Assembly (NCBI RefSeq): GCF_009765825.1
Contig: NZ_LMUR01000018.1
Location: 1,023,704-1,087,703 of the forward strand
DNA: 64,000 bases
From: Granulicella sp. L60
Lineage (GTDB): Bacteria; Acidobacteriota; Terriglobia; Terriglobales; Acidobacteriaceae
Direction of reading: 5' to 3'
The notes beneath the pieces were generated by a model. It searched no databases. It was not told where the DNA came from and worked only from the letters and a program-made list of their open reading frames with translations. Made by a program: the position numbers and the translations under genes. Of the stretch, positions 1 through 64,000 are shown piece by piece. The first letter of the stretch is position 1. Each line of letters starts with the position of its first letter.

Positions 1-737
1 ACCTCGACCGCGTCCCACACCATCCCGGCCAGCGCCACCACGGCTCCGACAACAAGGTCGAAGCCGAGCGCGCACGCGATGCACTCGCTCTCGCTGCATC
101 GGGCCGTCGCGTCTGCGTCGTCTCCTCCGGCGATCCCGGTATCTTCGCCATGGCCACCGCAGTCGTGCAGGCCATCGAAGAAGGCCCAGAAGCCTGGCGC
201 TCCATCCAACTCCGCGTTCTCCCCGGCGTCTCCGCCATGCAGGCCGCAGCCGCGCGCGCCGGAGCTCCCCTCGGCCACGACTTCTGCGTCCTCTCCCTCT
301 CCAATCGCCTCAAGCCATGGGAGATCATCACTCAGCGCATCCGAGCCGCCATGAGCGCCGATCTCGGCCTCGCCCTCTACAACCCGGTCTCCTCCGAGCG
401 CAGATGGCAGCTCGGCGAAGCCCGCGAGATCATGCTCCAATATCGTCTTCCGCAGACACCCGTCGTCCTCGGCTACAATCTCGGCAAGCCCAACGAGCGC
501 GTCGTCATCACCGATCTCGGCAGCCTCGACCCTGCAACCGTAGATATGCAGACCATCCTCCTCATCGGCTCCTCGACCACAAAGATGTTCGCCCTCGCCG
601 ATGGCCGCAAGCTCGTCTACACCCCCCGAACCTACGGCACTGCCGACTTAAAAACTGACGCCCTCACTTCAGCAGCGACAAAAGAAGGAACAAAAGAGAT
701 AGGCATGGAGATCGCAACCGGAGCCGCAACCCCGTGA
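1..737 (+). CDS. cobJ: Precorrin-3B C17-methyltransferase (CobJ/CbiH), 5' truncated
   Basis: SAM-dependent methyltransferase that methylates C17 and drives ring contraction in corrin synthesis (cytoplasm). The reading frame is open from base 3, so the start lies outside the window; 244 residues are visible. The early visible part contains RHHGSDNKVEAERARDA and then SSGDPGIFAMA, the glycine-rich SAM-binding loop of the CobJ/CbiH family; PVVLGYNLGKPNERVVI follows further on, as in family members. The last ~30 residues are a non-conserved tail. The TGA at 735-737 overlaps the GTG start of cbiD by 4 bases, so translation is probably coupled. Whether the missing N-terminus is a plain CobJ or a fusion (CobI-CobJ and CbiG-CobJ fusions are known) cannot be seen. 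Confidence 0.93.
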   Translation, partial: LDRVPHHPGQRHHGSDNKVEAERARDALALAASGRRVCVVSSGDPGIFAMATAVVQAIEEGPEAWRSIQLRVLPGVSAMQAAAARAGAPLGHDFCVLSLSNRLKPWEIITQRIRAAMSADLGLALYNPVSSERRWQLGEAREIMLQYRLPQTPVVLGYNLGKPNERVVITDLGSLDPATVDMQTILLIGSSTTKMFALADGRKLVYTPRTYGTADLKTDALTSAATKEGTKEIGMEIATGAATP

Positions 738-1822
738 CCCTCCCCACTGCCCTCCGTCGCGGATGGACCACCGGCGCCTGCGCGACGGCCGCGGCCAAGG
801 CAGCCTACACCGCCCTCCTCACCGGCAGCTTTCCGGACCCCATCCAGATCACCCTCCCCGCCGGCCGCCAGGTCTCCTTCGTCCTCGCTCAACAAACCCA
901 CGGCGACGATTACGCCACCGCCGGCATCGTAAAAGATGCAGGCGACGATCCCGACGTCACTCACGGTGCCCTCATCCTCGCCACCGTGCGCCGCGCCCAG
1001 CTCAACACCGGAGTCAGCTTCCGCGCCGGTCCCGGCGTAGGCACCGTCACCAAGCCCGGTCTCCCCCTTGCCATCGGAGAACCAGCCATCAACCCTATGC
1101 CCAGGGAGATGATGCGAACCGCCATCGCCGAGGTCGCTCATCAGCTCTCCGACACCACCGACGTCATCATCGAGATCTCCATCCCCAACGGCGAAGCCAT
1201 CGCCCTCAAGACCATGAACCCCCGCCTGGGAATCCTCGGCGGCTTATCCATCCTCGGCACCACCGGTATCGTCATCCCCTACTCCTGCGCCGCCTGGATC
1301 GCCTCTATCCACGAAGGTATTGACGTCGCCCGCGCCCTCAACCTTCCCCACATCGCTGGAGCCACCGGTTCCACCTCAGAGGCCGCCGTCGCCCACCTCT
1401 ATCAACTCAGCGAGAGCGCCCTCATCGACATGGGCGACTTCGTCGGCGGCATGCTCAAATACATCCGCACCCATCCCGTGCCGCGCGTCACCATCGCCGG
1501 AGGCTTCGCCAAGATCTCCAAGCTTGCCCAGGGCCGCCTCGATCTTCACTCAGCCCGCAGTCAGCTCAACCTCGCCGAGCTCTCCCAACTCGCCGCAACT
1601 CTCGGAGCCTCGCCCGAACTCCAACAGCAGATCCTTCACTCCAACACCGGCCTCGAGACCCTTCAGCTCGCCACCAGACAAGGCGTCCCCCTCGCCCAGG
1701 CGGTCGCTCTCCAAGCCCGCGCCGTCGCAGAGCGCGTCCTCGAAGGAACCCCCATCACCCTCGACGTCGTCATCATCGACCGCGAAGGCACCCCCATCGC
1801 CTCCGCTCCCGGCCCAGCCTGA
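734..1822 (+). CDS. cbiD: Cobalt-precorrin-5B C1-methyltransferase CbiD
   Basis: Methylates C1 of the contracted corrin ring in the anaerobic-type (early cobalt insertion) cobalamin route. The 362-residue product has the family N-terminus RGWTTGACATAAAKAA, then PKGE-type core segments such as GVGTVTKPGLPLAIGEPAIN and GILGGLSILGTTGIVIPYSC, all typical of CbiD. The GTG start (734) overlaps the cobJ stop as GTGA, a coupling arrangement repeated along this operon. Presence of CbiD rather than CobF favours the anaerobic-type pathway even though neighbours carry Cob-type names. Length matches the family (about 350-380 residues). Confidence 0.95.
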   Translation: MTLPTALRRGWTTGACATAAAKAAYTALLTGSFPDPIQITLPAGRQVSFVLAQQTHGDDYATAGIVKDAGDDPDVTHGALILATVRRAQLNTGVSFRAGPGVGTVTKPGLPLAIGEPAINPMPREMMRTAIAEVAHQLSDTTDVIIEISIPNGEAIALKTMNPRLGILGGLSILGTTGIVIPYSCAAWIASIHEGIDVARALNLPHIAGATGSTSEAAVAHLYQLSESALIDMGDFVGGMLKYIRTHPVPRVTIAGGFAKISKLAQGRLDLHSARSQLNLAELSQLAATLGASPELQQQILHSNTGLETLQLATRQGVPLAQAVALQARAVAERVLEGTPITLDVVIIDREGTPIASAPGPA

Positions 1823-1908
1823 GAGACAGTCCATCTCACATGCCACCACTTGATAAATTAGAAGAAGCCAAACCTCTCATTACACACCCTCGGAATCGCA
1901 CAGGAACT

Positions 1909-3159
1909 ATGTCCCCCATCAGCCCATGGCTATCGATCGTAGGAGTTGGTGAAGATGGTTGGGACGGTCTCACCTCCACCGCACGCCAAGCCGTCGCATC
2001 CGCTGAGGTCCTCTTCGGAGGCGCACGCCACCTCGCCCTCATACCACCCAACTCAGCGACCAGACACATCTGGCAATCCCAGATCTCTCAAAGTGTAGAT
2101 GACCTCCTCACCCACTACAGAGGCCACACTAAAGTCTGTGTCCTGGCCAGCGGCGATCCCATGTTTCATGGCATCGGCACCCTCATCACCCGCCGCCTCG
2201 ACCCCTCCGAGTACCAAGTCCTCCCGCAGCTCTCCGCCTTTACCCTCGCCTGCGCCCGCCTCGGCTGGCCCAGCTCCGACACCCCCCTCGTCTCCCTCGT
2301 CAACAGCCCCGCCGAGTCCATCGTCCGCCATCTCTACCCCGGCCAGCGCCTCGTCATCTACTCCCGCGACCGCACCACCCCCGCCGCCGCAATCGATCTT
2401 CTGCAACGCCACGGCTACAGCCGCAGCCAGGTCACCGTCTTCGACCGCATCGGAGGCCCCGCCGAAACCCGGCACGACACCATCGCCTCCTCCTTGCCCG
2501 CCAACGAGTTCGCCGACCTCAACGTCATCGCCGTCCTCTGCGTAGCCGATCCCACAGCCCATCCCCTCTCACCCATCCCGGGCCTCCACGATGACGCCTT
2601 CGACACCGACGGCCAGTTCACCAAACGAGAGGTCCGCGCCGCCACCCTCGCCCGCCTCGCACCTCTCCCCGGCCAAACCCTGTGGGACGTCGGCGCAGGC
2701 ACCGGCACCGTCGGCATCGAGTGGATGCGCGTCCATCCCTCCTGCCGCTGCATCGCCTTCGAGCAGCGTCAGGACCGCGCCGACCGCATCGCCGTCAACG
2801 CCCGCCGCCTCGGCGTACCCGGCCTGCAAGTCGTCTTAGGCTCCGCCCCAGCCATCTTCGAAGGTGCAGGTCTCAGGGGATACGACGCAAGAGATACCCC
2901 CCCGCCCGACGCAATCTTCCTCGGCGGAGGCATCACCGTACCCGGCCTCATCGAAGCCTGCTGGAGTCGTCTTCCCATCGGCGGCCGCCTCGTCGCCAAC
3001 ACCGTCACCGTCGCCGGCGAAGCCGCTCTCGCCGCCTGGCAGGCCACCCACGGCGGCGACCTCATCCGCATCGCCGTCTCCCGCGCAGCCCCCATCGGCG
3101 GCATGCTCGCATGGCGTCCCCTCAGCCCCATCACCCAACTGGCGGCAACCAAGTCATGA
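1909..3159 (+). CDS. cobL: Precorrin-6Y C5,15-methyltransferase (decarboxylating), CbiE-CbiT fusion
   Basis: Bifunctional corrin enzyme: the N-terminal CbiE-like tetrapyrrole methyltransferase (about residues 5-200; WLSIVGVGEDGWDGLT, then LASGDPMFHGIGT) and the C-terminal CbiT-like class I methyltransferase/decarboxylase (about 215-400; motif I LWDVGAGTGTVGIEWMR). The start at 1909 is preferred because the homology begins directly after it and AGGA lies just upstream; the frame is also open to an ATG at 1840, which would add 23 non-conserved residues. The stop overlaps the next start as ATGA (3156-3159). Fused CobL is typical of many bacteria, whereas separate cbiE and cbiT genes occur elsewhere. 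Confidence 0.93.
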   Translation: MSPISPWLSIVGVGEDGWDGLTSTARQAVASAEVLFGGARHLALIPPNSATRHIWQSQISQSVDDLLTHYRGHTKVCVLASGDPMFHGIGTLITRRLDPSEYQVLPQLSAFTLACARLGWPSSDTPLVSLVNSPAESIVRHLYPGQRLVIYSRDRTTPAAAIDLLQRHGYSRSQVTVFDRIGGPAETRHDTIASSLPANEFADLNVIAVLCVADPTAHPLSPIPGLHDDAFDTDGQFTKREVRAATLARLAPLPGQTLWDVGAGTGTVGIEWMRVHPSCRCIAFEQRQDRADRIAVNARRLGVPGLQVVLGSAPAIFEGAGLRGYDARDTPPPDAIFLGGGITVPGLIEACWSRLPIGGRLVANTVTVAGEAALAAWQATHGGDLIRIAVSRAAPIGGMLAWRPLSPITQLAATKS

Positions 3160-3557
3160 CCCAACAGATAGCCATCGGCATCGGAGCCTCGTCCAAAGCA
3201 GTCGCTCAAGACATCCTTACTCTCATTCAAAGCTGCATCCTCAAAGTCGATGCCGCCACAACCGCAAGCACAACCCAACACCCAACCATCCCAACAATCC
3301 TCGCCACCCTCGACCGCCGCGCCGACATCGCCTCCGTCGTAGCCTCCACGCTTGGTCTCCGCCTCGTTCTTTTTCCCGCAACTGTCCTCGCCGAAGTCCG
3401 CGGCGTCAAAACCATATCCTCCATCGCCGCCCGCACCACTGGCAGCCCCAGCATCGCTGAGGCCGCCGCCCTCGCCGCCCTGGGAGACCGCGCCCATCTC
3501 CTCCTCGAGCGTCAAACCGGCAATCAATGCACCTGCGCAATGGCGGTTCTTCCATGA
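3156..3557 (+). CDS. Stand-alone CbiG C-terminal / CobE-like domain protein
   Basis: A 133-residue protein matching only the C-terminal (CobE/CbiG_C) domain of the cobalt-precorrin-5A hydrolase family: N-terminal [17 protein letters not shown], central segment [19 protein letters not shown], and the terminal [18 protein letters not shown] that resembles the conserved end of CbiG. The start is fixed by the ATGA overlap with cobL at 3156 and its own stop overlaps cobM the same way at 3554. Full CbiG has an extra N-terminal hydrolase domain that is not here; it could be encoded elsewhere, for example fused to the cobJ start outside the window. Precise catalytic role of the isolated domain is uncertain. 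Confidence 0.8.
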
Positions 3558-4309
3558 CAAACATGACAGTTCACTTCATCGGAGCCGGCCCCGGAGCCAG
3601 CGACCTCCTCACCCTCCGCGGCCGCGACCTCATCCAATCCTCGCCCGTCTGTCTCTACGCCGGCTCGCTCATACCCCAGGGCATCCTCGCCCACGCGCCA
3701 CCCGGAGCCCGCATCGTCGACACCTCCGAACTCACCCTCGACCAGATCATCGAAGAGATCGTCGACGCATATAAGCGCAACCTCGACGTAGCCCGCCTCC
3801 ACTCCGGCGACCTTTCCATATGGAGCGCGCTCGCCGAACAGACCCGCCGCCTCACCGCTCTCGGCATCCCCTACGACATCACCCCCGGAGTGCCATCCTT
3901 CGCCGCCTCTGCCGCCGCTCTCGGCCAGGAGCTCACCCTCCCCGAGGTCGCCCAGACCCTCATCCTCACCCGCACCGCAACCCGCTCCACCAAGATGCCT
4001 CTCGGCGAAGACCTCATCACCCTCGGCCGCACCGGCGCTACCATGGCCATCCATCTCTCCATCCAGAACCTCGACCAGATCGTCTCTCAGCTCTCACCGC
4101 TCTACGGCCCCGACTGCCCCGTCGCGGTGGTCTACCGCGCCAGTTGGCCCGACGAAAAGATTCTCCGTAGCACCCTCGCCGAAATCAAAGAGGTCATCGC
4201 TCAATCGGGCATCGAGCGCAACGCCCTCATCTTCGTCGGCAGATCGCTGGGCCAAACCGCCTTCGGCGAAAGTTACCTCTACTCCAAAGCCCGAGACCGC
4301 ACAGAGTAA
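3554..4309 (+). CDS. cobM: Precorrin-4 C11-methyltransferase (CobM/CbiF)
   Basis: Methylates C11 of the corrin ring. The 251-residue protein opens with [20 protein letters not shown], the GAGPG SAM-binding signature of the tetrapyrrole methylase family, followed by [29 protein letters not shown] and [18 protein letters not shown], which are CobM/CbiF-specific. [15 protein letters not shown] near residue 190 is likewise conserved. Start chosen at 3554 because it forms an ATGA overlap with the previous stop. Length is normal. It is followed by an 85-base spacer filled by a REP-like element before cobK. Confidence 0.95.
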
Positions 4310-4311
4310 CA

Positions 4312-4376
4312 GCGACCAACGGGAGCCGCACCCGAAGGGTATATAAATCACGAAGTGATCGCCGTCCGGGCAGGGC
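4312..4376 (+). repeat. REP-like repeat family R1, copy A
   Basis: Begins GCGACCAACGGGAGCC, continues with ACCCGAAGGGT (mini-hairpin ACCC/GGGT around GAA) and then AAATCACGAAGTGATCGCC (hairpin ATCAC/GTGAT around GAA). It fills the cobM-cobK gap. Other copies lie at 5139-5200 (inverted), 5216-5299 and 49301-49377 (inverted). Confidence 0.85.
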
Positions 4377-4394
4377 ATATCTTTCTATAAAACC

Positions 4395-5135
4395 ATGACC
4401 AAACGCATCCTCATCCTCGGAGGCACAAGCGACGCTCTCGAACTAGCCAACCACCTCTCCACGAACGAGCGCTTCCGCCTGATCTACTCCCTCGCCGGTC
4501 GAGTCGAACACCCACGCGTACCCAATCAGAGTTGCGAGATCAGAAAAGGAGGATTCGGCGGCATCGACGGCCTCGCCTCCTATCTCACCACCCATCGCAT
4601 CCAAGCCATCATCGACGCAACCCACCCCTTCGCCGCACAGATCACCCGCCACGCCGAAGTCGCCTCGCAAACCACCGGCATCCCCCTCCTTATCTACGCA
4701 AGACCACCATGGACCTCTCTCCCGCAGGACCGATGGCACGAAGTACCCAACCTCCAACACGCCGCCGCCCTCATCCCATCCCTGGGCAGACGAGTCTTCC
4801 TCGCCATAGGCCGACAGGAGGTCTCCGTCTTTGCTTACTGCACGGATGCACACTTCCTCATTCGCTCCATCGAACCACCCACCGGCCCTCTACCCCCCGA
4901 CGCCAACATCCTTCTCGCCCGCGGCCCCTTCTATCTTGACGACGAACTCACCCTTCTTCGCGACCACGCCATCGATGTGATCGTCACAAAGAACAGCGGA
5001 GGCCCCGCCACCTATCCCAAAGTAGAAGCCGCCAGAGAGATGCAGATCCCCGTCATCATGGTGCAGCGCCCACCCGCGACCTCCGCCCGGCCTGTCACCA
5101 CGATCCCCGCCGTAGAAGAGTGGCTTAAAAGCTAA
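4395..5135 (+). CDS. cobK: Precorrin-6A/cobalt-precorrin-6A reductase (CobK/CbiJ)
   Basis: NAD(P)H-dependent reductase of the corrin macrocycle. The 246-residue product starts with ILILGGTSDALELANHL, the Rossmann-type dinucleotide site of the CobK/CbiJ family, and contains IIDATHPFAAQITRHAEVA and VTKNSGGPATYPKVEAAREM, which are family hallmarks. Length is typical. It is the last gene of the corrin run and is separated from cobM by repeat R1 copy A, so it may still be cotranscribed. Its 3' end faces the EF-G2 gene across an inverted pair of R1 elements. Confidence 0.94.
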   Translation: MTKRILILGGTSDALELANHLSTNERFRLIYSLAGRVEHPRVPNQSCEIRKGGFGGIDGLASYLTTHRIQAIIDATHPFAAQITRHAEVASQTTGIPLLIYARPPWTSLPQDRWHEVPNLQHAAALIPSLGRRVFLAIGRQEVSVFAYCTDAHFLIRSIEPPTGPLPPDANILLARGPFYLDDELTLLRDHAIDVIVTKNSGGPATYPKVEAAREMQIPVIMVQRPPATSARPVTTIPAVEEWLKS

Positions 5136-5138
5136 ACG

Positions 5139-5200
5139 CCTGCGCGGCGAGCGATCACTTCGTGATTTACATGCCGCGTCGCGTAGTCCTCCCGTTGGTC
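5139..5200 (-). repeat. REP-like repeat family R1, copy B (inverted)
   Basis: Reverse-orientation copy containing GATCACTTCGTGATTT and CTCCCGTTGGTC, separated by 15 bases from the direct copy C. B and C form a head-to-head pair between the convergent cobK and EF-G2 genes, like the paired (BIME-type) arrangement of REP elements. The centre of copy B is more degenerate than in A, C and D. Confidence 0.75.
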
Positions 5201-5215
5201 AGCACAAAGATAGAA

Positions 5216-5299
5216 GCGACCAACGGGAGCCGCACCCGAAGGCGTATATAAATCACGAAGTGATCGCCCGCCCGCGCAGGGCGACCGGCCGTCAGGCCC
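5216..5299 (+). repeat. REP-like repeat family R1, copy C
   Basis: GCGACCAACGGGAGCC, then ACCCGAAGGCGT, then AAATCACGAAGTGATCGCC, and a GC-rich end GCCCGCGCAGGGCGACCGG that is also found, inverted, in the copy at 49301-49377. It ends just before the EF-G2 stop codon and could serve as a two-way transcript end. Confidence 0.85.
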
Positions 5300-5304
5300 T
5301 ATCT

Positions 5305-7446
5305 CTATTCCTCATCCAAATCATGCACCGGCTGCTTCGCCGAAGCCAAAATCTTCTCCGTCAACATCGGCGGCACCAAATCATAGTGCCCCATCTCCAT
5401 CCTGAAGCTCCCCCGCCCCTGCGTCATCGACGTCAGGGTCGTGCTGTAGCTCAACATCTCAGCCATCGGCACCTCCGCACGCACCATCGTCCCCGCGCCT
5501 CCGCTCTCCATCCCCAGCACCCTCCCACGCCGTCCCGTGAGGTCCCCAATCAGCGCCCCCGCAAACTCATCCGGAGCCTCCACATCAACGCGCATTACCG
5601 GCTCCAATAACGCGGGCCTCGCCTGCTCCATGCACTTCCGAAATGCCAGCCGCGCCGCCATCTTGAACGACATCTCACTCGAGTCCACCTCGTGAAAACT
5701 GCCGTCGAACACCGTCACCTTGATATCGACCACCGGAAAACCTGCCAGAAATCCACGCGCCGCACACTCATGCACACCCTTCTCCACTGCAGGCACATAC
5801 TGCCGCGGAATCGCACCGCCAAAGATATCGTTGGCAAACACCACCCCACTCCCGCGCGGCAGCGGCTCAATGCGCAGCCTGCAATCGCCGAACTGCCCAT
5901 GCCCCCCGGTCTGCTTCTTATGTTTCCCCTGCGCCTCCGCTCGCGCCCGAATCGTCTCCCGATACGGAACCTTCGGCGCTCGCAGGATCACATCCGTGTG
6001 ATACCGCCGCTTCAACTTCGACACCGTCGATTCAATATGCAATTGCCCCGCCCCCGCCACCAGAAACTCGCTCGTCTGCGGATCGCGAAAGAAGCGCAGC
6101 ATCGGATCGTCTTCCATCAATTTGTGCAGCGCAGGCGCAAGCTTATCCTCATCCGCTCTCGACCTCGGTTCAATCGCATACGTCATCGCCGGCTCCGGCA
6201 TCACCGCCGGCTCCAGAAAGATCTCATGCGCCTTGTCCCCCAGCGTGTCCCCAGTCAGCGTCACCCGCAGCTTCGCCACCGCCCCCAGATCGCCCGCATG
6301 CAACTCCTGCACCTCCACCGCTTTTCGCCCCTGCATGATGCACAGATGCGCCAGCCGCTCCGGCTCATGACGCGTAAAGTTCTGCACCACCGTATCCGTC
6401 TTCATGGACCCTCCCACCACCTTGAAGAACGAGATCTTCCCTGTAAACGGATCCGTCATCGTCTTGTACACATACAGCGCCAGCGGCTCGCCATCCTCCA
6501 CCCGCCGCATCACAATCTCCTCCTGCCCCACATCATGAAGAACACCATTTCCTTGCATCATCGCTCGCGCCGCCAAAGGCTCTCGCTCCGTCGGAGCAGG
6601 CGCATACACTTTCAGAAAGTCCAGCAGATGATCCGTCCCCACATTCTTCAGTCCGCTCGCATACAGCACCGGAAAGATCCGATCCTCCCGAATCGCCTCA
6701 TGCAGCGCCGTCACCAGATGAGCCTCGGGAATTGTTCCGTCCCGGAAGAACTCCTCCATCAACTCATCCTTCCCCTCCGCCACCAGCTCCACCAAAGCCT
6801 CGTGCGCCTCCTTCGCATCCGCCATCACCGTCGCCGGAATCTTCCCCACCTCCCCATGCCCATCCCCATCCGGCTTATATAAAAACGCGTTCATCGTCAC
6901 CAGATCCACCACCCCATGAAACCCAAGCTCATCCACAATCGGAAGCTGCACCGGCACTACCTGCCGCCCCCACCGCTCCTGCATCAGCTCGATCATCCTC
7001 CTCCGACCCAGCCTGCTATCCGCCTTCGCATGATCTACCTGGTTCACCACCAACACCCGCGGCAACCCCACCTCAGCCGCATAGTTCCACACCCTGTCCG
7101 TCACCGCCTCAGCGCCAATCTGCGCATTCACCACCACCAGCGCCGCCTCCACCGGCAGCATCGCCGCCCTCGCCTCATGCAGAAACATATGAAACCCCGG
7201 CGTATCCACTAGGTTGATCTTCACCCCGCTCCACTCCGCAAACGCCACCGCGTTACACATCGTTGTCCTGCGCGCCACCTCCTCCTCGTCATAAGCGGTC
7301 ACTGCCGAACCATCCTCCACCCGCCCTCGCGCAGGCGTCATCTTCGCCGCGTGCAGCAGCGCCGAAATCAATGTCGTCTTCCCGCTATGCGCCTGACCCA
7401 CCACCGCAACATTGCGGACATCGCTTCCCATATAGGTCTTCATCAT
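5305..7446 (-). CDS. EF-G-like translational GTPase, EF-G2 type
   Basis: A 713-residue paralogue of elongation factor G. Start chosen at 7446 (or the adjacent ATG 7443) because AGGAG sits a few bases upstream and homology begins there; the frame continues open to 7617. G1 is GQAHSGKTTL, G4 is NQVD, and the later domains II-V are present (GHGQFGDCRLRIEPL in domain IV, DLTGRRGRVLGME in domain V). G3 is DTPGF, where canonical EF-G has DTPGH: the histidine that supports GTP hydrolysis is replaced. Members of the EF-G2 class commonly diverge here. The gene stands alone, divergent from receptor 1 and convergent with cobK. Ribosomal role is inferred; a tetracycline-protection role is less likely on this sequence. 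Confidence 0.85.
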   Translation of the reverse strand: MMKTYMGSDVRNVAVVGQAHSGKTTLISALLHAAKMTPARGRVEDGSAVTAYDEEEVARRTTMCNAVAFAEWSGVKINLVDTPGFHMFLHEARAAMLPVEAALVVVNAQIGAEAVTDRVWNYAAEVGLPRVLVVNQVDHAKADSRLGRRRMIELMQERWGRQVVPVQLPIVDELGFHGVVDLVTMNAFLYKPDGDGHGEVGKIPATVMADAKEAHEALVELVAEGKDELMEEFFRDGTIPEAHLVTALHEAIREDRIFPVLYASGLKNVGTDHLLDFLKVYAPAPTEREPLAARAMMQGNGVLHDVGQEEIVMRRVEDGEPLALYVYKTMTDPFTGKISFFKVVGGSMKTDTVVQNFTRHEPERLAHLCIMQGRKAVEVQELHAGDLGAVAKLRVTLTGDTLGDKAHEIFLEPAVMPEPAMTYAIEPRSRADEDKLAPALHKLMEDDPMLRFFRDPQTSEFLVAGAGQLHIESTVSKLKRRYHTDVILRAPKVPYRETIRARAEAQGKHKKQTGGHGQFGDCRLRIEPLPRGSGVVFANDIFGGAIPRQYVPAVEKGVHECAARGFLAGFPVVDIKVTVFDGSFHEVDSSEMSFKMAARLAFRKCMEQARPALLEPVMRVDVEAPDEFAGALIGDLTGRRGRVLGMESGGAGTMVRAEVPMAEMLSYSTTLTSMTQGRGSFRMEMGHYDLVPPMLTEKILASAKQPVHDLDEE

Positions 7447-7462
7447 CAGCTCCTCTTTCCAC

Positions 7463-7478
7463 CTCGGCACGTACCGAG
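7463..7478. promoter_or_regulatory. Near-palindrome upstream of the EF-G2 gene
   Basis: CTCGGCACGTACCGAG is an inverted repeat with a single mismatched pair, located 17 bases before the EF-G2 start. It could be an operator or a leader hairpin; no partner regulator is identified. Confidence 0.25.
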
Positions 7479-7997
7479 ATGACAGCGAACTATTAGTGCC
7501 TATAGCTGTTACGAATAGAAATCCGTGGGAATGCAGTGCGTCATCCGACCGCCCCATTCCTCTGCCATACCCTCGCGCATCGCAGCGACGGAGGCATCCA
7601 CATTCGAAGCGCATCAAAGGCGCTCGCCCGGGAAAGCACGGATGCTACCACAAACAACCCAGACTTTTCGCCCCACTCTCCCGGCCATCTTGCACAAACC
7701 GAACCCCGCATCGACACGCAACCGCAGTCCCACCCGCACATAACCAAATCCCCCAGGGCATCACGTTCACGCCCCGAGGCATCAAAGTGTATTAGAGCAA
7801 TAGAGCTATCTCTCGCGGAGGTCACGAGAATCCGGGATGCTGCGAGCATCACCAATACGCGCACTGCCAAGTCCGCGCTGCAAAACCGCCTGAATCAAAT
7901 TCGTCGCCCGACGATCTCCCCACAGGCCGATCCACAAGTGTACGAACGATCAAACGCAAAGCCCTCATCGTCCCTGCTTCGAAAGGATCCTCCCAGC
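7479..7997. other. Divergent intergenic region
   Basis: About 520 bases between the start of the EF-G2 gene (minus) and receptor 1 (plus). Open frames cross it, but their translations are rich in Arg/Pro/Ser, lack a ribosome site and look like composition artefacts. It presumably holds the two outward promoters; I could not identify convincing -35/-10 pairs. Confidence 0.5.
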
Positions 7998-10900
7998 ATG
8001 ATGCCCCTCCCCAAGGCTCCCTCTCCCCGCCCCGCCCATCTACTCAAAATCGCCCTCGCCTACACCCTCTGCTCCGCCTCCGCCTTCGCCCAGTTCCGCG
8101 CCTCCATCCAGGGCACCGTCACCGACCCCACCGGTGCCGTCATCCCCGGTGCCACCCTCACGCTCACCGACACCGACACCAACCACGTCATTACCGCAAC
8201 CTCCAACACCAGCGGCGTCTATAACTTCAACGCCCTCCCCACCGACCACTTCACCCTCACCGCCGATGCCAAGGGCTTCAAGTCCAACAAGATTCAAGGC
8301 GTCCGCATCATCCCCGACCAGCCCAACGCCGTCAACATCCAGCTTGAGATCGGCGACACCTCCACCACCGTCACCGTCAACGGTGACCAGGTCTCCGCGC
8401 TCGAAACCGAGACCGCCACCACCAGCGGCGTCGTCGACAGCAACCAGATCCAGCACCTCCCCTCCGCCGGTCGTGACGTCTTCCAGCTCGCGCAACTTGC
8501 ACCCGGCGTCTTCGGCGACGGCTCGCAGGGCGCCGCCGGTGGTACGCAGAACCTCCCCGGCACCAGCGGCCCTGGAGGCAGCACCAACAGCTCTGGAATC
8601 TTCCAGACAGAAAACGGTCCCCAGGTCGTCTCCAACGGCTCGCAGAACTCGACCAACGGCATTAGTATCGACGGCATCAGCACCGTCAGCGCCGTATGGG
8701 GCGGAACCTCCGTCATCACGCCTACGGAAGACTCCGTCGGCAGCGTCAAGATCGTCTCCAACTCCTACGACGCAGAGGACGGCCGCTTCACCGGCTCTCA
8801 AATTCAAGTCACATCCAAGAGCGGCACCAACGACTGGCACGGCAGCCTCTTCTTCCGCGCCAACCGCCCTGGCCTCAACGCCTACCAGCGCTACAACAGC
8901 AGCGGTTTCTTCAACACCGGCACACCCGCTGAGCGTGGTCTCACCCGCGACACCCAGCAGTTCAACCAGTACGGCGGCAGCGTCGGCGGTCCCATCTGGA
9001 AGAACAAGGTCTTTGCCTTCTTCGCCTACGAGACCATTCGTAACAACTCCTCCATCACCGCCACCGGCTGGTACGACACCCCCGCCTTCGACGCCCTCGC
9101 GCCCGCTAACAGCATCGCATCCACCTACCTCACCTTCCCTGGCGCAGGCGTCGCCTCTGCCGGTCTCATCAATCAGAACTGCGCCAGCATCGGTCTCCAG
9201 GAGGACGTCAACTGCCACGCCATCGCAGGTCAGGGCCTCAACCTCGGCTCGCCCATCACCACCGGCCTCGGTAAACAGGACCTCACCTGGAAGAGCGCCA
9301 CCAACCCCGGCGTAGGGGGCGGTCTCGCGAACGTAGCCGACATCGCCAACTACACCACCGTCAATCCAACTTCGATCACCGAAGCCCAGTACAACGGACG
9401 CCTGGACTCCGATGTCACCAAAAAGGACCACGCAGCCTTCGCCATCTATTGGGTGCCGGTCAGTACCACCGACTACAACGGCGCCGTGCGTCCCTACAAT
9501 CTCTACCACCACATCGGGATCAACGACGCCTTCTCCGTCATCTGGAATCACATCTTCTCCCCCACTCTCCTAAACGAGGCTCGCGCCAACGCCGCCGGCT
9601 ATCGTTGGAATGAAGTCCTCAGCAATCCGCAGGAGCCCTTCGGCCTGCCCACAGCCACCGTCGATACCTTCGGCACCCTCAACGGCGGTTCACCGGCCTC
9701 CACGTACTACGCCTTCGGAGCACCCGGCCCCAGCAACCTCAACCAGTGGACCTATAGCTACAAGGACGTCGCCACCAAAATCTCCGGCAATCACACCATC
9801 AAGTTCGGCGGCGAGGTCACCCGGCTCTACTACCTCAACAACCAAACTGCCTCAGCCCGGCCCAGCTACAACTTCTACAACATCTGGGACTTCCTCAACG
9901 ACGCCCCGCACACCGAGGCTGGCACCTTCAACCCCCTCACCGGCACCCCCACCACCAACCGCCAGGACAACCGCGAGAACATCTACGGCTTCTTCGCCCA
10001 GGACGACTGGAAGGCTCTTCCCAACCTGACCTTTAACTTCGGTCTCCGCTACTCCTACTTTGGTTCTCTCACCTCCAAGCAGAACAACCTCAGCACCGTC
10101 GTCCTCGGCTCAGGCGCCAGTGCCTTCACCGGCCTCACCATGCGTCGCGGCGGTAGCGTCTGGAGTCCGCAGAAGGGTAACTTCGGCCCCCAGTTCGGCT
10201 TCAACTACAGCCCGCCGCACCTCAATAACCGCGTCGTCATCCGTGGCGGCTACGGACTCAACTACAACCAGGAGGAGATCGCGATCGCCTCCAGCGGAAC
10301 CAATAATCCTCCCGCCATCGTCAACGCCAGCTTCAGCAGTGGAAGCCCTACCAGCATCAACCCCGCCATCGTCTACGCCATCGCGTCCGATCCGCACTCG
10401 CTCCTCGGCTACCCCGCCAACCAGAACGCCATCACTGCCTTCAACAGCGCAAATCTGCCCGTCTCCGGAGGCATCGGCGTCACTGCATTCCCGGCAAATC
10501 TTCCCACCGCCTACACCCAGCACTTCACGCTCGATACCCAGTACGACCTCGGCCATCAGTTCGTCGCGAACGTCGGTTATCAAGGCAGCGTCACCCATCA
10601 CACCATCATCCAGTCCAACGCCTACGTCACCGCCGTGGCCCAGGGGCTGCCCCTCAACCCGCTCATCAACCAGGTAGACTTCTACGGCAACAACGGTGGC
10701 GCGAACAACAACGCCTTTTTGGTCGGGCTAAAGCACGACATGTCCCATCACTTCCAGGCCGAAGCGCAGTTCCAATGGGCCAAGTCCATGGACGACGCCT
10801 CTTCTCCCTTCTACGAAGACCCCTACCCCTACGCCCCGCAGTACGCCCGCGGACGTTCGGACTATAACGTAGGCAAGGCCCTTAAAATCTTCGGCCTCTG

Positions 10901-11495
10901 GCAGCCCGTCATCTTCCACGGAAGCCACGGCTGGGTCGAGAAGGTCGTCGGAGGCTGGTCCGTCAGCGGCATCTTCAACCTTCACTCTGGCTTCCCTTGG
11001 TATCCCGTCGTCAATGTGACAGGCGGCAACCTTTACTATCCCAACAGCGGCTACACCCAGCTCCGTCCCGCCTCCTATAACGGCGGCGCAGGCCACGACA
11101 CCAGCAACGACGCCTTCAAATCCGGCCCCGGCGTAGGTAGCGGCCAGAACAAGAACTTCCCCCTCGCCGGCCCCAACCAGCCCTACTTTACCCTCCCGGC
11201 CTACACCATCGGCTCAGGCATTCCCCAGGCCCCAGGCGTAGCCCGAAACTCCTTAGACGGACCCGGCTACCGCGACGTCGACGCCACCATCACCAAGGCC
11301 TTCGGTCTTCCGAAGCTGCCCATACTTGGCGAAGACGCCAAATTCGAAATCCGCGCCGACGCCTTCAACCTCTTCAACCTTCTTAACTTCAATCCCACCA
11401 GCATCGCCAACGACGTCTCCTCCACTAACTTCGGCCAGGCCCAAAGCGCCCTAGGCGGCCGCGTCATCAACCTCCAAGCCCGCTTCAGTTTCTAG
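7998..11495 (+). CDS. TonB-dependent receptor with carboxypeptidase-regulatory-like domain (receptor 1)
   Basis: Large outer-membrane protein of the acidobacterial CarboxypepD_reg/TonB type, 1165 residues. The start at 7998 follows AAGGA (7982-7986) and gives a clear signal peptide ending about residue 32 (CSASAFAQ). Residues ~36-115 form an Ig-like regulatory domain (IQGTVTDPTGAVIPGATLTL and NTSGVYNFNALPTDHFTL), then a plug-like part (IQHLPSAGRDVFQLAQLAPG), then a long beta-barrel ending in a terminal Phe (INLQARFSF). Substrate unknown; such proteins in Acidobacteria are usually assigned to polysaccharide or peptide uptake. It is monocistronic, and its codons strongly favour C at third positions, unlike receptor 2. 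Confidence 0.9.
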   Translation: MMPLPKAPSPRPAHLLKIALAYTLCSASAFAQFRASIQGTVTDPTGAVIPGATLTLTDTDTNHVITATSNTSGVYNFNALPTDHFTLTADAKGFKSNKIQGVRIIPDQPNAVNIQLEIGDTSTTVTVNGDQVSALETETATTSGVVDSNQIQHLPSAGRDVFQLAQLAPGVFGDGSQGAAGGTQNLPGTSGPGGSTNSSGIFQTENGPQVVSNGSQNSTNGISIDGISTVSAVWGGTSVITPTEDSVGSVKIVSNSYDAEDGRFTGSQIQVTSKSGTNDWHGSLFFRANRPGLNAYQRYNSSGFFNTGTPAERGLTRDTQQFNQYGGSVGGPIWKNKVFAFFAYETIRNNSSITATGWYDTPAFDALAPANSIASTYLTFPGAGVASAGLINQNCASIGLQEDVNCHAIAGQGLNLGSPITTGLGKQDLTWKSATNPGVGGGLANVADIANYTTVNPTSITEAQYNGRLDSDVTKKDHAAFAIYWVPVSTTDYNGAVRPYNLYHHIGINDAFSVIWNHIFSPTLLNEARANAAGYRWNEVLSNPQEPFGLPTATVDTFGTLNGGSPASTYYAFGAPGPSNLNQWTYSYKDVATKISGNHTIKFGGEVTRLYYLNNQTASARPSYNFYNIWDFLNDAPHTEAGTFNPLTGTPTTNRQDNRENIYGFFAQDDWKALPNLTFNFGLRYSYFGSLTSKQNNLSTVVLGSGASAFTGLTMRRGGSVWSPQKGNFGPQFGFNYSPPHLNNRVVIRGGYGLNYNQEEIAIASSGTNNPPAIVNASFSSGSPTSINPAIVYAIASDPHSLLGYPANQNAITAFNSANLPVSGGIGVTAFPANLPTAYTQHFTLDTQYDLGHQFVANVGYQGSVTHHTIIQSNAYVTAVAQGLPLNPLINQVDFYGNNGGANNNAFLVGLKHDMSHHFQAEAQFQWAKSMDDASSPFYEDPYPYAPQYARGRSDYNVGKALKIFGLWQPVIFHGSHGWVEKVVGGWSVSGIFNLHSGFPWYPVVNVTGGNLYYPNSGYTQLRPASYNGGAGHDTSNDAFKSGPGVGSGQNKNFPLAGPNQPYFTLPAYTIGSGIPQAPGVARNSLDGPGYRDVDATITKAFGLPKLPILGEDAKFEIRADAFNLFNLLNFNPTSIANDVSSTNFGQAQSALGGRVINLQARFSF

Positions 11496-11540
11496 GGGCA
11501 TCAATACTTTTCTGAAATAGATCACCTTTCCTGTGCACAA

Positions 11541-11555
11541 GGCAGAAAAACTGCC
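11541..11555 (+). terminator. Short hairpin after receptor 1
   Basis: GGCAG-AAAAA-CTGCC followed by TTCATT, 45 bases after the receptor stop. The stem is only five base pairs and the T-run is weak, so it is a tentative terminator. Confidence 0.3.
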
Positions 11556-11557
11556 TT

Positions 11558-11612
11558 CATTCTGAGCGAAGCGAAGAACCCTATACTTTTTCTCGAAGTG
11601 CTTTGCTCTCCA
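11558..11612 (-). repeat. Dispersed repeat family R2, copy A (inverted)
   Basis: On the minus strand it reads GGGTTCTTCGCTTCGCTCAG followed by AATG, preceded by an A-rich stretch and a GGAGAGCAAAGCACTTCGAGA segment resembling the upstream part of the other copies (12301-12354, 59101-59169). It lies between convergent receptor 1 and rlmH. Confidence 0.75.
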
Positions 11613-11665
11613 CCATGGGAGAACAATACTTCTAAGACGCGCTGTCAACCTCCCATTGGTTGGGT

Positions 11666-12121
11666 TTAGTGTCCAGAGTGGTAGGGATGGTTGGCCAGGA
11701 TGGTGAGGGTGCGGTAGACCTGCTCGGCCAGGACGACGCGGGCTAACTGGTGCGGCAGCGTGATGCGGCCAAGGGAGAACAGAAGGCTGGCGCGCTGGCG
11801 GGCGGTGGGGGACCAGCCGTCCGCAGGGCCGATGGCGAGGACGAGACGCTGCGCGCCGCCGTCGCGTATGCGGCCTATGTGAGCAGCGAACTCTTCGGAG
11901 GAGTACTGCTGGCCTCGGCTGTCGAGCAGGACAGAGTAAGCGGGGATGCGACCGGGACTGCGGTCGAGCCAGTCGAGCAGAGCGACTTCGGTCTCGAAGA
12001 GCTGGGAGTCGCAGGGGGCGTAGTGGCCGATGCGGTCGATGTAGTCGGCGAGGAGGCGGTCGGTCGGCTCAGACTTGCTGCGGGAGCGGCGAGGGAGAAT
12101 AGAGGTGAGGGTGATCTTCAT
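11666..12121 (-). CDS. rlmH: 23S rRNA (pseudouridine1915-N3)-methyltransferase RlmH
   Basis: SPOUT-class methyltransferase acting on helix 69 of 23S rRNA in assembled ribosomes. The 151-residue product has the typical N-terminus MKITLTSI, the knot segment LVLAIGPADGWS (family: FxIGGxxG) and the strongly conserved C-terminal end RVVLAEQVYRTLTILANHPYH. The glycine pattern IGPADG differs a little from the usual IGGAxG, so substrate binding may vary slightly. Length normal (about 155). It is the last gene of the minus-strand run that starts with iscR and is separated from rsfS by about 310 bases containing repeat R2. Confidence 0.9.
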   Translation of the reverse strand: MKITLTSILPRRSRSKSEPTDRLLADYIDRIGHYAPCDSQLFETEVALLDWLDRSPGRIPAYSVLLDSRGQQYSSEEFAAHIGRIRDGGAQRLVLAIGPADGWSPTARQRASLLFSLGRITLPHQLARVVLAEQVYRTLTILANHPYHSGH

Positions 12122-12432
12122 CGGCTCTGTAGTTTGGCTCGTCGACGCTTAGTTTCGCTATGGGAAATCGATTTGCTCACGCTTCGTGCGTCGGCAGCGG
12201 ACGAGAAGGCCCCCAGGGGCCAAAGCCCAGATCTGGCGAGAGAGACCCAAGGCTAAAGCCATGGGTCCTTGAAGCTAGAGTATCTTCCTCAATAATGTAG
12301 AGCGAGGCGCTTTGAGAAAAACACAGGGGTTCTTCGCTTTGCTCAGAATGACGATAATTTCTACTTTAGAACAACAGCTAAAATTCTCTAGAAGCCTTAA
12401 AGCTTGAGGCTACCGGTGCGATTTGAGAAGAT
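12122..12432. other. Intergenic spacer rlmH-rsfS
   Basis: About 310 bases without a gene. The part nearest rsfS holds repeat R2 copy B (12301-12354). Nothing else recognisable was seen. Confidence 0.6.
12301..12354 (+). repeat. Dispersed repeat family R2, copy B
   Basis: Contains AGCGAGGCGCTTTGAGAAAA, then ACACAGGGGTTCTTCGC and TTTGCTCAGAATGACGA. Closely similar to 59101-59169 and, inverted, to 11558-11612. Confidence 0.8.
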
Positions 12433-13056
12433 CTACTTCTTTTTGGCAACGGCCTTTTTTGTAGTTTTGGCAGGATTTTTTTTGGCAGCGGTCTTTTTCG
12501 CTGGGGCCTTTGCAGCTGGCTTGGTTGCGGCTGCTTTCTTCGCGGTGGGCTTTGCGCGTGCAGCCTTCTTCGACGCCGCGGCTTTGATGGGGACGACCTT
12601 TTTGCTGACGGCCTTCTTGGCAGTTGTGGCCTTTAGAGCGTCGGCCTTTGGAGCCTTGGCGCGGGTGCTGGTGATGCGTGCCTTCAGGTCGGCGTTCAAC
12701 TCTTCTACGCTGATGGTGGTTGCGGATTTGCGCAGACGCTCGAGGCCGTAGAAGGCGCGCTTTTCGGCGGAGAAGACGTGGACGATGAAGTCGACGTAGT
12801 CCATGAGGATCCACTCGCCCTGGCGGCGACCTTCAACGGAGTTGGGATAAACGCCGAACTCGCGCTTGAGGCGGATCTCGATCTCGTCCGTGATGGCGAC
12901 GTTCTGGCGGTCGTTGGTTCCGTTGCAGATGAGGAAGTAGTCGGTGAGGCCGCTCTCGGCAGGATCGAGCGCGAGGATGCGGATGTCTTCAGCCTTCTTG
13001 TCTTCGCAGGCGGCGGCGGCGGCGAGCAGCAGCTGGTTCGTTTCAATTGTGGGCAT
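12433..13056 (-). CDS. rsfS: Ribosome silencing factor RsfS with histone-H1-like tail
   Basis: RsfS (RsfA/YbeB/Iojap) binds ribosomal protein uL14 and blocks subunit joining in starvation. Residues ~5-112 are the family domain (DIRILALDPAESGLTDYFLI, then NSVEGRRQGEWILMDYVDFI and VHVFSAEKRAFYGLERL). Start at 13056 because AAGGAG lies 4-5 bases upstream; the longer frame to 13131 lacks homology. Residues ~131-207 form a low-complexity Lys/Ala/Pro tail (repeats such as AAKKTAAKK) resembling histone H1 or the tails of some bacterial nucleoid proteins, which is not part of normal RsfS (about 105-120 residues). A similar tail occurs on the response regulator at 61967-62662. nadD, its usual neighbour, lies one gene upstream. 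Confidence 0.92.
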   Translation of the reverse strand: MPTIETNQLLLAAAAACEDKKAEDIRILALDPAESGLTDYFLICNGTNDRQNVAITDEIEIRLKREFGVYPNSVEGRRQGEWILMDYVDFIVHVFSAEKRAFYGLERLRKSATTISVEELNADLKARITSTRAKAPKADALKATTAKKAVSKKVVPIKAAASKKAARAKPTAKKAAATKPAAKAPAKKTAAKKNPAKTTKKAVAKKK

Positions 13057-13155
13057 GAGACTCCTTGGAGTTCCATGGTAGCGGGTTGTGCGGCTGGAAG
13101 CCAGCTTATGTGTGGCGCAGGTAGGACGCAATCTGGAAAATACTGGCGCGCTCGG

Positions 13156-14544
13156 CTACTTTTTTTCGAGGTGGAGCATGATGCGGTGATTTGCCAGTCT
13201 AAGTTCGTCGACGATGACGAAGTAGCGGCTGAAAGACTCGCGGAACAGGTCTTCGGTGATGTGAGCGTAGATGGCGTCGCGGCCGCGGACGAGCTCCTGA
13301 AACATGGTGTCGGTGGGGGGAACCCACTCGAGGATGAGGTGGCGCGTCGTCAGGGTGCTGCACAGGCTGGCGATGCGGCCCATGGGGATCTGGCTGCGTA
13401 GTAGCAGATGATGCAAGACCGCGAGCATCAGGACGGTATCGAAGTGACCGGTGCATCGGCTGAGGAACGAGGCGTTCTCGCGGTTCTCCCATCCAGCTGC
13501 GGGGGTGGGATGGGAGAGATCGACGCACAGCGGGAGGATATTTTTGCCGGTCTCTTTTGCAGAGGAGCAGAGACGGTCGATGGCCTGCAGATCGGTGTCG
13601 ATGGAGACGACTTCGGCTCCTGCATCGGCGGCGAGGTTGGAGTAGACGCCTGTATTGGAGCCTACATCGAGGACGTGGGTGGGCCGGGCGTTCAGCAGCG
13701 CGCGAGTGACGAAACCTCGTTTGCGTTTGTGGTCGTCTTCGTCGTAATGAGTTGCGGTGTGGGCATAGTCCGACCATGTAGAGGAGCGTTGGGCGGGGGT
13801 CACCTTGCGCATCTGCAACAGGAGATTTTTGAACGTCTTCTGGAGGATGTGCCTGGCGAGTTCGGGTTCCACGGAACGAGTGGCAATGGTGCCGCCCTTG
13901 AGCTTTTTGCTGCCTGCGAGCACGGACGGGAGGGTGACTGCGGAGAGAGCAGGTTGCTGCAGCCTAGCGACCAGGGGAAGCGCGGCGTAGATGTCTTCGG
14001 GCTCGTAGCCGTCGCGGCGGATGATGGCTGCCTGCAGGGGCCAACCGAGTCGCGAGTGGGCGAGCATGGGCAGGAGAAACGTCCGGACAAACTGGCCGTA
14101 GGCGATCCAGATGGGCCGGTTGGGGTCGGCTCGTTCGATGGAGAGAACGTCGACGAAGATTGGCCGCGCACCTTGAAAGAGGACGTTCAGCGGGGTGGCG
14201 TCTTTCAGGATCCAGCCTTGCTGGAGGAGCTCGCTGCAGAGATTCAGCGTGAGTTCGGCGGCGGCGAGCCAGAGTGCGGGCGACCACTCCCAAGGGAAGG
14301 ATTGAAAGGAGATGCGAGGGTGGCGCAGGACGAGCGTCTCTGCTCCGGCGGGGGATACGATCTCGCTGGCTACGAGGCGGCCTTGTGCGACGAGCTCGTT
14401 GGCCAGAGGAGTTGCGAGGAAAGCGAGGATGTCCTGATCGAAGGGCGCATGAATGCTGCGATAGGCGCCGTCAGAGCGAAGTTCGACACTGCCCGCGGGG
14501 TCGCGAAAGGTGGTGAGAGGCGGGAAGGTCAGGAGCTCGGCCAT
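13156..14544 (-). CDS. Class I SAM-dependent methyltransferase with N-terminal kinase-like region
   Basis: A 462-residue two-part protein. The C-terminal half has a Rossmann methyltransferase core: motif I VLDVGSNTGVYSNLAADAGA near residue 290, an acidic end of strand 2 (VVSIDTD), and MLAVLHHLLL after the third segment. The N-terminal ~200 residues contain GWILKDATPLNVLFQGARP and FVDVLSIERADPNRPIWIAY, resembling the catalytic-loop and metal-loop region of kinase-fold proteins. I associate the overall arrangement with NoeA-type (nodulation-related) methyltransferases, from memory and unverified. It sits between nadD and rsfS, which are normally adjacent, with gaps of 132 and 99 bases, suggesting an inserted gene. 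Substrate unknown; glycan or lipid modification is possible. Confidence 0.75.
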   Translation of the reverse strand: MAELLTFPPLTTFRDPAGSVELRSDGAYRSIHAPFDQDILAFLATPLANELVAQGRLVASEIVSPAGAETLVLRHPRISFQSFPWEWSPALWLAAAELTLNLCSELLQQGWILKDATPLNVLFQGARPIFVDVLSIERADPNRPIWIAYGQFVRTFLLPMLAHSRLGWPLQAAIIRRDGYEPEDIYAALPLVARLQQPALSAVTLPSVLAGSKKLKGGTIATRSVEPELARHILQKTFKNLLLQMRKVTPAQRSSTWSDYAHTATHYDEDDHKRKRGFVTRALLNARPTHVLDVGSNTGVYSNLAADAGAEVVSIDTDLQAIDRLCSSAKETGKNILPLCVDLSHPTPAAGWENRENASFLSRCTGHFDTVLMLAVLHHLLLRSQIPMGRIASLCSTLTTRHLILEWVPPTDTMFQELVRGRDAIYAHITEDLFRESFSRYFVIVDELRLANHRIMLHLEKK

Positions 14545-14676
14545 AGAGAGAGTTGCGGTGGAGGAAAGGTTGCCACACCACCGGTGTCTCGGCGATGCAG
14601 GAGGAAGATCTGAACTATTAGCAAGTCATATAGACCACGGCGCGGATTGAAAAGTTTCATATCAGACCCAGATTTC

Positions 14677-15303
14677 TCACTCAGATCTCTCAGGATGTGA
14701 AGGCGGACGGTACAGCCTGTGTATGTGGATGTACTGCGATATGGCGGCCGGCAGCAGATCGTCGCAGGGGTCGCCCGCTTCGAGACGCTGTCGGAGATCG
14801 GTTGATGCCACATCTTCGTGAATGGTCTCGAGCATACGGACGCGGCTGAGCTGTGAGGGGGTGAGGTGCAAGTCGTCGAGGCTGTCGAGTGAGAAACCGG
14901 GACGGCTGACGACGATCCACTCCGCGAGTTCGAGCAGGCGTTCGGACTGATGCCAGCGGGGCATGCCGAGGAAGCTGTCCGCGCCGACGAGATTGAAGAG
15001 CCTGGCTTCGGGCATCTGCTGGCGCAACGCGGCAAGGGTGTCGACGGTGTAGTTCGGGGTGCCGTCGGGGTGTGGCGCGTCGAGCGTGGAGACGGTGAAG
15101 CGAGCGTCGGAAGCGCAGGCGAGTTGCACCATGGCGAGGCGGTCGGCGAATGGGGCCATTGCGCCGTCGGGCTTCAGCGGCTGACGGCCTGCGGGAGTGA
15201 ATAGCACGGTGTCCAGATGAAAGGCGTTCGCGGCCGCGGTGGCGATGGCGATGTGCCCGAGGTGGGGAGGGTCGAAGGTGCCGCCAAAGAGGGTTACGCG
15301 CAT
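14677..15303 (-). CDS. nadD: Nicotinate-nucleotide adenylyltransferase NadD
   Basis: Adenylates nicotinate mononucleotide in NAD synthesis. The 208-residue product begins MRVTLFGGTFDPPHLGHIAI, the nucleotidyltransferase GGTFDPxHxGH signature; FTPAGRQPLKPD and FNLVGADSFLGMPRW are typical of NadD, and VASTDLRQRL near the end replaces the usual ISSTxIR loop. The last ~12 residues (PPSHPERSE) are an extension. Gap to hscB upstream is 41 bases, so it probably belongs to the same transcript as the isc genes. Confidence 0.95.
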   Translation of the reverse strand: MRVTLFGGTFDPPHLGHIAIATAAANAFHLDTVLFTPAGRQPLKPDGAMAPFADRLAMVQLACASDARFTVSTLDAPHPDGTPNYTVDTLAALRQQMPEARLFNLVGADSFLGMPRWHQSERLLELAEWIVVSRPGFSLDSLDDLHLTPSQLSRVRMLETIHEDVASTDLRQRLEAGDPCDDLLPAAISQYIHIHRLYRPPSHPERSE

Positions 15304-15344
15304 GGGATATTGTCTCGCATGGCTTCCGATGCGATAGCGTGCAT

Positions 15345-15956
15345 CTACAGGCCCAGCGCCTCGTTCACGTCGCGGACGAGATTACGCAGATAGCTTCGCT
15401 TGTTCAGCAGCGTCACCATTGCCTCCTTCGCCCTGGTCTTTGCGGCCTCGTCGTCTGCATCGACGCCGGCGTCCCAGGCGGACCAGAGTACTTCGAGCTG
15501 TGCCTGCGTTTCGACCATCTTTGCGTCGAAGGCGTCCTTGGCGGTCATGAGGTCGCGCCTCAGCTCGGGCTCATCCTCGCCCATCTGCTTGGCTGCGCGC
15601 ATCTCCTGCAGCTGCATGTTCAACTCAAAAACCTCCTCAAGCAGCTCGGGGGGGACGATCTGTTTTTTCTGCTCTCCTGAGGCGCGGGCCGCATCGGTCG
15701 CGGACTTTGACTGCTCCTCGAGCTCTACGCCTTCGAGTGTAAGGAGATATTGGGTTCGCGAGATCGCATCTTTCAGAGTGCGATAGGCGTCGTTGAGCAG
15801 TGAGCTTTGAGCGAGAGCGGCCTCCTGCTCCGCCATCGGCTTGGATGCGAAGCGGTCCGGATGGAGCTTGCGGCTCATCGTGTAGAACTGCTTCTCCAAC
15901 GCCACAACATCCAGCGTCAGTTTGCGTGGGAGATTGAAAAAAGAAAAGTAATCCAT
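15345..15956 (-). CDS. hscB: HscB-type J-domain co-chaperone for Fe-S assembly
   Basis: Recruits HscA (Hsp70) to the IscU scaffold. The 203-residue product has an N-terminal J domain (DYFSFFNLPRKLTLD, then FYTMSRKLHPDRFASKP with the essential HPD) and a C-terminal helical domain (LLEEVFELNMQLQEMR) corresponding to the HscB IscU-binding region. Length is slightly above E. coli HscB (171). Context (iscU, iscS and iscR a few genes upstream on the same strand) supports the role. hscA and ferredoxin genes are not in the window. Confidence 0.9.
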   Translation of the reverse strand: MDYFSFFNLPRKLTLDVVALEKQFYTMSRKLHPDRFASKPMAEQEAALAQSSLLNDAYRTLKDAISRTQYLLTLEGVELEEQSKSATDAARASGEQKKQIVPPELLEEVFELNMQLQEMRAAKQMGEDEPELRRDLMTAKDAFDAKMVETQAQLEVLWSAWDAGVDADDEAAKTRAKEAMVTLLNKRSYLRNLVRDVNEALGL

Positions 15957-15982
15957 CGGTTTTATTCTAGGCTTTCATGCGT

Positions 15983-16324
15983 CTAGAAGGGACCATTCGT
16001 CGCGACGTGTGCAATCACGGCCTCGAGGGGCGCGGTCTGTTTTTTATATGCGGCCAGAATGCAGGTCTTGTCGGTTCCGCAGCGATTGCGGACTGCAGGG
16101 AAGGACTGCTGCGAGTCGCCGAGGTCGCCTCGCTGGCCCATACCGACAAACTGGATCGCAATCTCGAAGTAAGCGGTCATGCGTGCGTCGGCTTGCAGAA
16201 GCGTGGGAGTACGGCAGATGGTTTTTTCGGTGGGATTGGCTGCTTTCGCGCAGTCGATCGGTGAGGCCGCGTGCGCAGTGAGAGAGGCTACAGCCAACGC
16301 CGATGTCAGGTGAACTTTCATCAC
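15983..16324 (-). CDS. Exported LprI-like (DUF1311) protein
   Basis: A 113-residue protein with a signal peptide (cleavage probably after TAHAA near residue 20) followed by IDCAKAANPTEKTICRTPTL and LLQADARMTAYFEIA, the cysteine pattern of the DUF1311/LprI N-terminal family; a second cysteine pair occurs at RCGTDKTC. Four cysteines in the mature part suggest two disulfides in the periplasm. Some family members inhibit lysozyme, but the function here is not shown. It lies between hscB (26 bases) and the iscA-like gene (33 bases), an odd place for an exported protein. The start may be the second Met (16321). Confidence 0.75.
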   Translation of the reverse strand: MMKVHLTSALAVASLTAHAASPIDCAKAANPTEKTICRTPTLLQADARMTAYFEIAIQFVGMGQRGDLGDSQQSFPAVRNRCGTDKTCILAAYKKQTAPLEAVIAHVATNGPF

Positions 16325-16357
16325 GCTTGCATGAGCCGCCTCGGTCGCCGGATGGAG

Positions 16358-16858
16358 TTATGCGGTGAAGCTGGACCCACATCCGCAGCTCTTGGTGGAG
16401 TTGGGATTGATGAAGTTGAAGCCCTGGCGCATCAGCGTCTCTTCGAAGTCCAGCACCATTCCATGTAGATAGATGAAGCTTTTAGGATCGACGAACAGGC
16501 GGATGGGCGCACCGTTTGTGGGATCGCCTACGGTCGTCATTCCGGAGCCGAAGGAGTAGACGCGATCACGCTCGCGTGGCTGGGTGTCGAAGCGGATGTT
16601 GTAGCTCAGTCCGGAGCAGCCGCCTCCCTGAATGCCAACACGGAGGCCGCCCTGATCAGGCGAGACGTTCTCCTTCGCCATAGCGATGCGTATCCGCTTG
16701 AGCGCCTTGTCGGTGATCTGAATTCCCTTCTTTCCTGGCTCCTGATCTTCGGCGGTGAGCACATTCATTCCGGCAAGCGGGTCTTTCTTCTCACCGGAGA
16801 CAGCAGCAGCGTGGGCTGCCTCCATCTCTGCCGCGGTTTGTAGGGTGACCATCGCCAT
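16358..16858 (-). CDS. A-type Fe-S carrier (IscA/ErpA/HesB family)
   Basis: Small Fe-S carrier. The core (residues ~45-166) has the three conserved cysteines: C81 in GGGCSGLSY and C158/C160 in SCGCGSSF, plus GLRVGIQGG and FEETLMRQGFNFINPN. The 40-45 residue N-terminal part (MAMVTLQTAAEMEAAHAAAV and following) is an extension beyond the usual ~107-120 residues. Position downstream of iscU suggests the isc A-type carrier; IscA and ErpA cannot be separated on sequence alone. The second Met (16852) is an alternative start. Confidence 0.9.
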   Translation of the reverse strand: MAMVTLQTAAEMEAAHAAAVSGEKKDPLAGMNVLTAEDQEPGKKGIQITDKALKRIRIAMAKENVSPDQGGLRVGIQGGGCSGLSYNIRFDTQPRERDRVYSFGSGMTTVGDPTNGAPIRLFVDPKSFIYLHGMVLDFEETLMRQGFNFINPNSTKSCGCGSSFTA

Positions 16859-16965
16859 ATCGCCGTCCTTACCTTCAATACAACGTCATCAATACAATAC
16901 GGTAGCGACGCGACTGATTCATGCGCCGCTACCGTTGTCTCTAACTCATGCTGCCGCTCTGAAGC

Positions 16966-17382
16966 TTAGTGAGCAACCGCAACTGCCGCCGGTTCGGCGA
17001 CGCTGTTCTTCTTCTTCCAGTCGCCGATCGCCGCACGGATCGCGTCTTCTGCGAGGACCGAGCAGTGAATCTTAACCGGAGGAAGCGCAAGCTCCTTCAC
17101 GATATCGGTGTTCGAGATTGCGAGCGCCTCGTCGATGGTCTTGCCCTTCACCCACTCGGTTGCGAGCGAGGAAGAGGCAATGGCCGAGCCGCAGCCGAAG
17201 GTCTTGAACTTGGCATCTTCAATCACATTGGTCTCGGGGTTGACACGAATCTGAAGCCGCATCACGTCGCCGCACTCGGGTGCGCCCACCAGGCCGGTGC
17301 CAACTTCGCTCGAAGCCTTGTCCATCTGACCGACGTTCCGGGGATTATTGTAGTGGTCAATTACCTTGTCGCTATATGCCAT
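16966..17382 (-). CDS. iscU: Fe-S cluster scaffold IscU
   Basis: Scaffold on which [2Fe-2S] clusters are built. 138 residues with the three ligand cysteines: C37 in GAPECGDVM (with D39), C64 in FGCGSAIASSS and C107 in KIHCSVLAEDAI. The sequence LPPVK (residues 100-104), the site recognised by HscA, is intact, implying an HscA partner elsewhere in the genome. Start MAYSDKVIDHYNNPRNVG is canonical. Gap to iscS is 81 bases. Confidence 0.97.
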   Translation of the reverse strand: MAYSDKVIDHYNNPRNVGQMDKASSEVGTGLVGAPECGDVMRLQIRVNPETNVIEDAKFKTFGCGSAIASSSLATEWVKGKTIDEALAISNTDIVKELALPPVKIHCSVLAEDAIRAAIGDWKKKNSVAEPAAVAVAH

Positions 17383-17463
17383 GATTACTGCCCTCCATCG
17401 GGTCTCACTTCTTTAGATGATAACTCTTATCGTTATGGTGCGCGCTTTACGACAGCCACCAGA

Positions 17464-18744
17464 TTAGTGCGCTGCCCACTCAATCTTTGTGAGGTCGATG
17501 CCTTCCTTGACCATCTCGTACAGGGGCGAGAGCTCACGCAGTTTGGAGACGACGTCGATCAACTTATCAGAGACGTAGTCCACTTCGGCCTTAGTGTTGA
17601 AGCGGCCAAGTCCGAACCGGATGGAGCTGTGCGCCACGTCGTCGCCCAGGCCCAAAGCCTTCAATACATATGATGGCTCGAGTGTGGCCGAGGTGCAGGC
17701 CGAACCGGAGGAGACCGCGATGTCGTTGATTCCCATCAGCAGACTCTCTCCCTCGACGTAGACGAAGCTCATGTTGAGGTTGCCGGGCAGGTGATGGTCC
17801 ATGTTGCCGTTGACGTGCACGTAGTCCAACGCCTTCTCAAACTTGGCTTTGAGGTAGTCGCGAAGCTCGATGAGGCGCTTGCTCTCGGCCTCCATCTCCT
17901 CGCCCGCGATCTCGCAAGCCTTGCCGAGGCCGACGATACCCGGGACATTCAGTGTGCCGGAGCGCATGCCGCGCTCGTGGCCTCCGCCGTTGATCTGTTC
18001 GGAGATCTGCACGCGCGGATTGCGGCGACGAACGTAGAGCGCTCCTACACCCTTGGGTCCGTAGATCTTATGCCCGGAGAGTGAAAGCACGTCGATATTG
18101 TCTTTCTGCACATCGACAGGGATCTTGCCGACTGCCTGCACGCCATCGGTGTGGAAGATAACGCCCTTTTCGTGGCAGAGCTTGCCGATCTCGGCGATCG
18201 GTTGGATTACGCCAATCTCGTTGTTCGCATACATCAGGCTGACGAGGATGGTCTTGTCGTCGATGGCGTGCTTCAGGTCTTCGATGTCGACGAGGCCGTC
18301 TGCCTGTACCGGCAGGTAGGTGACGCGATAGCCCTGCTTCTCGAGCTTCTTGCAGGTGTCGAGCACAGCCTTATGCTCGGTAACCTGGGTGATGATGTGG
18401 TTGCCGCGCTCGCGGTACATCTCTGCGATGCCCTTGATGGCGAGGTTGTTGGACTCGGTGGCGCCGCTGGTGAAGATGATCTCTTTTGCGGTCGCGCCGA
18501 TCAGTTTGGCGATCTGTTCGCGTGCCTTTTCGACGGCCTGTTCCGCCTCCCAGCCAAAGGAGTGGTTGCGGCTGGCAGCGTTACCGAAGACCTTGCCGAA
18601 GTACGGCATCATGGCATCCAGCACGCGTGGATCCATCTGCGTCGTTGCGTGGTTATCCATATAGATCGGCAGCGTGACGCCGGCCGGCAATGGTTTGGTG
18701 GACTCACTGATCACTACGCCGTTGTTGCTCATATCGTTGCTCAT
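17464..18744 (-). CDS. iscS: Cysteine desulfurase IscS
   Basis: PLP-dependent enzyme that supplies sulfur from cysteine. 426 residues: substrate-site region [34 protein letters not shown], the [14 protein letters not shown] histidine, the PLP lysine in [19 protein letters not shown], and the mobile loop with the active cysteine [17 protein letters not shown]. The ~20-residue N-terminal extension before [10 protein letters not shown] is not conserved; a second in-frame Met is at residue 5. It lies directly downstream of iscR (72 bases) and upstream of iscU. Confidence 0.97.
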
Positions 18745-18816
18745 CGTTACTCCTGAACTTTTGTGTGATCGTTAAAAACTATTCCGTTGCCAGCCGATGA
18801 TCGCGCCGGTTGAATG

Positions 18817-19284
18817 CTAGATTGCGATGCTTACCAGACCACCGCCCACCGGGGCGCCTGTCCCGGCATGCTCTCCGTCTCCAGATTCGATCAGGTCTGC
18901 GATGCGGATGCCATTCAGCAGATCCTTGATGCTGTCGTTTACTTTACGCAGTGGTTCTTTGATGGTGCAGTGACCCGCAAGGTCGCAAGTTCCGTGGATC
19001 GTAATGCAGCTTGTGATGAAGAGCGGCCCGTCGATGGCACGAATGACCTCGAACGCTGTGATCTCATTTGACCGCCGGGCGAGTGCGTATCCGCCGTTGG
19101 TACCGGCGTGGGAGACGAGAAGACCGGCCTTCGCCAGTGTCTGCAGAATCTTTGCGAGGAGCTGCGGAGGAATATGGTAGGCCTCGGCGATGTCCTTCGC
19201 GCTATGCGCGCTGCCGTCGGTCTGCTCTGCAAGATACTTCAGAGCCATCAGACCGTAATCCGCTTTTTTGGTCAGACGCAGCAT
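18817..19284 (-). CDS. iscR: Rrf2-family Fe-S regulator IscR
   Basis: Winged-helix regulator that senses Fe-S status and controls the isc operon. 155 residues: N-terminal MLRLTKKADYGLMALKYLA, recognition region PPQLLAKILQTLAKAGLL and GTNGGYALAR, and three cysteines C93, C100, C106 (SCITIHGTCDLAGHC) for a [2Fe-2S] cluster. Spacing between the first two is one residue longer than in E. coli IscR (C92/C98/C104), so it could also be grouped with other Rrf2 sensors; position as first gene before iscS-iscU supports IscR. It reads divergently from the small zinc-ribbon gene. Confidence 0.92.
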   Translation of the reverse strand: MLRLTKKADYGLMALKYLAEQTDGSAHSAKDIAEAYHIPPQLLAKILQTLAKAGLLVSHAGTNGGYALARRSNEITAFEVIRAIDGPLFITSCITIHGTCDLAGHCTIKEPLRKVNDSIKDLLNGIRIADLIESGDGEHAGTGAPVGGGLVSIAI

Positions 19285-19498
19285 ATAGGATTCGCTCCCG
19301 CACCGGAAAATTGTTACAACTCAGACAATTCCAGTCCTAGATAGTGTACGTCCGGAGCGTCCGGCATGCAACCATGCTTTGTCACGCACTTGCCATAAAT
19401 TCACCACGTATTTGCAAGGCGAAATCCAGCCAAATCGGTGTTGACAAGGAAGGCGTGGACGGGCAAAATCCATACCATTCATACCTTCCTCCCCCCAA

Positions 19499-19663
19499 AT
19501 GACAGCTACTTGCAAACATCCCATCGTTAAGATCGTCGCCCGCGAGGAAGACGCGGAGTTCGTTGAATGCCAAAGCTGTGGAGAAGTATTTGATTCCGCA
19601 GAGTTTAGCGATATCGCCATAGAAGAGGAAGAGTCACTGACCAAGACGCCGGCTGAAGATTAA
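19499..19663 (+). CDS. Small zinc-ribbon-like protein, 54 residues
   Basis: Short frame opening MTATCKHPIVKIVAREEDAE, then FVECQSCGEVFDSAEF, then an acidic tail EEEESLTKTPAED. C5/H7 together with the C24-x2-C27 pair could form a zinc ribbon; the CxxCGxxF pattern is typical of such folds. It is divergent from iscR and its TAA overlaps the stop of the convergent phosphatidyltransferase gene by 4 bases (19660-19663). No Shine-Dalgarno is visible (upstream is C-rich), so it may be leaderless or translated weakly. Codon positions look normal for a gene. Function unknown. Confidence 0.6.
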   Translation: MTATCKHPIVKIVAREEDAEFVECQSCGEVFDSAEFSDIAIEEEESLTKTPAED

Positions 19664-20247
19664 GCGGCTGTCTGTTCGTGAGGGGAGCTCATCCTCTGAA
19701 TCACAATAAAAGCATACTGGGCGGCAGATAAGGGAGCTAGCACCGCGATGGCGCGCAGCAGAACGTCGCGCAGTGTCGAGAGCTGCGTTGCGGCGAAGAT
19801 CTTCTGACAGAGCACCGCGATCAGGGCAATGATCTGCATGAGTGTGTTGAGTTTGCCGAAGAGGCTGGGGCGGAAGTCGCGCAGGCTCCCTGTGGCGAAG
19901 AGCAGCGTGGAGATCAGCAGAATTCCTACGTCGCGGCTAAAGACAAGTACCGTGACATAGCGCGGGATCAGGCCAACGTGGGTCAGGACCACAAAGAGAG
20001 TGCTGAGGAGGAGCTTGTCGGCGATAGGGTCGAGATACTGTCCGAGCGTCGTCTTTTGACTGAGCCATCGTGCCAAGAGTCCGTCGAGCGCGTCGCTGAT
20101 ACCGGCGAGCATAAAGAGCGCGAAAGATGCAGTGTAGTGCCCGTCCAGGATCTCGATTACAAGAAAGGGGATGATGAACAGCCGCATGAGCGTAAGTAGA
20201 TTCGGCGCGGCGCGAAATTGGCTTAGAAAGGGCACGTCCAGGGTCAC
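19660..20247 (-). CDS. CDP-alcohol phosphatidyltransferase (PgsA-like)
   Basis: Integral membrane enzyme transferring a phosphatidyl group from CDP-diacylglycerol to an alcohol. 195 residues; the family signature D-G-x2-A-R-x8-G-x3-D-x3-D is present in SDALDGLLARWLSQKTTLG and QYLDPIADK. Several hydrophobic segments (for example LLLSTLFVVLTHVGLIP and LMQIIALIAVLC) fit the usual six helices. PNLLTLMRLFIIPFLV at the N-terminus is typical of phosphatidylglycerophosphate synthase, but other head-group specificities (e.g. cardiolipin synthase-like) are not excluded. It is divergent from tRNA-Val. Confidence 0.85.
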   Translation of the reverse strand: MTLDVPFLSQFRAAPNLLTLMRLFIIPFLVIEILDGHYTASFALFMLAGISDALDGLLARWLSQKTTLGQYLDPIADKLLLSTLFVVLTHVGLIPRYVTVLVFSRDVGILLISTLLFATGSLRDFRPSLFGKLNTLMQIIALIAVLCQKIFAATQLSTLRDVLLRAIAVLAPLSAAQYAFIVIQRMSSPHEQTAA

Positions 20248-20274
20248 TCAATCGTAAATCAAGTCAGTCGCAGG

Positions 20275-20304
20275 TTGCTCATGCATGTACGTTGCATTTA
20301 CACT
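20275..20304 (+). promoter_or_regulatory. Candidate promoter of tRNA-Val
   Basis: TTGCTC (20275-20280), 18-base spacer, TACACT (20299-20304), 12 bases before the tRNA 5' end. Sigma70-like but not perfect. Confidence 0.4.
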
Positions 20305-20316
20305 GATAGGACGCAC

Positions 20317-20393
20317 AGGCGCGTAGCTCAGTTGGTTAGAGCGCTACCTTGACACGGTAGAGGTCAGCGGTTCGAATCCGCTCGTGCCTACCA
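20317..20393 (+). tRNA. tRNA-Val (GAC)
   Basis: Complete cloverleaf of 77 bases including an encoded CCA. Acceptor stem AGGCGCG pairs with CGTGCCT (one G-T), D arm GCTC/GAGC, anticodon stem CTACC/GGTAG around the loop TTGACAC (anticodon GAC), T stem AGCGG/CCGCT around TTCGAAT. The gene sits alone between the phosphatidyltransferase and an exported protein gene. Confidence 0.97.
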
Positions 20394-20779
20394 TATCCTT
20401 TTCATAGCTTATGGGTAAAAGACGCATTAGTTTCTCTGTCGTCTTCACAGTCGCCCCAGGCGCAGGTTTTGCCAAGCCTGTTCAATATGGCTTCGGTACT
20501 ACTCAGACCAGAAAACACAATCGCTTGGCTTCGCGTATAAGTCATCAACCTTCCATCGTGCAAAGGGTCTTATAAAAGCTCCGCATTCAACTGCAGAGGG
20601 CGATTAGATAAGAGATCTGCATACTTCTGGTGGATGGTTCATTTTTTACTGCAACTGGGCCGTTCGGTGTAGCCTATCGCTAAATACAAAGAATAATGAA
20701 TAGCTCTTCCCAGGTGCTCCACTGCTTGTCGGTTTAGCTGTTCAGAATGGGCTCCCTTCAAACACCGGGTATCTGGGAC
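20394..20779. other. Spacer downstream of tRNA-Val
   Basis: About 385 bases with no recognisable gene. It is less GC-rich than its surroundings and lies directly 3' of a tRNA, a common integration point, but no integrase and no repeat of the tRNA 3' end was found nearby. The strand composition changes here (plus strand G-rich before, C-rich after). Confidence 0.4.
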
Positions 20780-22819
20780 ATGATGGACGCAGTATTCAAG
20801 AAAATAGACTTCCTTCTGTGTGTCTTTTTAGTTTTAATTCTCTCCCTCTCGTCTCTAGCTCAGCAGAAGCAGGAGCGCGCAATCGACTCGCAGCAGCCGC
20901 TGCAGGTAGACCTTCTCGCGCCGCTCGACGTAGGAAAGCTAAACTCTGGAAGCCGCATCTTCGCCAAAGCCCGTATCGAGTGGAGTACATCGACCTGTCA
21001 CATGCGTGCAGGAGCTACAGTCTCCGGCCACGTCATTGAAGTCGTCCGGCACTCCAAGGACAGCAAAGGCGCAAGCCTCACCGTCCTCTTCGACACCGTC
21101 GACTGCGAAGGCCATCCTGCTCACATTCCCCTCAACGTCTTCGCCATTATCGCCGCCGTTCAGCCCTCACAGGACATTCCCCTCGCCGACTACGGCAGCT
21201 TCGGCGCAGCCAGCACAGGACCACACATGGGCGGCGGAGGTGGTGGCGGAGGAGGCCACGCCGCAGTTCCCATGGATCGCAATCAGGACATTGCCGTCAC
21301 CGCCTCCGGCAAGCCTCTCACCCTTCCTGCAGTTATCGAACCCGGCCAGGTCTTCGGCCAGAAAAACCTCCTTCTCGCCGTAGGAACAGGCACAGACGGC
21401 GGCTCCACCCTATCCTCACCCCGCGGCAATTTCCGCCTCGAGTCCGGCTCCCAGCTCGTACTCATGCGAAAGCCCGTTGTCTCCCCCGCAGCCGAAACCG
21501 CCGTCGTTGCCTCAGCAAAAACCTCGTCCTCCTCCACCGAGACCGCCGAATCCAAAGCCAGCGACACCCAGCCTCTACCACCACCGCCAAAGCCCGAAGT
21601 CGACGAGACCGACATCTGCACCTCCCCATGCACCGTCCTCTCGTCCTCAACAGACAACAACCCTGCCTCGGCCGGAACCGCCTCAATTCTGCCCACTGCC
21701 CCCTTCGGCTACATCCCCCACGAAAGGGCGGAGTACAACGCCCTCAATCACGAAGCCGCCCTTACCTTTTTGGACGACCACAACCTCCTCTTTACCTTCG
21801 ATCTGCACAGAATCCGTCACCGCTACAGCGACGGCGTCCGCACCGAGACCATCCGCATCATCCGCGCCGTCATCGTCGACCCTGTCACCCACCAGACCAA
21901 ACGCGCCACAGACTGGCAGGTTCAGGGCAACGGTCAATACCTCTGGCCTCTCGGTCACGGCAGGCTCCTCGTCCACCTCGGCCACACTCTCAACCTCATG
22001 GACGCGCACCTCGAGTCCATCCGCTCTATCCCCGTCTCCGGCCAGCTCACCTTCGTCTCTCTCTCTCCCGACGGAATTCACATAGCCATTGGTACGCTGC
22101 ACGAGCGTCACAACCGCGAGATGCACGACCAGCTCGCCGAGATCATCCACAGCGAGCCTGAAGAGGACGTCGATGTTCAAGTCTTCGACGACAACTTCAA
22201 ACTCCTCCTCACCTCATACCAGACCACCACCCATCCGCCGCCCGTCCTCTCCAACGTCGGACAGATCCGTGTCATCTCCACCAAGCCCAATCACTGGCGC
22301 ATCCTCGAATACACCTGGGACCGCAACACTCGCGTCATCGCCGATCTCCTCTCCGCCTGCCGCCCCGAGATCTCCACCCCGCTTCCGCAGTCGCTCTTCC
22401 TCGTTGGCTGCAACACCTCGCCCCTCAGAAACTGGTATCGCGTCCTTCGCTCTGACGGCCACCCCATCCTGCTCGACCCAGGGTCTTCGCGCGAGATCGA
22501 ACAGGCCGCATCCAGCGACGACAACAGCCAGCTCGCAGTCCGTGTCGTGCACACCGACCACACCAAGGCCAACGGAGACTACTTCCACAAGGAAGATCTG
22601 GTCAGCCAGCAGATCTCCGTCTTCCGCGTCCTTGATGGCAAGCGTCTCTTCGGCATCTCCGTCAACGCCTCCCTCGCCGACCAGTCCTATGCGCTCTCAC
22701 CATCTGGTGACCGCCTCGCCGTTCTCACCGACGGAAGAATCTTCCTCTACCCCATGCCCACATCCGGCAACACTTCAGCCACTCCACCCCCGTCCACGTT
22801 ACCGACAAAACCTTCATGA
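20780..22819 (+). CDS. Exported protein of unknown function with Gly-rich linker and propeller-like C-terminus
   Basis: About 679 residues. A signal sequence (MMDAVFKKIDFLLCVFLVLI and LSLSSLAQQ) suggests export; starts at 20747, 20780 and 20783 are possible and none has a good ribosome site. The N-terminal part (RIFAKARIEWSTSTCHMRAG and ASLTVLFDTVDCEG) resembles the beta-rich domain found in other acidobacterial exported proteins. A run of nine glycines lies near residue 155, followed by a Ser/Thr/Pro-rich linker. The C-terminal ~350 residues contain repeated beta-type segments (VSLSPDGIHIAIGTLHE, YALSPSGDRLAVLTDGRIF) suggesting WD40-like/YVTN propeller blades. No catalytic motif recognised. 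C-rich third positions contrast with the next gene. Confidence 0.7.
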   Translation: MMDAVFKKIDFLLCVFLVLILSLSSLAQQKQERAIDSQQPLQVDLLAPLDVGKLNSGSRIFAKARIEWSTSTCHMRAGATVSGHVIEVVRHSKDSKGASLTVLFDTVDCEGHPAHIPLNVFAIIAAVQPSQDIPLADYGSFGAASTGPHMGGGGGGGGGHAAVPMDRNQDIAVTASGKPLTLPAVIEPGQVFGQKNLLLAVGTGTDGGSTLSSPRGNFRLESGSQLVLMRKPVVSPAAETAVVASAKTSSSSTETAESKASDTQPLPPPPKPEVDETDICTSPCTVLSSSTDNNPASAGTASILPTAPFGYIPHERAEYNALNHEAALTFLDDHNLLFTFDLHRIRHRYSDGVRTETIRIIRAVIVDPVTHQTKRATDWQVQGNGQYLWPLGHGRLLVHLGHTLNLMDAHLESIRSIPVSGQLTFVSLSPDGIHIAIGTLHERHNREMHDQLAEIIHSEPEEDVDVQVFDDNFKLLLTSYQTTTHPPPVLSNVGQIRVISTKPNHWRILEYTWDRNTRVIADLLSACRPEISTPLPQSLFLVGCNTSPLRNWYRVLRSDGHPILLDPGSSREIEQAASSDDNSQLAVRVVHTDHTKANGDYFHKEDLVSQQISVFRVLDGKRLFGISVNASLADQSYALSPSGDRLAVLTDGRIFLYPMPTSGNTSATPPPSTLPTKPS

Positions 22820-22983
22820 ATACTCGCCGCCCGTGGTGACAACACAAAACTGATTTGTCGAGTTGGATGGGAAGTTGCGTGGCAGGAGCTATGATGTTGC
22901 TCGCTGCAAAATTCGCAAGATACACTCTGCTGAATCCATCGCAGGTGTTTCGGGAACTTTCAAGTGAACGTCCAGGAGAGCTC

Positions 22984-24861
22984 ATGTTTAGAGGTAAGGA
23001 TGTCAGGCAGTTTGTTGTTGGAGCGATCTCGCTTGCTGCGATTTGTGTGTTTACGGCTGCGGCGGTGGCGCAGCTGCCGTTGGAGACGCAGGACCGTAAA
23101 CAGCAGGAAGGAGCCCAATCCCCTGCCGCTGGCGGCTCGAGTACGGGGGGGGCGCACGCCGCGGTGTTGGATGCGGAGAAGCGTCCGATTACGGCGGGAG
23201 GCTTCGTGAAGACTGGGCCGATTATCTTTCAGGACATCGCGGCGAAGGCCGGGCTTGCGGGATGGAAGCATGAGATGGGGACGCCGGAGAAGAACTACAT
23301 CCTGGATACGATCGGTTCTGGGGTTGGGTTGATTGATTACGACAACGACGGCTGGCTCGATATATACATGGTGAACGGATCGACTGACGATGCGATGAGT
23401 GGGAAGAAGCCTGCGCCGCATGCTGCGCTCTTTCACAACAACCATGACGGTACGTTCACGGATGTTGCGGCGAAGGCGGGGGTGCAGAACGACCGGTGGG
23501 GATTCGGCGTAGCCATTGGGGACTATGACAATGATGGCTGGCCGGATATCTATGTCTCGAACTTCGGCAAGAACAGGCTTTATCACAACAACCACGACGG
23601 CACCTTTACCGATGTTGCGGAGAAGGCGGGGGTTACGCTTGGCAACTGGTCGACTGGGGTGACGTGGGGGGACTATGACGGTGATGGGCGGCTGGATCTG
23701 TTTGTTGCGGGGTATGTGCACTACGATCTGAGCGCGCAACCGGAGTCGGGCGGTAAGGCGTTCAACTTCTGCGAGTTTCGTGGGGAGCGGGTGATGTGCG
23801 GGCCGCGCGGGCTGAAGGGTGAGAGCGACCATCTGTTTCATAACAATGGGGACGGCACGTTTACGGATGTGAGCGTTAAGGCCGGGGTCGCCGATACGGC
23901 GGGATACTACGGTCTGGCCGCGGCTTTTGTGGATATCAACAACGATGGACGGCCTGATCTTCTGGTTGCGGACGACTCTACGCCGAACTATCTCTACCTG
24001 AATAAAGGGGATGGGACCTTTGAGGATGTCAGTTATATCTCGGGATATGCGCTGAACAAGGATGGGCGCGAGACCGCGTCGATGGGCATTGCGATTGGGG
24101 ATTATCGCAATAACGGTCTGCTGGATCTGTATCACACGACGTTCTCGGACGACTACAAACCGCTGTATCGGAACGATGGCGATACAAACTTTACGGACAT
24201 CAGTTATGAGGCGAATATAGCGGAGATTACGATCCCTTTTCTGGGTTGGGGGACTGCATTTTTCGACTATGACAACGATGGATGGAAGGATCTTTTTACC
24301 GTGAATGGGCATGTGTATCCAGCGGTGGATCGCACGGCGTGGGGTACGACGTGGGCGCAGCGGCCGTTGATGTTTCACAACATCAAGGGGACGAAGTTCG
24401 AGGTGGTTCCTGCGGTGGAGGGGACGGGTTTGGCGGAGGTGATGCCTTCGCGGGGCATGGCGTATGGGGATCTGTTCAACGATGGGAAGGTGGATGCTGT
24501 TGTAAACAATATGGATTCGGCGCCGGCGCTGTTGCGGAATGTGACGGAGGAGCAGAATCACTGGATCGGTTTCAAGCTGGTGGGCGGGGCGAAGAGTCCG
24601 CGGGATGCGATTGGGGCCACGGTTTACCTGACGGCGAATGGGATGCGGCAGCGCGAGGATGTGTATAGCGGCGGCAGCTTTGCTTCTTCGTCGGATCCTA
24701 GGCCGCACTTTGGGATTGGAAGTGCGACTTCGGTTGAGAAGGTTGAGATTCATTGGCCCAGCGGGGCGAAGGAGGAGGTTGTGCCTTCGGGGGTGGATCG
24801 GATCTTTACGGTGGTGGAGGGTAAGGGGATTCAGAGTGCTCCGGCGGGGAAGAAGCCTTAA
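22984..24861 (+). CDS. CRTAC1/ASPIC-type FG-GAP repeat protein, exported
   Basis: 625 residues. Start at 22984 is supported by AGGAG (22974-22978) and a following signal peptide (FVVGAISLAAICVFTAAAVA, cleavage near AVAQ). About seven FG-GAP/VCBS repeats carry calcium-loop motifs: DYDNDGWLDIY, DYDNDGWPDIY, DYDGDGRLDLF, DINNDGRPDLL, DYRNNGLLDLY, DYDNDGWKDLF, DLFNDGKVDAV. The C-terminus matches the ASPIC/UnbV domain (HWIGFKLVGGAKSPRDAIGA, HFGIGSATSVEKVEIHWPSG). Such proteins are predicted integrin-alpha-like propellers outside the cytoplasm; biochemical role is generally unknown. A multiheme cytochrome gene follows, a pairing often seen in soil bacteria (from general knowledge). Confidence 0.92.
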   Translation: MFRGKDVRQFVVGAISLAAICVFTAAAVAQLPLETQDRKQQEGAQSPAAGGSSTGGAHAAVLDAEKRPITAGGFVKTGPIIFQDIAAKAGLAGWKHEMGTPEKNYILDTIGSGVGLIDYDNDGWLDIYMVNGSTDDAMSGKKPAPHAALFHNNHDGTFTDVAAKAGVQNDRWGFGVAIGDYDNDGWPDIYVSNFGKNRLYHNNHDGTFTDVAEKAGVTLGNWSTGVTWGDYDGDGRLDLFVAGYVHYDLSAQPESGGKAFNFCEFRGERVMCGPRGLKGESDHLFHNNGDGTFTDVSVKAGVADTAGYYGLAAAFVDINNDGRPDLLVADDSTPNYLYLNKGDGTFEDVSYISGYALNKDGRETASMGIAIGDYRNNGLLDLYHTTFSDDYKPLYRNDGDTNFTDISYEANIAEITIPFLGWGTAFFDYDNDGWKDLFTVNGHVYPAVDRTAWGTTWAQRPLMFHNIKGTKFEVVPAVEGTGLAEVMPSRGMAYGDLFNDGKVDAVVNNMDSAPALLRNVTEEQNHWIGFKLVGGAKSPRDAIGATVYLTANGMRQREDVYSGGSFASSSDPRPHFGIGSATSVEKVEIHWPSGAKEEVVPSGVDRIFTVVEGKGIQSAPAGKKP

Positions 24862-25374
24862 CTTTTTCGGCTTCGGTTTTTGATTTCTTTGTGCACTTTT
24901 TTCTGCGTGGTGGTGGAGCGGAGAAGTGTGGAGTTTGTTGGGCTTTTTGGAGGGGGTTTTGCAAATTGGTGTGTTTTGGTGTGGTAGTTTGCTGGTGAGT
25001 TTTGGTAATTAGCGTGGTGAAGATGGTTGGTTAGCTGCTGGTTTTTGGAAGGTGGAAAGTACGACAGGTTTTTGCAGTTTATTTTTCGGGGTTGGACTGG
25101 TTTGCGGGATCGCTGTTTGGTCTCCACCTTTTGATTGAGTTTTTCGTCCACCCTGGGGATCTGTTCACCCTTGGTTTGTGGAGACTATGATCCTGTGGCG
25201 TCGGCTTCTTTCCCCTACTCCTTCTGCTGGTTCGCGGTTTGGCTTCAGGTTGGTTGCAGTGGTTGGGGGGAATGTTGGAATTGGATACAGAGTTGAGAGA
25301 AGTTTGGAAGTACGTCCGGTTGAGGCTGAGGAAGACAGGCTGATGCGGCGGAGATGCAGTGAGGTCAGGTTGTC
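24862..25374. other. Intergenic region with repeat R3
   Basis: About 510 bases between the CRTAC1 gene and the multiheme cytochrome gene. The first half is T/G-rich and contains repeat R3 copy A. Frames on the minus strand translate to Thr/Pro/Lys/His-rich strings and are not credible proteins. Confidence 0.6.
24935..25095 (+). repeat. Dispersed repeat family R3, copy A
   Basis: T/G-rich element sharing TTGCTGGTGAGTT, a GTGGTGAA..TGGT segment, GGTGGAAAGTACGACAGG and a following TTTTTGCAGTTTATTTTT with 56630-56785. The shared blocks keep the same order and spacing in both copies. Confidence 0.75.
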
Positions 25375-27726
25375 GTGCCAGTGAAGGCGAGTTTCCCGGT
25401 GAAGACGAGTTTGTCAGGTCGGCTAGATCGCAGGAGCTTGAGGGTGGTGTGCCTTCTTGGTCTTGTGCTCGCGACGGCAGTGGCTGGTCTTGTGGTGGGG
25501 CTGCCGGGGGTGAAGGCGGGGAGCGAGACGGACGATGCTGCGGCTGCGCGGCTGGCTTACAACCAGAAGATTGCGGAGAAGTACAACTTTCGCTACGGCA
25601 AGGAGTTCCCGTTTCTGCCTTCGAATGCGAACACGGACACGGGGCAGTTCATCGATCCGAAGCAGTTTCTGACGGCGGATTATTGCGGGCACTGCCACAA
25701 GGAGAGCCATACGCAGTGGAGGGAGTCGGCGCACTCGAATGCGAATAGGGTTCCTTACTACCTGAGGAACGTTGCGCTGCTGAACGACTCGAAGGGGATT
25801 GAGTTTTCGCGTCACTGCGAGGGGTGCCACGATCCGATTGCGCTGGTGTCGGGTGCGTTGACCGAGGGTGCTCCGAAGAAGCGGCCTTACGACCAGGATG
25901 GAGTGACGTGTACGGTGTGCCACTCGATACAGAGTGTGGATACGCGGGGCACGGGAAGTTACGTGATGGGGACTCCGGCGGTGCTGGTGGATGACGATGG
26001 CAAGCCGATTACGCGCAAGGTTTCGGATGGGGAGATTCTGGCGCACCTGGATCGTCACAGCAAGGCGGTGATGCGGGATTTGTATCGGACGCCGGAGTTC
26101 TGCTCGGGCTGCCACAAGGCTGCGCTGCCGCGTACGCTGAACGACTACAAGTGGCAGCGTGCGATCTCGCTGTATGACGAGTGGCAGAACTCCTCGTTTG
26201 CGAAGCAGTCGCCGCTGCCGTTCTATGTGAAGGACTCGGTTTCGACGTGCCAGACGTGCCATATGCAGCGGGAGAAGCTCGTGTCGACCGACTCCGGTGC
26301 GAAGAAGGGGGAGCTGGCGTCGCACCGATGGCTGGGGGCGAATACGCTGATCCCGAAGATCTACGGGTACGACGAGCAGGGTGCGCGGGTGACGCAGTTT
26401 CTTGAGAACAGCGTCTTCAACGTGGATATCTTCGGCATAGAGCATGGCGAGATGTTGAACGGGGCTACGTGGAAGAACCTGGACGCTCCGCTGGGGTTGA
26501 CGAAGTTCAACGTGGCGGCGGGCGAGGTGCTGACGGCGGATGTGGTGATCCAGAACAAGGGGATTGCGCATAGCCATGTTCCGGAGCAGCGGGACATGTT
26601 CGAGTCGTGGGTGGCGTTTACAGTGAAGGATGCGACGGGGAAGGTGCTGCACCAGAGCGGCTTCATCAAACCGAACGGCGACCTGGATGAGACGGCGCAC
26701 AGCTTTACGAATCGGCTGATCAACGTGAAGGGCGAGTTGAACGATCTGCACCAGGTGTGGACGAACCGGGTGGTGGCGTACAACAACACGATTCAGTCGG
26801 GGCGGTCGCAGATTGTGCGTTACTCGTTTGTGATGCCGGAGGCGACGGTGGGACCGATTACGTTGACGGCTACGGTGAAGTATCGCCGGTTCGATCAGCA
26901 CTTTGTGGACTTCGGCATGAACAAGCGGCAGTACGAGCAGCCGATTGTGGATATGGTGTCGCAGACGCGGACGATCCAGGTGGGAGAGAACAAGCCTGTG
27001 GCTGCGGGGCCTGCGGAGAATAAAGAGTGGATGCGGTGGAACAACTATGGCGTGGCGCTGCTGGATGCGCAGCAGTACGCGGCTTCTACGCATGCGTTTG
27101 AGCGGGTGGCGGCGCTGCGGCCGGACTATGCGGATGTGTATACGAACATGGCCATCGTGGAGATTCAGTGGGAGCGGTACGACGATGCGCGGCCTAATCT
27201 GGAGAAGGCGTTGAGCCTTGCGCCGGACAATGCACCGAATAATGCGCCGACCAGGGCTCGGGCGCTGTACTATCGTGCGTTGGTGGAGCGCAATATGGGG
27301 AAGATGGATGAGGCGATTGCGGATCTGCAGAAGGTTGCGGCGAGCTTTCCGCGCTCTCGCGATGCGCATCGTGAGCTTGGCTTCTCTTACTATCAGCAGC
27401 ACAAGTACGATCTGGCGCGAGCGGAGTATGAGACGGTGCAGACGATCGATCCGGATGACCTGGCGGCGCACTACAACCTTGCGATTCTGTATCGGCGGCT
27501 TGGGTTGAACGATAAGGCGAAGGTGCAGGCGGCTTACTTCGCGGACCAGAAGGATGATCCAACGGCGAGCACGTATGCGCTGGAGTATCTGCGTGCGCAT
27601 AAGGAGATTGCGAACGAGAGCGTGGTGTGGCACACGCATGAGATGGATTTGCCAGCGAGGCCGGATGGTACGGCTCCGCAGATCGTTGCGCCGATGTCGT
27701 CTTCGATGAGTGGCGGGAGTTTTTAG
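25375..27726 (+). CDS. Five-heme cytochrome c with C-terminal TPR domain
   Basis: 783 residues, exported (hydrophobic segment VVCLLGLVLATAVAGLVVGL at ~24-43). Five CxxCH heme sites: CGHCH (104), CEGCH (148), CTVCH (179), CSGCH (243), CQTCH (292), arranged like the multiheme cytochrome c554/NrfA-like folds. A beta-rich middle region (~300-530; ENSVFNVDIFGIEHGEMLNG) follows, then about five tetratricopeptide repeats (~550-740; GVALLDAQQYAASTHAFERV, AHYNLAILYRRLGLNDKAKV). Start is GTG at 25375; no earlier start was found. Probably a periplasmic electron-transfer or redox protein with a protein-binding arm. A mono-heme cytochrome gene follows 107 bases downstream. Confidence 0.9.
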   Translation: MPVKASFPVKTSLSGRLDRRSLRVVCLLGLVLATAVAGLVVGLPGVKAGSETDDAAAARLAYNQKIAEKYNFRYGKEFPFLPSNANTDTGQFIDPKQFLTADYCGHCHKESHTQWRESAHSNANRVPYYLRNVALLNDSKGIEFSRHCEGCHDPIALVSGALTEGAPKKRPYDQDGVTCTVCHSIQSVDTRGTGSYVMGTPAVLVDDDGKPITRKVSDGEILAHLDRHSKAVMRDLYRTPEFCSGCHKAALPRTLNDYKWQRAISLYDEWQNSSFAKQSPLPFYVKDSVSTCQTCHMQREKLVSTDSGAKKGELASHRWLGANTLIPKIYGYDEQGARVTQFLENSVFNVDIFGIEHGEMLNGATWKNLDAPLGLTKFNVAAGEVLTADVVIQNKGIAHSHVPEQRDMFESWVAFTVKDATGKVLHQSGFIKPNGDLDETAHSFTNRLINVKGELNDLHQVWTNRVVAYNNTIQSGRSQIVRYSFVMPEATVGPITLTATVKYRRFDQHFVDFGMNKRQYEQPIVDMVSQTRTIQVGENKPVAAGPAENKEWMRWNNYGVALLDAQQYAASTHAFERVAALRPDYADVYTNMAIVEIQWERYDDARPNLEKALSLAPDNAPNNAPTRARALYYRALVERNMGKMDEAIADLQKVAASFPRSRDAHRELGFSYYQQHKYDLARAEYETVQTIDPDDLAAHYNLAILYRRLGLNDKAKVQAAYFADQKDDPTASTYALEYLRAHKEIANESVVWHTHEMDLPARPDGTAPQIVAPMSSSMSGGSF

Positions 27727-27833
27727 GAAGACGGACGGTACTTTTATTTCTCTGCTATTTTGTTTTCCATTTTTTAAATTTATTCGCGCGGTAGATGTTC
27801 GCGTAGTTGGGAAGAGTCTGGATCTTGTTGCTC

Positions 27834-28259
27834 ATGCGTGATGGTCGAAAAAACTTTTGCTCTCTGGCTGGGGCTTTGAGAGCGGCTGCGGTGGTTGTGG
27901 GGTCGTGCGGGTTGACGCTGGGTGGCGCTGGATTTTTGGGTGGGCTGCCGCATGGGAGTGTTGGTGTGGTTCATGCTTCGAAGGATAGTGAGCGGGCGGG
28001 AGCGGTGCTGTTTCATGAGAAGGGGTGTGAGCACTGCCATGGCGCGGATGCAAGGGGGACCGATCAAGCACCGGATCTGAGTACGGTGGGAAAGCGGTTG
28101 AAGAAGGAGCAGATTGCGCACCAGATTCATGATGGCGGCGCGTCGATGCCTGCGTTCGGGGATGTGCTGCAGCAGGATGAGATTACGGATCTGGTGGATT
28201 TTCTGCATGCGAAGCGGAAGGCTCCGCGTGGTGGGATGGTGAAGGGTGGTACTCCGTAG
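27834..28259 (+). CDS. Mono-heme c-type cytochrome
   Basis: About 141 residues. Hydrophobic signal-like segment (LRAAAVVVGSCGLTLGGAGF), then one heme site GCEHCHGADARGTDQAPDL and a distal Met region (GASMPAFGDVLQQDEITDLV) followed by a final helix DFLHAKR, as in class I cytochromes c. ATG 27834 is preferred; a TTG at 27807 extends it by nine residues and is nearer a GGAAGAG, so the start is uncertain. Probably cotranscribed with the five-heme cytochrome and acting as its soluble or tethered electron carrier. Confidence 0.85.
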   Translation: MRDGRKNFCSLAGALRAAAVVVGSCGLTLGGAGFLGGLPHGSVGVVHASKDSERAGAVLFHEKGCEHCHGADARGTDQAPDLSTVGKRLKKEQIAHQIHDGGASMPAFGDVLQQDEITDLVDFLHAKRKAPRGGMVKGGTP

Positions 28260-28392
28260 GTTTGTTCTGCTTCTTTTCTTTTAAGACAGGCACGGCGTGC
28301 TGCGCGCACGGCGCGATCTGCCATCGAGGCTGACGCGCCTTCGGCGCCATTCTGGGGTGGTTATGTGAGACAGGCGACTGCTCGAGGGCTGG

Positions 28393-29658
28393 CTACCAGA
28401 AGTAGGAGGCTTCGATCTTTGGTGTGCCGGGTTCGCCGTTGATGATCTGGGTACTGAGGACGATCTCCATATTCTTCTTGTTGCCGGCGGCGCGGGTGAG
28501 GCGCTCGAGCTGGGCGAGGTCGTTGGGGTTGGTGAGGAACTCGCCGGCGGCGATGGTGCCTCCGCGTCCGATGCCCGCGGTGACGATGGCGATGCGACCG
28601 GTGACGGTGTCGGTGAAGCGGGCGAGGATGGCGTAGTCACTATAGATATTGGTGGCCATCTGCTGGGTGCGGTCGACGGTCCAACGGGTTTGGCTGGCGC
28701 TGTCGACGATGCGGAACTGGCTCATGTCGGGGTTGTTGGCGAAGTGATAGCGGAGGCCCTTGGTGAGGCGGAGGGTCCATGCGTTGTCGAATGCGCCGAT
28801 GAAGATGGTGGGGCCGGCGCGGAGGTCGGTGAGGGTGGTGACGTCTTCGCCGCGGAGGGTGAAGGCCTTGCCGTCGGCGTGGAGGATTCCGGCCATGTGG
28901 ACGATGGGGCTGAGGTCGTCGATGACGACGGCGGTGAGGTTGTCGGTGAGGGTGAGCTGGTGGGTGGGGTCGGCGGCGTCGCGGAGGGTGATGGCGGCGT
29001 ACTTGCTTTGGTCGGCGATGCAGAAGAGGACGGGGTCGTTACTGCTGAGGATGGGGCCCCAGAAGAAATCGAATGGGGTGCGGTGGTGGGCGTTCCAGAG
29101 AAGGGCTCCGGTGGCGGCGGCGATGACTAAGAGGACGCAGAGGGAGAGGAAGGCGGTGCGCCAGGGATTGGTGGGGGGTGTGGGGACGGGTTCGTGGTGG
29201 TGGGGGATTGCGGGTGGGTCTGGGGCTTGGGTTAGGTCTGTGGGGCGGTCTGCGGGGTTTGTGGTCTGCGCTGTGCGTGGGGTGGTTGAGGGCCAGTGGA
29301 ACTGCGGGATGTAGGAGCCGGGTAGGAGGGAGATGCGGAGTTCTTGCTCGTGGCCGGGGTCTTGATAGTACTGGGCGATGCGCTTGCGGATCTCGGCGGC
29401 GGTGACGCGGACGATGGGGTCGGAGGAGGTGTCGTAGTCGGCGGGCTTGCCGAAGATCTCGATGCCGAGGGTTCGCTCTTTGAGGTCGTCGGTTTGGCCG
29501 GAGAGGGTGTGGTCGATGACGAAGCGGAGGAAGGAGGGGAAGCGGCGGCTGTGGCTGAAGTGGGGGTTGGCGAGGAGGCGCTCCATCTGGAGATGGATGG
29601 CGCTCTTTTGTTCTTCGGTGAAGCCTCCGGGAGTGTTTGTTATCGAGTCAACCAGCAT
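28393..29658 (-). CDS. Membrane-anchored winged-helix-like regulator (acidobacterial type)
   Basis: 421 residues. The N-terminal ~115 residues (FLRFVIDHTLSGQTDDLKER, TLGIEIFGKPADYDTSSDPI, VRVTAAEIRKRIAQYY, LRISLLPGSYIPQF) match a DNA-binding-like domain that I recognise as frequent at the N-terminus of acidobacterial membrane regulators; databases often call it HTH or adenylate-cyclase-like. A proline-rich linker (~121-165) leads to one membrane helix (~168-188; FLSLCVLLVIAAATGALLW). The outer part (~190-421) may sense a ligand. Design is reminiscent of ToxR/CadC. It converges with the cytochrome gene and diverges from receptor 2, which it may control. TATAAT occurs on the minus strand at 29682-29687. 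Confidence 0.7.
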   Translation of the reverse strand: MLVDSITNTPGGFTEEQKSAIHLQMERLLANPHFSHSRRFPSFLRFVIDHTLSGQTDDLKERTLGIEIFGKPADYDTSSDPIVRVTAAEIRKRIAQYYQDPGHEQELRISLLPGSYIPQFHWPSTTPRTAQTTNPADRPTDLTQAPDPPAIPHHHEPVPTPPTNPWRTAFLSLCVLLVIAAATGALLWNAHHRTPFDFFWGPILSSNDPVLFCIADQSKYAAITLRDAADPTHQLTLTDNLTAVVIDDLSPIVHMAGILHADGKAFTLRGEDVTTLTDLRAGPTIFIGAFDNAWTLRLTKGLRYHFANNPDMSQFRIVDSASQTRWTVDRTQQMATNIYSDYAILARFTDTVTGRIAIVTAGIGRGGTIAAGEFLTNPNDLAQLERLTRAAGNKKNMEIVLSTQIINGEPGTPKIEASYFW

Positions 29659-29681
29659 GGGTGGCCATCCGCAGATGAGGG

Positions 29682-29687
29682 ATTATA
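29682..29687 (-). promoter_or_regulatory. Candidate -10 box of the membrane regulator gene
   Basis: Minus-strand TATAAT 24 bases before the start codon; the -35 region (TACCAG or ATACCA) is weak. It would give a very short leader. Confidence 0.3.
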
Positions 29688-29929
29688 GCGTAAATACAGT
29701 GTTACTGGTATGGAAGGATGTCTTGTGTAAGTGCAGATGATAAAGGGGTTGCGGGAGAATTTACATGTAAAGAGAAGGAGTGCTTGCCGCAAGGACCTTA
29801 CGGAGGGCGGTGAGGGATACCTATAAATCGGCCGTTCGACATTCCTGAACTTTCTGGTTGCTCTGTTGGTGTCGTGATGTTGCGCGAGGCTTGGCGGAGT
29901 GGCTGGGGTTCGGCTTTTTGGAGGCTACT

Positions 29930-32900
29930 TTGAGACGAGATGGATTTTATAGGCGCGGAATTTTGATTCTGCTCGCGGTGCTGGTGTGCGGCGTTCCATG
30001 GGCGCTGGGGCAACTGGCGGTGACGACGGCGACGTTGAGCGGTACGGTGACAGATCCTTCGGGGGCGTTGGTGCCGCAGGCGTCGGTGCAACTGGTGAGC
30101 GGGGAGAACGGGATCAAGCGGGGGGTGGTGACGGACGCGAGCGGGCGCTACTCGTTTACGCAGCTTCCGCCTTCGACGTACAGCCTGACGGTTCAGGGGA
30201 AGGGCTTCAAGGAGTACAGGCAGAACGGGATTGTGCTGGATGCGTCGGTGAGCGCGAGCCAGAATGTGGCGCTGACGGTGGGGTCGGAGACGCAGGAGGT
30301 GGTGGTGACGTCGCAGGCGTCGCTGCTGAATACGGAGAATGCGAATATCGCAGCGTCGATCGATGCGAAGCAGGTGGTGGAGCTGCCGCTGAATCTGCGC
30401 AACGTGTATGGGCTGGCGACGCTGAACTCGTCGGTGAACAATACGTCTGAGGGGCAGATGCTTCTGGGCGGCGGTGGGCCGAGCACGGATAACGCGGACC
30501 AGGATATTTCGTTCCTGAACTTTGCGGGAGGGTTCTTTGGGACCTCGGCGTTTCTGCTGGATGGGGTTTGGGACACGGACCCGGAGTGGGGCGCGGTGAT
30601 CTACGTTCCGTCGGTGGATGCGGTGTCGGAGTTCAAGGTACAGAACAACTCGTTTACGGCGCAGTATGGATGGAGCACGGGAAACGTGGTGAACGTGGTG
30701 TCGAAGTCGGGCACGAACCGTTTTCATGGAAGCGCGTACGAGTTTTATCGCAACGATGCGCTGGATGCGAATCTCTGGTTCAGCAACCATAACGGGTTGC
30801 CGCGCGAGAGCTTCAACCGGAATCAGTATGGCGTGTCGGCGGGCGGGCCGTTGTATATTCCGAAGTTCTACCCGCAGAAGGAGAAGACGTTTATCTTCGG
30901 GCTGTATGAGCGGTTGACGCTGGCGACTCCGACGAATAGCACGTTCACAGTGCCGAACGGAGACTTTCGCGCTGGCAACTTCAGTGCGCTGCTGGGCGGA
31001 CAGGGTAAGGACAGCGCAGGGAATCCTGTGGTGGATGCGCTTGGACGTCCGGTGCTGGTGGGGCAGATCTATAACCCGCGGAGTACACGCGCTATTACGG
31101 CTGGACAGGTGGATCCTACGACGGGACTGGTTGCGACGCGCACGGGATTTATTCGCGATCCGATACCGAACAACGTGATTACGTCGGTGGGGAGCATTGA
31201 CCCGATTGGCGCGAAGCTGGTGAGCTACTATCCGACGGCTGCAACGTCCGCGCTTACGAATAACTTTGCAGCTACGGGGACGGCACCTGCGCGGTCGAAC
31301 GAGTATTTGATTCGCGTGGACCACAACATCAACGACTCGGCGAGAGTTTACTTTCGCTACTCGTATAAGCAGGAGTTCAAGACGGGTACGCCGGACTACT
31401 GGGGAACGAGTAACGAGGCAGGGCCTGGAAATGCGAGGCCGAACAATCGGTACAACCTTACGGCTGGTTACAGCCAGATATTTAGTCCGACCTTTACGAT
31501 GAACCTGACGGCGGGTGTGTCGTTGTGGCATGAGACTTCGACGAATCAGTCGAGGGGTTTTCTGCCTTCGACGCTTGGGCTTCCGAGTTATCTGGATGCG
31601 AATAGTCCTGAGTTTCCGATTGTGAACGTCGGTGGGCAGTCGCCTCTGGGTCCGCTGACGAATGAGACGGTGACGAACCATGGGCCGGTGGGAAGCGTTG
31701 CGCTGGATCTGATCAAGACGCGTGGACATCACACGATCAACTTCGGGTTTATGTTTGCCGAGCTTGAAGACGATCAGGCTAACTTCTTTCAATCGACGCT
31801 GGACTCGGGTGGGACGTTTACGTCTGGACCGGATCCGAATAATGCAGTTCCTTTTACTACTGGAAATGGGCTGGCGCAGTTGTTGCTTGGAGTGCTTGAT
31901 AACTCGGGTAGTCCGACGAACACTGCGACGTCGACGGGGACTACTTATAATCCTGCGGTTGCGACGCATTACTTCGGCGGGTATGTGCAGGATGACTGGA
32001 ATATAAGGCCGAGGCTGACGTTGAATCTTGGCTTCCGGTATGAGGTTCAGACGGCGCCGACGTATCGGCATAACGTTGCGTCGACGTTCAACCCGACTGC
32101 GCCGAATCCGATTGGGCAGGCGCTGGGAACGACGGTGCCGGGCGAGTTGCAGTTTCTCTCGGACAGCCAGCGCAGCGTGTACAACACGAACTTCGAAAAC
32201 TTCGCTCCGCGTATCGGCTTTAGTTACCAGGCTCCGGGGAATCTGATTATTCATGGTGGGTATGGAATTTTTTATCCGCCATCGATTACGTGTTGCTTCC
32301 CTGGTGAGAGCGCGGGGTTTGCGAGTTCGACGATCTCTCCGGTGACGCTTGATTCGATTAGTCCGAATCCTGCGGTGACCATAGCGAATCCGTTCCCGAA
32401 TGGTTTTATTCCGATTACGGGGAGTTCACTTGGAGGGTTGCAACAGGTGGGCAATGCGGTGACGAGCGCCTTCATCAATCGCAAGTCCAGCTATGTGCAG
32501 CAGTATATGTTTGGCTGGCAGTGGGGGATTTCGCCGAACGATTCTCTTGAGGCGGACTACGTCGGCAATCATGGACTGCATATCATCAACTCGAATCTGA
32601 ACAGGGCTCAGCTGAATCCGCAGTTTCTTGGACTGGGGCCGGATGCTTTGAATGCGCAGGTGCCGAATCCTTTTTTCGGCGCGATTCCTGCGGGTACGAG
32701 CAGTTGCGCGCTGGATCAGCCGACGATCGTTCGGTCGCATCTGCTGTCGCCGTATCCGCAGTATTGCAATGTGACGGAGAACGATCCGCCGGCGGGATTC
32801 TCGAACTACAACGCGCTGCAGGTTTCTTACAATCATCGCTTCAGCAAGGGGTTGACGGCGCTGGTGTCGTATACCTACTCGAAGTTTCTCGACAACGTGG

Positions 32901-33562
32901 AGGGAAATAACTCGTGGTCTTACTCGGGTAATCCGGGGCCGGCGAACAACTACAATCTGGCGGCGGAGAAGAGCGTGGATGGATCGGATACGCCGCACAG
33001 CCTGGTGGCGAACTACATCTACGAGCTGCCGATTGGACGTGGGCGGGCTGTTGGCGGAAACATGAATCGTGCTGCGAACGCGGTGGTCGGCGGATGGGAG
33101 GTCTCGCAGATTGCTACGTTCAAGACGGGCATTCCGTTGAGTATCAGCGGCTCGAACTATAACTCGTATGGCGGTAATCCGAGGCCGGATGTGGTTGGGG
33201 ATCTTCATGTCGCGCATCCGAGTGTGGAGGAGTGGTTCAATACGGGGGCGTTTGCGTACGCGCCGTATGGAACGTTCGGGACGGCTCCGCGTTTCTTCTC
33301 GACACTACGTGGTCCGGGGTATCAGAACTGGGATACGTCGATTATGAAGAACTGGCGCTTCACGGAGTCGATGCGTCTGCAGTTCCGCGCGGAGATGTAC
33401 AACACGTTCAACCATCCGCAGTTCTACGCTCCGCAGGGAGGAGGCGCGTCCTATACTGGCTGCGACCCGAATGCAGAGTCTACATGCCAGTCAGGATTGG
33501 GACAGATTACCAATGCATTCCCCGCGAGAACGGTGCAGTTCGCAGGGAAGTTCTATTGGTGA
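29930..33562 (+). CDS. TonB-dependent receptor with carboxypeptidase-regulatory-like domain (receptor 2)
   Basis: 1210 residues, outer membrane. A TTG start at 29930 is preferred: GGAGG (29920-29924) lies 5 bases upstream and the following peptide (RRDGFYRRGILILLAVLVCG ending at ALGQ) is a good signal sequence; a longer frame to 29858 lacks a ribosome site. The regulatory domain (TATLSGTVTDPSGALVPQAS, TDASGRYSFTQLPPSTYSL) is followed by plug-like (VVELPLNLRNVYGLATLN) and barrel segments, ending in aromatic VQFAGKFYW. It precedes an exported TPR protein and a GH31 enzyme, suggesting oligosaccharide uptake; G-rich third positions differ from receptor 1. Confidence 0.9.
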   Translation: MRRDGFYRRGILILLAVLVCGVPWALGQLAVTTATLSGTVTDPSGALVPQASVQLVSGENGIKRGVVTDASGRYSFTQLPPSTYSLTVQGKGFKEYRQNGIVLDASVSASQNVALTVGSETQEVVVTSQASLLNTENANIAASIDAKQVVELPLNLRNVYGLATLNSSVNNTSEGQMLLGGGGPSTDNADQDISFLNFAGGFFGTSAFLLDGVWDTDPEWGAVIYVPSVDAVSEFKVQNNSFTAQYGWSTGNVVNVVSKSGTNRFHGSAYEFYRNDALDANLWFSNHNGLPRESFNRNQYGVSAGGPLYIPKFYPQKEKTFIFGLYERLTLATPTNSTFTVPNGDFRAGNFSALLGGQGKDSAGNPVVDALGRPVLVGQIYNPRSTRAITAGQVDPTTGLVATRTGFIRDPIPNNVITSVGSIDPIGAKLVSYYPTAATSALTNNFAATGTAPARSNEYLIRVDHNINDSARVYFRYSYKQEFKTGTPDYWGTSNEAGPGNARPNNRYNLTAGYSQIFSPTFTMNLTAGVSLWHETSTNQSRGFLPSTLGLPSYLDANSPEFPIVNVGGQSPLGPLTNETVTNHGPVGSVALDLIKTRGHHTINFGFMFAELEDDQANFFQSTLDSGGTFTSGPDPNNAVPFTTGNGLAQLLLGVLDNSGSPTNTATSTGTTYNPAVATHYFGGYVQDDWNIRPRLTLNLGFRYEVQTAPTYRHNVASTFNPTAPNPIGQALGTTVPGELQFLSDSQRSVYNTNFENFAPRIGFSYQAPGNLIIHGGYGIFYPPSITCCFPGESAGFASSTISPVTLDSISPNPAVTIANPFPNGFIPITGSSLGGLQQVGNAVTSAFINRKSSYVQQYMFGWQWGISPNDSLEADYVGNHGLHIINSNLNRAQLNPQFLGLGPDALNAQVPNPFFGAIPAGTSSCALDQPTIVRSHLLSPYPQYCNVTENDPPAGFSNYNALQVSYNHRFSKGLTALVSYTYSKFLDNVEGNNSWSYSGNPGPANNYNLAAEKSVDGSDTPHSLVANYIYELPIGRGRAVGGNMNRAANAVVGGWEVSQIATFKTGIPLSISGSNYNSYGGNPRPDVVGDLHVAHPSVEEWFNTGAFAYAPYGTFGTAPRFFSTLRGPGYQNWDTSIMKNWRFTESMRLQFRAEMYNTFNHPQFYAPQGGGASYTGCDPNAESTCQSGLGQITNAFPARTVQFAGKFYW

Positions 33563-35483
33563 TGCGCTCTTGAATGTTTGCTACGTACTCTTACTTCTGG
33601 TTCTGCTGACCACGCCAAAACCTGGGCTGGGTCAGCAGGATCAGGATGCGGCGTTCGCATCGGTGGTGGCTGCGGCGCAGAGGGCGCAGGGCAGCAACGA
33701 CTATGCGGGGGCGGTGGCGAGTTACAAACGGGCAGTGGAGCTTCGGAGGGATATTCCGGAGCTATGGGCGAATCTTGGATTGATGCAGCATGAGTCGCAG
33801 GACTATTCGGGAGCGGTGCAGAGTTTTCAGCAGGCAGTGCGGCTGAAGCCTTCGTTGTATGTGCCTCAACTTTTTCTTGGAGTCGACTTTATGCGGATGG
33901 GTGATGCGAAGGCGGCGATTCCGTATCTGCTAAGGGCTGAGATGATGAACGGCACGGATGGTTTGCCTCCGCTGACGCTGGGACGTGCGTATGCTGCGGA
34001 GGGGAGATATGTGCTCGCGGCGAAGGCGTATGAGCGGGCGATTCATCTGGACTCGGGGAAGAGTTCGGCGTGGTTTGGGTTGGGGATTGCGCGGTTGGAC
34101 GAGGTGGAAGAGGATGCGCGCAAGGCTTCAGAGGGGGATCAGAGTTCGGCTTATGTGAAGGCGCTGTATGCGGAGTCGCTGGTGAAGCAGGCGCGGTATA
34201 ACGAGGCGGTAGATGTGTATAAGGGGGTGCTTGCGATGGAGCCTCGGCCACCGTGTGTGCAGGCGGAGCTGGGATTTTTATTGTTGAAGCAGAAGGATGC
34301 GGCGGGTGCGGAGGCGGCGTTCGATGCGGAGCGGAGGGCGGATGCGGGATGCTCGCTGGCGATGCTGGGAGAGGCGCGGATGCGGTTGGATGCGGGGGCT
34401 GGTGAGGATGCGCTGAAGATTCTGGATGAGTTGTGGAAGAGGGATCGCGGGTTTCTGATGGCGAATGCGTCGGCGCTGGTGGATGGGTTAGATGCTGCGC
34501 GGACTGCGGGTTTTCAGGGGGAGATTGCGCAGAAGAGTGGCGAGATTGCGTCGGAGCTTTCGAGTTTTCTTTCGGGTGTGTTGCGGGGTGAGTTGGTGGT
34601 GTCGCCGGGTGTTGCTGAGGTGAGGGCGGATGCTGTGGCGCGAACTGCACAGGTGGATTATTGGTCTGGGCGATATGGGCAGTGTGCTATTCGGGCGAGA
34701 GAGGGTTTGAAGACGAAGAGTGTGGCGAGTTTGCAGTTGCTGGCGACGTGTGCGTACTTTACCGGCGACTATGATCTTGCTTCGACTGCGGCGGAGGTGC
34801 TGGGTGCTGTTGCGCCGCGGTCGGTGGTGGCGCTGTACTGGTCGATCAAGGCGAATGAGCGGCTGGCGTTTCGTGCGTTGGAGCGGTATCAACAGTTGGA
34901 GCCGAACTCTTCGCAGAGTCATCTGTTGCTGGGCGATATCTATAGGCAACGGACGAGGTTTGAGGATGCGCTGGGTGAGTATGAGAAGGCGCTGGCGATG
35001 ACGCCGAACGATCCGGCGGCGCTGATGGGATTGGCGTCGGCGTACTTCGGCAATGGGAATATGGAGATGGCGAAGAAGACGGCGCAGAGGGCGCTGGACC
35101 AGACGCCGAGTGATCCGGAGTTGAATCTGCTGATGGCTGAGGTGCTGGTGTCGGGTCGTCAGTTTGCTGCTGCGGAGCCGTACCTACAGATTGCGCTGCA
35201 TGCAAAACCGCAGATGCTGCCGCATGTTCATGCACTGCTGGGACAGGTCTATGCGGATGCGGGTAAGACGCAGCCGGCGATCGATGAACTTTTGCTTGGC
35301 ATCGAGACGGATCGGGATGGGAGTCTGCACTATCAGCTGGCGCGGCTCTATCGGAAGAGCGGAGACAACAAGGCTGCGGCTGCGGCGATTGAACAGATGA
35401 AGAGGATTGAGCAGCAGCGCAGGGAGAGAGCGGTGACGGCGACGCGGGATGCGCACTCATCTACACTGGAGGACGGACCTTAG
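33513..35483 (+). CDS. Exported tetratricopeptide-repeat protein
   Basis: About 656 residues. The frame overlaps the end of receptor 2; ATG 33513 gives a signal peptide with a basic n-region (HSPRERC) and core NVCYVLLLLVLLTT ending at GLGQ. TTG 33570 is a shorter alternative, and the ATG overlapping the receptor stop (33562) is out of frame. Many TPRs from residue ~70 to 620 (AVASYKRAVELRRDIPELWA, ALGEYEKALAMTPNDPAALM, AKKTAQRALDQTPSDPELNL). No enzymatic domain seen. Overlap with receptor 2 suggests coupled expression; it may organise periplasmic partners of receptor 2 and GH31. Confidence 0.82.
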   Translation: MHSPRERCSSQGSSIGDALLNVCYVLLLLVLLTTPKPGLGQQDQDAAFASVVAAAQRAQGSNDYAGAVASYKRAVELRRDIPELWANLGLMQHESQDYSGAVQSFQQAVRLKPSLYVPQLFLGVDFMRMGDAKAAIPYLLRAEMMNGTDGLPPLTLGRAYAAEGRYVLAAKAYERAIHLDSGKSSAWFGLGIARLDEVEEDARKASEGDQSSAYVKALYAESLVKQARYNEAVDVYKGVLAMEPRPPCVQAELGFLLLKQKDAAGAEAAFDAERRADAGCSLAMLGEARMRLDAGAGEDALKILDELWKRDRGFLMANASALVDGLDAARTAGFQGEIAQKSGEIASELSSFLSGVLRGELVVSPGVAEVRADAVARTAQVDYWSGRYGQCAIRAREGLKTKSVASLQLLATCAYFTGDYDLASTAAEVLGAVAPRSVVALYWSIKANERLAFRALERYQQLEPNSSQSHLLLGDIYRQRTRFEDALGEYEKALAMTPNDPAALMGLASAYFGNGNMEMAKKTAQRALDQTPSDPELNLLMAEVLVSGRQFAAAEPYLQIALHAKPQMLPHVHALLGQVYADAGKTQPAIDELLLGIETDRDGSLHYQLARLYRKSGDNKAAAAAIEQMKRIEQQRRERAVTATRDAHSSTLEDGP

Positions 35484-35608
35484 CTCTGCGTTGATGGCGT
35501 GCCGCTTCGCAGTGCTGCCTATCTGCGGGGTCCTTCTTCCTCACAAGCTGTGATTTTTAACTTTCTACGATTCCTAACTTTTCGGCTATTAGGTTTTACT
35601 CAGGACGA

Positions 35609-38164
35609 ATGATGCGACGCTTTCCTTCTTTTTTTGCCGGGCTTACGGCGGCTGTTTTCTTTGCGGTTCAACCGTCTTCCGTTCTGTATGGACAGGGGGC
35701 TTCTGCGCCGGCTCTGTTTGCGTTCGATCGTGCGACTGGGTCTTCGGCGCTGCCGAATGGCGTGGTGGTGAGGGATGGGGATGCGAGTGAGGAGATTACT
35801 GCGCTGCGGGACGATGTGCTTCGTGTTCGGGTGGCGCGCGGGAAGGCGATGCCGGAGGACGCGTCGTGGGCGGTGCTGGCGGAGGCTCGGCGTAGTTCGG
35901 TTGCGGTGACGCAGGATGTGACGTCGGAACACTTTGGCTTTCGCACGAAGATGCTGCGGGTGGAGATTGAGAAGAAGACGCTGCGTCTGACCATTCGCGA
36001 TATTGCCGGGAATGTTCTGCAACAGGATGCGCTGCCTGTGCACTTCGATGGGGCGGCGTTTCGTGTGTCGAAGGCGATGCCGCTGGATGAGCACTACTTC
36101 GGGCTGGGCGATAAGACGGGGCCGCTGGATCGGCGCGACCAGGCTTTCTCTCTTTGGAATACGGACTCTTATCGGTTTCAAGAGTCTACGGATCCGATCT
36201 ATAAGGCCATTCCTTTTTTTATGACGTACAAAGCTGGGGTTGCGCTGGGTGTGCTGCTGGATAATACGTGGCGGACGAGCTTCGACTTTGGAAGAGAGTT
36301 GCCGGATGTCTATTCGTTTGGCGCGGTGGATGGGCCGCTGAACTACTACGTGATGTATGGGCCGGCGCCGAAGCAGGTGGTTGAGGACTATGCGTGGCTG
36401 ACGGGGAAGCCTCCGATGCCGCCGATGTGGACGCTGGGCTTTCAGCAGTCGCGATATACCTACACGCCGGAGTCGCGGGTGCTGGAGGTGGCGCAACGGT
36501 TCAGGACGGATCGTATTCCGGCGGATGCGATCTATCTCGATATTGGATTTCAGGATAGGAATCGGCCGTTCAGTGTGGACCGGAAGTTGTTTCCGGACTT
36601 TGCGGGGATGGTCGCGCATTTGAAGGAAGAGAACTTTCATGTGGTTGCGATTACGGATCTGCATATTGCGAAGGCGCAGGGTGAGGGATATCAGCCGTAT
36701 GACAGTGGGATGGCGGGCGATCACTTTGTGAAGAGTGCTGATGGAAGTGTGTACAGCGGGCGGGTGTGGCCGGGGCCGAGTGTGTTTCCGGACTTTACGC
36801 AGCAGCAGACACGGGTGTGGTGGGGGACGTTGTATCGCGACTTTCAGCATATTGGTATTGATGGGTTCTGGAACGATATGAATGAGCCGTCGGTGTTCAG
36901 CTCGCCGACCAAGACGATGCCGCTGGATGTGGTCCACAGGATCGATGAGCCTGGGTTTGCGAAGCGCACGGCGACGCATGCGGAGATTCATGATGTGTAT
37001 GGGATGGAGAACTCGAGGGCTACGTTTGATGGGTTGCTGGCGTTGGAGCCGGATACGCGGCCGTTTGTGCTGACGCGTGCGACGTATGCGGGCGGACAGC
37101 GGTACGCCGCTACGTGGACGGGGGACAACAGCAGTACGTGGAATCATCTGCGGATGACGACGCCTATGCTGGAGAATCTTGGGCTCAGCGGCTTCTCGTA
37201 TGCGGGCGCGGATGTGGGGGGATATGCGGGGACGCCAACGCCCGAGCTGCTGACGAAGTGGCTGGAGGTTGCGGCATTTCAGCCGATCGATCGCGATCAT
37301 AGCGAGTTAGGAACGGGCGATCAGGAGCCGTGGGTTGGCGGTGCGGAGCAGGAGGGGATTCGGCGGCGGTTTATCGAAGAGCGCTATCGGCTGATGCCCT
37401 ATTTGTATACGCTGGCGGAGGAGACGAGCAGGACGGGGATGCCGATGGTGCGGCCTTTGTTTCTGGAGTTTCCCGATGCTGCGCCGGATCGCCATCCGCT
37501 GGATGTGGATATGGCTTCGTCGGCGGAGTTTTTGCTTGGGCGTAATTTGTTGATCGCGCCTTCGCCGTGGCCGGAGCAGCTGGATGATTACTTTGCGGAG
37601 CTGCCTTCGAGGGAGTGGTATGACTACTGGACGGGCAAGAGGGTTGAAGCTTCGTCGGGGCCGGTGAATCTTGCGCAGCCTGAGAGCCTGTTGATGAAGC
37701 GGACGGTGGCGGTGAAGCTGCACCCTGAGCTGGCGACGCTTCCGGTGTTTGTTCGTGGAGGGGCGATTCTGCCGGTCGAACCGCTGGTGCAAAGTACGAA
37801 TGAGAGGCCGCAGGGGCCGCTTACGCTTCGGGTGTATCGCGGCGGTGAGGGTGACGATTGCGCGGGCAGTCTGTATCTGGATGATGGCAAGACGTATGCG
37901 TTTCGGAAGGGCGATTTTTTGCGTATGCAGTTTAGCTGCAGCACGGAGGGGGATGGTCTTTGGCTGCATGTGTCGGCGCATGAGGGATCCTTTCCGGCTT
38001 GGTGGAGTGAGATTCGCGTGGAGGCGTATGGATGGGGTGCGCCGCAGGGGCGTGTGCTGGTGAACGGAAGAGAGGCGGCTGGCGGCGCGGCTACTGCGTT
38101 GCCGGAGGGGTTCAGCGTGACGTTTGCCGACGATGGAAAGGGTGAGGATGTGCAGCTTCGCTAG
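35609..38164 (+). CDS. Glycoside hydrolase family 31 (alpha-glucosidase/xylosidase type), exported
   Basis: 851 residues with a signal peptide (FFAGLTAAVFFAVQPSSVLY). N-terminal beta domain, then the (beta/alpha)8 barrel: HYFGLGDKTGPLDRRDQAFS, PPMWTLGFQQSRYTY, the nucleophile Asp in GFWNDMNEPSVF, the acid/base Asp in TGDNSSTWNHL, and GFSYAGADVGGYAGTPTPEL, all GH31 hallmarks. C-terminal beta domains contain PVFVRGGAILPVEPL and a DUF5110-like end. Retaining alpha-glycosidase; alpha-glucosidase is most likely but xylosidase or other specificities cannot be ruled out. Third gene after receptor 2; gap to the TPR gene is 125 bases. Confidence 0.94.
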   Translation: MMRRFPSFFAGLTAAVFFAVQPSSVLYGQGASAPALFAFDRATGSSALPNGVVVRDGDASEEITALRDDVLRVRVARGKAMPEDASWAVLAEARRSSVAVTQDVTSEHFGFRTKMLRVEIEKKTLRLTIRDIAGNVLQQDALPVHFDGAAFRVSKAMPLDEHYFGLGDKTGPLDRRDQAFSLWNTDSYRFQESTDPIYKAIPFFMTYKAGVALGVLLDNTWRTSFDFGRELPDVYSFGAVDGPLNYYVMYGPAPKQVVEDYAWLTGKPPMPPMWTLGFQQSRYTYTPESRVLEVAQRFRTDRIPADAIYLDIGFQDRNRPFSVDRKLFPDFAGMVAHLKEENFHVVAITDLHIAKAQGEGYQPYDSGMAGDHFVKSADGSVYSGRVWPGPSVFPDFTQQQTRVWWGTLYRDFQHIGIDGFWNDMNEPSVFSSPTKTMPLDVVHRIDEPGFAKRTATHAEIHDVYGMENSRATFDGLLALEPDTRPFVLTRATYAGGQRYAATWTGDNSSTWNHLRMTTPMLENLGLSGFSYAGADVGGYAGTPTPELLTKWLEVAAFQPIDRDHSELGTGDQEPWVGGAEQEGIRRRFIEERYRLMPYLYTLAEETSRTGMPMVRPLFLEFPDAAPDRHPLDVDMASSAEFLLGRNLLIAPSPWPEQLDDYFAELPSREWYDYWTGKRVEASSGPVNLAQPESLLMKRTVAVKLHPELATLPVFVRGGAILPVEPLVQSTNERPQGPLTLRVYRGGEGDDCAGSLYLDDGKTYAFRKGDFLRMQFSCSTEGDGLWLHVSAHEGSFPAWWSEIRVEAYGWGAPQGRVLVNGREAAGGAATALPEGFSVTFADDGKGEDVQLR

Positions 38165-38184
38165 GCTGCCTTGACATCGCACCC

Positions 38185-38325
38185 GGCGGAACATAGGGTT
38201 AGAGTAGTTCTTGAAGTCGGACGAAGAAGCCGGTGAGACCCCGGAGCGGTCGCGCCACTGTGAATCGACAGAGCATTGTTGAGAGCCAGACCTTCTCTCG
38301 CACATCAAGTGAGCTTTACATCGGG
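38185..38325 (+). ncRNA. Cobalamin (B12) riboswitch
   Basis: Leader of cbtB with the conserved cobalamin-aptamer blocks in order: GAAGCCGGTGA (38226-38236), the GCCACTGTG segment (about 38254-38262) and the B12-box-like AGCCAGACC (38284-38292). After it, GGGACGCATGATCCC next to TGGAGG could form an expression-platform hairpin that hides the cbtB ribosome site. High coenzyme B12 would then shut off cobalt uptake. Ends of the aptamer are approximate. Confidence 0.88.
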
Positions 38326-38350
38326 ACGCATGATCCCTGGAGGTTTCAAT

Positions 38351-38569
38351 ATGGCTCAATTCGCTTCTACTTCTATCTCGCACCCGGTTGCGATTCCTGT
38401 TATTCCGGTTCGTGAACTGATGCCTTACGCGCTGTTTGGCGGTCTCCTGATGCTGCTGGCGATCTACTTCGTCGGCGCGGAGCAGGGCGCCACGTCGCTG
38501 ATTCATGGACGGATGGTTCACGAGTTTGTGCATGATGGACGCCATCTGCTCGGCTTTCCCTGCCATTAA
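38351..38569 (+). CDS. cbtB: Cobalt transporter subunit CbtB
   Basis: 72 residues with one membrane helix (MPYALFGGLLMLLAIYFVGA) and a histidine-containing C-terminal end (IHGRMVHEFVHDGRHLLGFP) typical of CbtB, the small subunit of a B12-regulated cobalt uptake system. ATG 38351 has GGAGG seven bases upstream. It follows the cobalamin riboswitch and is 75 bases before cbtA. Confidence 0.92.
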   Translation: MAQFASTSISHPVAIPVIPVRELMPYALFGGLLMLLAIYFVGAEQGATSLIHGRMVHEFVHDGRHLLGFPCH

Positions 38570-38644
38570 GGTCTTTGCTGGTCACTCCCTGCTAGTAGGC
38601 CTTCCGGCTGCTCGGCAGGGCTCTTTCGCGCGCAAGGCAACTTT

Positions 38645-39367
38645 ATGACTCGAACTTTTCTCCTTCGCGGGATGCTTGTGGGCATCGTCGCGGGCCTCAT
38701 TGTCTTTGCGTTTGCTCGGGTGGTTGGCGAGCCGCAGGTCGAGAGAGCGATTGCGTTTGAAGCTGGTATGGATCAGGCGAGGGGTGAGGCGCCGGAGCCT
38801 GAGATGGTCAGCCGCAAGCTGCAGCGAGGCTTTGGGTTGCTGACTGGCACACTGGTGTATGGCGCGGCGATTGGCGGTCTCTTCGGACTTGTCTTCGCGT
38901 ATGCGTATGGACGCTCTCCGGTTACAGATCCACGGGCGCTAGCAGCTCTGCTGGCGGCGATTGGATTCGTCACGATCGTGCTTGTGCCTACGTTGAAGTA
39001 TCCCGCGAATCCGCCCGCGGTCGGCAATGCAGAGACGATTGGCGTTCGTACGGGTGCTTATTTTTTACTGATTGCTTCTTCGCTTGCGGCTATGGTGCTG
39101 TCGATGAAGGCGGGGCGTTATCTGAGCAGGCGCTATGGGGCCTGGAACGGATATCTGCTGGCGGCGGCTTTATATGTGGTGATTGTGAGCGCGGTGTCTC
39201 GCTGGATGCCGGAGATCGATGAGGTTCCGGCGGGATTTCCGGTGACGCTGATGTGGAAGTTTCGCGTGGCGTCGTTGGAGATTCAGGTGGTGTTGTGGGC
39301 GGCGCTTGGACTTCTCTTTGGGTGGTTGACGGAGCGTGATCTGAATTCGTCACGCACAGCAGCCTGA
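38645..39367 (+). CDS. cbtA: Cobalt transporter subunit CbtA
   Basis: 240-residue polytopic membrane protein with about five helices (FLLRGMLVGIVAGLIVFAFA, LVYGAAIGGLFGLVFAYAYG, AYFLLIASSLAAMVLSM, LLAAALYVVIVSAVSRW, VLWAALGLLFGWL) and the conserved early segment RVVGEPQVERAI of CbtA. Works with CbtB in cobalt import for cobalamin synthesis, tying it to the corrin operon at the window start. Its TGA lies within the hairpin at 39359-39390. Confidence 0.93.
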   Translation: MTRTFLLRGMLVGIVAGLIVFAFARVVGEPQVERAIAFEAGMDQARGEAPEPEMVSRKLQRGFGLLTGTLVYGAAIGGLFGLVFAYAYGRSPVTDPRALAALLAAIGFVTIVLVPTLKYPANPPAVGNAETIGVRTGAYFLLIASSLAAMVLSMKAGRYLSRRYGAWNGYLLAAALYVVIVSAVSRWMPEIDEVPAGFPVTLMWKFRVASLEIQVVLWAALGLLFGWLTERDLNSSRTAA

Positions 39368-39390
39368 TCTTCATGCGGTGATCAGGCTGC
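39359..39390. terminator. Strong hairpin between cbtA and the efflux operon
   Basis: Perfect 11-bp stem GCAGCCTGATC/GATCAGGCTGC with a 10-base loop, spanning the cbtA stop codon. It lies between convergent genes; no T-run follows on either strand, so it may protect transcript ends more than terminate. Confidence 0.5.
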
Positions 39391-39410
39391 CGGGTGGTGC
39401 GGGAGAGTCT

Positions 39411-40934
39411 CTACTTCTGAATGGTCGTGTCGGCCTTTGTTAGCTTCTGCGAGACCTGGGATGGGGTGGATAGCTGCGTCCTGTCCCAGCCTCCGCCGAG
39501 TGCTTCGATCAACTGAACCGAGGCTGTCATCTGCGTGGTGTAGAGCGATGCAAGCGACTGCTGGTTGGAGAGGAGCGTTGTCTGGGCGGTGACGACGTCG
39601 ACGTAGGGATCGATGCCGGTCTCGTAGCGGGCTGTCTCGAGTGTGACGAACTCCTGCGAGGAGGCGACGGCCTCCTGCTGGCGCAGGATCTGCTGTGACA
39701 GGATGCGGACTGAGGCGAGGTTGTCTTCTACCTGCTGGAAGGCGGTGAGGACGGTCTGGCGATAGCTGGCGAGGTCGGCGTTGTAGGTGGCGACGAACTG
39801 GTTGACGGTGGCGCGGCGGAGGCCGGCGTCGAAGATGGTCTCGTTGACGGTGGGGCCGATGGACCAGAAGCGGCTGGGCCAGTCGACGAGATGCTTGAAG
39901 GTGGAGCTTTCGAAGCCGCCCTCGGCGCTGAGGGTGAGGTCGGGATAGAAGGCTGCGTAGGCGATACCGATCTCGGCGTTGGCGGCGGCCATGTTGCGTT
40001 CTGCGGCGGCGATGTCGGGGCGGCGCTCCAGGAGCTGCGTGGGCAGACCGACTGGAATGGGTGGCGGATTTATGCTGAGCGGCCTTACGGGGATGGAGAA
40101 GCTGGAGGCGTTGGCTCCGACGAGGACGGCGATAGCGTGTTCGAACTGCGCGCGGGCGACACCGAGGTTGATGGCCTGAGACTGTGCGGTCTGCAGGGTG
40201 GTTCTGGCTTCGACGACGGAGATCTGATCGCCTACGCCGGTGTCGTAGAGAGACTGGGTGAGGGCGAGAGCTTTTTTGTCTGCTTCGACGGTGGTGTCGA
40301 GGATCTTTTGCAGGGCGTCCTGGCCGTGGATCTCGTAGAAGGTGACCGCGAGGGTGGCCTGTTCGGTGAGGCGCTCGTTTTCGAGGTCGGCCTGGCTGAG
40401 CTGCGCGTTGTACTGGGCTTCACGGATGGTGTTGCGGATCTTGCCCCAGAGATCAGGCTCCCACGATGCCGTGAGGGGAAGCGTGCCGACGGAGCTTTGC
40501 TGGCCGACGTTCGCGATGCTGGAGTTTCCGAGGTTGGAGGAGCTCTTGGAGCGCTGGTAGGCGGGCGCTGTTCCGAGGGTTGGGTAGAGCTGCGAACGGG
40601 CCTGCGCGATGAGGGTGCGGGCCTCCATGAAGTTCTCGAAGAACTGCTTGATGTTCTGGTTATTGATGTTGAGCTGTTCTTCGAGCGCGTTGAGTTCGGG
40701 GTCGTTGTAGATCTCCCACCACTTGCCGCGAAGCATGGCGTCCTGCGGCTGCGCGACCTTCCAGCCCTCGGTGTCTTTGAACTGCGTCGGCGACTCTTTG
40801 TAGGTAGCCGGCGGCGCGGTGAGGGTGGCTGCGGGCTGGTGGTATTTCGGCCCGACCATGCAGCCCGTCAGGAAGACGGTGGCGATGGAGGTGAGTGCAA
40901 CGGTGTGACGAAGATGAGTCATAGTTTTAGACAT
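39411..40934 (-). CDS. RND efflux outer-membrane factor (NodT/OprM family)
   Basis: 507 residues. Lipoprotein signal (SIATVFLTGCMVGPKYHQP, lipobox LTGC) followed by two OEP repeats forming the TolC-type channel (LNINNQNIKQFFENFMEART, PVGLPTQLLERRPDIAAAER). Last gene of the four-gene efflux operon; only 5 bases separate it from the permease stop. Start at 40934 or a Met four codons later. Completes an inner membrane-periplasm-outer membrane pump. Confidence 0.94.
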   Translation of the reverse strand: MSKTMTHLRHTVALTSIATVFLTGCMVGPKYHQPAATLTAPPATYKESPTQFKDTEGWKVAQPQDAMLRGKWWEIYNDPELNALEEQLNINNQNIKQFFENFMEARTLIAQARSQLYPTLGTAPAYQRSKSSSNLGNSSIANVGQQSSVGTLPLTASWEPDLWGKIRNTIREAQYNAQLSQADLENERLTEQATLAVTFYEIHGQDALQKILDTTVEADKKALALTQSLYDTGVGDQISVVEARTTLQTAQSQAINLGVARAQFEHAIAVLVGANASSFSIPVRPLSINPPPIPVGLPTQLLERRPDIAAAERNMAAANAEIGIAYAAFYPDLTLSAEGGFESSTFKHLVDWPSRFWSIGPTVNETIFDAGLRRATVNQFVATYNADLASYRQTVLTAFQQVEDNLASVRILSQQILRQQEAVASSQEFVTLETARYETGIDPYVDVVTAQTTLLSNQQSLASLYTTQMTASVQLIEALGGGWDRTQLSTPSQVSQKLTKADTTIQK

Positions 40935-40939
40935 TTTAT

Positions 40940-43900
40940 TTACTCCGCTCCGGCGGCTACGGTGCCGTCCGTGGGATGAAAGGTGTCGCGGGTCTGTCCC
41001 ATCGCGCGCAGGCGCAGGCGGTCGAGCGTGAGATAGACGACGGGGGTGGTGTAGAGGGTGAGGAGCTGGCTGACGATGAGTCCTCCGACGATGGTGATGC
41101 CGAGCGGACGGCGAAGCTCAGAGCCGGTGCCGGTGCCGAACGCCAGCGGAAGCGCGCCGAAGAGGGCTGCCATGGTGGTCATCAGGATGGGACGGAAGCG
41201 CAGGAGGCAGGCCTGGAAGATGGCGTCCTCTGTGCTGAGGCCTCCTTCGCGCTCTGCCTGGAGGGCGAAGTCGATCATCATGATGGCGTTCTTCTTCACG
41301 ATACCGATGAGGAGCACGATACCGATGATGGAGATGATGTTGAGGTCTTCTTTGAAGAGCATGAGCGCGAGCATGGCGCCTACGCTGGCGGAGGGAAGCG
41401 TGGAGAGGATTGTAAGCGGGTGAATGAGGCTCTCATACAGGACGCCGAGGACGATGTAGACCGCGAGCAGTGCGGTGAGGATGAGGACGGGCTCGGTGCC
41501 TAAGGACTGCTGGTAGGCGAGGAGCGTTCCGGCAAAGAAGCCGTGGACGGACTTGGGGGTGCCAAGGCGCTGCTGCATCTCGGCGATCTCAAGCGTTGCA
41601 TCGCTGAGCGAGACGCCGGGCGCGAGGTTGAAGGAGACGGTGACCGAGGGAAAGAGGCCGGTGTGGTTGAGCGCGAGAGGGGTGGTGCTGGTCTGGGCCT
41701 TCGCCATGGTGAAGAGCGGCGTGTTTCCGCTTGCCGTGGTGCTGCTGGCGCTGGTGGAGTGGAAGTAGATGTCCTTGAGGCCCTCGGGAGTTTGCCAGTA
41801 GGGGGGAGCGACCTCGAGTACGACGTAGTACTGATTAAGTTGGGTGTAGATGATCGAGACTAAAGACTGGCCGAAGGCGCTGTAGAGTGCGGAGTCGAGC
41901 GACTGTGAGGTCTGGCCCAGCTTTGCCGCTGTGACGCGGTCGTAGGTGAGGCGCTCGTCGAGGCCGCCGTTCTGCTGGTCGGAGCTGACGTCCTGGAAAC
42001 CGGGAAGACGCATCATCTCGGCGAGCAGGCGCGGTCCCCACAGGGAGAGGTCGGTGACGTTGTCGGCCTGAATCGTGTACTGATAGAGCGCGTTGCTGGA
42101 GCGGCCGCCGATGCGGAGGTCCTGCGAGGCCTGGAGGAAGGTGGATGCGAGCGGGAGGCGGTTGAACTGTGGCCGAAGGCGGTTGATCACGTCGGCCGCT
42201 CCGATCTTGCGCACGTCCAGCGGCTTCAAGGTCACATACATATTGCCGGTATTGGTGGCACCCTGACCGCCGGTGAAGTCAATTACATTTTCTACCGCTG
42301 GATCCTTCTTGACGATGTTGGCGATGACCTGGAGGTCGCTGTTCATCTTGTAGTACGAGGCGTCCTGCGGTCCGCGGACAGCGCCAGCGAGCGAACCGGT
42401 GTCCTGCTGCGGAAAGAAGCCTTTAGGAATCTTGATGACGATGGCGACGTTGAGCAGGATAGTGAGGAAGAGGACCGTGAGGGTGAGGCCGGGGTGCTGC
42501 AGGACCCAGTGCAGACTGCGTCGATAAACGGAGAGGATCCACTCGAAGAAGCCATCGGTGATACGGCGGAAGGGGCCTTGCTTCTTGCCGTGCTCGCTGC
42601 GAAGAAGGTAGGCGCACATCATCGGCGTCGTGGTGAGCGAGATGACCATGGAGACGAGAATGGCGGTGGAAAGGGTGATGGCAAACTCGCGGAAGAGGCG
42701 GCCGACGATTCCACCCATGAGAAGAAGCGGGATGAAGACGGCGATGAGCGAGATGCTGATGGAGATGACGGTAAAGCCGATCTCCTTTGCGCCTCGGAGG
42801 GCGGCGGGAAAGGGCTTCATCCCGTCTTCCAGATGGCGGGTGATGTTCTCCATGACGACGATGGCGTCGTCGACGACGAAGCCGGTGGAGATGGTGAGGG
42901 CCATGAGCGACAGGTTGTCGAGGCTGTAGCCCATGAGGTACATGACGGCGAAGGTGCCGATGAGCGAGACGGGGACTGCGACGGCGGGAATCAGCGTGGC
43001 ACGGCCGCTCCCGAGGAAGACGAAGACGACGATGATGACGAGGATGATGGAGATGATGAGGGTTCGCTCTACATCGCTCACTGACGCCTTGATGGTCGTG
43101 GTGCGATCGAGGACGACGGTCATGTCGATTCCCTGCGGGATGGATGCCTTGATGGAGGGCAGCTGCGCACGGATGCGATTGTTGGTGTCGATGATGTTGG
43201 CGCCGGGTTGTCGAAAGACGATCAACATGACGGCGCGCTTGCCGTTGAGATATCCGGAGGTGCGAACGTTTTGCGTGGAGTCGACGACGTCTGCGACGTC
43301 TGAGAGACGAACGGCCGAACCGTTGTTATAGCCGATGATGATCGGCTTGTACTCTTCGGCGTGGGATATCTGCGCGTTATCGATGATGTCTGCGGAGATA
43401 TCGCCGTTGGTGATCTGGCCCTTGGCGAGGTTGGAGTTCTGCAGGCTCAGGACGGACTGCACGTTCGACATGGCGAGGCCGTAGCCTGCGAGCTTGGTTG
43501 GGTTGACCTCGACACGGACGGAAGGCAGAGCGCCGCCGCCGGGGTTCACCTGGCCTACGCCCTGAATCTGAGAGAGCTTCTGCTGGACGATGGTGGACGC
43601 TTCGTCGTACAGCTTGTCGGGGCCGTACTTGTCGGAGGTGAGGCCGATGATCATGACGGGCGCGTCGGCGGGGTTCACCTTTCTGTAGGTCGGGTTTCCG
43701 GGAAGATTGGCCGGGAGATAGGTGCGGGCGGCGTTGATGGCGGCTTCGACGTCGCGCGCTGCGGCATCGATGTTGCGGCTGAGGTCGAACTGGATGGTGA
43801 CAGAGGTGGTGCCGAGACTGCTTGTCGACGTCATCTCGGTGACGCCGGCGATGTGGCCGAACTGGCGTTCGAGTGGCGTGGCAACGGAGGAGGCCATGAT

Positions 43901-44071
43901 CTCGGCGCTGCCTCCGGGGAGACTGGCGCCAACGGAGATGGTGGGAAAATCAACCTGCGGAAGCGGAGAGACGGGCAGAACCGTAAACGCGATGCCGCCG
44001 GCGATGGCGATGGCGATGGTGAGCAGCGTCGTCGCTACGGGGCGATGAATAAATGGTGCGGAGATATTCAT
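40940..44071 (-). CDS. mdtC: RND efflux permease, MdtC-like
   Basis: 1043-residue inner-membrane proton-driven permease (AcrB superfamily). Begins NISAPFIHRPVATTLLTIAI; motif regions include LPVSPLPQVDFPTI, VATPLERQFGHIAGVTEMTS, and GFVVDDAIVVMENITRHLED with the proton-relay aspartates in TM4. Second RND gene of the operon, overlapping mdtB by ATGA (44068-44071). Two non-identical RND subunits encoded in tandem are the hallmark of the MdtABC type. A short Ser/Thr-rich loop (FHSTSASSTTASGNTPL) occurs where mdtB has a far longer one. Confidence 0.94.
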   Translation of the reverse strand: MNISAPFIHRPVATTLLTIAIAIAGGIAFTVLPVSPLPQVDFPTISVGASLPGGSAEIMASSVATPLERQFGHIAGVTEMTSTSSLGTTSVTIQFDLSRNIDAAARDVEAAINAARTYLPANLPGNPTYRKVNPADAPVMIIGLTSDKYGPDKLYDEASTIVQQKLSQIQGVGQVNPGGGALPSVRVEVNPTKLAGYGLAMSNVQSVLSLQNSNLAKGQITNGDISADIIDNAQISHAEEYKPIIIGYNNGSAVRLSDVADVVDSTQNVRTSGYLNGKRAVMLIVFRQPGANIIDTNNRIRAQLPSIKASIPQGIDMTVVLDRTTTIKASVSDVERTLIISIILVIIVVFVFLGSGRATLIPAVAVPVSLIGTFAVMYLMGYSLDNLSLMALTISTGFVVDDAIVVMENITRHLEDGMKPFPAALRGAKEIGFTVISISISLIAVFIPLLLMGGIVGRLFREFAITLSTAILVSMVISLTTTPMMCAYLLRSEHGKKQGPFRRITDGFFEWILSVYRRSLHWVLQHPGLTLTVLFLTILLNVAIVIKIPKGFFPQQDTGSLAGAVRGPQDASYYKMNSDLQVIANIVKKDPAVENVIDFTGGQGATNTGNMYVTLKPLDVRKIGAADVINRLRPQFNRLPLASTFLQASQDLRIGGRSSNALYQYTIQADNVTDLSLWGPRLLAEMMRLPGFQDVSSDQQNGGLDERLTYDRVTAAKLGQTSQSLDSALYSAFGQSLVSIIYTQLNQYYVVLEVAPPYWQTPEGLKDIYFHSTSASSTTASGNTPLFTMAKAQTSTTPLALNHTGLFPSVTVSFNLAPGVSLSDATLEIAEMQQRLGTPKSVHGFFAGTLLAYQQSLGTEPVLILTALLAVYIVLGVLYESLIHPLTILSTLPSASVGAMLALMLFKEDLNIISIIGIVLLIGIVKKNAIMMIDFALQAEREGGLSTEDAIFQACLLRFRPILMTTMAALFGALPLAFGTGTGSELRRPLGITIVGGLIVSQLLTLYTTPVVYLTLDRLRLRAMGQTRDTFHPTDGTVAAGAE

Positions 44072-47000
44072 GACTGCCCTGCCGGTTCCCCTTCAGCTTC
44101 CTCGTGTGCGTCCTTCTTTTTTGAAAACCGGTGTCCGAGGTTGTCGAAGAAGATATAGATGACGGGGGTGGTGTAGAGGGTAAGGATCTGGCTGAGGAGA
44201 AGACCGCCGACCATGGCGATGCCGAGCGGCCTGCGCAGCTCGGAGCCGATGCCGTGTCCGAAGGCGAGTGGAAGACCGCCGAGGAGCGCGGCCATCGTGG
44301 TCATCATGATGGGACGGAAGCGGAGCAGACAGGCCTCGTAGATGGCTTCGGCGGCGGTCTTGCCGTGATGGCGCTCCGCCTCCAGGGCGAAGTCCACCAT
44401 CATGATGCCGTTCTTCTTCACGATACCGATCAATAGGACGAGTCCGATGATGGCGACCACGCTTAGATCTTGGTGGAAGAGGATGAGCGAGAGGAACGCG
44501 CCTACTCCGGCGGATGGGAGGGTGGAGAGAATGGTGATGGGGTGGATGAAGCTCTCGTAGAGGACGCCGAGCACGATGTAGACGGTGACGAGCGCGGCGA
44601 GAATGAGAAGCGGCATGTTGGAGAGCGAGTTACGGAACGATGCCGCTGTTCCCTGGAAGTCAGCCTGCAGACTCGCAGGCATGTTCATGTCTTTCTGAAC
44701 CTTGGTGATATCGGTGATGGCACCACCGAGAGCGGCGTTCGGGCCCAGGTTGAAGGAGACGGTGATGGCGGGAAACTGTCCCTGGTGGGTGATGGAGAGT
44801 GCTTCAGTGGTCGTCTCGAAGTGTGAGAAGGCGCTGAGTGGAACGGCGCTGCTGTAGGCCGAACTGGTGGTTCCTGCCGACGTCGCGCCTTTGCTCGAGG
44901 TCGCGTTCGAGGTGCTGGAGGTCAGCGCGTTGACTGGAGGAGAGAGGGTGTTCGCCGATGGATTGAAGAGCGGTGAGGTGGTGAGGGCGTTCGATCCGGC
45001 CGAGCTCGATCCCTGAGAGGCAGAAGAGGTTGCCGCACCGGCACCGGTCGTGCCGGCGGAGGAGTTCGACTGCACGTAGAGGTGGTTCAGCTTGTCGGGA
45101 TCGATCTGAAACTGCGGCTGGGCTTCGAGGATGACGTGGTACTGGTTGAGCTGCGTGTACATCGTGTTGATCTGGCGCTGGCCGAAGGCATCGTAGAGGG
45201 TGTTGTCGATGGTGGTGGGCGTGATGCCGAGGCGGGATGCGGTGGCGCGGTCGATGACGAGAGAGACTGCGAGACCGCCGACCTGTTGATCGGTGGCTAC
45301 GTCTTCGAGGCCAGGCAGCTGCTTCAGGCGGGTGACGAAGCGGCCGGTCCATTCGTTGAGTTCGTTCTGGTCAGGATCTTCGAGGGTGTACTGGTATTGC
45401 GTCCGGCTCACGCGGTCGTCGACGGTGATGTTCTGCACCGGCTGCATGAAGAGCTGGATGTCTTTGATGTCTTTCAATTTGGATTGAAGCCTGCGCACCA
45501 CGTCGGAGGCGCTGAGGTCGCGCTGATCGAGAGGCTTCAGGTTGATCGACATTCTTCCGCTGTTGGTGGTGACATTGGTTCCGTCTGCGCCGATGAACGA
45601 CGAGAGACTTTCCACTGCGGGGTCCTGAAGGATGACCTTTGCGAGCTCCTGCTGCTTCTCTGCCATGGCCTTGGAGCCGATGGTCTGCGAGGCTTGCGAG
45701 ATACCTTGAATGACGCCCGTATCCTGCACGGGGAAGAATCCCTTGGGGATGATGACGTAGAGGTAGACCGTGAGCATCAGGGTGGCAAGGGCGACGAGGA
45801 GGGTGATGGTCTGGTAGCGGAGCACGACCTTGAGCGTGCGACCGTAGAAGGCGATCATTCCTTCGAAGACGCGTTCGGACGCCTGGTAGAAGCGTCCCTG
45901 CTGGGCTTCGGGATTGTGCTTCAGGATGCGCGACGCCATCATCGGGGTAAGAGTGAGCGAGACGACCGCCGATACCACGATGGTTACGGCGAGGGTTACG
46001 GCAAACTCGCGGAAGAGGCGGCCAACGACGTCGCCCATGAAGAGTAGGGGAATCAGCACGGCGATGAGCGAGACGGTGAGCGAGAGGATGGTGAAACCGA
46101 TCTGCTCTGCGCCTTTGAGGGCCGCCTGCATGGGGGGCTCGCCCTCTTCGAGGTAACGCGAGATGTTCTCGACCATCACGATGGCGTCATCGACCACGAA
46201 GCCGGTCGAGATGGTCAGCGCCATGAGCGAGAGATTGTCCAGACTGTAGCCGAGCGCGTACATGGCCGCAAAGGTGCCGACCAAGGACAGTGGAACCGCA
46301 ACGCTGGGGATGATAGTCGCGTAGAGGTTTCGCAGGAAGAGGAAGATGACCATGACCACGAGGCCGATGGTGAGGAGGAGCTCGAACTCGACGTCGCTGA
46401 CCGAGGCCTGAATTGGCGTGGTGAGGTCGGTGAGGGTGGTGATCTCGATGCCTTTGGGAAGGTTGGCCTCAAGCTGCGGGAGCAGTTGCTTGATGCTCTT
46501 GACGACGGTGATGGTATTTCCGCCGGGCTGGCGCTGGACGTTGAGGATCACCGCCGGCGTCATGTTCATCCACGCGGCCTGGGTACTGTTTTCGACGCCA
46601 TCGACGATGTGAGCGACGTCAGTGAGCATGACGGGTGCGCCGTTGCGGTAGGCGACGACGACGCTTCGGTAGTCCTGACTTGTGACCAGCTGGTCGTTCG
46701 CGTCGATCTGATAGTCCTGGCGCGGGCCGTCGAAGTTTCCCTTCGCCTGGTTCACGCTGGCTTCGGAGACCGCCGTGCGCAGGTCTTCGAGATTGATGCC
46801 GTAGGAGGAGAGTGCGGTTGGGTTCGCCTGGATGCGCACCGCGGGCTTCTGGCCTCCGCTGATGCTGACCAGTCCAACGCCGCTTAGCTGCGAGATCTTG
46901 GGGGCGAGGCGCGTGTCTACGAGGTCTTCCACCTGCGACAACGGGACGGTGGTTGAGGTGATGGCGAGGGTGAGCACGGGCGCGTCGGCTGGGTTGGTCT

Positions 47001-47391
47001 TGCTGTAGATCGGCGGCGCGGGGAGGTTGGCGGGGAGGAAGCTCTGCGATGCGTTGATCGCCGACTGAACTTCTTCTTCCGCGATGTCGATGTTGAGGGC
47101 GAGATTGAACTGGAGCACAACGACGGAGGTGCCGCCGGAGCTGGTCGAGGTCATCTGATTCAGACCCTGCAGCTCGCCGAACTGACGCTCGAGCGGGGCT
47201 GTGACCGTAGTCGCCATGACCTGCGGGCTTGCGCCGGGGTAGAACGTCAGGACCTGGATGGTCGGGTAGTCGACCTCAGGAAGCGCGGAGACAGGCAGCT
47301 GGGTGTAGCTGACAATGCCGACGAGCAGGATGGCAGCCATGAGCAACGACGTCGCAACGGGGCGAAGAATAAACGGACGCGAAGGACTCAA
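44068..47391 (-). CDS. mdtB: RND efflux permease, MdtB-like, with Ser/Thr/Ala-rich insertion
   Basis: 1107 residues, partner of the MdtC-like permease. N-terminus RPFILRPVATSLLMAAILLV, porter motif VTAPLERQFGELQGLNQMTS, TM4 GFVVDDAIVMVENISRYLEE with aspartates. About 60 residues longer than the ~1040 norm because of a low-complexity insertion at residues ~774-854 (SAGTTGAGAATSSASQGSSS and more), placed in the second periplasmic porter region. Overlaps mdtA and mdtC by 4 bases each, so all subunits are translationally coupled. Confidence 0.94.
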   Translation of the reverse strand: MSPSRPFILRPVATSLLMAAILLVGIVSYTQLPVSALPEVDYPTIQVLTFYPGASPQVMATTVTAPLERQFGELQGLNQMTSTSSGGTSVVVLQFNLALNIDIAEEEVQSAINASQSFLPANLPAPPIYSKTNPADAPVLTLAITSTTVPLSQVEDLVDTRLAPKISQLSGVGLVSISGGQKPAVRIQANPTALSSYGINLEDLRTAVSEASVNQAKGNFDGPRQDYQIDANDQLVTSQDYRSVVVAYRNGAPVMLTDVAHIVDGVENSTQAAWMNMTPAVILNVQRQPGGNTITVVKSIKQLLPQLEANLPKGIEITTLTDLTTPIQASVSDVEFELLLTIGLVVMVIFLFLRNLYATIIPSVAVPLSLVGTFAAMYALGYSLDNLSLMALTISTGFVVDDAIVMVENISRYLEEGEPPMQAALKGAEQIGFTILSLTVSLIAVLIPLLFMGDVVGRLFREFAVTLAVTIVVSAVVSLTLTPMMASRILKHNPEAQQGRFYQASERVFEGMIAFYGRTLKVVLRYQTITLLVALATLMLTVYLYVIIPKGFFPVQDTGVIQGISQASQTIGSKAMAEKQQELAKVILQDPAVESLSSFIGADGTNVTTNSGRMSINLKPLDQRDLSASDVVRRLQSKLKDIKDIQLFMQPVQNITVDDRVSRTQYQYTLEDPDQNELNEWTGRFVTRLKQLPGLEDVATDQQVGGLAVSLVIDRATASRLGITPTTIDNTLYDAFGQRQINTMYTQLNQYHVILEAQPQFQIDPDKLNHLYVQSNSSAGTTGAGAATSSASQGSSSAGSNALTTSPLFNPSANTLSPPVNALTSSTSNATSSKGATSAGTTSSAYSSAVPLSAFSHFETTTEALSITHQGQFPAITVSFNLGPNAALGGAITDITKVQKDMNMPASLQADFQGTAASFRNSLSNMPLLILAALVTVYIVLGVLYESFIHPITILSTLPSAGVGAFLSLILFHQDLSVVAIIGLVLLIGIVKKNGIMMVDFALEAERHHGKTAAEAIYEACLLRFRPIMMTTMAALLGGLPLAFGHGIGSELRRPLGIAMVGGLLLSQILTLYTTPVIYIFFDNLGHRFSKKKDAHEEAEGEPAGQS

Positions 47392-48632
47392 GGAGCATTA
47401 CTCCCACTTGGGTTGGCTGGGATGGGGGTCTTGGAGACGGTGATCTTGGATTTGTCCTGCAGCCGGTCGAAGCTGCTGTCGGCAAGGACATCGCCGGGAT
47501 TGACTCCGGTGACGGCCGAGTTGTCGCCTTCGGTCACGCTTGTCTTCACCGACCGCATGTGGGCGACGTTGTCCTGAATAACGTAGACGAATGACGCTGT
47601 GCCGTTGTGCTGGACCGCGGAGGTTGGAATCAGGGTCGCGTTCTGCAAGGTGTTGACGAGCAGGCGCGCATTCACAAACTCGTTCGGGAAGAGCATGGAG
47701 TCCTTGTTGTCGAACTGGGCTCGAGCCTTCACGGTGCCGGTGGTGGTGTCGATCTGATTATCCAACGTCAACAGGGTTCCGGTCGCGATCTGCTTGAGTG
47801 CGGCGCGGTCGTATGCGTCGACGGGAAGCTTCGCGTGTTGGCGCAGACGCGGCTGCACCTGGCTAAGGTTATCTTCGGGAATGGTGAAGATGACGGTAAT
47901 GGGCTGAAGCTGAGTGATGACGGCGAGGGTCGTGGTTCCGGTGGACTGGACGACGTTGCCGGGATCGACCAGACGCAGGCCGACGCGACCCGAGATGGGC
48001 GCTGTGATGTGGCAGTAGCTGAGCTGGACCTGATCGAGCTGGACGGTGCCCTGATCATTCCTGACGGTGCCCTCATCCTGCAGCACCACCTTCTCCTGGT
48101 CATCGAGGGTCTGCTTTGGAATGGCGTTTCTGGACCAGGCATCGCGGTAGCGTTCGACGTCCATCTTGGCCTGAGCCAGAACGGCTTCATCGCGCTCGAG
48201 CGATCCCTGCGCCTGCAGCAGCGTCGCCTGGTAGGGACGCGGATCGATATCGACCAGCGGATCGCCTTTGCGGACGATCTGGCCTTCGGTGAAGTGTACG
48301 GCGATGACCGGGCCGGTGGCCTGGCTAGTGATCGAGGAGGTGTACACGGGTGTGACCGTGCCGATCGAGTCCAGGTAGACGCCGATGTTGCCTTGGGTCG
48401 CGGTGGCGGTGGTGACGGCGACGGGGCCTCCGGCAGCTCCATGCCGCGGAGACGAGGCTTGCTTACTTGTATCCTCGTGATGTCTCAGGACCAGAAAAAA
48501 TGCTGCACCAAAGACAAGAAGAAGAGCAATCCACACGATGACCCGGGAAACTTTATGGGTCGGAGCAGGAGCAGGAGCCGGCAGTTGATGGTCGGCCCCA
48601 ATGATGGGGTATTTATTTGGATCGGCTGGCAA
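47388..48632 (-). CDS. mdtA: RND efflux periplasmic adaptor, MdtA-like
   Basis: 414-residue membrane-fusion protein: N-terminal anchor (VSRVIVWIALLLVFGAAFFL), lipoyl half-motifs (GNIGVYLDSIGTVTPVYTSS, GQIVRKGDPLVDIDPRPYQA), a helical hairpin (LLQAQGSLERDEAVLAQAKM) and beta-barrel (ITVIFTIPEDNLSQVQPRL). First gene of the operon. Its last ~25 residues (SKTPIPANPSGSNAP) are Pro-rich. No dedicated regulator gene is adjacent. Confidence 0.94.
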   Translation of the reverse strand: MPADPNKYPIIGADHQLPAPAPAPTHKVSRVIVWIALLLVFGAAFFLVLRHHEDTSKQASSPRHGAAGGPVAVTTATATQGNIGVYLDSIGTVTPVYTSSITSQATGPVIAVHFTEGQIVRKGDPLVDIDPRPYQATLLQAQGSLERDEAVLAQAKMDVERYRDAWSRNAIPKQTLDDQEKVVLQDEGTVRNDQGTVQLDQVQLSYCHITAPISGRVGLRLVDPGNVVQSTGTTTLAVITQLQPITVIFTIPEDNLSQVQPRLRQHAKLPVDAYDRAALKQIATGTLLTLDNQIDTTTGTVKARAQFDNKDSMLFPNEFVNARLLVNTLQNATLIPTSAVQHNGTASFVYVIQDNVAHMRSVKTSVTEGDNSAVTGVNPGDVLADSSFDRLQDKSKITVSKTPIPANPSGSNAP

Positions 48633-49013
48633 TACGTCTCCCTTGCCACAGTTGAAGTTTCGGACTGAACGCGCAGTCTGTTGCTACCTACAGCTAGTCT
48701 ATCGACGGATGCACATGTATTAAAAGACTCAGCTTCGCGACTTCCGCTGTCAAAAGATTTGTGAAATCAGCTTTCAGGGCTTCAAATCCGCAACCCGCTG
48801 ACCGCTCTGATGTTTCCTGCCTCTGTTCGATTGAGCTTGCCCTGCTCTTCATGGTATGATTACCCAATCGGCAGACTACCGTTCACTCGGTAGAGGTCTG
48901 GAGCTCGCTCTCCTTGTACCTGAGGTCTTCCCCCGGCATTGTTTGAGTTTTTCTTTCACTCAGGCTTCATCGCCCGGAGATCTTCTGCGATTCAGGATTG
49001 GAGCAACTTCGTC
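48633..49013. other. Divergent region between efflux operon and rpmB
   Basis: About 380 bases with no gene. It holds a candidate rpmB promoter (48831-48860) and a leader of about 150 bases. The efflux operon promoter must also lie here but I could not place it. Confidence 0.5.
48831..48860 (+). promoter_or_regulatory. Candidate rpmB promoter
   Basis: TTGAGC (48831-48836), 18-base spacer, TATGAT (48855-48860). The resulting leader before rpmB would be about 145 bases. Confidence 0.4.
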
Positions 49014-49202
49014 ATGGCACAAAAATGTGATCTTTGCGGCAAAGGCCCGCAGTTCGGCAACAACATCTCTCACGCCCACAACACCACCCGTCGCCGCTGG
49101 AATGTAAATCTGCGGCCGGTAAAGGCACAGGTCAACGGCGCCAGCAAGCGCATGCGTGTGTGCACCAGCTGCATCAAGACCGGCAAAATCATCAAAGGCT
49201 AA
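49014..49202 (+). CDS. rpmB: 50S ribosomal protein bL28
   Basis: 62 residues. Begins MAQKCDLCGKGPQFGNNISH and ends RVCTSCIKTGKIIKG; two CxxC pairs indicate the zinc-binding (C+) form of bL28. ATG 49014 chosen because it is the canonical N-terminus and GGAG lies about ten bases upstream. The upstream frame to 48939 is non-homologous. Monocistronic, with a good terminator 30 bases downstream. Confidence 0.96.
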   Translation: MAQKCDLCGKGPQFGNNISHAHNTTRRRWNVNLRPVKAQVNGASKRMRVCTSCIKTGKIIKG

Positions 49203-49231
49203 GCTACACCCAAGACTTTCAGAGATACGAC

Positions 49232-49264
49232 GCCCCAGCCGTTTAATAGACGGCTGGGGCTTTT
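49232..49264 (+). terminator. Rho-independent terminator of rpmB
   Basis: Stem GCCCCAGCCGT/ACGGCTGGGGC (49232-49242 and 49250-49260) followed by TTTT and a further T-rich stretch. Confidence 0.92.
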
Positions 49265-49300
49265 CCTGTTTTTCTAGTTTTGTGTGAAGGATACCCACTG

Positions 49301-49377
49301 ACGACCGGTCGCCCTGCGCGGGCGGCGATCACTTCGTGATTTGTATACCCCTTCGGGTGGGGCTCCCGTTGGTCGCT
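49301..49377 (-). repeat. REP-like repeat family R1, copy D (inverted)
   Basis: Inverted copy with GCGATCACTTCGTGATTTG, ACCCCTTCGGGTGGGG and CTCCCGTTGGTCGC, plus the same GC-rich flank (CCGGTCGCCCTGCGCGGGC) as copy C. Lies between convergent rpmB and msrB. Confidence 0.85.
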
Positions 49378-49423
49378 TGGGACATTTTGCCACCACCAAT
49401 CGGGCAGACTGGTGGTGGTTGGT

Positions 49424-49834
49424 TTATTGTTTGCTGAAGCCTAGCGACGCGCTATTGATGCAGTAGCGTAGTCCGGTCGGCTTGGGGCCGTCGGGAAATA
49501 CGTGTCCCAGATGCGCTCCGCAGGTGGCGCACTGTACCTCGACCCGGCGCATGCCAAATGACTTATCTTCGATGCTCTGGATCGCATCGGGAGAGACCGG
49601 GTTCCAGAAGCTTGGCCATCCGCTTCCCGACTCGAACTTCTTGTCCGAGGTGAAGAGCGGTGCGTTGCAGGCTCCGCAGTGGTAGATTCCATCCTCGTGG
49701 TTGTTCACGAGCGCGCCGGTGAAGGGACGCTCAGTTCCGCCCTCGCGCATGACGTGGAACTGCTCCGGAGTTAGAATCTCGCGCCACTCGGCGTCGGTCT
49801 TGTGTACCTTCTCGATCTTTGTTGTCTCTGCCAT
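49424..49834 (-). CDS. msrB: Peptide methionine-R-sulfoxide reductase MsrB
   Basis: 136 residues. Repairs methionine-R-sulfoxide in proteins. Catalytic Cys in RYCINSASL, substrate motif [14 protein letters not shown], zinc-binding pairs CGAC and CATC, and [14 protein letters not shown]. No signal peptide: cytoplasmic. 65 bases downstream of ridA on the same strand, possibly cotranscribed as a damage-repair pair. Confidence 0.96.
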
Positions 49835-49899
49835 TTTTCCTCCTGCCGTCTGAAGATTAGATGCCTGGCTGTACGTTTTGCTTCATCCGGTCGGCTGGT

Positions 49900-50310
49900 C
49901 TAGCCCTTTGCGATGACCTCAATCTCGACCAGCGCATCCTTCGGTAGACCTGCTACGGCTACGGTCGATCGGGCTGGAGGAACGACGCCTTCGGGGGCAA
50001 GATAGCGTGCGTAGACCTCATTCATGGCCGCGAAGTCACCCATCGACTTCAGATAAACGGTGGTCTTCAAAACGTTCTGAAAGCCAAGGCCAGCCGCGGC
50101 AAGAACGGCTTTTACATTTTCGAGCACGCGCACCGTCTGTTCGGTGACGCCGCCGGTGACCATCTGGCCGGTGGCGGGGTCCAGACCGACCTGCCCGGAT
50201 GCAAACAACATGTCGCCAACACGCACTGCCTGGGAGTACGGTCCAATCGCCGCTGGGGCTTCTTTAGTGGAGATTGCAGTCTTGCCTTGAGTCTTGCTTT
50301 GATCGCTCAT
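49900..50310 (-). CDS. ridA: RidA family deaminase (Rid/YjgF)
   Basis: 136 residues. RidA hydrolyses reactive imine/enamine intermediates. Key arginine in VPPARSTVAVAGLPKDALVE, plus APAAIGPYSQAVRVGDMLFA at the N-terminus and FASGQVGLDPATGQ, all typical. The first ~14 residues are an extension. Divergent from the exported protein gene at 50428. Confidence 0.94.
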   Translation of the reverse strand: MSDQSKTQGKTAISTKEAPAAIGPYSQAVRVGDMLFASGQVGLDPATGQMVTGGVTEQTVRVLENVKAVLAAAGLGFQNVLKTTVYLKSMGDFAAMNEVYARYLAPEGVVPPARSTVAVAGLPKDALVEIEVIAKG

Positions 50311-50427
50311 GCCGCTAAGTCTATCTTGTTCTTCGCCGGCTGAAAATCAACGGCTATTCTCTCGTGGATCTTCGCCGATGTGTACGTTTCTGGAAAAATT
50401 CTTACACTGGCTTTGACTTTCGATAGG

Positions 50428-50949
50428 ATGGCTCTCATGCGCGCCTCCATCCGTCTCTGCTTACTGGCTGCTCTTGTCTTGGCCTTCGTGACTCTCTCCA
50501 CCTCGGCCCACGCGGCGGAGAAGCTCAAGACGTTTTACTCCGGCAGCGGCGGCATCTCCTCTGAGGTTCATCGCGTTGTTGTCATCGAGTTCGCTACCGA
50601 CGGCACCGCTATTCTCCAGCAGAAATGGCACGGCAAGGATGCAGAGACCTGGCACGGCCACTGGAAGCGTGACGGCAAGAACGTTACCCTTACCTACGAT
50701 GCTGCCCATGGCGAAGGACCTGCTACTGCTTCCAGCGACAAGCCGCTTCCTGAGGCACTCGTGTTTACGTTCAAGCACGGTACTCTCACCGCGACATCCT
50801 GGGATGGGACCACGCTCGGGCCGCTGGGTCCTCCGAAGCTGACGCCCTTTGGCGGCAAGGTTCCGCAGGTGACCAGCGTCGCAAGCTGCCAGGCGCTGAA
50901 CACCACCGATCCGACACAGAACTGCGTCACGTGGGACTCGCGCCGCTAA
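50428..50949 (+). CDS. Exported protein of unknown function
   Basis: About 173 residues; start at ATG 50428 or 50437 (the first frame Met at 50380 would precede the signal sequence by 17-20 residues). Signal peptide LCLLAALVLAFVTLSTSAHA. The mature part (RVVVIEFATDGTAILQQKWH, WHGHWKRDGKNVTLTYD, VFTFKHGTLTATSWDG) looks like a small beta-barrel lipocalin- or META-like fold; I do not assign it. One cysteine pair near the end. Its stop overlaps the convergent nhaA stop by 4 bases. Confidence 0.7.
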   Translation: MALMRASIRLCLLAALVLAFVTLSTSAHAAEKLKTFYSGSGGISSEVHRVVVIEFATDGTAILQQKWHGKDAETWHGHWKRDGKNVTLTYDAAHGEGPATASSDKPLPEALVFTFKHGTLTATSWDGTTLGPLGPPKLTPFGGKVPQVTSVASCQALNTTDPTQNCVTWDSRR

Positions 50950-52334
50950 AGAACATCCGAAGCTTCGGATGTCTGAAGGTCGTTTTGGTGGGTTCGATCT
51001 TTGGATCTTAGAAGTAGAAAACAGCCTATGGCGCCTGCCGCGATGGATCCGGCGAGGGTTCCAATCTTCGCAAAGTCTTGCGGGCCGCCCTCCGGCAGCG
51101 CCAGTGCCGCAATAAACAAGGACATCGTAAAGCCGATGCCGCAGATCCAGCTCGCCGCGAAGATCTGCATCCAGTCGATGCCTGCAGGCCGTGTGGCTAT
51201 CTTCACCTTTTCGGCCGCCCATGCGAAGGTGGTGATTCCGAAGGGCTTTCCAAGAAGCAGTCCGAAGGCGACACCCAGAGTGACTGAATGCTTTGCGGAG
51301 GCGATGAAGTGTCCGAGGACGTGAACGCCCGCGTTCGAAAATGCGAAGAGAGGCATGATGGCGAAGCTGACCCAGGGCTGAAGCGCGTGTTCGATCCGGT
51401 GCAGAGGCGACTCCATGAGGATGCACTGCTGTTCCATGGAGTGCAGCGCCGCCTGCGCTTCGCTGGAGTCAGGTGCCGCCGCTGAAAAGCGATCCAGCAG
51501 GCGTTGCATCTTCGCCCGGAAACGCGGCTCGTCGTTCGATTGACGACAGGGGATGGTCAGTGCCATAAGGACACCCGCGATGGTTGCGTGTACGCCCGAC
51601 TGCATCACCGCAAACCACACGACGATGCCGATCATGGCGTAGATCCAGGGGTTTCGTATGCCAATCTTGTTTGCGGCATAGGAGATGCCAAGTCCTACGA
51701 CACCGAATGCCAAATAGCCGAAGCTGAGGTGAGCCGTGTAGAAGACTGCAATCACAAGTACGGCGACGATGTCGTCTGCGATGGCCAGTGCGGCGACGAA
51801 GAGCTTCAGCGATACGGGTACGCGGTCGCCCAGCAGCGCGAGGATGCCAAGCGCAAACGCGATGTCTGTCGCCATTGGAATGCCCCATGCACGCGCTTCT
51901 GCCCCGCCGTGATTCAGCGTGAGATAGAGTGCGGCAGGCAATACGCACCCTCCCACTGCCGCTATAAACGGAAAGGCTGCCTGCCTGAAGGATGACAGCT
52001 CGCCGATCAACAGTTCACGTTTGATCTCCAGGCCGACGAGGAAGAAGAAGATGGACATCAGGCCGTCGTTGACCCATAGATGGCGGCTCCAGGTGAGCAC
52101 GGTCTGTCCTACCCTTGCGGTGAACTCCTGCTCCCAGATGGCGTGGTAACTGTGCTCCCACGGTGAGTTGGCCCAGAGTAGGGCGAGGATGGTTGCGGCC
52201 AGCAGCACGACTCCGCCAGATGCTTCTATCTGGGCAAAGCGCGTGAAGGGGCTGGTCAAAACATCGATGGGAGTACGGGTCGAGGTCGTCCTCGGAAGAG
52301 GCTCTCTCGGTCCTGTGGGCAGCAACTCTTCCAT
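50946..52334 (-). CDS. nhaA: Na+/H+ antiporter NhaA
   Basis: 462 residues, ~12 membrane helices. The conserved ATDIAFALGILALLGDR and LAIADDIVAVLVIAVFY carry the transport aspartates (equivalents of D133 and D163/D164 in E. coli), and VNDGLMSIFFFLVGLEIKRE is the family N-terminal signature. A cytoplasmic loop of ~60 residues (PCRQSNDEPRFRAKMQRLLD) is longer than in E. coli NhaA (388 residues), as in other longer NhaA homologues. Convergent with the gene at 50428. Confidence 0.95.
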   Translation of the reverse strand: MEELLPTGPREPLPRTTSTRTPIDVLTSPFTRFAQIEASGGVVLLAATILALLWANSPWEHSYHAIWEQEFTARVGQTVLTWSRHLWVNDGLMSIFFFLVGLEIKRELLIGELSSFRQAAFPFIAAVGGCVLPAALYLTLNHGGAEARAWGIPMATDIAFALGILALLGDRVPVSLKLFVAALAIADDIVAVLVIAVFYTAHLSFGYLAFGVVGLGISYAANKIGIRNPWIYAMIGIVVWFAVMQSGVHATIAGVLMALTIPCRQSNDEPRFRAKMQRLLDRFSAAAPDSSEAQAALHSMEQQCILMESPLHRIEHALQPWVSFAIMPLFAFSNAGVHVLGHFIASAKHSVTLGVAFGLLLGKPFGITTFAWAAEKVKIATRPAGIDWMQIFAASWICGIGFTMSLFIAALALPEGGPQDFAKIGTLAGSIAAGAIGCFLLLRSKDRTHQNDLQTSEASDVL

Positions 52335-52541
52335 GGAGAGACTCCTTCCGGAACGTTACGCTAGGCACGTCAGGGAGATACTACAGGTCAGACGTTCTTA
52401 CCTTAGCCGCTAGAGTACAGCGAAATCTGCGGAGCCACAGGCTGGCTTCAACATTGATCCAATGACAAGTCGATAAATATTTCTGGAAACCGGCGGCATT
52501 GTGCGGGGATCGGACATATATTGGTCGCGAGGTGCAAAACT

Positions 52542-52949
52542 ATGGGAATCATGGATATGATCCAATCGCTGGCCGGGCAGACTGGCGCGGCGGCAGGGAC
52601 CGACCAGGCGAAGGTTGCCGGCGGCTTCATTGAAGCACTCACCCAGCATCCTGAGGGCATTCAGGGCGTCCTCGATGCATTCAAGAACAACGGTATGGCG
52701 GAGCACGTCGGCTCGTGGGCCTCGGGCCAGACGGCGACGGCTACTCCGGACCAGGTTCAGCAGGGTCTTGGTGGCACGGGCCTGATTGAAAAGACTGCGG
52801 AGAAGGCGGGCGTCTCGCCACAGGTGGTCCAGGTGGCGCTTGCAACGGTTCTGCCGATGGTGATCCAGCACTTCGCGCCGAATGGACAGGCAGCGCCTAC
52901 AAGCTCGATGGGCAGCATGGCGCAGCAACTCCTCAGCAAGTTCGTCTAA
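52542..52949 (+). CDS. YidB-like (DUF937) protein
   Basis: 135 residues starting at ATG 52542 (GAGG nine bases upstream; TTG 52521 is a less likely earlier start). Core IQGVLDAFKNNGMAEHVGSW, TATPDQVQQGLGGTGLIEKT and AEKAGVSPQVVQVALATVLP matches the YidB/DUF937 family of small cytosolic proteins with unclear function. A Kbp-like gene follows 116 bases downstream. Confidence 0.85.
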   Translation: MGIMDMIQSLAGQTGAAAGTDQAKVAGGFIEALTQHPEGIQGVLDAFKNNGMAEHVGSWASGQTATATPDQVQQGLGGTGLIEKTAEKAGVSPQVVQVALATVLPMVIQHFAPNGQAAPTSSMGSMAQQLLSKFV

Positions 52950-53065
52950 TCGAAGCATTTTGCTCCGCTGGCCCTCCATACCGGACGGGCGTGCGGTTTT
53001 ATGCGTCTAAATTGACACGAAGAACCTTACAAAATCGGTCGCACTGAGACGAAAGAGGTTTAGAG

Positions 53066-53458
53066 ATGGCAGATCTTGATCAGTTGAAACAGAAGTACGC
53101 CCCGGTCATTGAAGGCATCGAAAAGTTTATTCCGTACGGAGCCACCCTGGAGACGGTCGACCTGACCGGTGAGCAGCTCCACATTCGAGGCACCGTTCCC
53201 TCCACCGTCGTTGCCAACCGCATCTGGGGCTACATCAAGAAGTGCGACCCCACCTACTCCGATCTTCATCATGAGATTGGCACCACCGGCGGCGAGACCC
53301 AGCCCTATACCATCAAGTCGGGCGATACGCTCTCGGCGATCAGTCTGCTCTTCTATGGCAATGCGAATAAGTACCCGCAGATCGCGCAGGCGAACAACAT
53401 CGCCGATCCTAATAAGGTTCCTATCGGCACCACGCTGCAGCTGCCTGTGCTCACCTAG
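53066..53458 (+). CDS. BON-LysM protein, Kbp/YgaU-like
   Basis: 130 residues: N-terminal BON-like domain (ATLETVDLTGEQLHIRGTVP, VANRIWGYIKKCDPTYSD) and C-terminal LysM domain (PYTIKSGDTLSAISLLFYGN, IADPNKVPIGTTLQLPVL). The same architecture is found in E. coli Kbp (YgaU, 149 residues), a cytoplasmic K+-binding protein; no signal peptide here either. K+ binding is inferred only. Confidence 0.85.
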   Translation: MADLDQLKQKYAPVIEGIEKFIPYGATLETVDLTGEQLHIRGTVPSTVVANRIWGYIKKCDPTYSDLHHEIGTTGGETQPYTIKSGDTLSAISLLFYGNANKYPQIAQANNIADPNKVPIGTTLQLPVLT

Positions 53459-53497
53459 TCTGCGGCAGTCTCTGGGCGCAGCTGGTGTGGAATGAAC

Positions 53498-55357
53498 CTA
53501 AACTTCAATCCGCATCGGTTCTGCGATCTCCACCCGGTTGCGCCCGTACGACTTCGCACGATAGAGAGCGTCGTCGGCGGCTTTCAGCAGGGAGATGGGC
53601 GTGGAGTCGAAACTTAGGCCCTGAGTGGCGCATCCGACGCTGACTGTGACTACGCCGTGCGGATTTGCCGGGTGAGACAGTCCGCGGCGCTCCACGGCAG
53701 CTCGGATCTGCTCGGCGACCATGTGGGCTCCGTAGACGTCGGTACTTGGGAGAACGACCGCGAACTCCTCTCCGCCGTAGCGCGCGAAGAGGTCGGTGGC
53801 GCGATGAATGACACTCTGCGTGGTCTCTGCGATAGCGCGCAGGCATTCATCCCCCATGATGTGGCCGTAGAGGTCGTTGTACGGCTTGAAGTGATCGACA
53901 TCGATCATCAGGAGCGAGAGCTCGCCTCCGTCCCGCATCGTCCGCTTCCACTCGCGGTCGATGGTCTCGTCGAAGTGGCGGCGGTTGGCGATCCCAGTGA
54001 GACCATCCACCATGGCGAGATCCTGGGCCTGGCGGACCTGCAGGTTCAGTTCGTCCTCGGTGGCCTTCCGCTTGGAGACGTCTCTTACAACATTGACGAA
54101 GCCGCTGGGCGCGCCTGTGACGGAGTCTCGATACAGGCGGATGTTGGCCTCCAGCCACAGAAAACCACCGTCTTTCTTGAAGCAGCGGTAGATCAGGGTT
54201 CCGGCCGGATTTCCAGACCTGCAGGACGTAATGAGAGAACGCATGGCGTCAAGATCATCCGGATGGACGATCTGATGGTAGTTATGCCCCAGCAGCTCCT
54301 CCGGCTCCCAGCCGAGCATCGATCGTACTGCGGGCGATACGTAGTGCCGGGTACCGGCGAGGTCGGAGAGGACGATGATGTCATTCGAAGCCTCGGCCAG
54401 GAGACGAAAGCGTGTCTCGCTGTCGACCAAGTTGCTCTGTAGACGTTCCCGCTCAGCGGTGACGACTTCGACGACGTATAGAACGAGCATCGAGGTTGCC
54501 ACGAAGAACTGCAGCATGACGGTCCGGGTTGTTATCGAATTGGTGCGCATGAGCGCAATTGGACCGTATCCGGCGATCGTAAAAAATCCTCCGATGATCG
54601 ACACGATCAAGAGCCCCAGCGCGGAGCCGACCAGCCGTAGACGCACGCCGAGGGCGAGAAGCACAGGAAGTACGAGGAACAGGACAGGAACCCGCGTCTG
54701 CCAGAATACGGCGACCGCGACGGCGCTCAGAAGGGCCAGAAGGCCTGCGATCTCCAGCCGTGATCGTCCGGGAAACCGGTCGCGCGCGGTGTAGGAGAGA
54801 TAGAGCGGAGTGATGACGGCTATGCCCAGTGCATCGGCGGCGAACCAGTGCCGGAAGGCGTTGATCATCGGCATGGCCTGTGCGCCCGAGCGGTTGAGCT
54901 GGGCCAGCAGTGAAGCTACGGCAGGTGCAAGGACCACGCCGTACGACAAGAGGGACAAAAACTGCTTGCGCTGCGTCAGGTCGGGGTTTGGGGAGATGGT
55001 GCGGTACATGAGCTGTGCCGCGAGTCCTGCCTCCAGCATGTTGCAGAAGGCGAGGTACGACGATGACGGGAGGGCGAACGTCAGGGCCATATTGATGCCC
55101 AGGTCGATGCCGAAGCCCACGGCCAGATAGGCAGGCCACTGCCTCCGCGGGGTGGTCAGGAGCATACCAAGCAGGAGACCGTTCGAGGGCCACAGGATCG
55201 TGACGCCATCCAATCTCCAGCTTCGCAAGTTCAGCAGCGTTCCCGCTGTCGAAAAGCAGAACAGCGCCAGCGCTACCCATGCTAGTCGTCGAAGAGGCGG
55301 CAGATAAGGTAGTGAGCGATACTCCGCGGTTTCAGGATCGAGATAAGTCGTCATCAT
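53498..55357 (-). CDS. Membrane-bound diguanylate cyclase (MASE1-PAS-GGDEF)
   Basis: 619 residues. N-terminal MASE1-type multi-helix sensor (residues ~20-300; GVTILWPSNGLLLGMLLTTP, AADALGIAVITPLYLSYTAR), PAS domain (~320-440; RFRLLAEASNDIIVLSDLAG, YRCFKKDGGFLWLEANIRLY), then GGDEF (~455-615) with DGLTGIANRRHFDETI and the active-site ARYGGEEFAVVLP. An RxxD inhibitory site (RATD) lies five residues before GGEEF, so the enzyme is probably product-inhibited. Produces c-di-GMP. Confidence 0.93.
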   Translation of the reverse strand: MMTTYLDPETAEYRSLPYLPPLRRLAWVALALFCFSTAGTLLNLRSWRLDGVTILWPSNGLLLGMLLTTPRRQWPAYLAVGFGIDLGINMALTFALPSSSYLAFCNMLEAGLAAQLMYRTISPNPDLTQRKQFLSLLSYGVVLAPAVASLLAQLNRSGAQAMPMINAFRHWFAADALGIAVITPLYLSYTARDRFPGRSRLEIAGLLALLSAVAVAVFWQTRVPVLFLVLPVLLALGVRLRLVGSALGLLIVSIIGGFFTIAGYGPIALMRTNSITTRTVMLQFFVATSMLVLYVVEVVTAERERLQSNLVDSETRFRLLAEASNDIIVLSDLAGTRHYVSPAVRSMLGWEPEELLGHNYHQIVHPDDLDAMRSLITSCRSGNPAGTLIYRCFKKDGGFLWLEANIRLYRDSVTGAPSGFVNVVRDVSKRKATEDELNLQVRQAQDLAMVDGLTGIANRRHFDETIDREWKRTMRDGGELSLLMIDVDHFKPYNDLYGHIMGDECLRAIAETTQSVIHRATDLFARYGGEEFAVVLPSTDVYGAHMVAEQIRAAVERRGLSHPANPHGVVTVSVGCATQGLSFDSTPISLLKAADDALYRAKSYGRNRVEIAEPMRIEV

Positions 55358-55534
55358 TCAGTCACTGCTATCGATCTTTTTACGGCGGCGAGCGTTGATG
55401 CCGACGTGGTCAGGCTTTCAGTATGTTCTCTTTCGGCAGATTAGGCCTATGAAAGCGATGCAGAAAGACAATGTTGGAACACGAACCCGATGCGGCAATT
55501 TTTGTCTCTTATGCGGCGATTCTCTCTATGCTTC

Positions 55535-56566
55535 TCAGTCGGGTGCCGCTGCTGCGTCCAGCTCGCCGGCGAAGTAGCTCTCTCGAAAACGGATGCGTGC
55601 GTCGGGATAATCGGGGATCTTTACACGGATTCTGTGCATGCCGGGAGTTGGACTGCCGTTGGCTTCGGTGTGGGGCTGGAAGCTGAGAAGGTAGTAGTTG
55701 TGGACGTGATTGGAGAGTTGGTGCAGGCCTTCGTCGAAGCCTTTTTGCGTGGTGAAGTTGATGTATTCGCCTCCGGAGAGGGCGGCTAGTTCGTGGGAGG
55801 CATTCTTTTTCAGGGCGTTGACGGCCATGACGAGGAGGCCGAGCGGGCCGCTGCCGCCACCGTACTTCAGGTCGCTCATGACCTCGGTCTTACCGGGTCC
55901 GAAGGCTACGGAGTCGACGACGGTGTTGGTTCGTCCGAGCGTTGCAACTACCTGGGCTGCTTTGATTTGGCTGCCGTGGTCGCGAGTCTCGCTGATGAGC
56001 AGGATGGCGTGGCGGTAGTGATTCTGGCGGGCTTCGAGGAGCCTGGCGGCGTAGTCTACGGCGTCGAGGGTGGAGGCGTCGGGGTCGTCGCAGGGCTCGA
56101 GCTGGGAGAGAGCGCTGCCGGTCTTCTCCATGCTGGTGGAGAACTTGCCGAGCAGGAGCGGGGCGGAGCCGTATTCGACGACGGCGACCTCGCGGGGGGC
56201 GTCTCCGGCGATGCCGTCGATCATGGAGGCGAGGCCGCTGAGCTTGGGGAATTCCCAGCCTGCGGAGCGGCTGCACTGGACGACGACGACGAGCGAGAGG
56301 CCGAGGGAGTCGGTGTCTTCGTCGAGGTGGATCTGTTGGGGAACTCCATTGTCTTCAACGACGAACTGCTCGGGTTTCAGGGTGTAGATGACGTCGCCGT
56401 GCTTGGTCTGGACGGTGGTGGGGACGAGGACGATGTTGGATTGGGTCCTGAGGGTGAAGTCCTGGTCGCCGGGTGCGGCTGCGGGCGCTGCGGGTGCGGG
56501 TGTGTCCTGGGCCATCGCGGTCAGGGTGCAGAGGCAGAGGAGGATGGCATGGAGACAGGGCCGCAT
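55535..56566 (-). CDS. Exported VWFA-related acidobacterial domain protein
   Basis: 343 residues with a signal peptide (AILLCLCTLTAMAQ). Then FTLRTQSNIVLVPTTVQTKH and YTLKPEQFVVEDNGVPQQIH, the entry segment of the VWFA-related Acidobacteria family, followed by a Rossmann-type VWA domain (SLVVVVQCSRSAGWEF in place of a clean MIDAS DxSxS, ALLISETRDHGSQ). The usual DxSGSM is degenerate (QCSRSA), so metal binding is uncertain. Lineage-typical, function unknown. Confidence 0.85.
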   Translation of the reverse strand: MRPCLHAILLCLCTLTAMAQDTPAPAAPAAAPGDQDFTLRTQSNIVLVPTTVQTKHGDVIYTLKPEQFVVEDNGVPQQIHLDEDTDSLGLSLVVVVQCSRSAGWEFPKLSGLASMIDGIAGDAPREVAVVEYGSAPLLLGKFSTSMEKTGSALSQLEPCDDPDASTLDAVDYAARLLEARQNHYRHAILLISETRDHGSQIKAAQVVATLGRTNTVVDSVAFGPGKTEVMSDLKYGGGSGPLGLLVMAVNALKKNASHELAALSGGEYINFTTQKGFDEGLHQLSNHVHNYYLLSFQPHTEANGSPTPGMHRIRVKIPDYPDARIRFRESYFAGELDAAAAPD

Positions 56567-56981
56567 GGCTCCAGTCTAACCGGAGGGTCTTTTCGAATTT
56601 GTATGAAAAAAGTCGGTCCTGGTGGAAGCGGCGCTTTTCAAGGGTTTTTTGGGAAAAGCGGTGTTTTTTCGTGGTGCGTTGCTGGTGAGTTGTGGTGGAT
56701 TGTGTGGTGAACGTGGTGGCGAAGCAGTCACTTTTCCGGGGGTGAAATGTACGACAGGTTTTTCAAGTTTATTTTCAGAGGGGGCGTTGATATCGGGGAT
56801 GATATCGCCGACGATATCCAGATAGTATCTGGGCCGGAGCCGGAATCCTAGCTGGATGCTGGCTGAGGGGGTGAGTTGGTGGCTTTGAGGAGGTCAACAG
56901 GCGGCAACGAGGTGGACATCGTTCTGGGGTATAGTCCGAAAGACGGCAGAGAGACTGCCGATTTTTTTGGAAAGAATTGTT
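56567..56981. other. Divergent intergenic region with repeat R3
   Basis: About 415 bases between the VWA gene and prolyl oligopeptidase. The first half is R3 copy B; the second has no gene, with GATATCGGGGATGATATCGC-type short GATATC repeats at about 56790-56820. Confidence 0.55.
56630..56785 (+). repeat. Dispersed repeat family R3, copy B
   Basis: Shares with 24935-25095: TTGCTGGTGAGTTGTGGT, TGTGGTGAACGTGGTGG, GGTGAAATGTACGACAGG and the following TTTTTCAAGTTTATTTT in the same order. Confidence 0.75.
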
Positions 56982-59090
56982 ATGACCTCTGTATTTTCCG
57001 CTGTGAGTTCTTCCGCTGAAACGACGTTCAAGCCTGTCTACCCGGTTGCCCGAGAGGTTGAGCAGGTGGACGACTACTTTGGCACGAAGGTGAGCGATCC
57101 GTATCGCTGGATGGAGGATGTGGACTCGGCTGAGTTGAAGACGTGGGTGGATGCGGAGAACGAGTTGACGCAGAGCTATCTGGCGCGTGTGCCGGTGCGG
57201 GAGACGATGCAGAAGAGGCTGATGGAGCTGATCAACTTCGAGCGCTACACGGCGCCGGCGCGGAGGGGTTCGCGGTACTTCTACTCGCATAACAGCGGGC
57301 TGCAGAACCAGAACGTTCTGTACTGGCACGAGGGGCTGGATGGTGAGCCGAAGGTGTTGCTGGACCCGAATACTTTCTCGGAAGATGGGACGGTGGCGAT
57401 CAGCGGGCTCAGCATTACGGACGATGGGGCGCTGGCGGCTTACTCGATTGCGGATGCGGGCAGCGACTGGGTGAAGTGGCGGGTGCGGAATGTGACGACG
57501 GGTGAGGATCTGCAAGATCTGGTGGAGTGGTCGAAGTTCAGCGGGGCGGCGTGGCTGAAAGATGGGAGTGGATTCTTCTACTCGCGCTACGACCAGCCTG
57601 CGGCGGATGCGGAGGCTGAGGCGCTGAAAACGGCGAACCGTTTTCATAAGGTTTATCTGCATCGGCTGGGAACGGCGCAGAGTGCGGATGAGCTGGTATT
57701 CGAGCGGCCGGACGATGGCGAGATCAATCTGGGCGCGATGGTGACCGACGATGGGCGCTACGTGCTGATGTACCAGAGCAAGGGAACGAGTCCGAACAAT
57801 ACGCTGGCGGTGCGGGACCTGCGCGACGCTGCCGGGGCGTGGATGGAGCTGATCGGTAGTCCGGATGCGGTGTATGCGCCGATTGCGAACGATGAGACGA
57901 CGTTCTGGCTGCGGACGACGCTGGACGCGCCGAACGGCAAGGTGATCGCGGTGAACCTGGGCAAGCCTGCGCGGGAGCACTGGACGACGGTGATTCCGGA
58001 GAGTGAGAACAACCTGGACGATGTGTCGATGATCAACGACACGTTTATCGCGGACTATCTTGCGGATGCGCAGAGCCGCGTGGTGTTGTATGCGCGGGAT
58101 GGCAGGCCGATGGAGGAGCTGGTGCTGCCTGCGATTGGAACGGCGGGCGGATTCGGCGGGCTTCGCACGGATACGGAGACGTTTTATCAGTTCAGCAACT
58201 TTACGATGCCGAGCACGGTGTATCGGCTGGACATGAAGACGCTTACGTCTGCGGTGTATCGGCAGCCGAAGCTGTTGTTCGACCCGAAGCTGTATGAGAC
58301 GACGCAGGTGTTTTATACGAGCAAGGATGGCACGCGGGTGCCGATGTTTGTGAGCCACAAGAAGGGGCTGACGCTGGATGGTACGGCGCCGACGCTGCTG
58401 TATGCGTATGGCGGATTCAACATTCCGCTGATGCCGGAGTTTTCGCCTTCGCATGTGATGTGGATGGAGAGGGGCGGCGTGTATGCGCAGCCGGGATTGC
58501 GCGGCGGCGGCGAGTATGGCGAGGCGTGGCACGAGGCTGGAGTGGGCGTGAAGAAGCAGAATGTCTTTGACGATTTCATCGCCGGGGCGGAGTGGCTGAT
58601 TGCGCATAAGTACACGTCGCCGGGGAGGCTTGCGATCTCCGGTGGGAGCAACGGCGGGCTGCTGGTGGCGGCTTGCGAGCTACAGCGTCCGGAGTTGTTT
58701 GGCGCGGTGGTGGCGGCGGTGGGTGTGATGGATATGCTGCGGTTCGATCAGTTCACGATCGGCTGGGCGTGGAAGGCGGAGTATGGTTCGCCGTCGGAGA
58801 GTGCGGAAGAGTTTGCGGCGATCTACAAGTACTCGCCGCTGCATAATATTCGTGCGGGCGTGGCGTATCCGGCGACGCTGATTACGACGGGCGACCATGA
58901 CGACCGGGTGTATCCGGCGCACAGCTTCAAGTACACGGCTGCGTTGCAGGCGGCACAGGTGCAGGGCGGGAGTCCTGTGCTGATTCGGGTGGAGACGCGC
59001 GCGGGACATGGTGCGGGGATGCCGCTGAGTAAACGGATTGAGGCGACGGTTGATCAGTATGCGTTTATGGCGAGTGCTTTAGGGGTGTAG
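56982..59090 (+). CDS. Prolyl oligopeptidase (family S9A)
   Basis: 702 residues, cytoplasmic (no signal seen). Start ATG 56982 rather than the upstream TTG 56967; GGAAAG precedes it. N-terminal DYFGTKVSDPYRWMEDVDS and a seven-bladed propeller, then the alpha/beta-hydrolase domain with Ser in ISGGSNGGLLVAA, Asp in TGDHDDRVYPAHSFKY and His in RAGHGAGMPL. Length matches S9A (about 690-720). Cleaves short proline-containing peptides. Monocistronic. Confidence 0.95.
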   Translation: MTSVFSAVSSSAETTFKPVYPVAREVEQVDDYFGTKVSDPYRWMEDVDSAELKTWVDAENELTQSYLARVPVRETMQKRLMELINFERYTAPARRGSRYFYSHNSGLQNQNVLYWHEGLDGEPKVLLDPNTFSEDGTVAISGLSITDDGALAAYSIADAGSDWVKWRVRNVTTGEDLQDLVEWSKFSGAAWLKDGSGFFYSRYDQPAADAEAEALKTANRFHKVYLHRLGTAQSADELVFERPDDGEINLGAMVTDDGRYVLMYQSKGTSPNNTLAVRDLRDAAGAWMELIGSPDAVYAPIANDETTFWLRTTLDAPNGKVIAVNLGKPAREHWTTVIPESENNLDDVSMINDTFIADYLADAQSRVVLYARDGRPMEELVLPAIGTAGGFGGLRTDTETFYQFSNFTMPSTVYRLDMKTLTSAVYRQPKLLFDPKLYETTQVFYTSKDGTRVPMFVSHKKGLTLDGTAPTLLYAYGGFNIPLMPEFSPSHVMWMERGGVYAQPGLRGGGEYGEAWHEAGVGVKKQNVFDDFIAGAEWLIAHKYTSPGRLAISGGSNGGLLVAACELQRPELFGAVVAAVGVMDMLRFDQFTIGWAWKAEYGSPSESAEEFAAIYKYSPLHNIRAGVAYPATLITTGDHDDRVYPAHSFKYTAALQAAQVQGGSPVLIRVETRAGHGAGMPLSKRIEATVDQYAFMASALGV

Positions 59091-59100
59091 CTGGATTGCT

Positions 59101-59169
59101 GGAGCGTCTTCCTGAGTGGGGTGGCGCTTCAGCAAAATACAGGGTTCTTCGCTTCGCTCAGAATGACGA
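59101..59169 (+). repeat. Dispersed repeat family R2, copy C
   Basis: GTGGCGCTTCAGCAAAATAC then AGGGTTCTTCGCTTCGCTCA and GAATGACGA; best-conserved copy of R2. Lies just after the oligopeptidase stop. Confidence 0.85.
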
Positions 59170-59414
59170 CAGTTTTCTAATGATAGCGAAGATGCTCCGG
59201 GTACTTCTCTGTGCAATACCTCTTCGAATGCGCGGTGGTGCGTGGTTGCGAGTTGAGGCGATTTCGCGAAGATACTAAAGGTTATTCCGCTTTGGTGTAT
59301 ATTCGCAGACCCCCGAATGGGGCTGCTTATCTGTTTCAGGTCGGCGGAAATTTGAATCCGATGCTTTGTGCCGCGCGTCCTATTTATGCAGCAGGAAGTG
59401 GAAAGGTTGTCTTT
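59170..59414. other. Spacer before the small exported peptide gene
   Basis: About 245 bases after repeat R2; no gene or clear signal seen. Confidence 0.5.
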
Positions 59415-59585
59415 ATGAAGATCAAAATTTCACTCGCGTTGTTGATTGCTCTGGCTCCCGCGTTAGAGCCCACAGCGGCGTTTGCGCGACCGAAGGAGCC
59501 GACGGCGCATATGCGTCCGCAGCTGTATCACGACCACTCGCCACATGCGCGGGTTCGCGACTCGAATGGGCGTCACTCGTCGTAG
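59415..59585 (+). CDS. Small exported His-rich peptide (56 residues), hypothetical
   Basis: ATG 59415 is preceded by GGAAAGG. The product has a plain signal peptide (KIKISLALLIALAPALEPTA ending at AFA) and a short basic, His-containing mature part (HMRPQLYHDHSPHARVRD). The longer frame from 59211 crosses non-coding-looking DNA. No family recognised; possible metal-binding, but it may not be a real gene. Confidence 0.4.
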   Translation: MKIKISLALLIALAPALEPTAAFARPKEPTAHMRPQLYHDHSPHARVRDSNGRHSS

Positions 59586-59622
59586 TCTTCTGTGGGTTTT
59601 CTGTAGTTTCTTTTCTGTAGTT

Positions 59623-60318
59623 TCAGCTGGCGGGGGTGTTTACTCCCCGCGCCTTCTGGATGAAGGCAGCTAATCTTTCGGGACTCTTTCGTCCCGGCTC
59701 CGATTCGACACCACTTGCTACATCGACTCCCCAGGGCGCGAGCCTCTGGATGGCCTTGTCTACGTTTTCGGAGTCGAGGCCGCCGGCTACGATGAGCTTG
59801 AGGCGTGCGCCGTGGCCCTGAAGCTCGGTCTGGAGCGCGGTGCGGGCGGCATTCCAGTTGAAGGGTACACCGGAGCCGCCGGCGGCTGCGCCAACCTTGG
59901 AGTCAATTAGAACTCTGTCGGTTACATTTTGCGTGGCGATGTTCCGGAGCCGCTTGATGACGGTCGAGGTGGGACGGTCGCCTGGTTCGAGGGACCAGTG
60001 AACGGTCTGGATGATGCCGATGCGTCCGTCGAGCAGCACCTGCAGCCGTTGAAGGACGGGCAGAGCGACGTTGCGATGCAGCTGGACGGCGGTGAGGCCG
60101 CAGTACTGCGCGACCTGCACGATCTCTTCCGCGTTGATCTGCGTGAAGACGCCGATGCGTTCGACGTTCGCGGGTAGGTGCGGGGTGATGGCGGCGACTG
60201 TGTCCGGTGTGACGCGGCGGGTGCTGGGCGCGAAGACGAAGCCTACGGCGTCGGCACCGAGTTCGGCGGCGAGCTTGGCGTCTTCAAGGGTGGTGTTGGC
60301 GCAGATTTTGATCCACAT
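59623..60318 (-). CDS. trpF: Phosphoribosylanthranilate isomerase TrpF
   Basis: 231 residues. Tryptophan synthesis step converting PRA to CdRP. Homology starts at MWIKICANTTLEDAKLAAEL (start 60318); family consensus is KICGNT, so Gly is replaced by Ala next to the catalytic Cys. Later GADAVGFVFAPSTRRVTPD, AVQLHRN, DSKVGAAAGGSGVPFNW and LIVAGGLDSENVDKAI (followed by PWGVDVASGVES) fit TrpF. An upstream frame to 60387 is non-conserved. 101 bases downstream of trpC. Confidence 0.93.
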   Translation of the reverse strand: MWIKICANTTLEDAKLAAELGADAVGFVFAPSTRRVTPDTVAAITPHLPANVERIGVFTQINAEEIVQVAQYCGLTAVQLHRNVALPVLQRLQVLLDGRIGIIQTVHWSLEPGDRPTSTVIKRLRNIATQNVTDRVLIDSKVGAAAGGSGVPFNWNAARTALQTELQGHGARLKLIVAGGLDSENVDKAIQRLAPWGVDVASGVESEPGRKSPERLAAFIQKARGVNTPAS

Positions 60319-60419
60319 GTGGGGAGGGCCTCGTGGAGCTTGATGATTTACGCGTTGCCGACGGGTGCCTGTCGAATCGATGAGCACCGCATCGAAGGAA
60401 TGTTTAAGGTTTGTGGTGG

Positions 60420-61223
60420 TTAGATGTCGAGCGAGTACTCGCGATCCAATAAGGTGGCGAGTGCCGCGGCGGGGTCGGGTTGGCGCATGAGGCTCTCGCC
60501 GATGAGGAAGGCTCCGTAGCCGGACTGGCGGAAGCTGGCGATGTCCTCCGCGTTGCGGATGCCGCTCTCGGCGACCATGACAGCGTCTTTGGGCATGAGG
60601 CTGGCGAGTTCGTGGAAGATCTCGGTGCGGACGTTGAAGGTGCGGAGGTCGCGGCTGTTGACGCCGATGAGGTCGAAGCCGAGGTCGATGGCGCGCTTGA
60701 GCTCGTCGGCGCTGTGGGTCTCGCAGAGGACGTCGAGGCCGAGGGTCCGGGCTTCGTCGCGGAGATCGCTGAGGGACTGGTCGGTGTGGGAGGCGACGAT
60801 GAGGAGGATGGCGTCGGCGCCGTGGGCGCGGGCTTCGAGGATCTGGAAGGGATCGAGGATGAAGTCCTTGCGGAGGCAGGGGATGGTGACGACCTGGGAG
60901 GCCTGCTCGAGGTAGGCGAGGGAGCCCTGGAAGAACTCCTCGTCGGTGAGGACGGAGAGAGCGGCGGCTCCGGCGGCCTGGAAGGTGCGGGCGAGGGTGG
61001 CGGGGTGGAAGTCGGCGCGGATGAGGCCCTTGGAGGGCGAGGCTTTTTTGATCTCGGCGATGATGGCCGGGCCGGTGGAGGATGCGGTGCGGAGGCCCTG
61101 GGTGAAGCCGCGGGGGGTGTGGGCGGAGGCTTTGCGTTCGAGGAGGCCGTAGTCTGCGGCGGCTTTGCGGGCGGTCACTTCAAGGAGGGTGTGGGCGAGA
61201 ATCTGGTCGAGCTTTGTAGACAT
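60420..61223 (-). CDS. trpC: Indole-3-glycerol-phosphate synthase TrpC
   Basis: 267 residues, (beta/alpha)8. PAIIAEIKKASPSKGLIRAD carries the catalytic Lys, LSVLTDEEFFQGSLAYL and CLRKDFILDPFQILEARAHG follow, and IGVNSRDLRTFNV and VMVAESGIRNAEDI complete the site. Followed by trpF in the same direction, so an operon is likely. No other trp genes are in the window. Confidence 0.95.
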   Translation of the reverse strand: MSTKLDQILAHTLLEVTARKAAADYGLLERKASAHTPRGFTQGLRTASSTGPAIIAEIKKASPSKGLIRADFHPATLARTFQAAGAAALSVLTDEEFFQGSLAYLEQASQVVTIPCLRKDFILDPFQILEARAHGADAILLIVASHTDQSLSDLRDEARTLGLDVLCETHSADELKRAIDLGFDLIGVNSRDLRTFNVRTEIFHELASLMPKDAVMVAESGIRNAEDIASFRQSGYGAFLIGESLMRQPDPAAALATLLDREYSLDI

Positions 61224-61307
61224 GGTTCCCTGTATTCAGTGATTGGCGCCGATGTGGGCGGGCCGTCGTCGAATCGGGCCGTGATCGCGACTGGGCCATC
61301 ATCAAAG

Positions 61308-61337
61308 AGAGCCTGGGCCTATGGCGACCCAGGCTCT
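61308..61337. terminator. Hairpin between trpC and tRNA-Leu
   Basis: Perfect 10-bp stem AGAGCCTGGG/CCCAGGCTCT with a 10-base loop; TATTTTT follows on the plus strand, while the minus-strand tail (CTTTGATGATGG) is weak. As genes on both sides read minus, it most likely ends the tRNA-Leu transcript. Confidence 0.5.
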
Positions 61338-61424
61338 CTATTTTTACCAGCGATGGTCTGCCGGTGGTTCATTTTTTGCATTCAGCCTGGATTCAACCGG
61401 GGGTGAGCCGGGCTGAAGATCTTT

Positions 61425-61513
61425 TGGTGCCGAAGGGGGGACTCGAACCCCCACACCCTTGCGAGTACATGGACCTGAACCATGCGCGTCTGCCAATTCC
61501 GCCACTACGGCAC
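61425..61513 (-). tRNA. tRNA-Leu (CAG)
   Basis: 89 bases with encoded CCA. On the minus strand it reads GTGCCGTAGTGGCGGAATTG at the 5' end; anticodon stem CATGG/CCATG around TTCAGGT (anticodon CAG), a long variable arm typical of tRNA-Leu, T arm GGGGG-TTCGAGT-CCCCC and acceptor 3' ACGGCAC-CA. Confidence 0.96.
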
Positions 61514-61684
61514 GGTGTTGTTCGCTCCGCATTGTGGGCCGGAGCACGCTAACCGCGAGTTATCAGTGTTACAAACAGGCTGGCCGATGTCAATCGGACG
61601 GAAGTGGGCAACCAATTGTGCAGCGGGTGAGTCTTCTCTCCTATATCCGCGTCTAGTAGGGATAAGGAAGATTGCGTCTCATCC

Positions 61685-61945
61685 ATGGCCGACCCGAAGA
61701 ATAGCTCTGAAGACCGCTCCATTGTGGAAATCATTCCGGAAGATCTATCGGTTGAGATGCGCAAGATCGCGCACGACCTGAGCAATGCGCTGGAGATTAT
61801 TGTGCAGACCAGCTACCTGCTGAGCCTGGCGGAGCTGAAGGAGCCTGCGTCGGACTGGCTGCGGATGCTCGATGGCGGCGTGCAGAAGGCACTGAACCTG
61901 AACCTGGTGCTGCGCAATTACATCAAGGAACATACGGAGAACTAA
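61685..61945 (+). CDS. Small stand-alone histidine-box (DHp-like) protein
   Basis: 86 residues. Its centre, VEMRKIAHDLSNALEIIVQT, looks like the H-box and dimerisation helix of histidine kinases (phosphoacceptor H30; pattern AHDLxNxL), followed by a second helix (VQKALNLNLVLRNYIKE). There is no ATP-binding domain, so it is not a kinase by itself; it may be a phosphotransfer or dimerisation protein. A response regulator gene converges on it 21 bases downstream, suggesting partnership. Start choice is not strongly supported by a ribosome site. Confidence 0.6.
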   Translation: MADPKNSSEDRSIVEIIPEDLSVEMRKIAHDLSNALEIIVQTSYLLSLAELKEPASDWLRMLDGGVQKALNLNLVLRNYIKEHTEN

Positions 61946-61966
61946 GCTGCCGTTGTTTCGGCAGGC

Positions 61967-62662
61967 TTAGGATCTCGCGCGTGATTTGGATGGCCTGCTT
62001 GCCGGCTTCGTTTTGGTGGATTTGACGGCTTTCTTTGCGGCTGTCTTCTTTACTGCGGCGGACTTCTTCGCTACGACTGACTTCTTCGCTGGGGCTTTCT
62101 TCGTGATGGCGGTCTTCGTCTGCTTGAGAGTGGGCTTGTTGGTGGCAGCTTTCTTGGCGACGGTCTTCTTCGCGGCAGGTTTCGTGGCTGCCTTCTTTGC
62201 GGCGATTTTCTTTGCGGTCTTCTTCGCGGCTGGCTTCACTGCAGCCGATTTCGGTGGCTTGGGCGCGGCCGGTGGCTTCGGCATGCTTGCGAGTTTTCTT
62301 TCGTGAGAGGCGATGAGGTCTTCGATCTGCTGGAGCAGGATGCGGGTGTGCATCGGCTTGACCAGAAGCTGATCGGCGCCCATCTCCTGCCAGTCTTCTT
62401 CGGCTACGGGAAAGGCGGTGAGGAGGGCTACGGCTGGATGGTATGCGGCGGCGCGCGCTGCCTTGATGACCTCGATGCCGGCGACGTCGTGCTCCATGCG
62501 CATGTCGGTGATCAGCATGTGGTACTCGCGGGTGTGCAGCTTGGAGACGCCTTCGCGGGCGGATGCGGCCGTATCGACGTCGAAGCCGCTGATCTCGAGC
62601 ACGGCCTTGAGGGTGAGCAGGACGGCGACTTCGTCATCGACCAGTAGAATGCGTCGTTTCAT
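61967..62662 (-). CDS. Single-domain response regulator with histone-H1-like tail
   Basis: 231 residues from ATG 62662 (AAGGA five bases upstream); the longer frame to 62761 is not conserved. REC domain residues 1-120: acidic pair D9/D10, phospho-acceptor D53 (LITDMRM), T82/T83 region (LLTAF), K102 (LVKPM). Residues ~125-231 are Lys/Ala/Pro low complexity (AAKKTAKKIAAKKAATKPAA). Such tails are typical of histone H1-like or DNA/RNA-binding proteins, so this may be a phosphorylation-tuned nucleoid or nucleic-acid binder. Faces the histidine-box gene. Confidence 0.85.
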   Translation of the reverse strand: MKRRILLVDDEVAVLLTLKAVLEISGFDVDTAASAREGVSKLHTREYHMLITDMRMEHDVAGIEVIKAARAAAYHPAVALLTAFPVAEEDWQEMGADQLLVKPMHTRILLQQIEDLIASHERKLASMPKPPAAPKPPKSAAVKPAAKKTAKKIAAKKAATKPAAKKTVAKKAATNKPTLKQTKTAITKKAPAKKSVVAKKSAAVKKTAAKKAVKSTKTKPASRPSKSRARS

Positions 62663-62905
62663 GTGGTTCCTTTCGAGTGCTTCCGAGCCAACATACATGA
62701 TACGGCAGGTGATTCCAAAGTCTGGGACGAAGCGACGTGGAGGTTTTTCTGCGGCGTGCATCCAACCTGTTCTTTAACAGCGCATCTCATCGAAAATGCT
62801 ATACTTTAGTTTGCGAAGCAACCTCATTGCGCGGACTGCACGCAGACGCGACTAAACCCTGAACATACGCATAGCGAGCTGGAAAGCCCGTTGTGGAGGC
62901 GACTT

Positions 62906-63544
62906 ATTCCACCGATTGATAAACGTTCCGCCAAGTCTTTTATCCGCACCAACGAACGTATCCGCGCGCGCGAGATCCGCGTCATCGACGAAAATGGCGA
63001 ACAACTAGGCGTCATGCCCCCGTTTGACGCTCTGAAGATGGCGCGTGAGCGCTCCCTCGACCTCGTCGAGATCTCCCCGAACGCCGTGCCGCCTGTGTGT
63101 AAGATCCAGGACTACGGCAAGTTCCTTTATGAAAAGGACAAGAGCGACCGGGCAGCGCGCAAGAAGCAGAAGGTCATCGTCATCAAAGAGGTCAAGTTCT
63201 CGGTGACCGTAGATGAGCACGACTACCAGACCAAGAAGAACCAGGCGGTCCGGTTTCTCGGCGAGGGCGACAAGGTCAAGGCGTCGCTTCGGTTCAAGGG
63301 CCGGCAGATGGCTCACCGCGACCTGGGTTACAAGATCATCAACCGCCTTATTCTCGATATCGGAGATGCCGGGCTGGTCGAATTCATGCCGCGCATGGAA
63401 GGGACCACGCTACACGCCATTCTGGCTCCGTCCAAGAAGGCTGAGCAGCAGCAACAGCAGCAACCCGCGGTGAAGAAGGCTCCTGCTCCGGTGGCTGCTG
63501 AGGCAAAGCCTGCAGATCCAGAAGCTTCAACCGTCCAAGCGTAA
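62906..63544 (+). CDS. infC: Translation initiation factor IF-3, probable AUU start
   Basis: 212 residues. IF-3 N-domain (FIRTNERIRAREIRVIDENG) and C-domain (KKQKVIVIKEVKFSVTVDEH, MAHRDLGYKIINRLILDI) are intact; a Gln/Pro/Ala-rich tail of ~35 residues follows. Frame is open to a TTG at 62891, but GGAGG (62895-62899) sits six bases before ATT 62906, and no ATG is available, so AUU is the likely start. Rare AUU starts in infC allow autoregulation by IF-3. A strong hairpin follows at 63667. Confidence 0.93.
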   Translation: MPPIDKRSAKSFIRTNERIRAREIRVIDENGEQLGVMPPFDALKMARERSLDLVEISPNAVPPVCKIQDYGKFLYEKDKSDRAARKKQKVIVIKEVKFSVTVDEHDYQTKKNQAVRFLGEGDKVKASLRFKGRQMAHRDLGYKIINRLILDIGDAGLVEFMPRMEGTTLHAILAPSKKAEQQQQQQPAVKKAPAPVAAEAKPADPEASTVQA

Positions 63545-64000
63545 TTCAAGGCATCTCCCGGCCAGATTCCTGAGATGAACTTCCGGGGTTGAATTCACTC
63601 GAACTCGGTCCGTTTGGGCCGGTTTGATGTGCAGAACTTTTCACATTCTCATTATTAGTTGCATCCATACAGGACGACCAGATGTCTCAAGGTCGTCCTG
63701 TATGTGTTTAATCCTGCGCTTCGGCACGTTGCCGAGCCCACCTCTTTCATCCGATTTCTTCGAATGAGAACGCATCTTCCGCCGCAAAAGCGAAGATCTG
63801 CTGATCCTCGATGGCCGGAGATACCGATGAGACGTACTTAGGCGAATAGAAGCCAGCTCTGGAAGTCCCCTTAGATGTCTCTTTGTGTGAGGGCGTTTCC
63901 AGCCTGCGTGTTTATTATGCGTGTCTACGTTATTACCTTAGTAACCAAATCTATATAATATCTTCGTATATTACTGATTACATTAGACTTATAGTCTCAT
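63545..64000. other. Region downstream of infC
   Basis: About 455 bases to the window end with no gene recognised. It holds the hairpin at 63667-63703 and becomes A/T-rich in the last ~100 bases. rpmI and rplT, the usual followers of infC, are not present in this stretch. Confidence 0.6.
63667..63703 (+). terminator. Strong hairpin downstream of infC
   Basis: Perfect 13-bp stem ATACAGGACGACC/GGTCGTCCTGTAT with an 11-base loop, tail GTGTTTA. Lies 120 bases after the infC stop; probably terminates or processes the infC transcript. Confidence 0.7.

Follow-up and report, generated by a model that had tools for sequence, protein, structure and literature searches.

R1, a high-copy repeat family of a soil acidobacterium built from head-to-head arms of covarying hairpins, is probably a mobile element moved in trans

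The genome of a soil bacterium was found to hold at least 213 copies of a palindromic repeat family, R1, four arms of which lie in the window, that is, the whole 64-kb (64,000-nucleotide) stretch analyzed here. Two arms in head-to-head orientation, flanking a short center, make up the R1 unit, which spans about 200 bp; an arm consists of five successive hairpins, H0 to H4 from the center outwards, followed by an A..ATCTTT tail. We consider R1 to be, on balance, a non-autonomous mobile palindromic repeat of a REPIN/BIME-like kind, whose folded strand is probably moved in trans. The hairpin core of the family, TCACGAAGTGA, has 213 exact matches genome-wide, compared to one for the reversed control, so the family extends well beyond the four copies of the original prediction. 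The 16-mer reported there as shared, GCGACCAACGGGAGCC, matched 79 sites genome-wide with up to two mismatches, compared to nine for its reversed control. In the window alone the 16-mer with three mismatches gave a count of 3, which was reached by 27 of 100 shuffles and is not above chance, so that the above-chance case rests on the genome-wide counts. A covariance model of R1 gave at least 150 matches in its own genome, all with E<1e-9; the arm at 5139-5200 was absent among the matches listed, yet it was detected by nhmmer. The R1 features of the window are as follows.

4312..4384, + strand: R1 solo arm (model match C17:1028010-1028090; sequence searches), with H0 at 4312-4326, H1 at 4330-4340, H2 at 4347-4359, a shortened H3 region, H4 missing and the tail ATATCTTT at 4377-4384
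5139..5202, - strand: R1 arm, left half of a head-to-head pair (found by nhmmer), with H0 at 5188-5202 (reverse), the H1 variant ACGCGACGCGG, H2 at 5154-5166, an H3 region and no recognisable H4
5203..5215, no strand: center of the head-to-head pair, CACAAAGATAGAA
5216..5306, + strand: R1 arm forming the right half of this pair (model match C17:1028914-1029010), with H0 at 5216-5230, H1, H2 at 5252-5264, an H3 region whose foot is CGC and whose loop is GCG, H4 at 5287-5298 with foot ACC and loop GTCA, and a tail, TATCTCT, that extends to the stop codon of the EF-G-like gene
49232..49260, + strand: intrinsic-terminator-like hairpin after rpmB, separate from R1
49299..49376, - strand: R1 solo arm 3' of rpmB (model match C17:1072989-1073084), with H0 at 49362-49376 (reverse), H2 at 49328-49340, H3 and a degraded H4

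The exact 16-mer occurs in three of the copies (at 4312 and 5216 on the + strand and at 49361-49376 on the - strand), and the copy at 5139-5200 has TGACCAACGGGAGGAC instead. Similarly, the ACCC-GAA-GGGT mini-hairpin ascribed to all copies is absent at 5139-5200, which has ACGCGACGCGGC. The GAA-centered ATCAC/GTGAT hairpin, ATCACGAAGTGAT, was found exactly in all four, at 4347, 5154 (-), 5252 and 49328 (-). Gene context bore out the intergenic position of every copy: the 4312 copy lies in the gap between a tetrapyrrole methylase gene and cobK, the two copies at 5139-5299 form a head-to-head pair between the convergent cobK and elongation-factor-G-like genes, and the 49301 copy lies between rpmB and a SelR/MsrB gene, with the expected terminator-like hairpin ahead of it. 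The original prediction fell short on the extent of the element, as complete arms are larger, with two more hairpins and a TCTTT-like tail, which places the end of the first copy near 4384 and that of the third near 5306. No promoter-like sites were found in two short stretches examined.

The fold of the arm is supported by compensatory changes. H0 (GCGACC-ANC-GGGAGC) carries tandem G.A mismatches, H1 is variable (83.7% paired in the own-genome alignment) and H2 (GTCAC-GAA-GTGAC) is the best conserved hairpin. In H3 (CCCAC-GAGCA-GTGGG) the 5' foot CTC pairs with the loop GAG, and in H4 (GTCC-GGCA-GGAC) the 5' foot CC pairs with the loop GG. In the own-genome alignment 97.0% of 1028 cells were paired, each of the six helices contained one or more pairs in which both bases had changed, and covariation was 0.297 compared to at most 0.045 when the pairing was slid, with none of 500 shuffles as high. 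Alignment A1 comprises 43 of the 71 arms of the short type, in which H4 is recognisable; its arms were picked by the exact H2 core, so the invariance of H2 there is built in. When loci were instead fetched by H0, the exact H2 core was present in 78 of their 98 arms. Ranking of the 990 column pairs by corrected mutual information, over 174 arms, put pairs of S2 (the stem of H3), H4 and S1 (the crossing foot-loop helix of H3) in the first six places, and of the 13 proposed pairs S2.1, S1.3 and H4.1 rank 40th, 169th and 514th, partly because these pairs hardly vary. Further pair types numbered 16, not above shuffles (16.4).

Among arms with an exact H2 core and an in-register G-N-C-A loop (54 own, 120 from other genomes), S1 was CTC/GAG in 36, CGC/GCG in 10 and CAC/GTG in 5 of the own arms, and CGC/GCG in 107 of the 120 others. 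The S1 changes are lineage-specific compensated variants, and the 5' feet of H3 and H4 covary with their own loops in a pseudoknot-like arrangement. The minimum free energy of single arms was at most modestly better than that of shuffles (z of -2.1, 0.3 and -0.9 as DNA; -2.1 and -1.9 as RNA). On the modeled strand of the same arms we counted 62 G.T against 31 A.C wobbles, and 32 against 26 without S2.1; the strand preference comes mainly from this one weak pair, making wobbles uninformative on single-stranded DNA versus RNA.

The pair, rather than the single arm, is the unit of R1. In a set of 136 loci, one of them from the own genome, at least 60 of 79 -/+ neighbors were spaced by 7-33 bp, and the closest of 25 +/- neighbors were 655 bp apart; center length was mostly 9-20 bp (115 centers). 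The own-genome loci contain 41 pairs and 39 solos. The pair has the inverted ends AAAGAT..ATCTTT, and 33 of 188 arms have TCTTT no more than 13 nt from H4. No repeated flank indicative of a target-site duplication was seen at the ends of 23 pairs, where totals for words of 2 to 5 were near those of shuffles. At orthologous sites, solos correspond to halves of pairs (L200 with L240 and L111; L257 with L258), and the solos at the compared sites are eroded pairs. Clean empty sites were few, with host sequence replaced there, and their global alignments were poor and interpreted by eye. The family seems to have dispersed between genes as foldable mirror-image units, some of which then decayed to solos. 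The folded strand, exposed as single-stranded DNA, would be recognised and moved by a trans-acting nuclease or transposase, and this single-strand enzyme may be encoded away from the repeats and be lost, or have escaped detection, in several R1-rich genomes.

The placement of R1 is strongly intergenic: excluding duplicate loci and units less than 300 bp from a locus end, 268 of 278 distinct units in the fetched loci lie between genes, although 67% of locus bases were called coding, so R1 is not found inside genes as often as between them. Its distribution is patchy, with at least 16 exact cores in 10 of 37 genomes of the genus and 0-4 in the other 27. Exact cores number 93 to 352 in six genomes from a single genus, each of which is in 3 to 22 contigs. 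A scan of 250 genomes of the class, with stricter filters and at most 16 candidates scored per genome, matched the R1 model in one of the 94 genera sampled and in no second genus. R1 belongs to one acidobacterial genus (Edaphobacter), and perhaps also to its near relatives. Degenerate-pattern matches in three Paraburkholderia and two IMG/VR sequences lacked H3 and H4, and a match in a Eubacteriales MAG (L247) consisted of the H2 core alone; these were taken as chance. No R1 was found in phages or plasmids by blastn, none of nine loci exceeded an Rfam gathering score (lowest E 0.067), and no paper describing R1 was found in the literature searched, which is not proof of its absence.

The similarity to REP/BIME elements suggested originally holds, since R1 shares with GTAG-type REPIN/BIME elements high copy number, intergenic placement, head-to-head dimers and palindromic units, and the genome has two RAYT-like Y1 transposase genes. 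Spread by a RAYT, in contrast, is largely refuted, and classical RAYT-mobilised elements are a highly improbable account of the family. There is no R1 within 1.5 kb of the two own Y1 genes, where flanking copies had been proposed as a check, nor near any of 66 Y1 loci examined from 178 matches found; these include all 14 matches (E<=0.001) of the six R1-rich genomes having any, while seven rest on E>0.001 and two (L154, L388) overlap. Palindromes of a different type, GGTGCCCC..GTGGG, were present at 20 of the 66 loci. In the own genome GGGTGCCCC..GTGGGC lies 91 bp upstream of the Pfam match of each RAYT; like R1 it is dispersed (15 copies, two beside RAYT genes, compared to 0 for the control), but its sequence is unrelated. 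R1-rich genomes do not carry Y1 genes (E<=0.001) more often: these were found in 6 of the 10 genomes that have 16 or more exact cores, compared to 22 of 27 with up to 4, and three R1-rich genomes, whose exact cores number 93, 165 and 352, lack any PF01797 match even at E<=10. Moreover, neither the consensus nor the invariant columns of R1 contain the unpaired 5' GT[AG]G foot. The three genomes free of PF01797 matches also count against the view that R1 belongs to a class 3 TnpA_Y1 system of the Solibacter type whose gene is lost or missed in most genomes, as does the restriction of the model to a single genus. No class 3 gene was seen with R1 by PF01797, although one may have been missed by this profile. 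The CnGA foot of class 3 repeats fits arms that start with CCGA but not those that start with GCGA, and we regard this explanation as possible but unlikely. Class 3 TnpA_Y1 is the best published lead to a mobiliser. Its description names Acidobacteria among the hosts and reports several atypical secondary structures and hundreds of copies (PMC6006769); the comparison with R1 is by description only.

Searches for other enzymes found no mobilising gene either. TnpB (PF07282) was rejected, being found in 0 of 24 genomes compared to 6 of 14 controls, and the class 1 TnpA loci seen had no R1. IS91-type Y2 was rejected too: it occurred in 6 of 12 R1-rich and 2 of 12 R1-poor genomes, leaving six rich ones without it. 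Among 260 predicted genes within 400 bp of R1 in relatives, the largest similarity cluster had five members (short-chain dehydrogenases), and no transposase was seen in the 25 largest clusters or among genes with R1 on both sides. The lack of a transposase among the neighboring genes inspected, together with the lack of a target-site duplication signal in 23 pairs, speaks against a DDE-transposon MITE whose terminal inverted repeats are long, to which the length of about 200 bp and the inverted ends would otherwise fit; compensatory changes in internal helices are also unexpected for terminal repeats, and we hold this origin to be very improbable indeed. A host-maintained, immobile cis RNA element at transcript ends, acting as a terminator or mRNA stabiliser, would agree with the conserved pairing and with placement at gene ends: 166 of the intergenic units had called genes no further than 400 bp away on either side, and 55 of these units lie between convergent genes; among the 540 background gaps, taken from the same set of partly overlapping R1-bearing loci, 104 are convergent (simple codon-usage gene caller). 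Read backwards, H0 and the center of the window pair also fit a terminator pattern, with two sites in that region against 1.1 in shuffles. However, rpmB has a terminator-like hairpin of its own, tandem-context solos are only weakly oriented (29 same, 16 opposite), R1 is patchy in the genus, and at shared sites the element is worse conserved than its flanks in 21 of 37 comparisons (better in 12, equal in 4), making a cis RNA role improbable.

Under the preferred reading, R1 as a mobile repeat, activity in the own genome would not be recent. Orthologous R1 sites are common to different species, and among 100 own arms compared, out of at least 213, any two are less than 98% identical, giving no sign of recent movement. 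The same insert occurs in 13 arms, always at an identical position in H3, and five of these arms lie apart from one another on a single TAA 166 contig; the insert is confined to that position in 13 of 13 cases across 1.70 Mb of fetched loci. By their sequence these arms appear to form a marked sub-lineage, present at five loci of one genome; alternatively, a different palindrome could have inserted several times at the same position.

Where REPIN/BIME elements have one stem, R1 has arms of five hairpins with foot-loop pairing; it also differs from GTAG-type REPs in having no RAYT association. BIMEs are bound by gyrase, IHF or Pol I. With IS200/IS605 ends and their deletion derivatives R1 shares footed hairpins at the ends, and IS200/IS605 elements, like R1, make no target duplication. 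According to PMC3733652, the usual definition of a REP comprises a single stem together with a GTAG or CGTC tag, plus a RAYT in the GTAG class, and REP singletons of Pseudomonas are remnants of dimers, as are the R1 solos at compared sites. The CGTC-tagged super-family resembles R1, being mostly head-to-head dimers with no dedicated transposase; its repeats have a single 8-9 bp stem, an unpaired CGTC tag and a CCA-like tail, unlike the short stems in series and A..ATCTTT tail of R1 (PMC3733652). That R1 might be the first mobile palindromic repeat with arms of foot-loop pseudoknotted hairpins, compensated and diversified by lineage, and moved by a single-stranded DNA enzyme outside RAYT and IS200/IS605, is a tentative idea that we put well short of probable. 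R1 shows that head-to-head repeats of high copy number can fold in a far richer, covarying manner and have no detectable partner gene, and the six R1-rich genomes in few contigs make both its mobiliser and the role of the foot-loop pairing directly testable by genome comparison and by binding and cutting assays.

Each arm of the repeat (R1) reads from the centre outwards as H0, H1, H2 (the best-conserved core), H3, H4 and an A..ATCTTT tail. The positions of the four copies in the window were right, while some details of the original prediction required correction. At 4312, 5216 and 49361 the shared 16-mer has no mismatch, and the inverted copy at 5139 has just GACCAACGGGAG; this copy also carries a different mini-hairpin. 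Every one of the four copies contains the ATCAC-GAA-GTGAT hairpin without change. The first copy has lost H4 and kept the tail, and the genes adjoining the copies encode a tetrapyrrole methylase, CobK, an elongation-factor-G-like protein, RpmB and SelR/MsrB.

The family extends far beyond these four copies, since TCACGAAGTGA occurred 213 times in the window's own genome (5.9 Mb, 22 contigs) and once for the control; the 16-mer, with up to two mismatches, gave 79 hits compared with 9 for its reversed control. A covariance model built on 43 own arms (alignment A1) produced at least 150 matches in this genome, all at E<1e-9. As proposed, the repeats lie between genes: this was true of 268 of 278 units in the loci fetched up to that count, and the overlap with a called gene was at most 40 bp in 96 of 100 own arms and above 60 bp in one, with genes called by a simple codon-usage score and no published gene finder. 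Units whose called neighbours on the two sides were both no more than 400 bp away (n=166) lay in 55 convergent, 89 tandem and 22 divergent gaps, versus 104, 352 and 84 among 540 background gaps of the same loci.

We surveyed 136 loci (one own, the others from relatives), yielding 261 arms, and found the unit to be a head-to-head pair. At least 60 of the 79 -/+ neighbours were spaced 7-33 bp apart, compared to 4 of 23 -/- neighbours at 12-56 bp, and the nearest of the 25 +/- neighbours were separated by 655 bp. Full pairs measured 180-207 bp between outer H4 ends (n=23), with centres mostly of 9-20 bp that were frequently AATCATC- or AAAGATCTTT-like. The tail is retained outside H4, and 33 of 188 arms have an exact TCTTT no more than 13 nt away. 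Own-genome loci comprised 41 pairs and 39 solos (single arms); at orthologous sites, a solo in one genome corresponded to one arm of the pair in the other (L200 with L240 and L111; L257 with L258).

On A1, a structure of H0, H1, H2, H3 (stem S2), H4 and the crossing helix S1, formed by the 5' foot and the loop of H3, paired 97.0% of 1028 cells, with 10 pairs changed on both sides and at least one in every helix. Its covariation score was 0.297, versus at most 0.045 in slid versions; the 16 further pair types did not exceed shuffles (16.4). Structure-free mutual information across 174 arms placed S2.4, S2.2, S2.3, H4.2, S1.2 and H4.3 at ranks 1-6 of 990 column pairs, and S2.1, S1.3 and H4.1 at 40, 169 and 514. 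S1 occurs as CTC/GAG (most own arms), CGC/GCG (other genomes) and CAC/GTG. The H4 foot-loop pair ranked 11th of 990 and 6th of 3240; among the 160 arms whose H4 stem is intact, it was C-G in 145, A-T in 6, T-G in 3, T-A in 1 and unpaired in 5. Both foot-loop pairings are H-type pseudoknot arrangements, in which we infer that the two helices form simultaneously. Folding programs recover little of this structure, and wobble counts do not decide between DNA and RNA. The tandem G.A mismatches of H0, like the C(GAA)G triloops, presumably resemble stable DNA mini-hairpins.

Among 37 genomes of the genus, which we infer to be Edaphobacter in the GTDB sense, exact TCACGAAGTGACC was counted 352, 212, 198, 188, 165, 93, 71, 68, 31 and 16 times in ten (R1-rich) and 0-4 times in 27 (R1-poor), although exact words underrate diverged families (one genome, G021, had none by word and 13 by the model). 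The model matched 19 of 250 genomes of the class, all from this one genus of 94. Further arms among the matches listed carry the record names Granulicella aggregans, Granulicella sp. S190 and MAGs, and in Acidipila sp. EB88, again a record name, three R1-like matches were weaker, at E 8e-11 to 2e-6. An orthologous pair is present in three R1-poor genomes, at L106 (G001), L112 (G023) and L310 (G258); at L106 it lies between terminase-like (Terminase_6C) and HipA-like genes, possibly a phage remnant. At L302 (1370-1650), compared with L303, L325 and L308, a pair has taken the place of an adjacent gene's 3' end, and this gene, judged by eye, seems to stop within the repeat.

Thirteen arms form an R1 subfamily whose H3 contains, always at the same point, a palindrome some 36 bp long (GGGGTCCCCACAAACAGGTCTTCGTTTGTGGGGTGG and variants):
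L043, L110, L123, L167, L176, L189, L192, L199, L204, L227, L235, L244, L248: loci with the H3 palindrome
Five of these arms occupy separate places on one contig of the related Acidobacteriaceae bacterium TAA 166. Because the palindrome sits at one H3 spot and was otherwise missing from the 1.70 Mb of loci fetched, the 13 arms are most simply explained by multiplication of one marked copy; repeated insertion at that spot is a possible, less simple explanation. The spread of R1 as a whole appears not to be recent: in 37 comparisons of sites shared across genomes, conservation of R1 exceeded that of the flanking sequence in 12, equalled it in 4 and fell below it in 21. Closest-neighbour identity among 100 own arms had a median of 90% and a maximum of 96%.

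The suggestion that a RAYT spreads R1 was not supported. We recovered 178 Y1 (PF01797) matches from 61 + 12 genomes and inspected 66 loci, including up to 1.5 kb to either side as far as the contig reached; none contained R1 or revealed a RAYT serving it, and R1 was absent near both Y1 genes of the own genome. Y1 genes (E<=0.001) were present in 6 of 10 R1-rich versus 22 of 27 R1-poor genomes, and no match at E<=10 was obtained in the three genomes whose exact cores number 93, 165 and 352, nor any in G080, which has eight R1-model matches. TnpB was absent from 24 of 24 genomes, IS91-type Y2 occurrence was patchy, and the genes adjoining R1 that we inspected were ordinary.

A second REP family, GGGTGCCCC..GTGGGC, adjoins many Y1 genes of the genus. 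It was counted 15 times in the own genome (control 0), and at each of the two own Y1 (RAYT) genes it lies 91 bp upstream of the Pfam match:
L031, 1374: GGGTGCCCC..GTGGGC at a RAYT gene
L032, 1368, reverse: GGGTGCCCC..GTGGGC at a RAYT gene
A GGTGCCCC..GTGGG palindrome occurred in 20 of the 66 Y1 loci. The window also holds a dispersed repeat, TCATTCTGAGCGAAGCGAAGAA with longer flanks, in three copies versus none in 100 shuffles:
11557-11578, forward: TCATTCTGAGCGAAGCGAAGAA
12330-12351, reverse: TCATTCTGAGCGAAGCGAAGAA
59145-59166, reverse: TCATTCTGAGCGAAGCGAAGAA
Once the flank is included, two of these copies read CGTCATTCTGAG, and the repeat is similar to a CGTC-tagged one. Separately, two 300-nt stretches within 41016-46236 each have a second version, 75-79% identical, at a distance of about 3.1-3.3 kb, which, from sequence, suggests tandem paralogous genes.

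R1 falls outside the GTAG and CGTC REP definitions of PMC3733652. The closest published system is that of class 3 TnpA_Y1 (PMC6006769), to which R1 might belong. R1 probably works like a REPIN, as a dimeric, foldable and non-autonomous element spread in trans.
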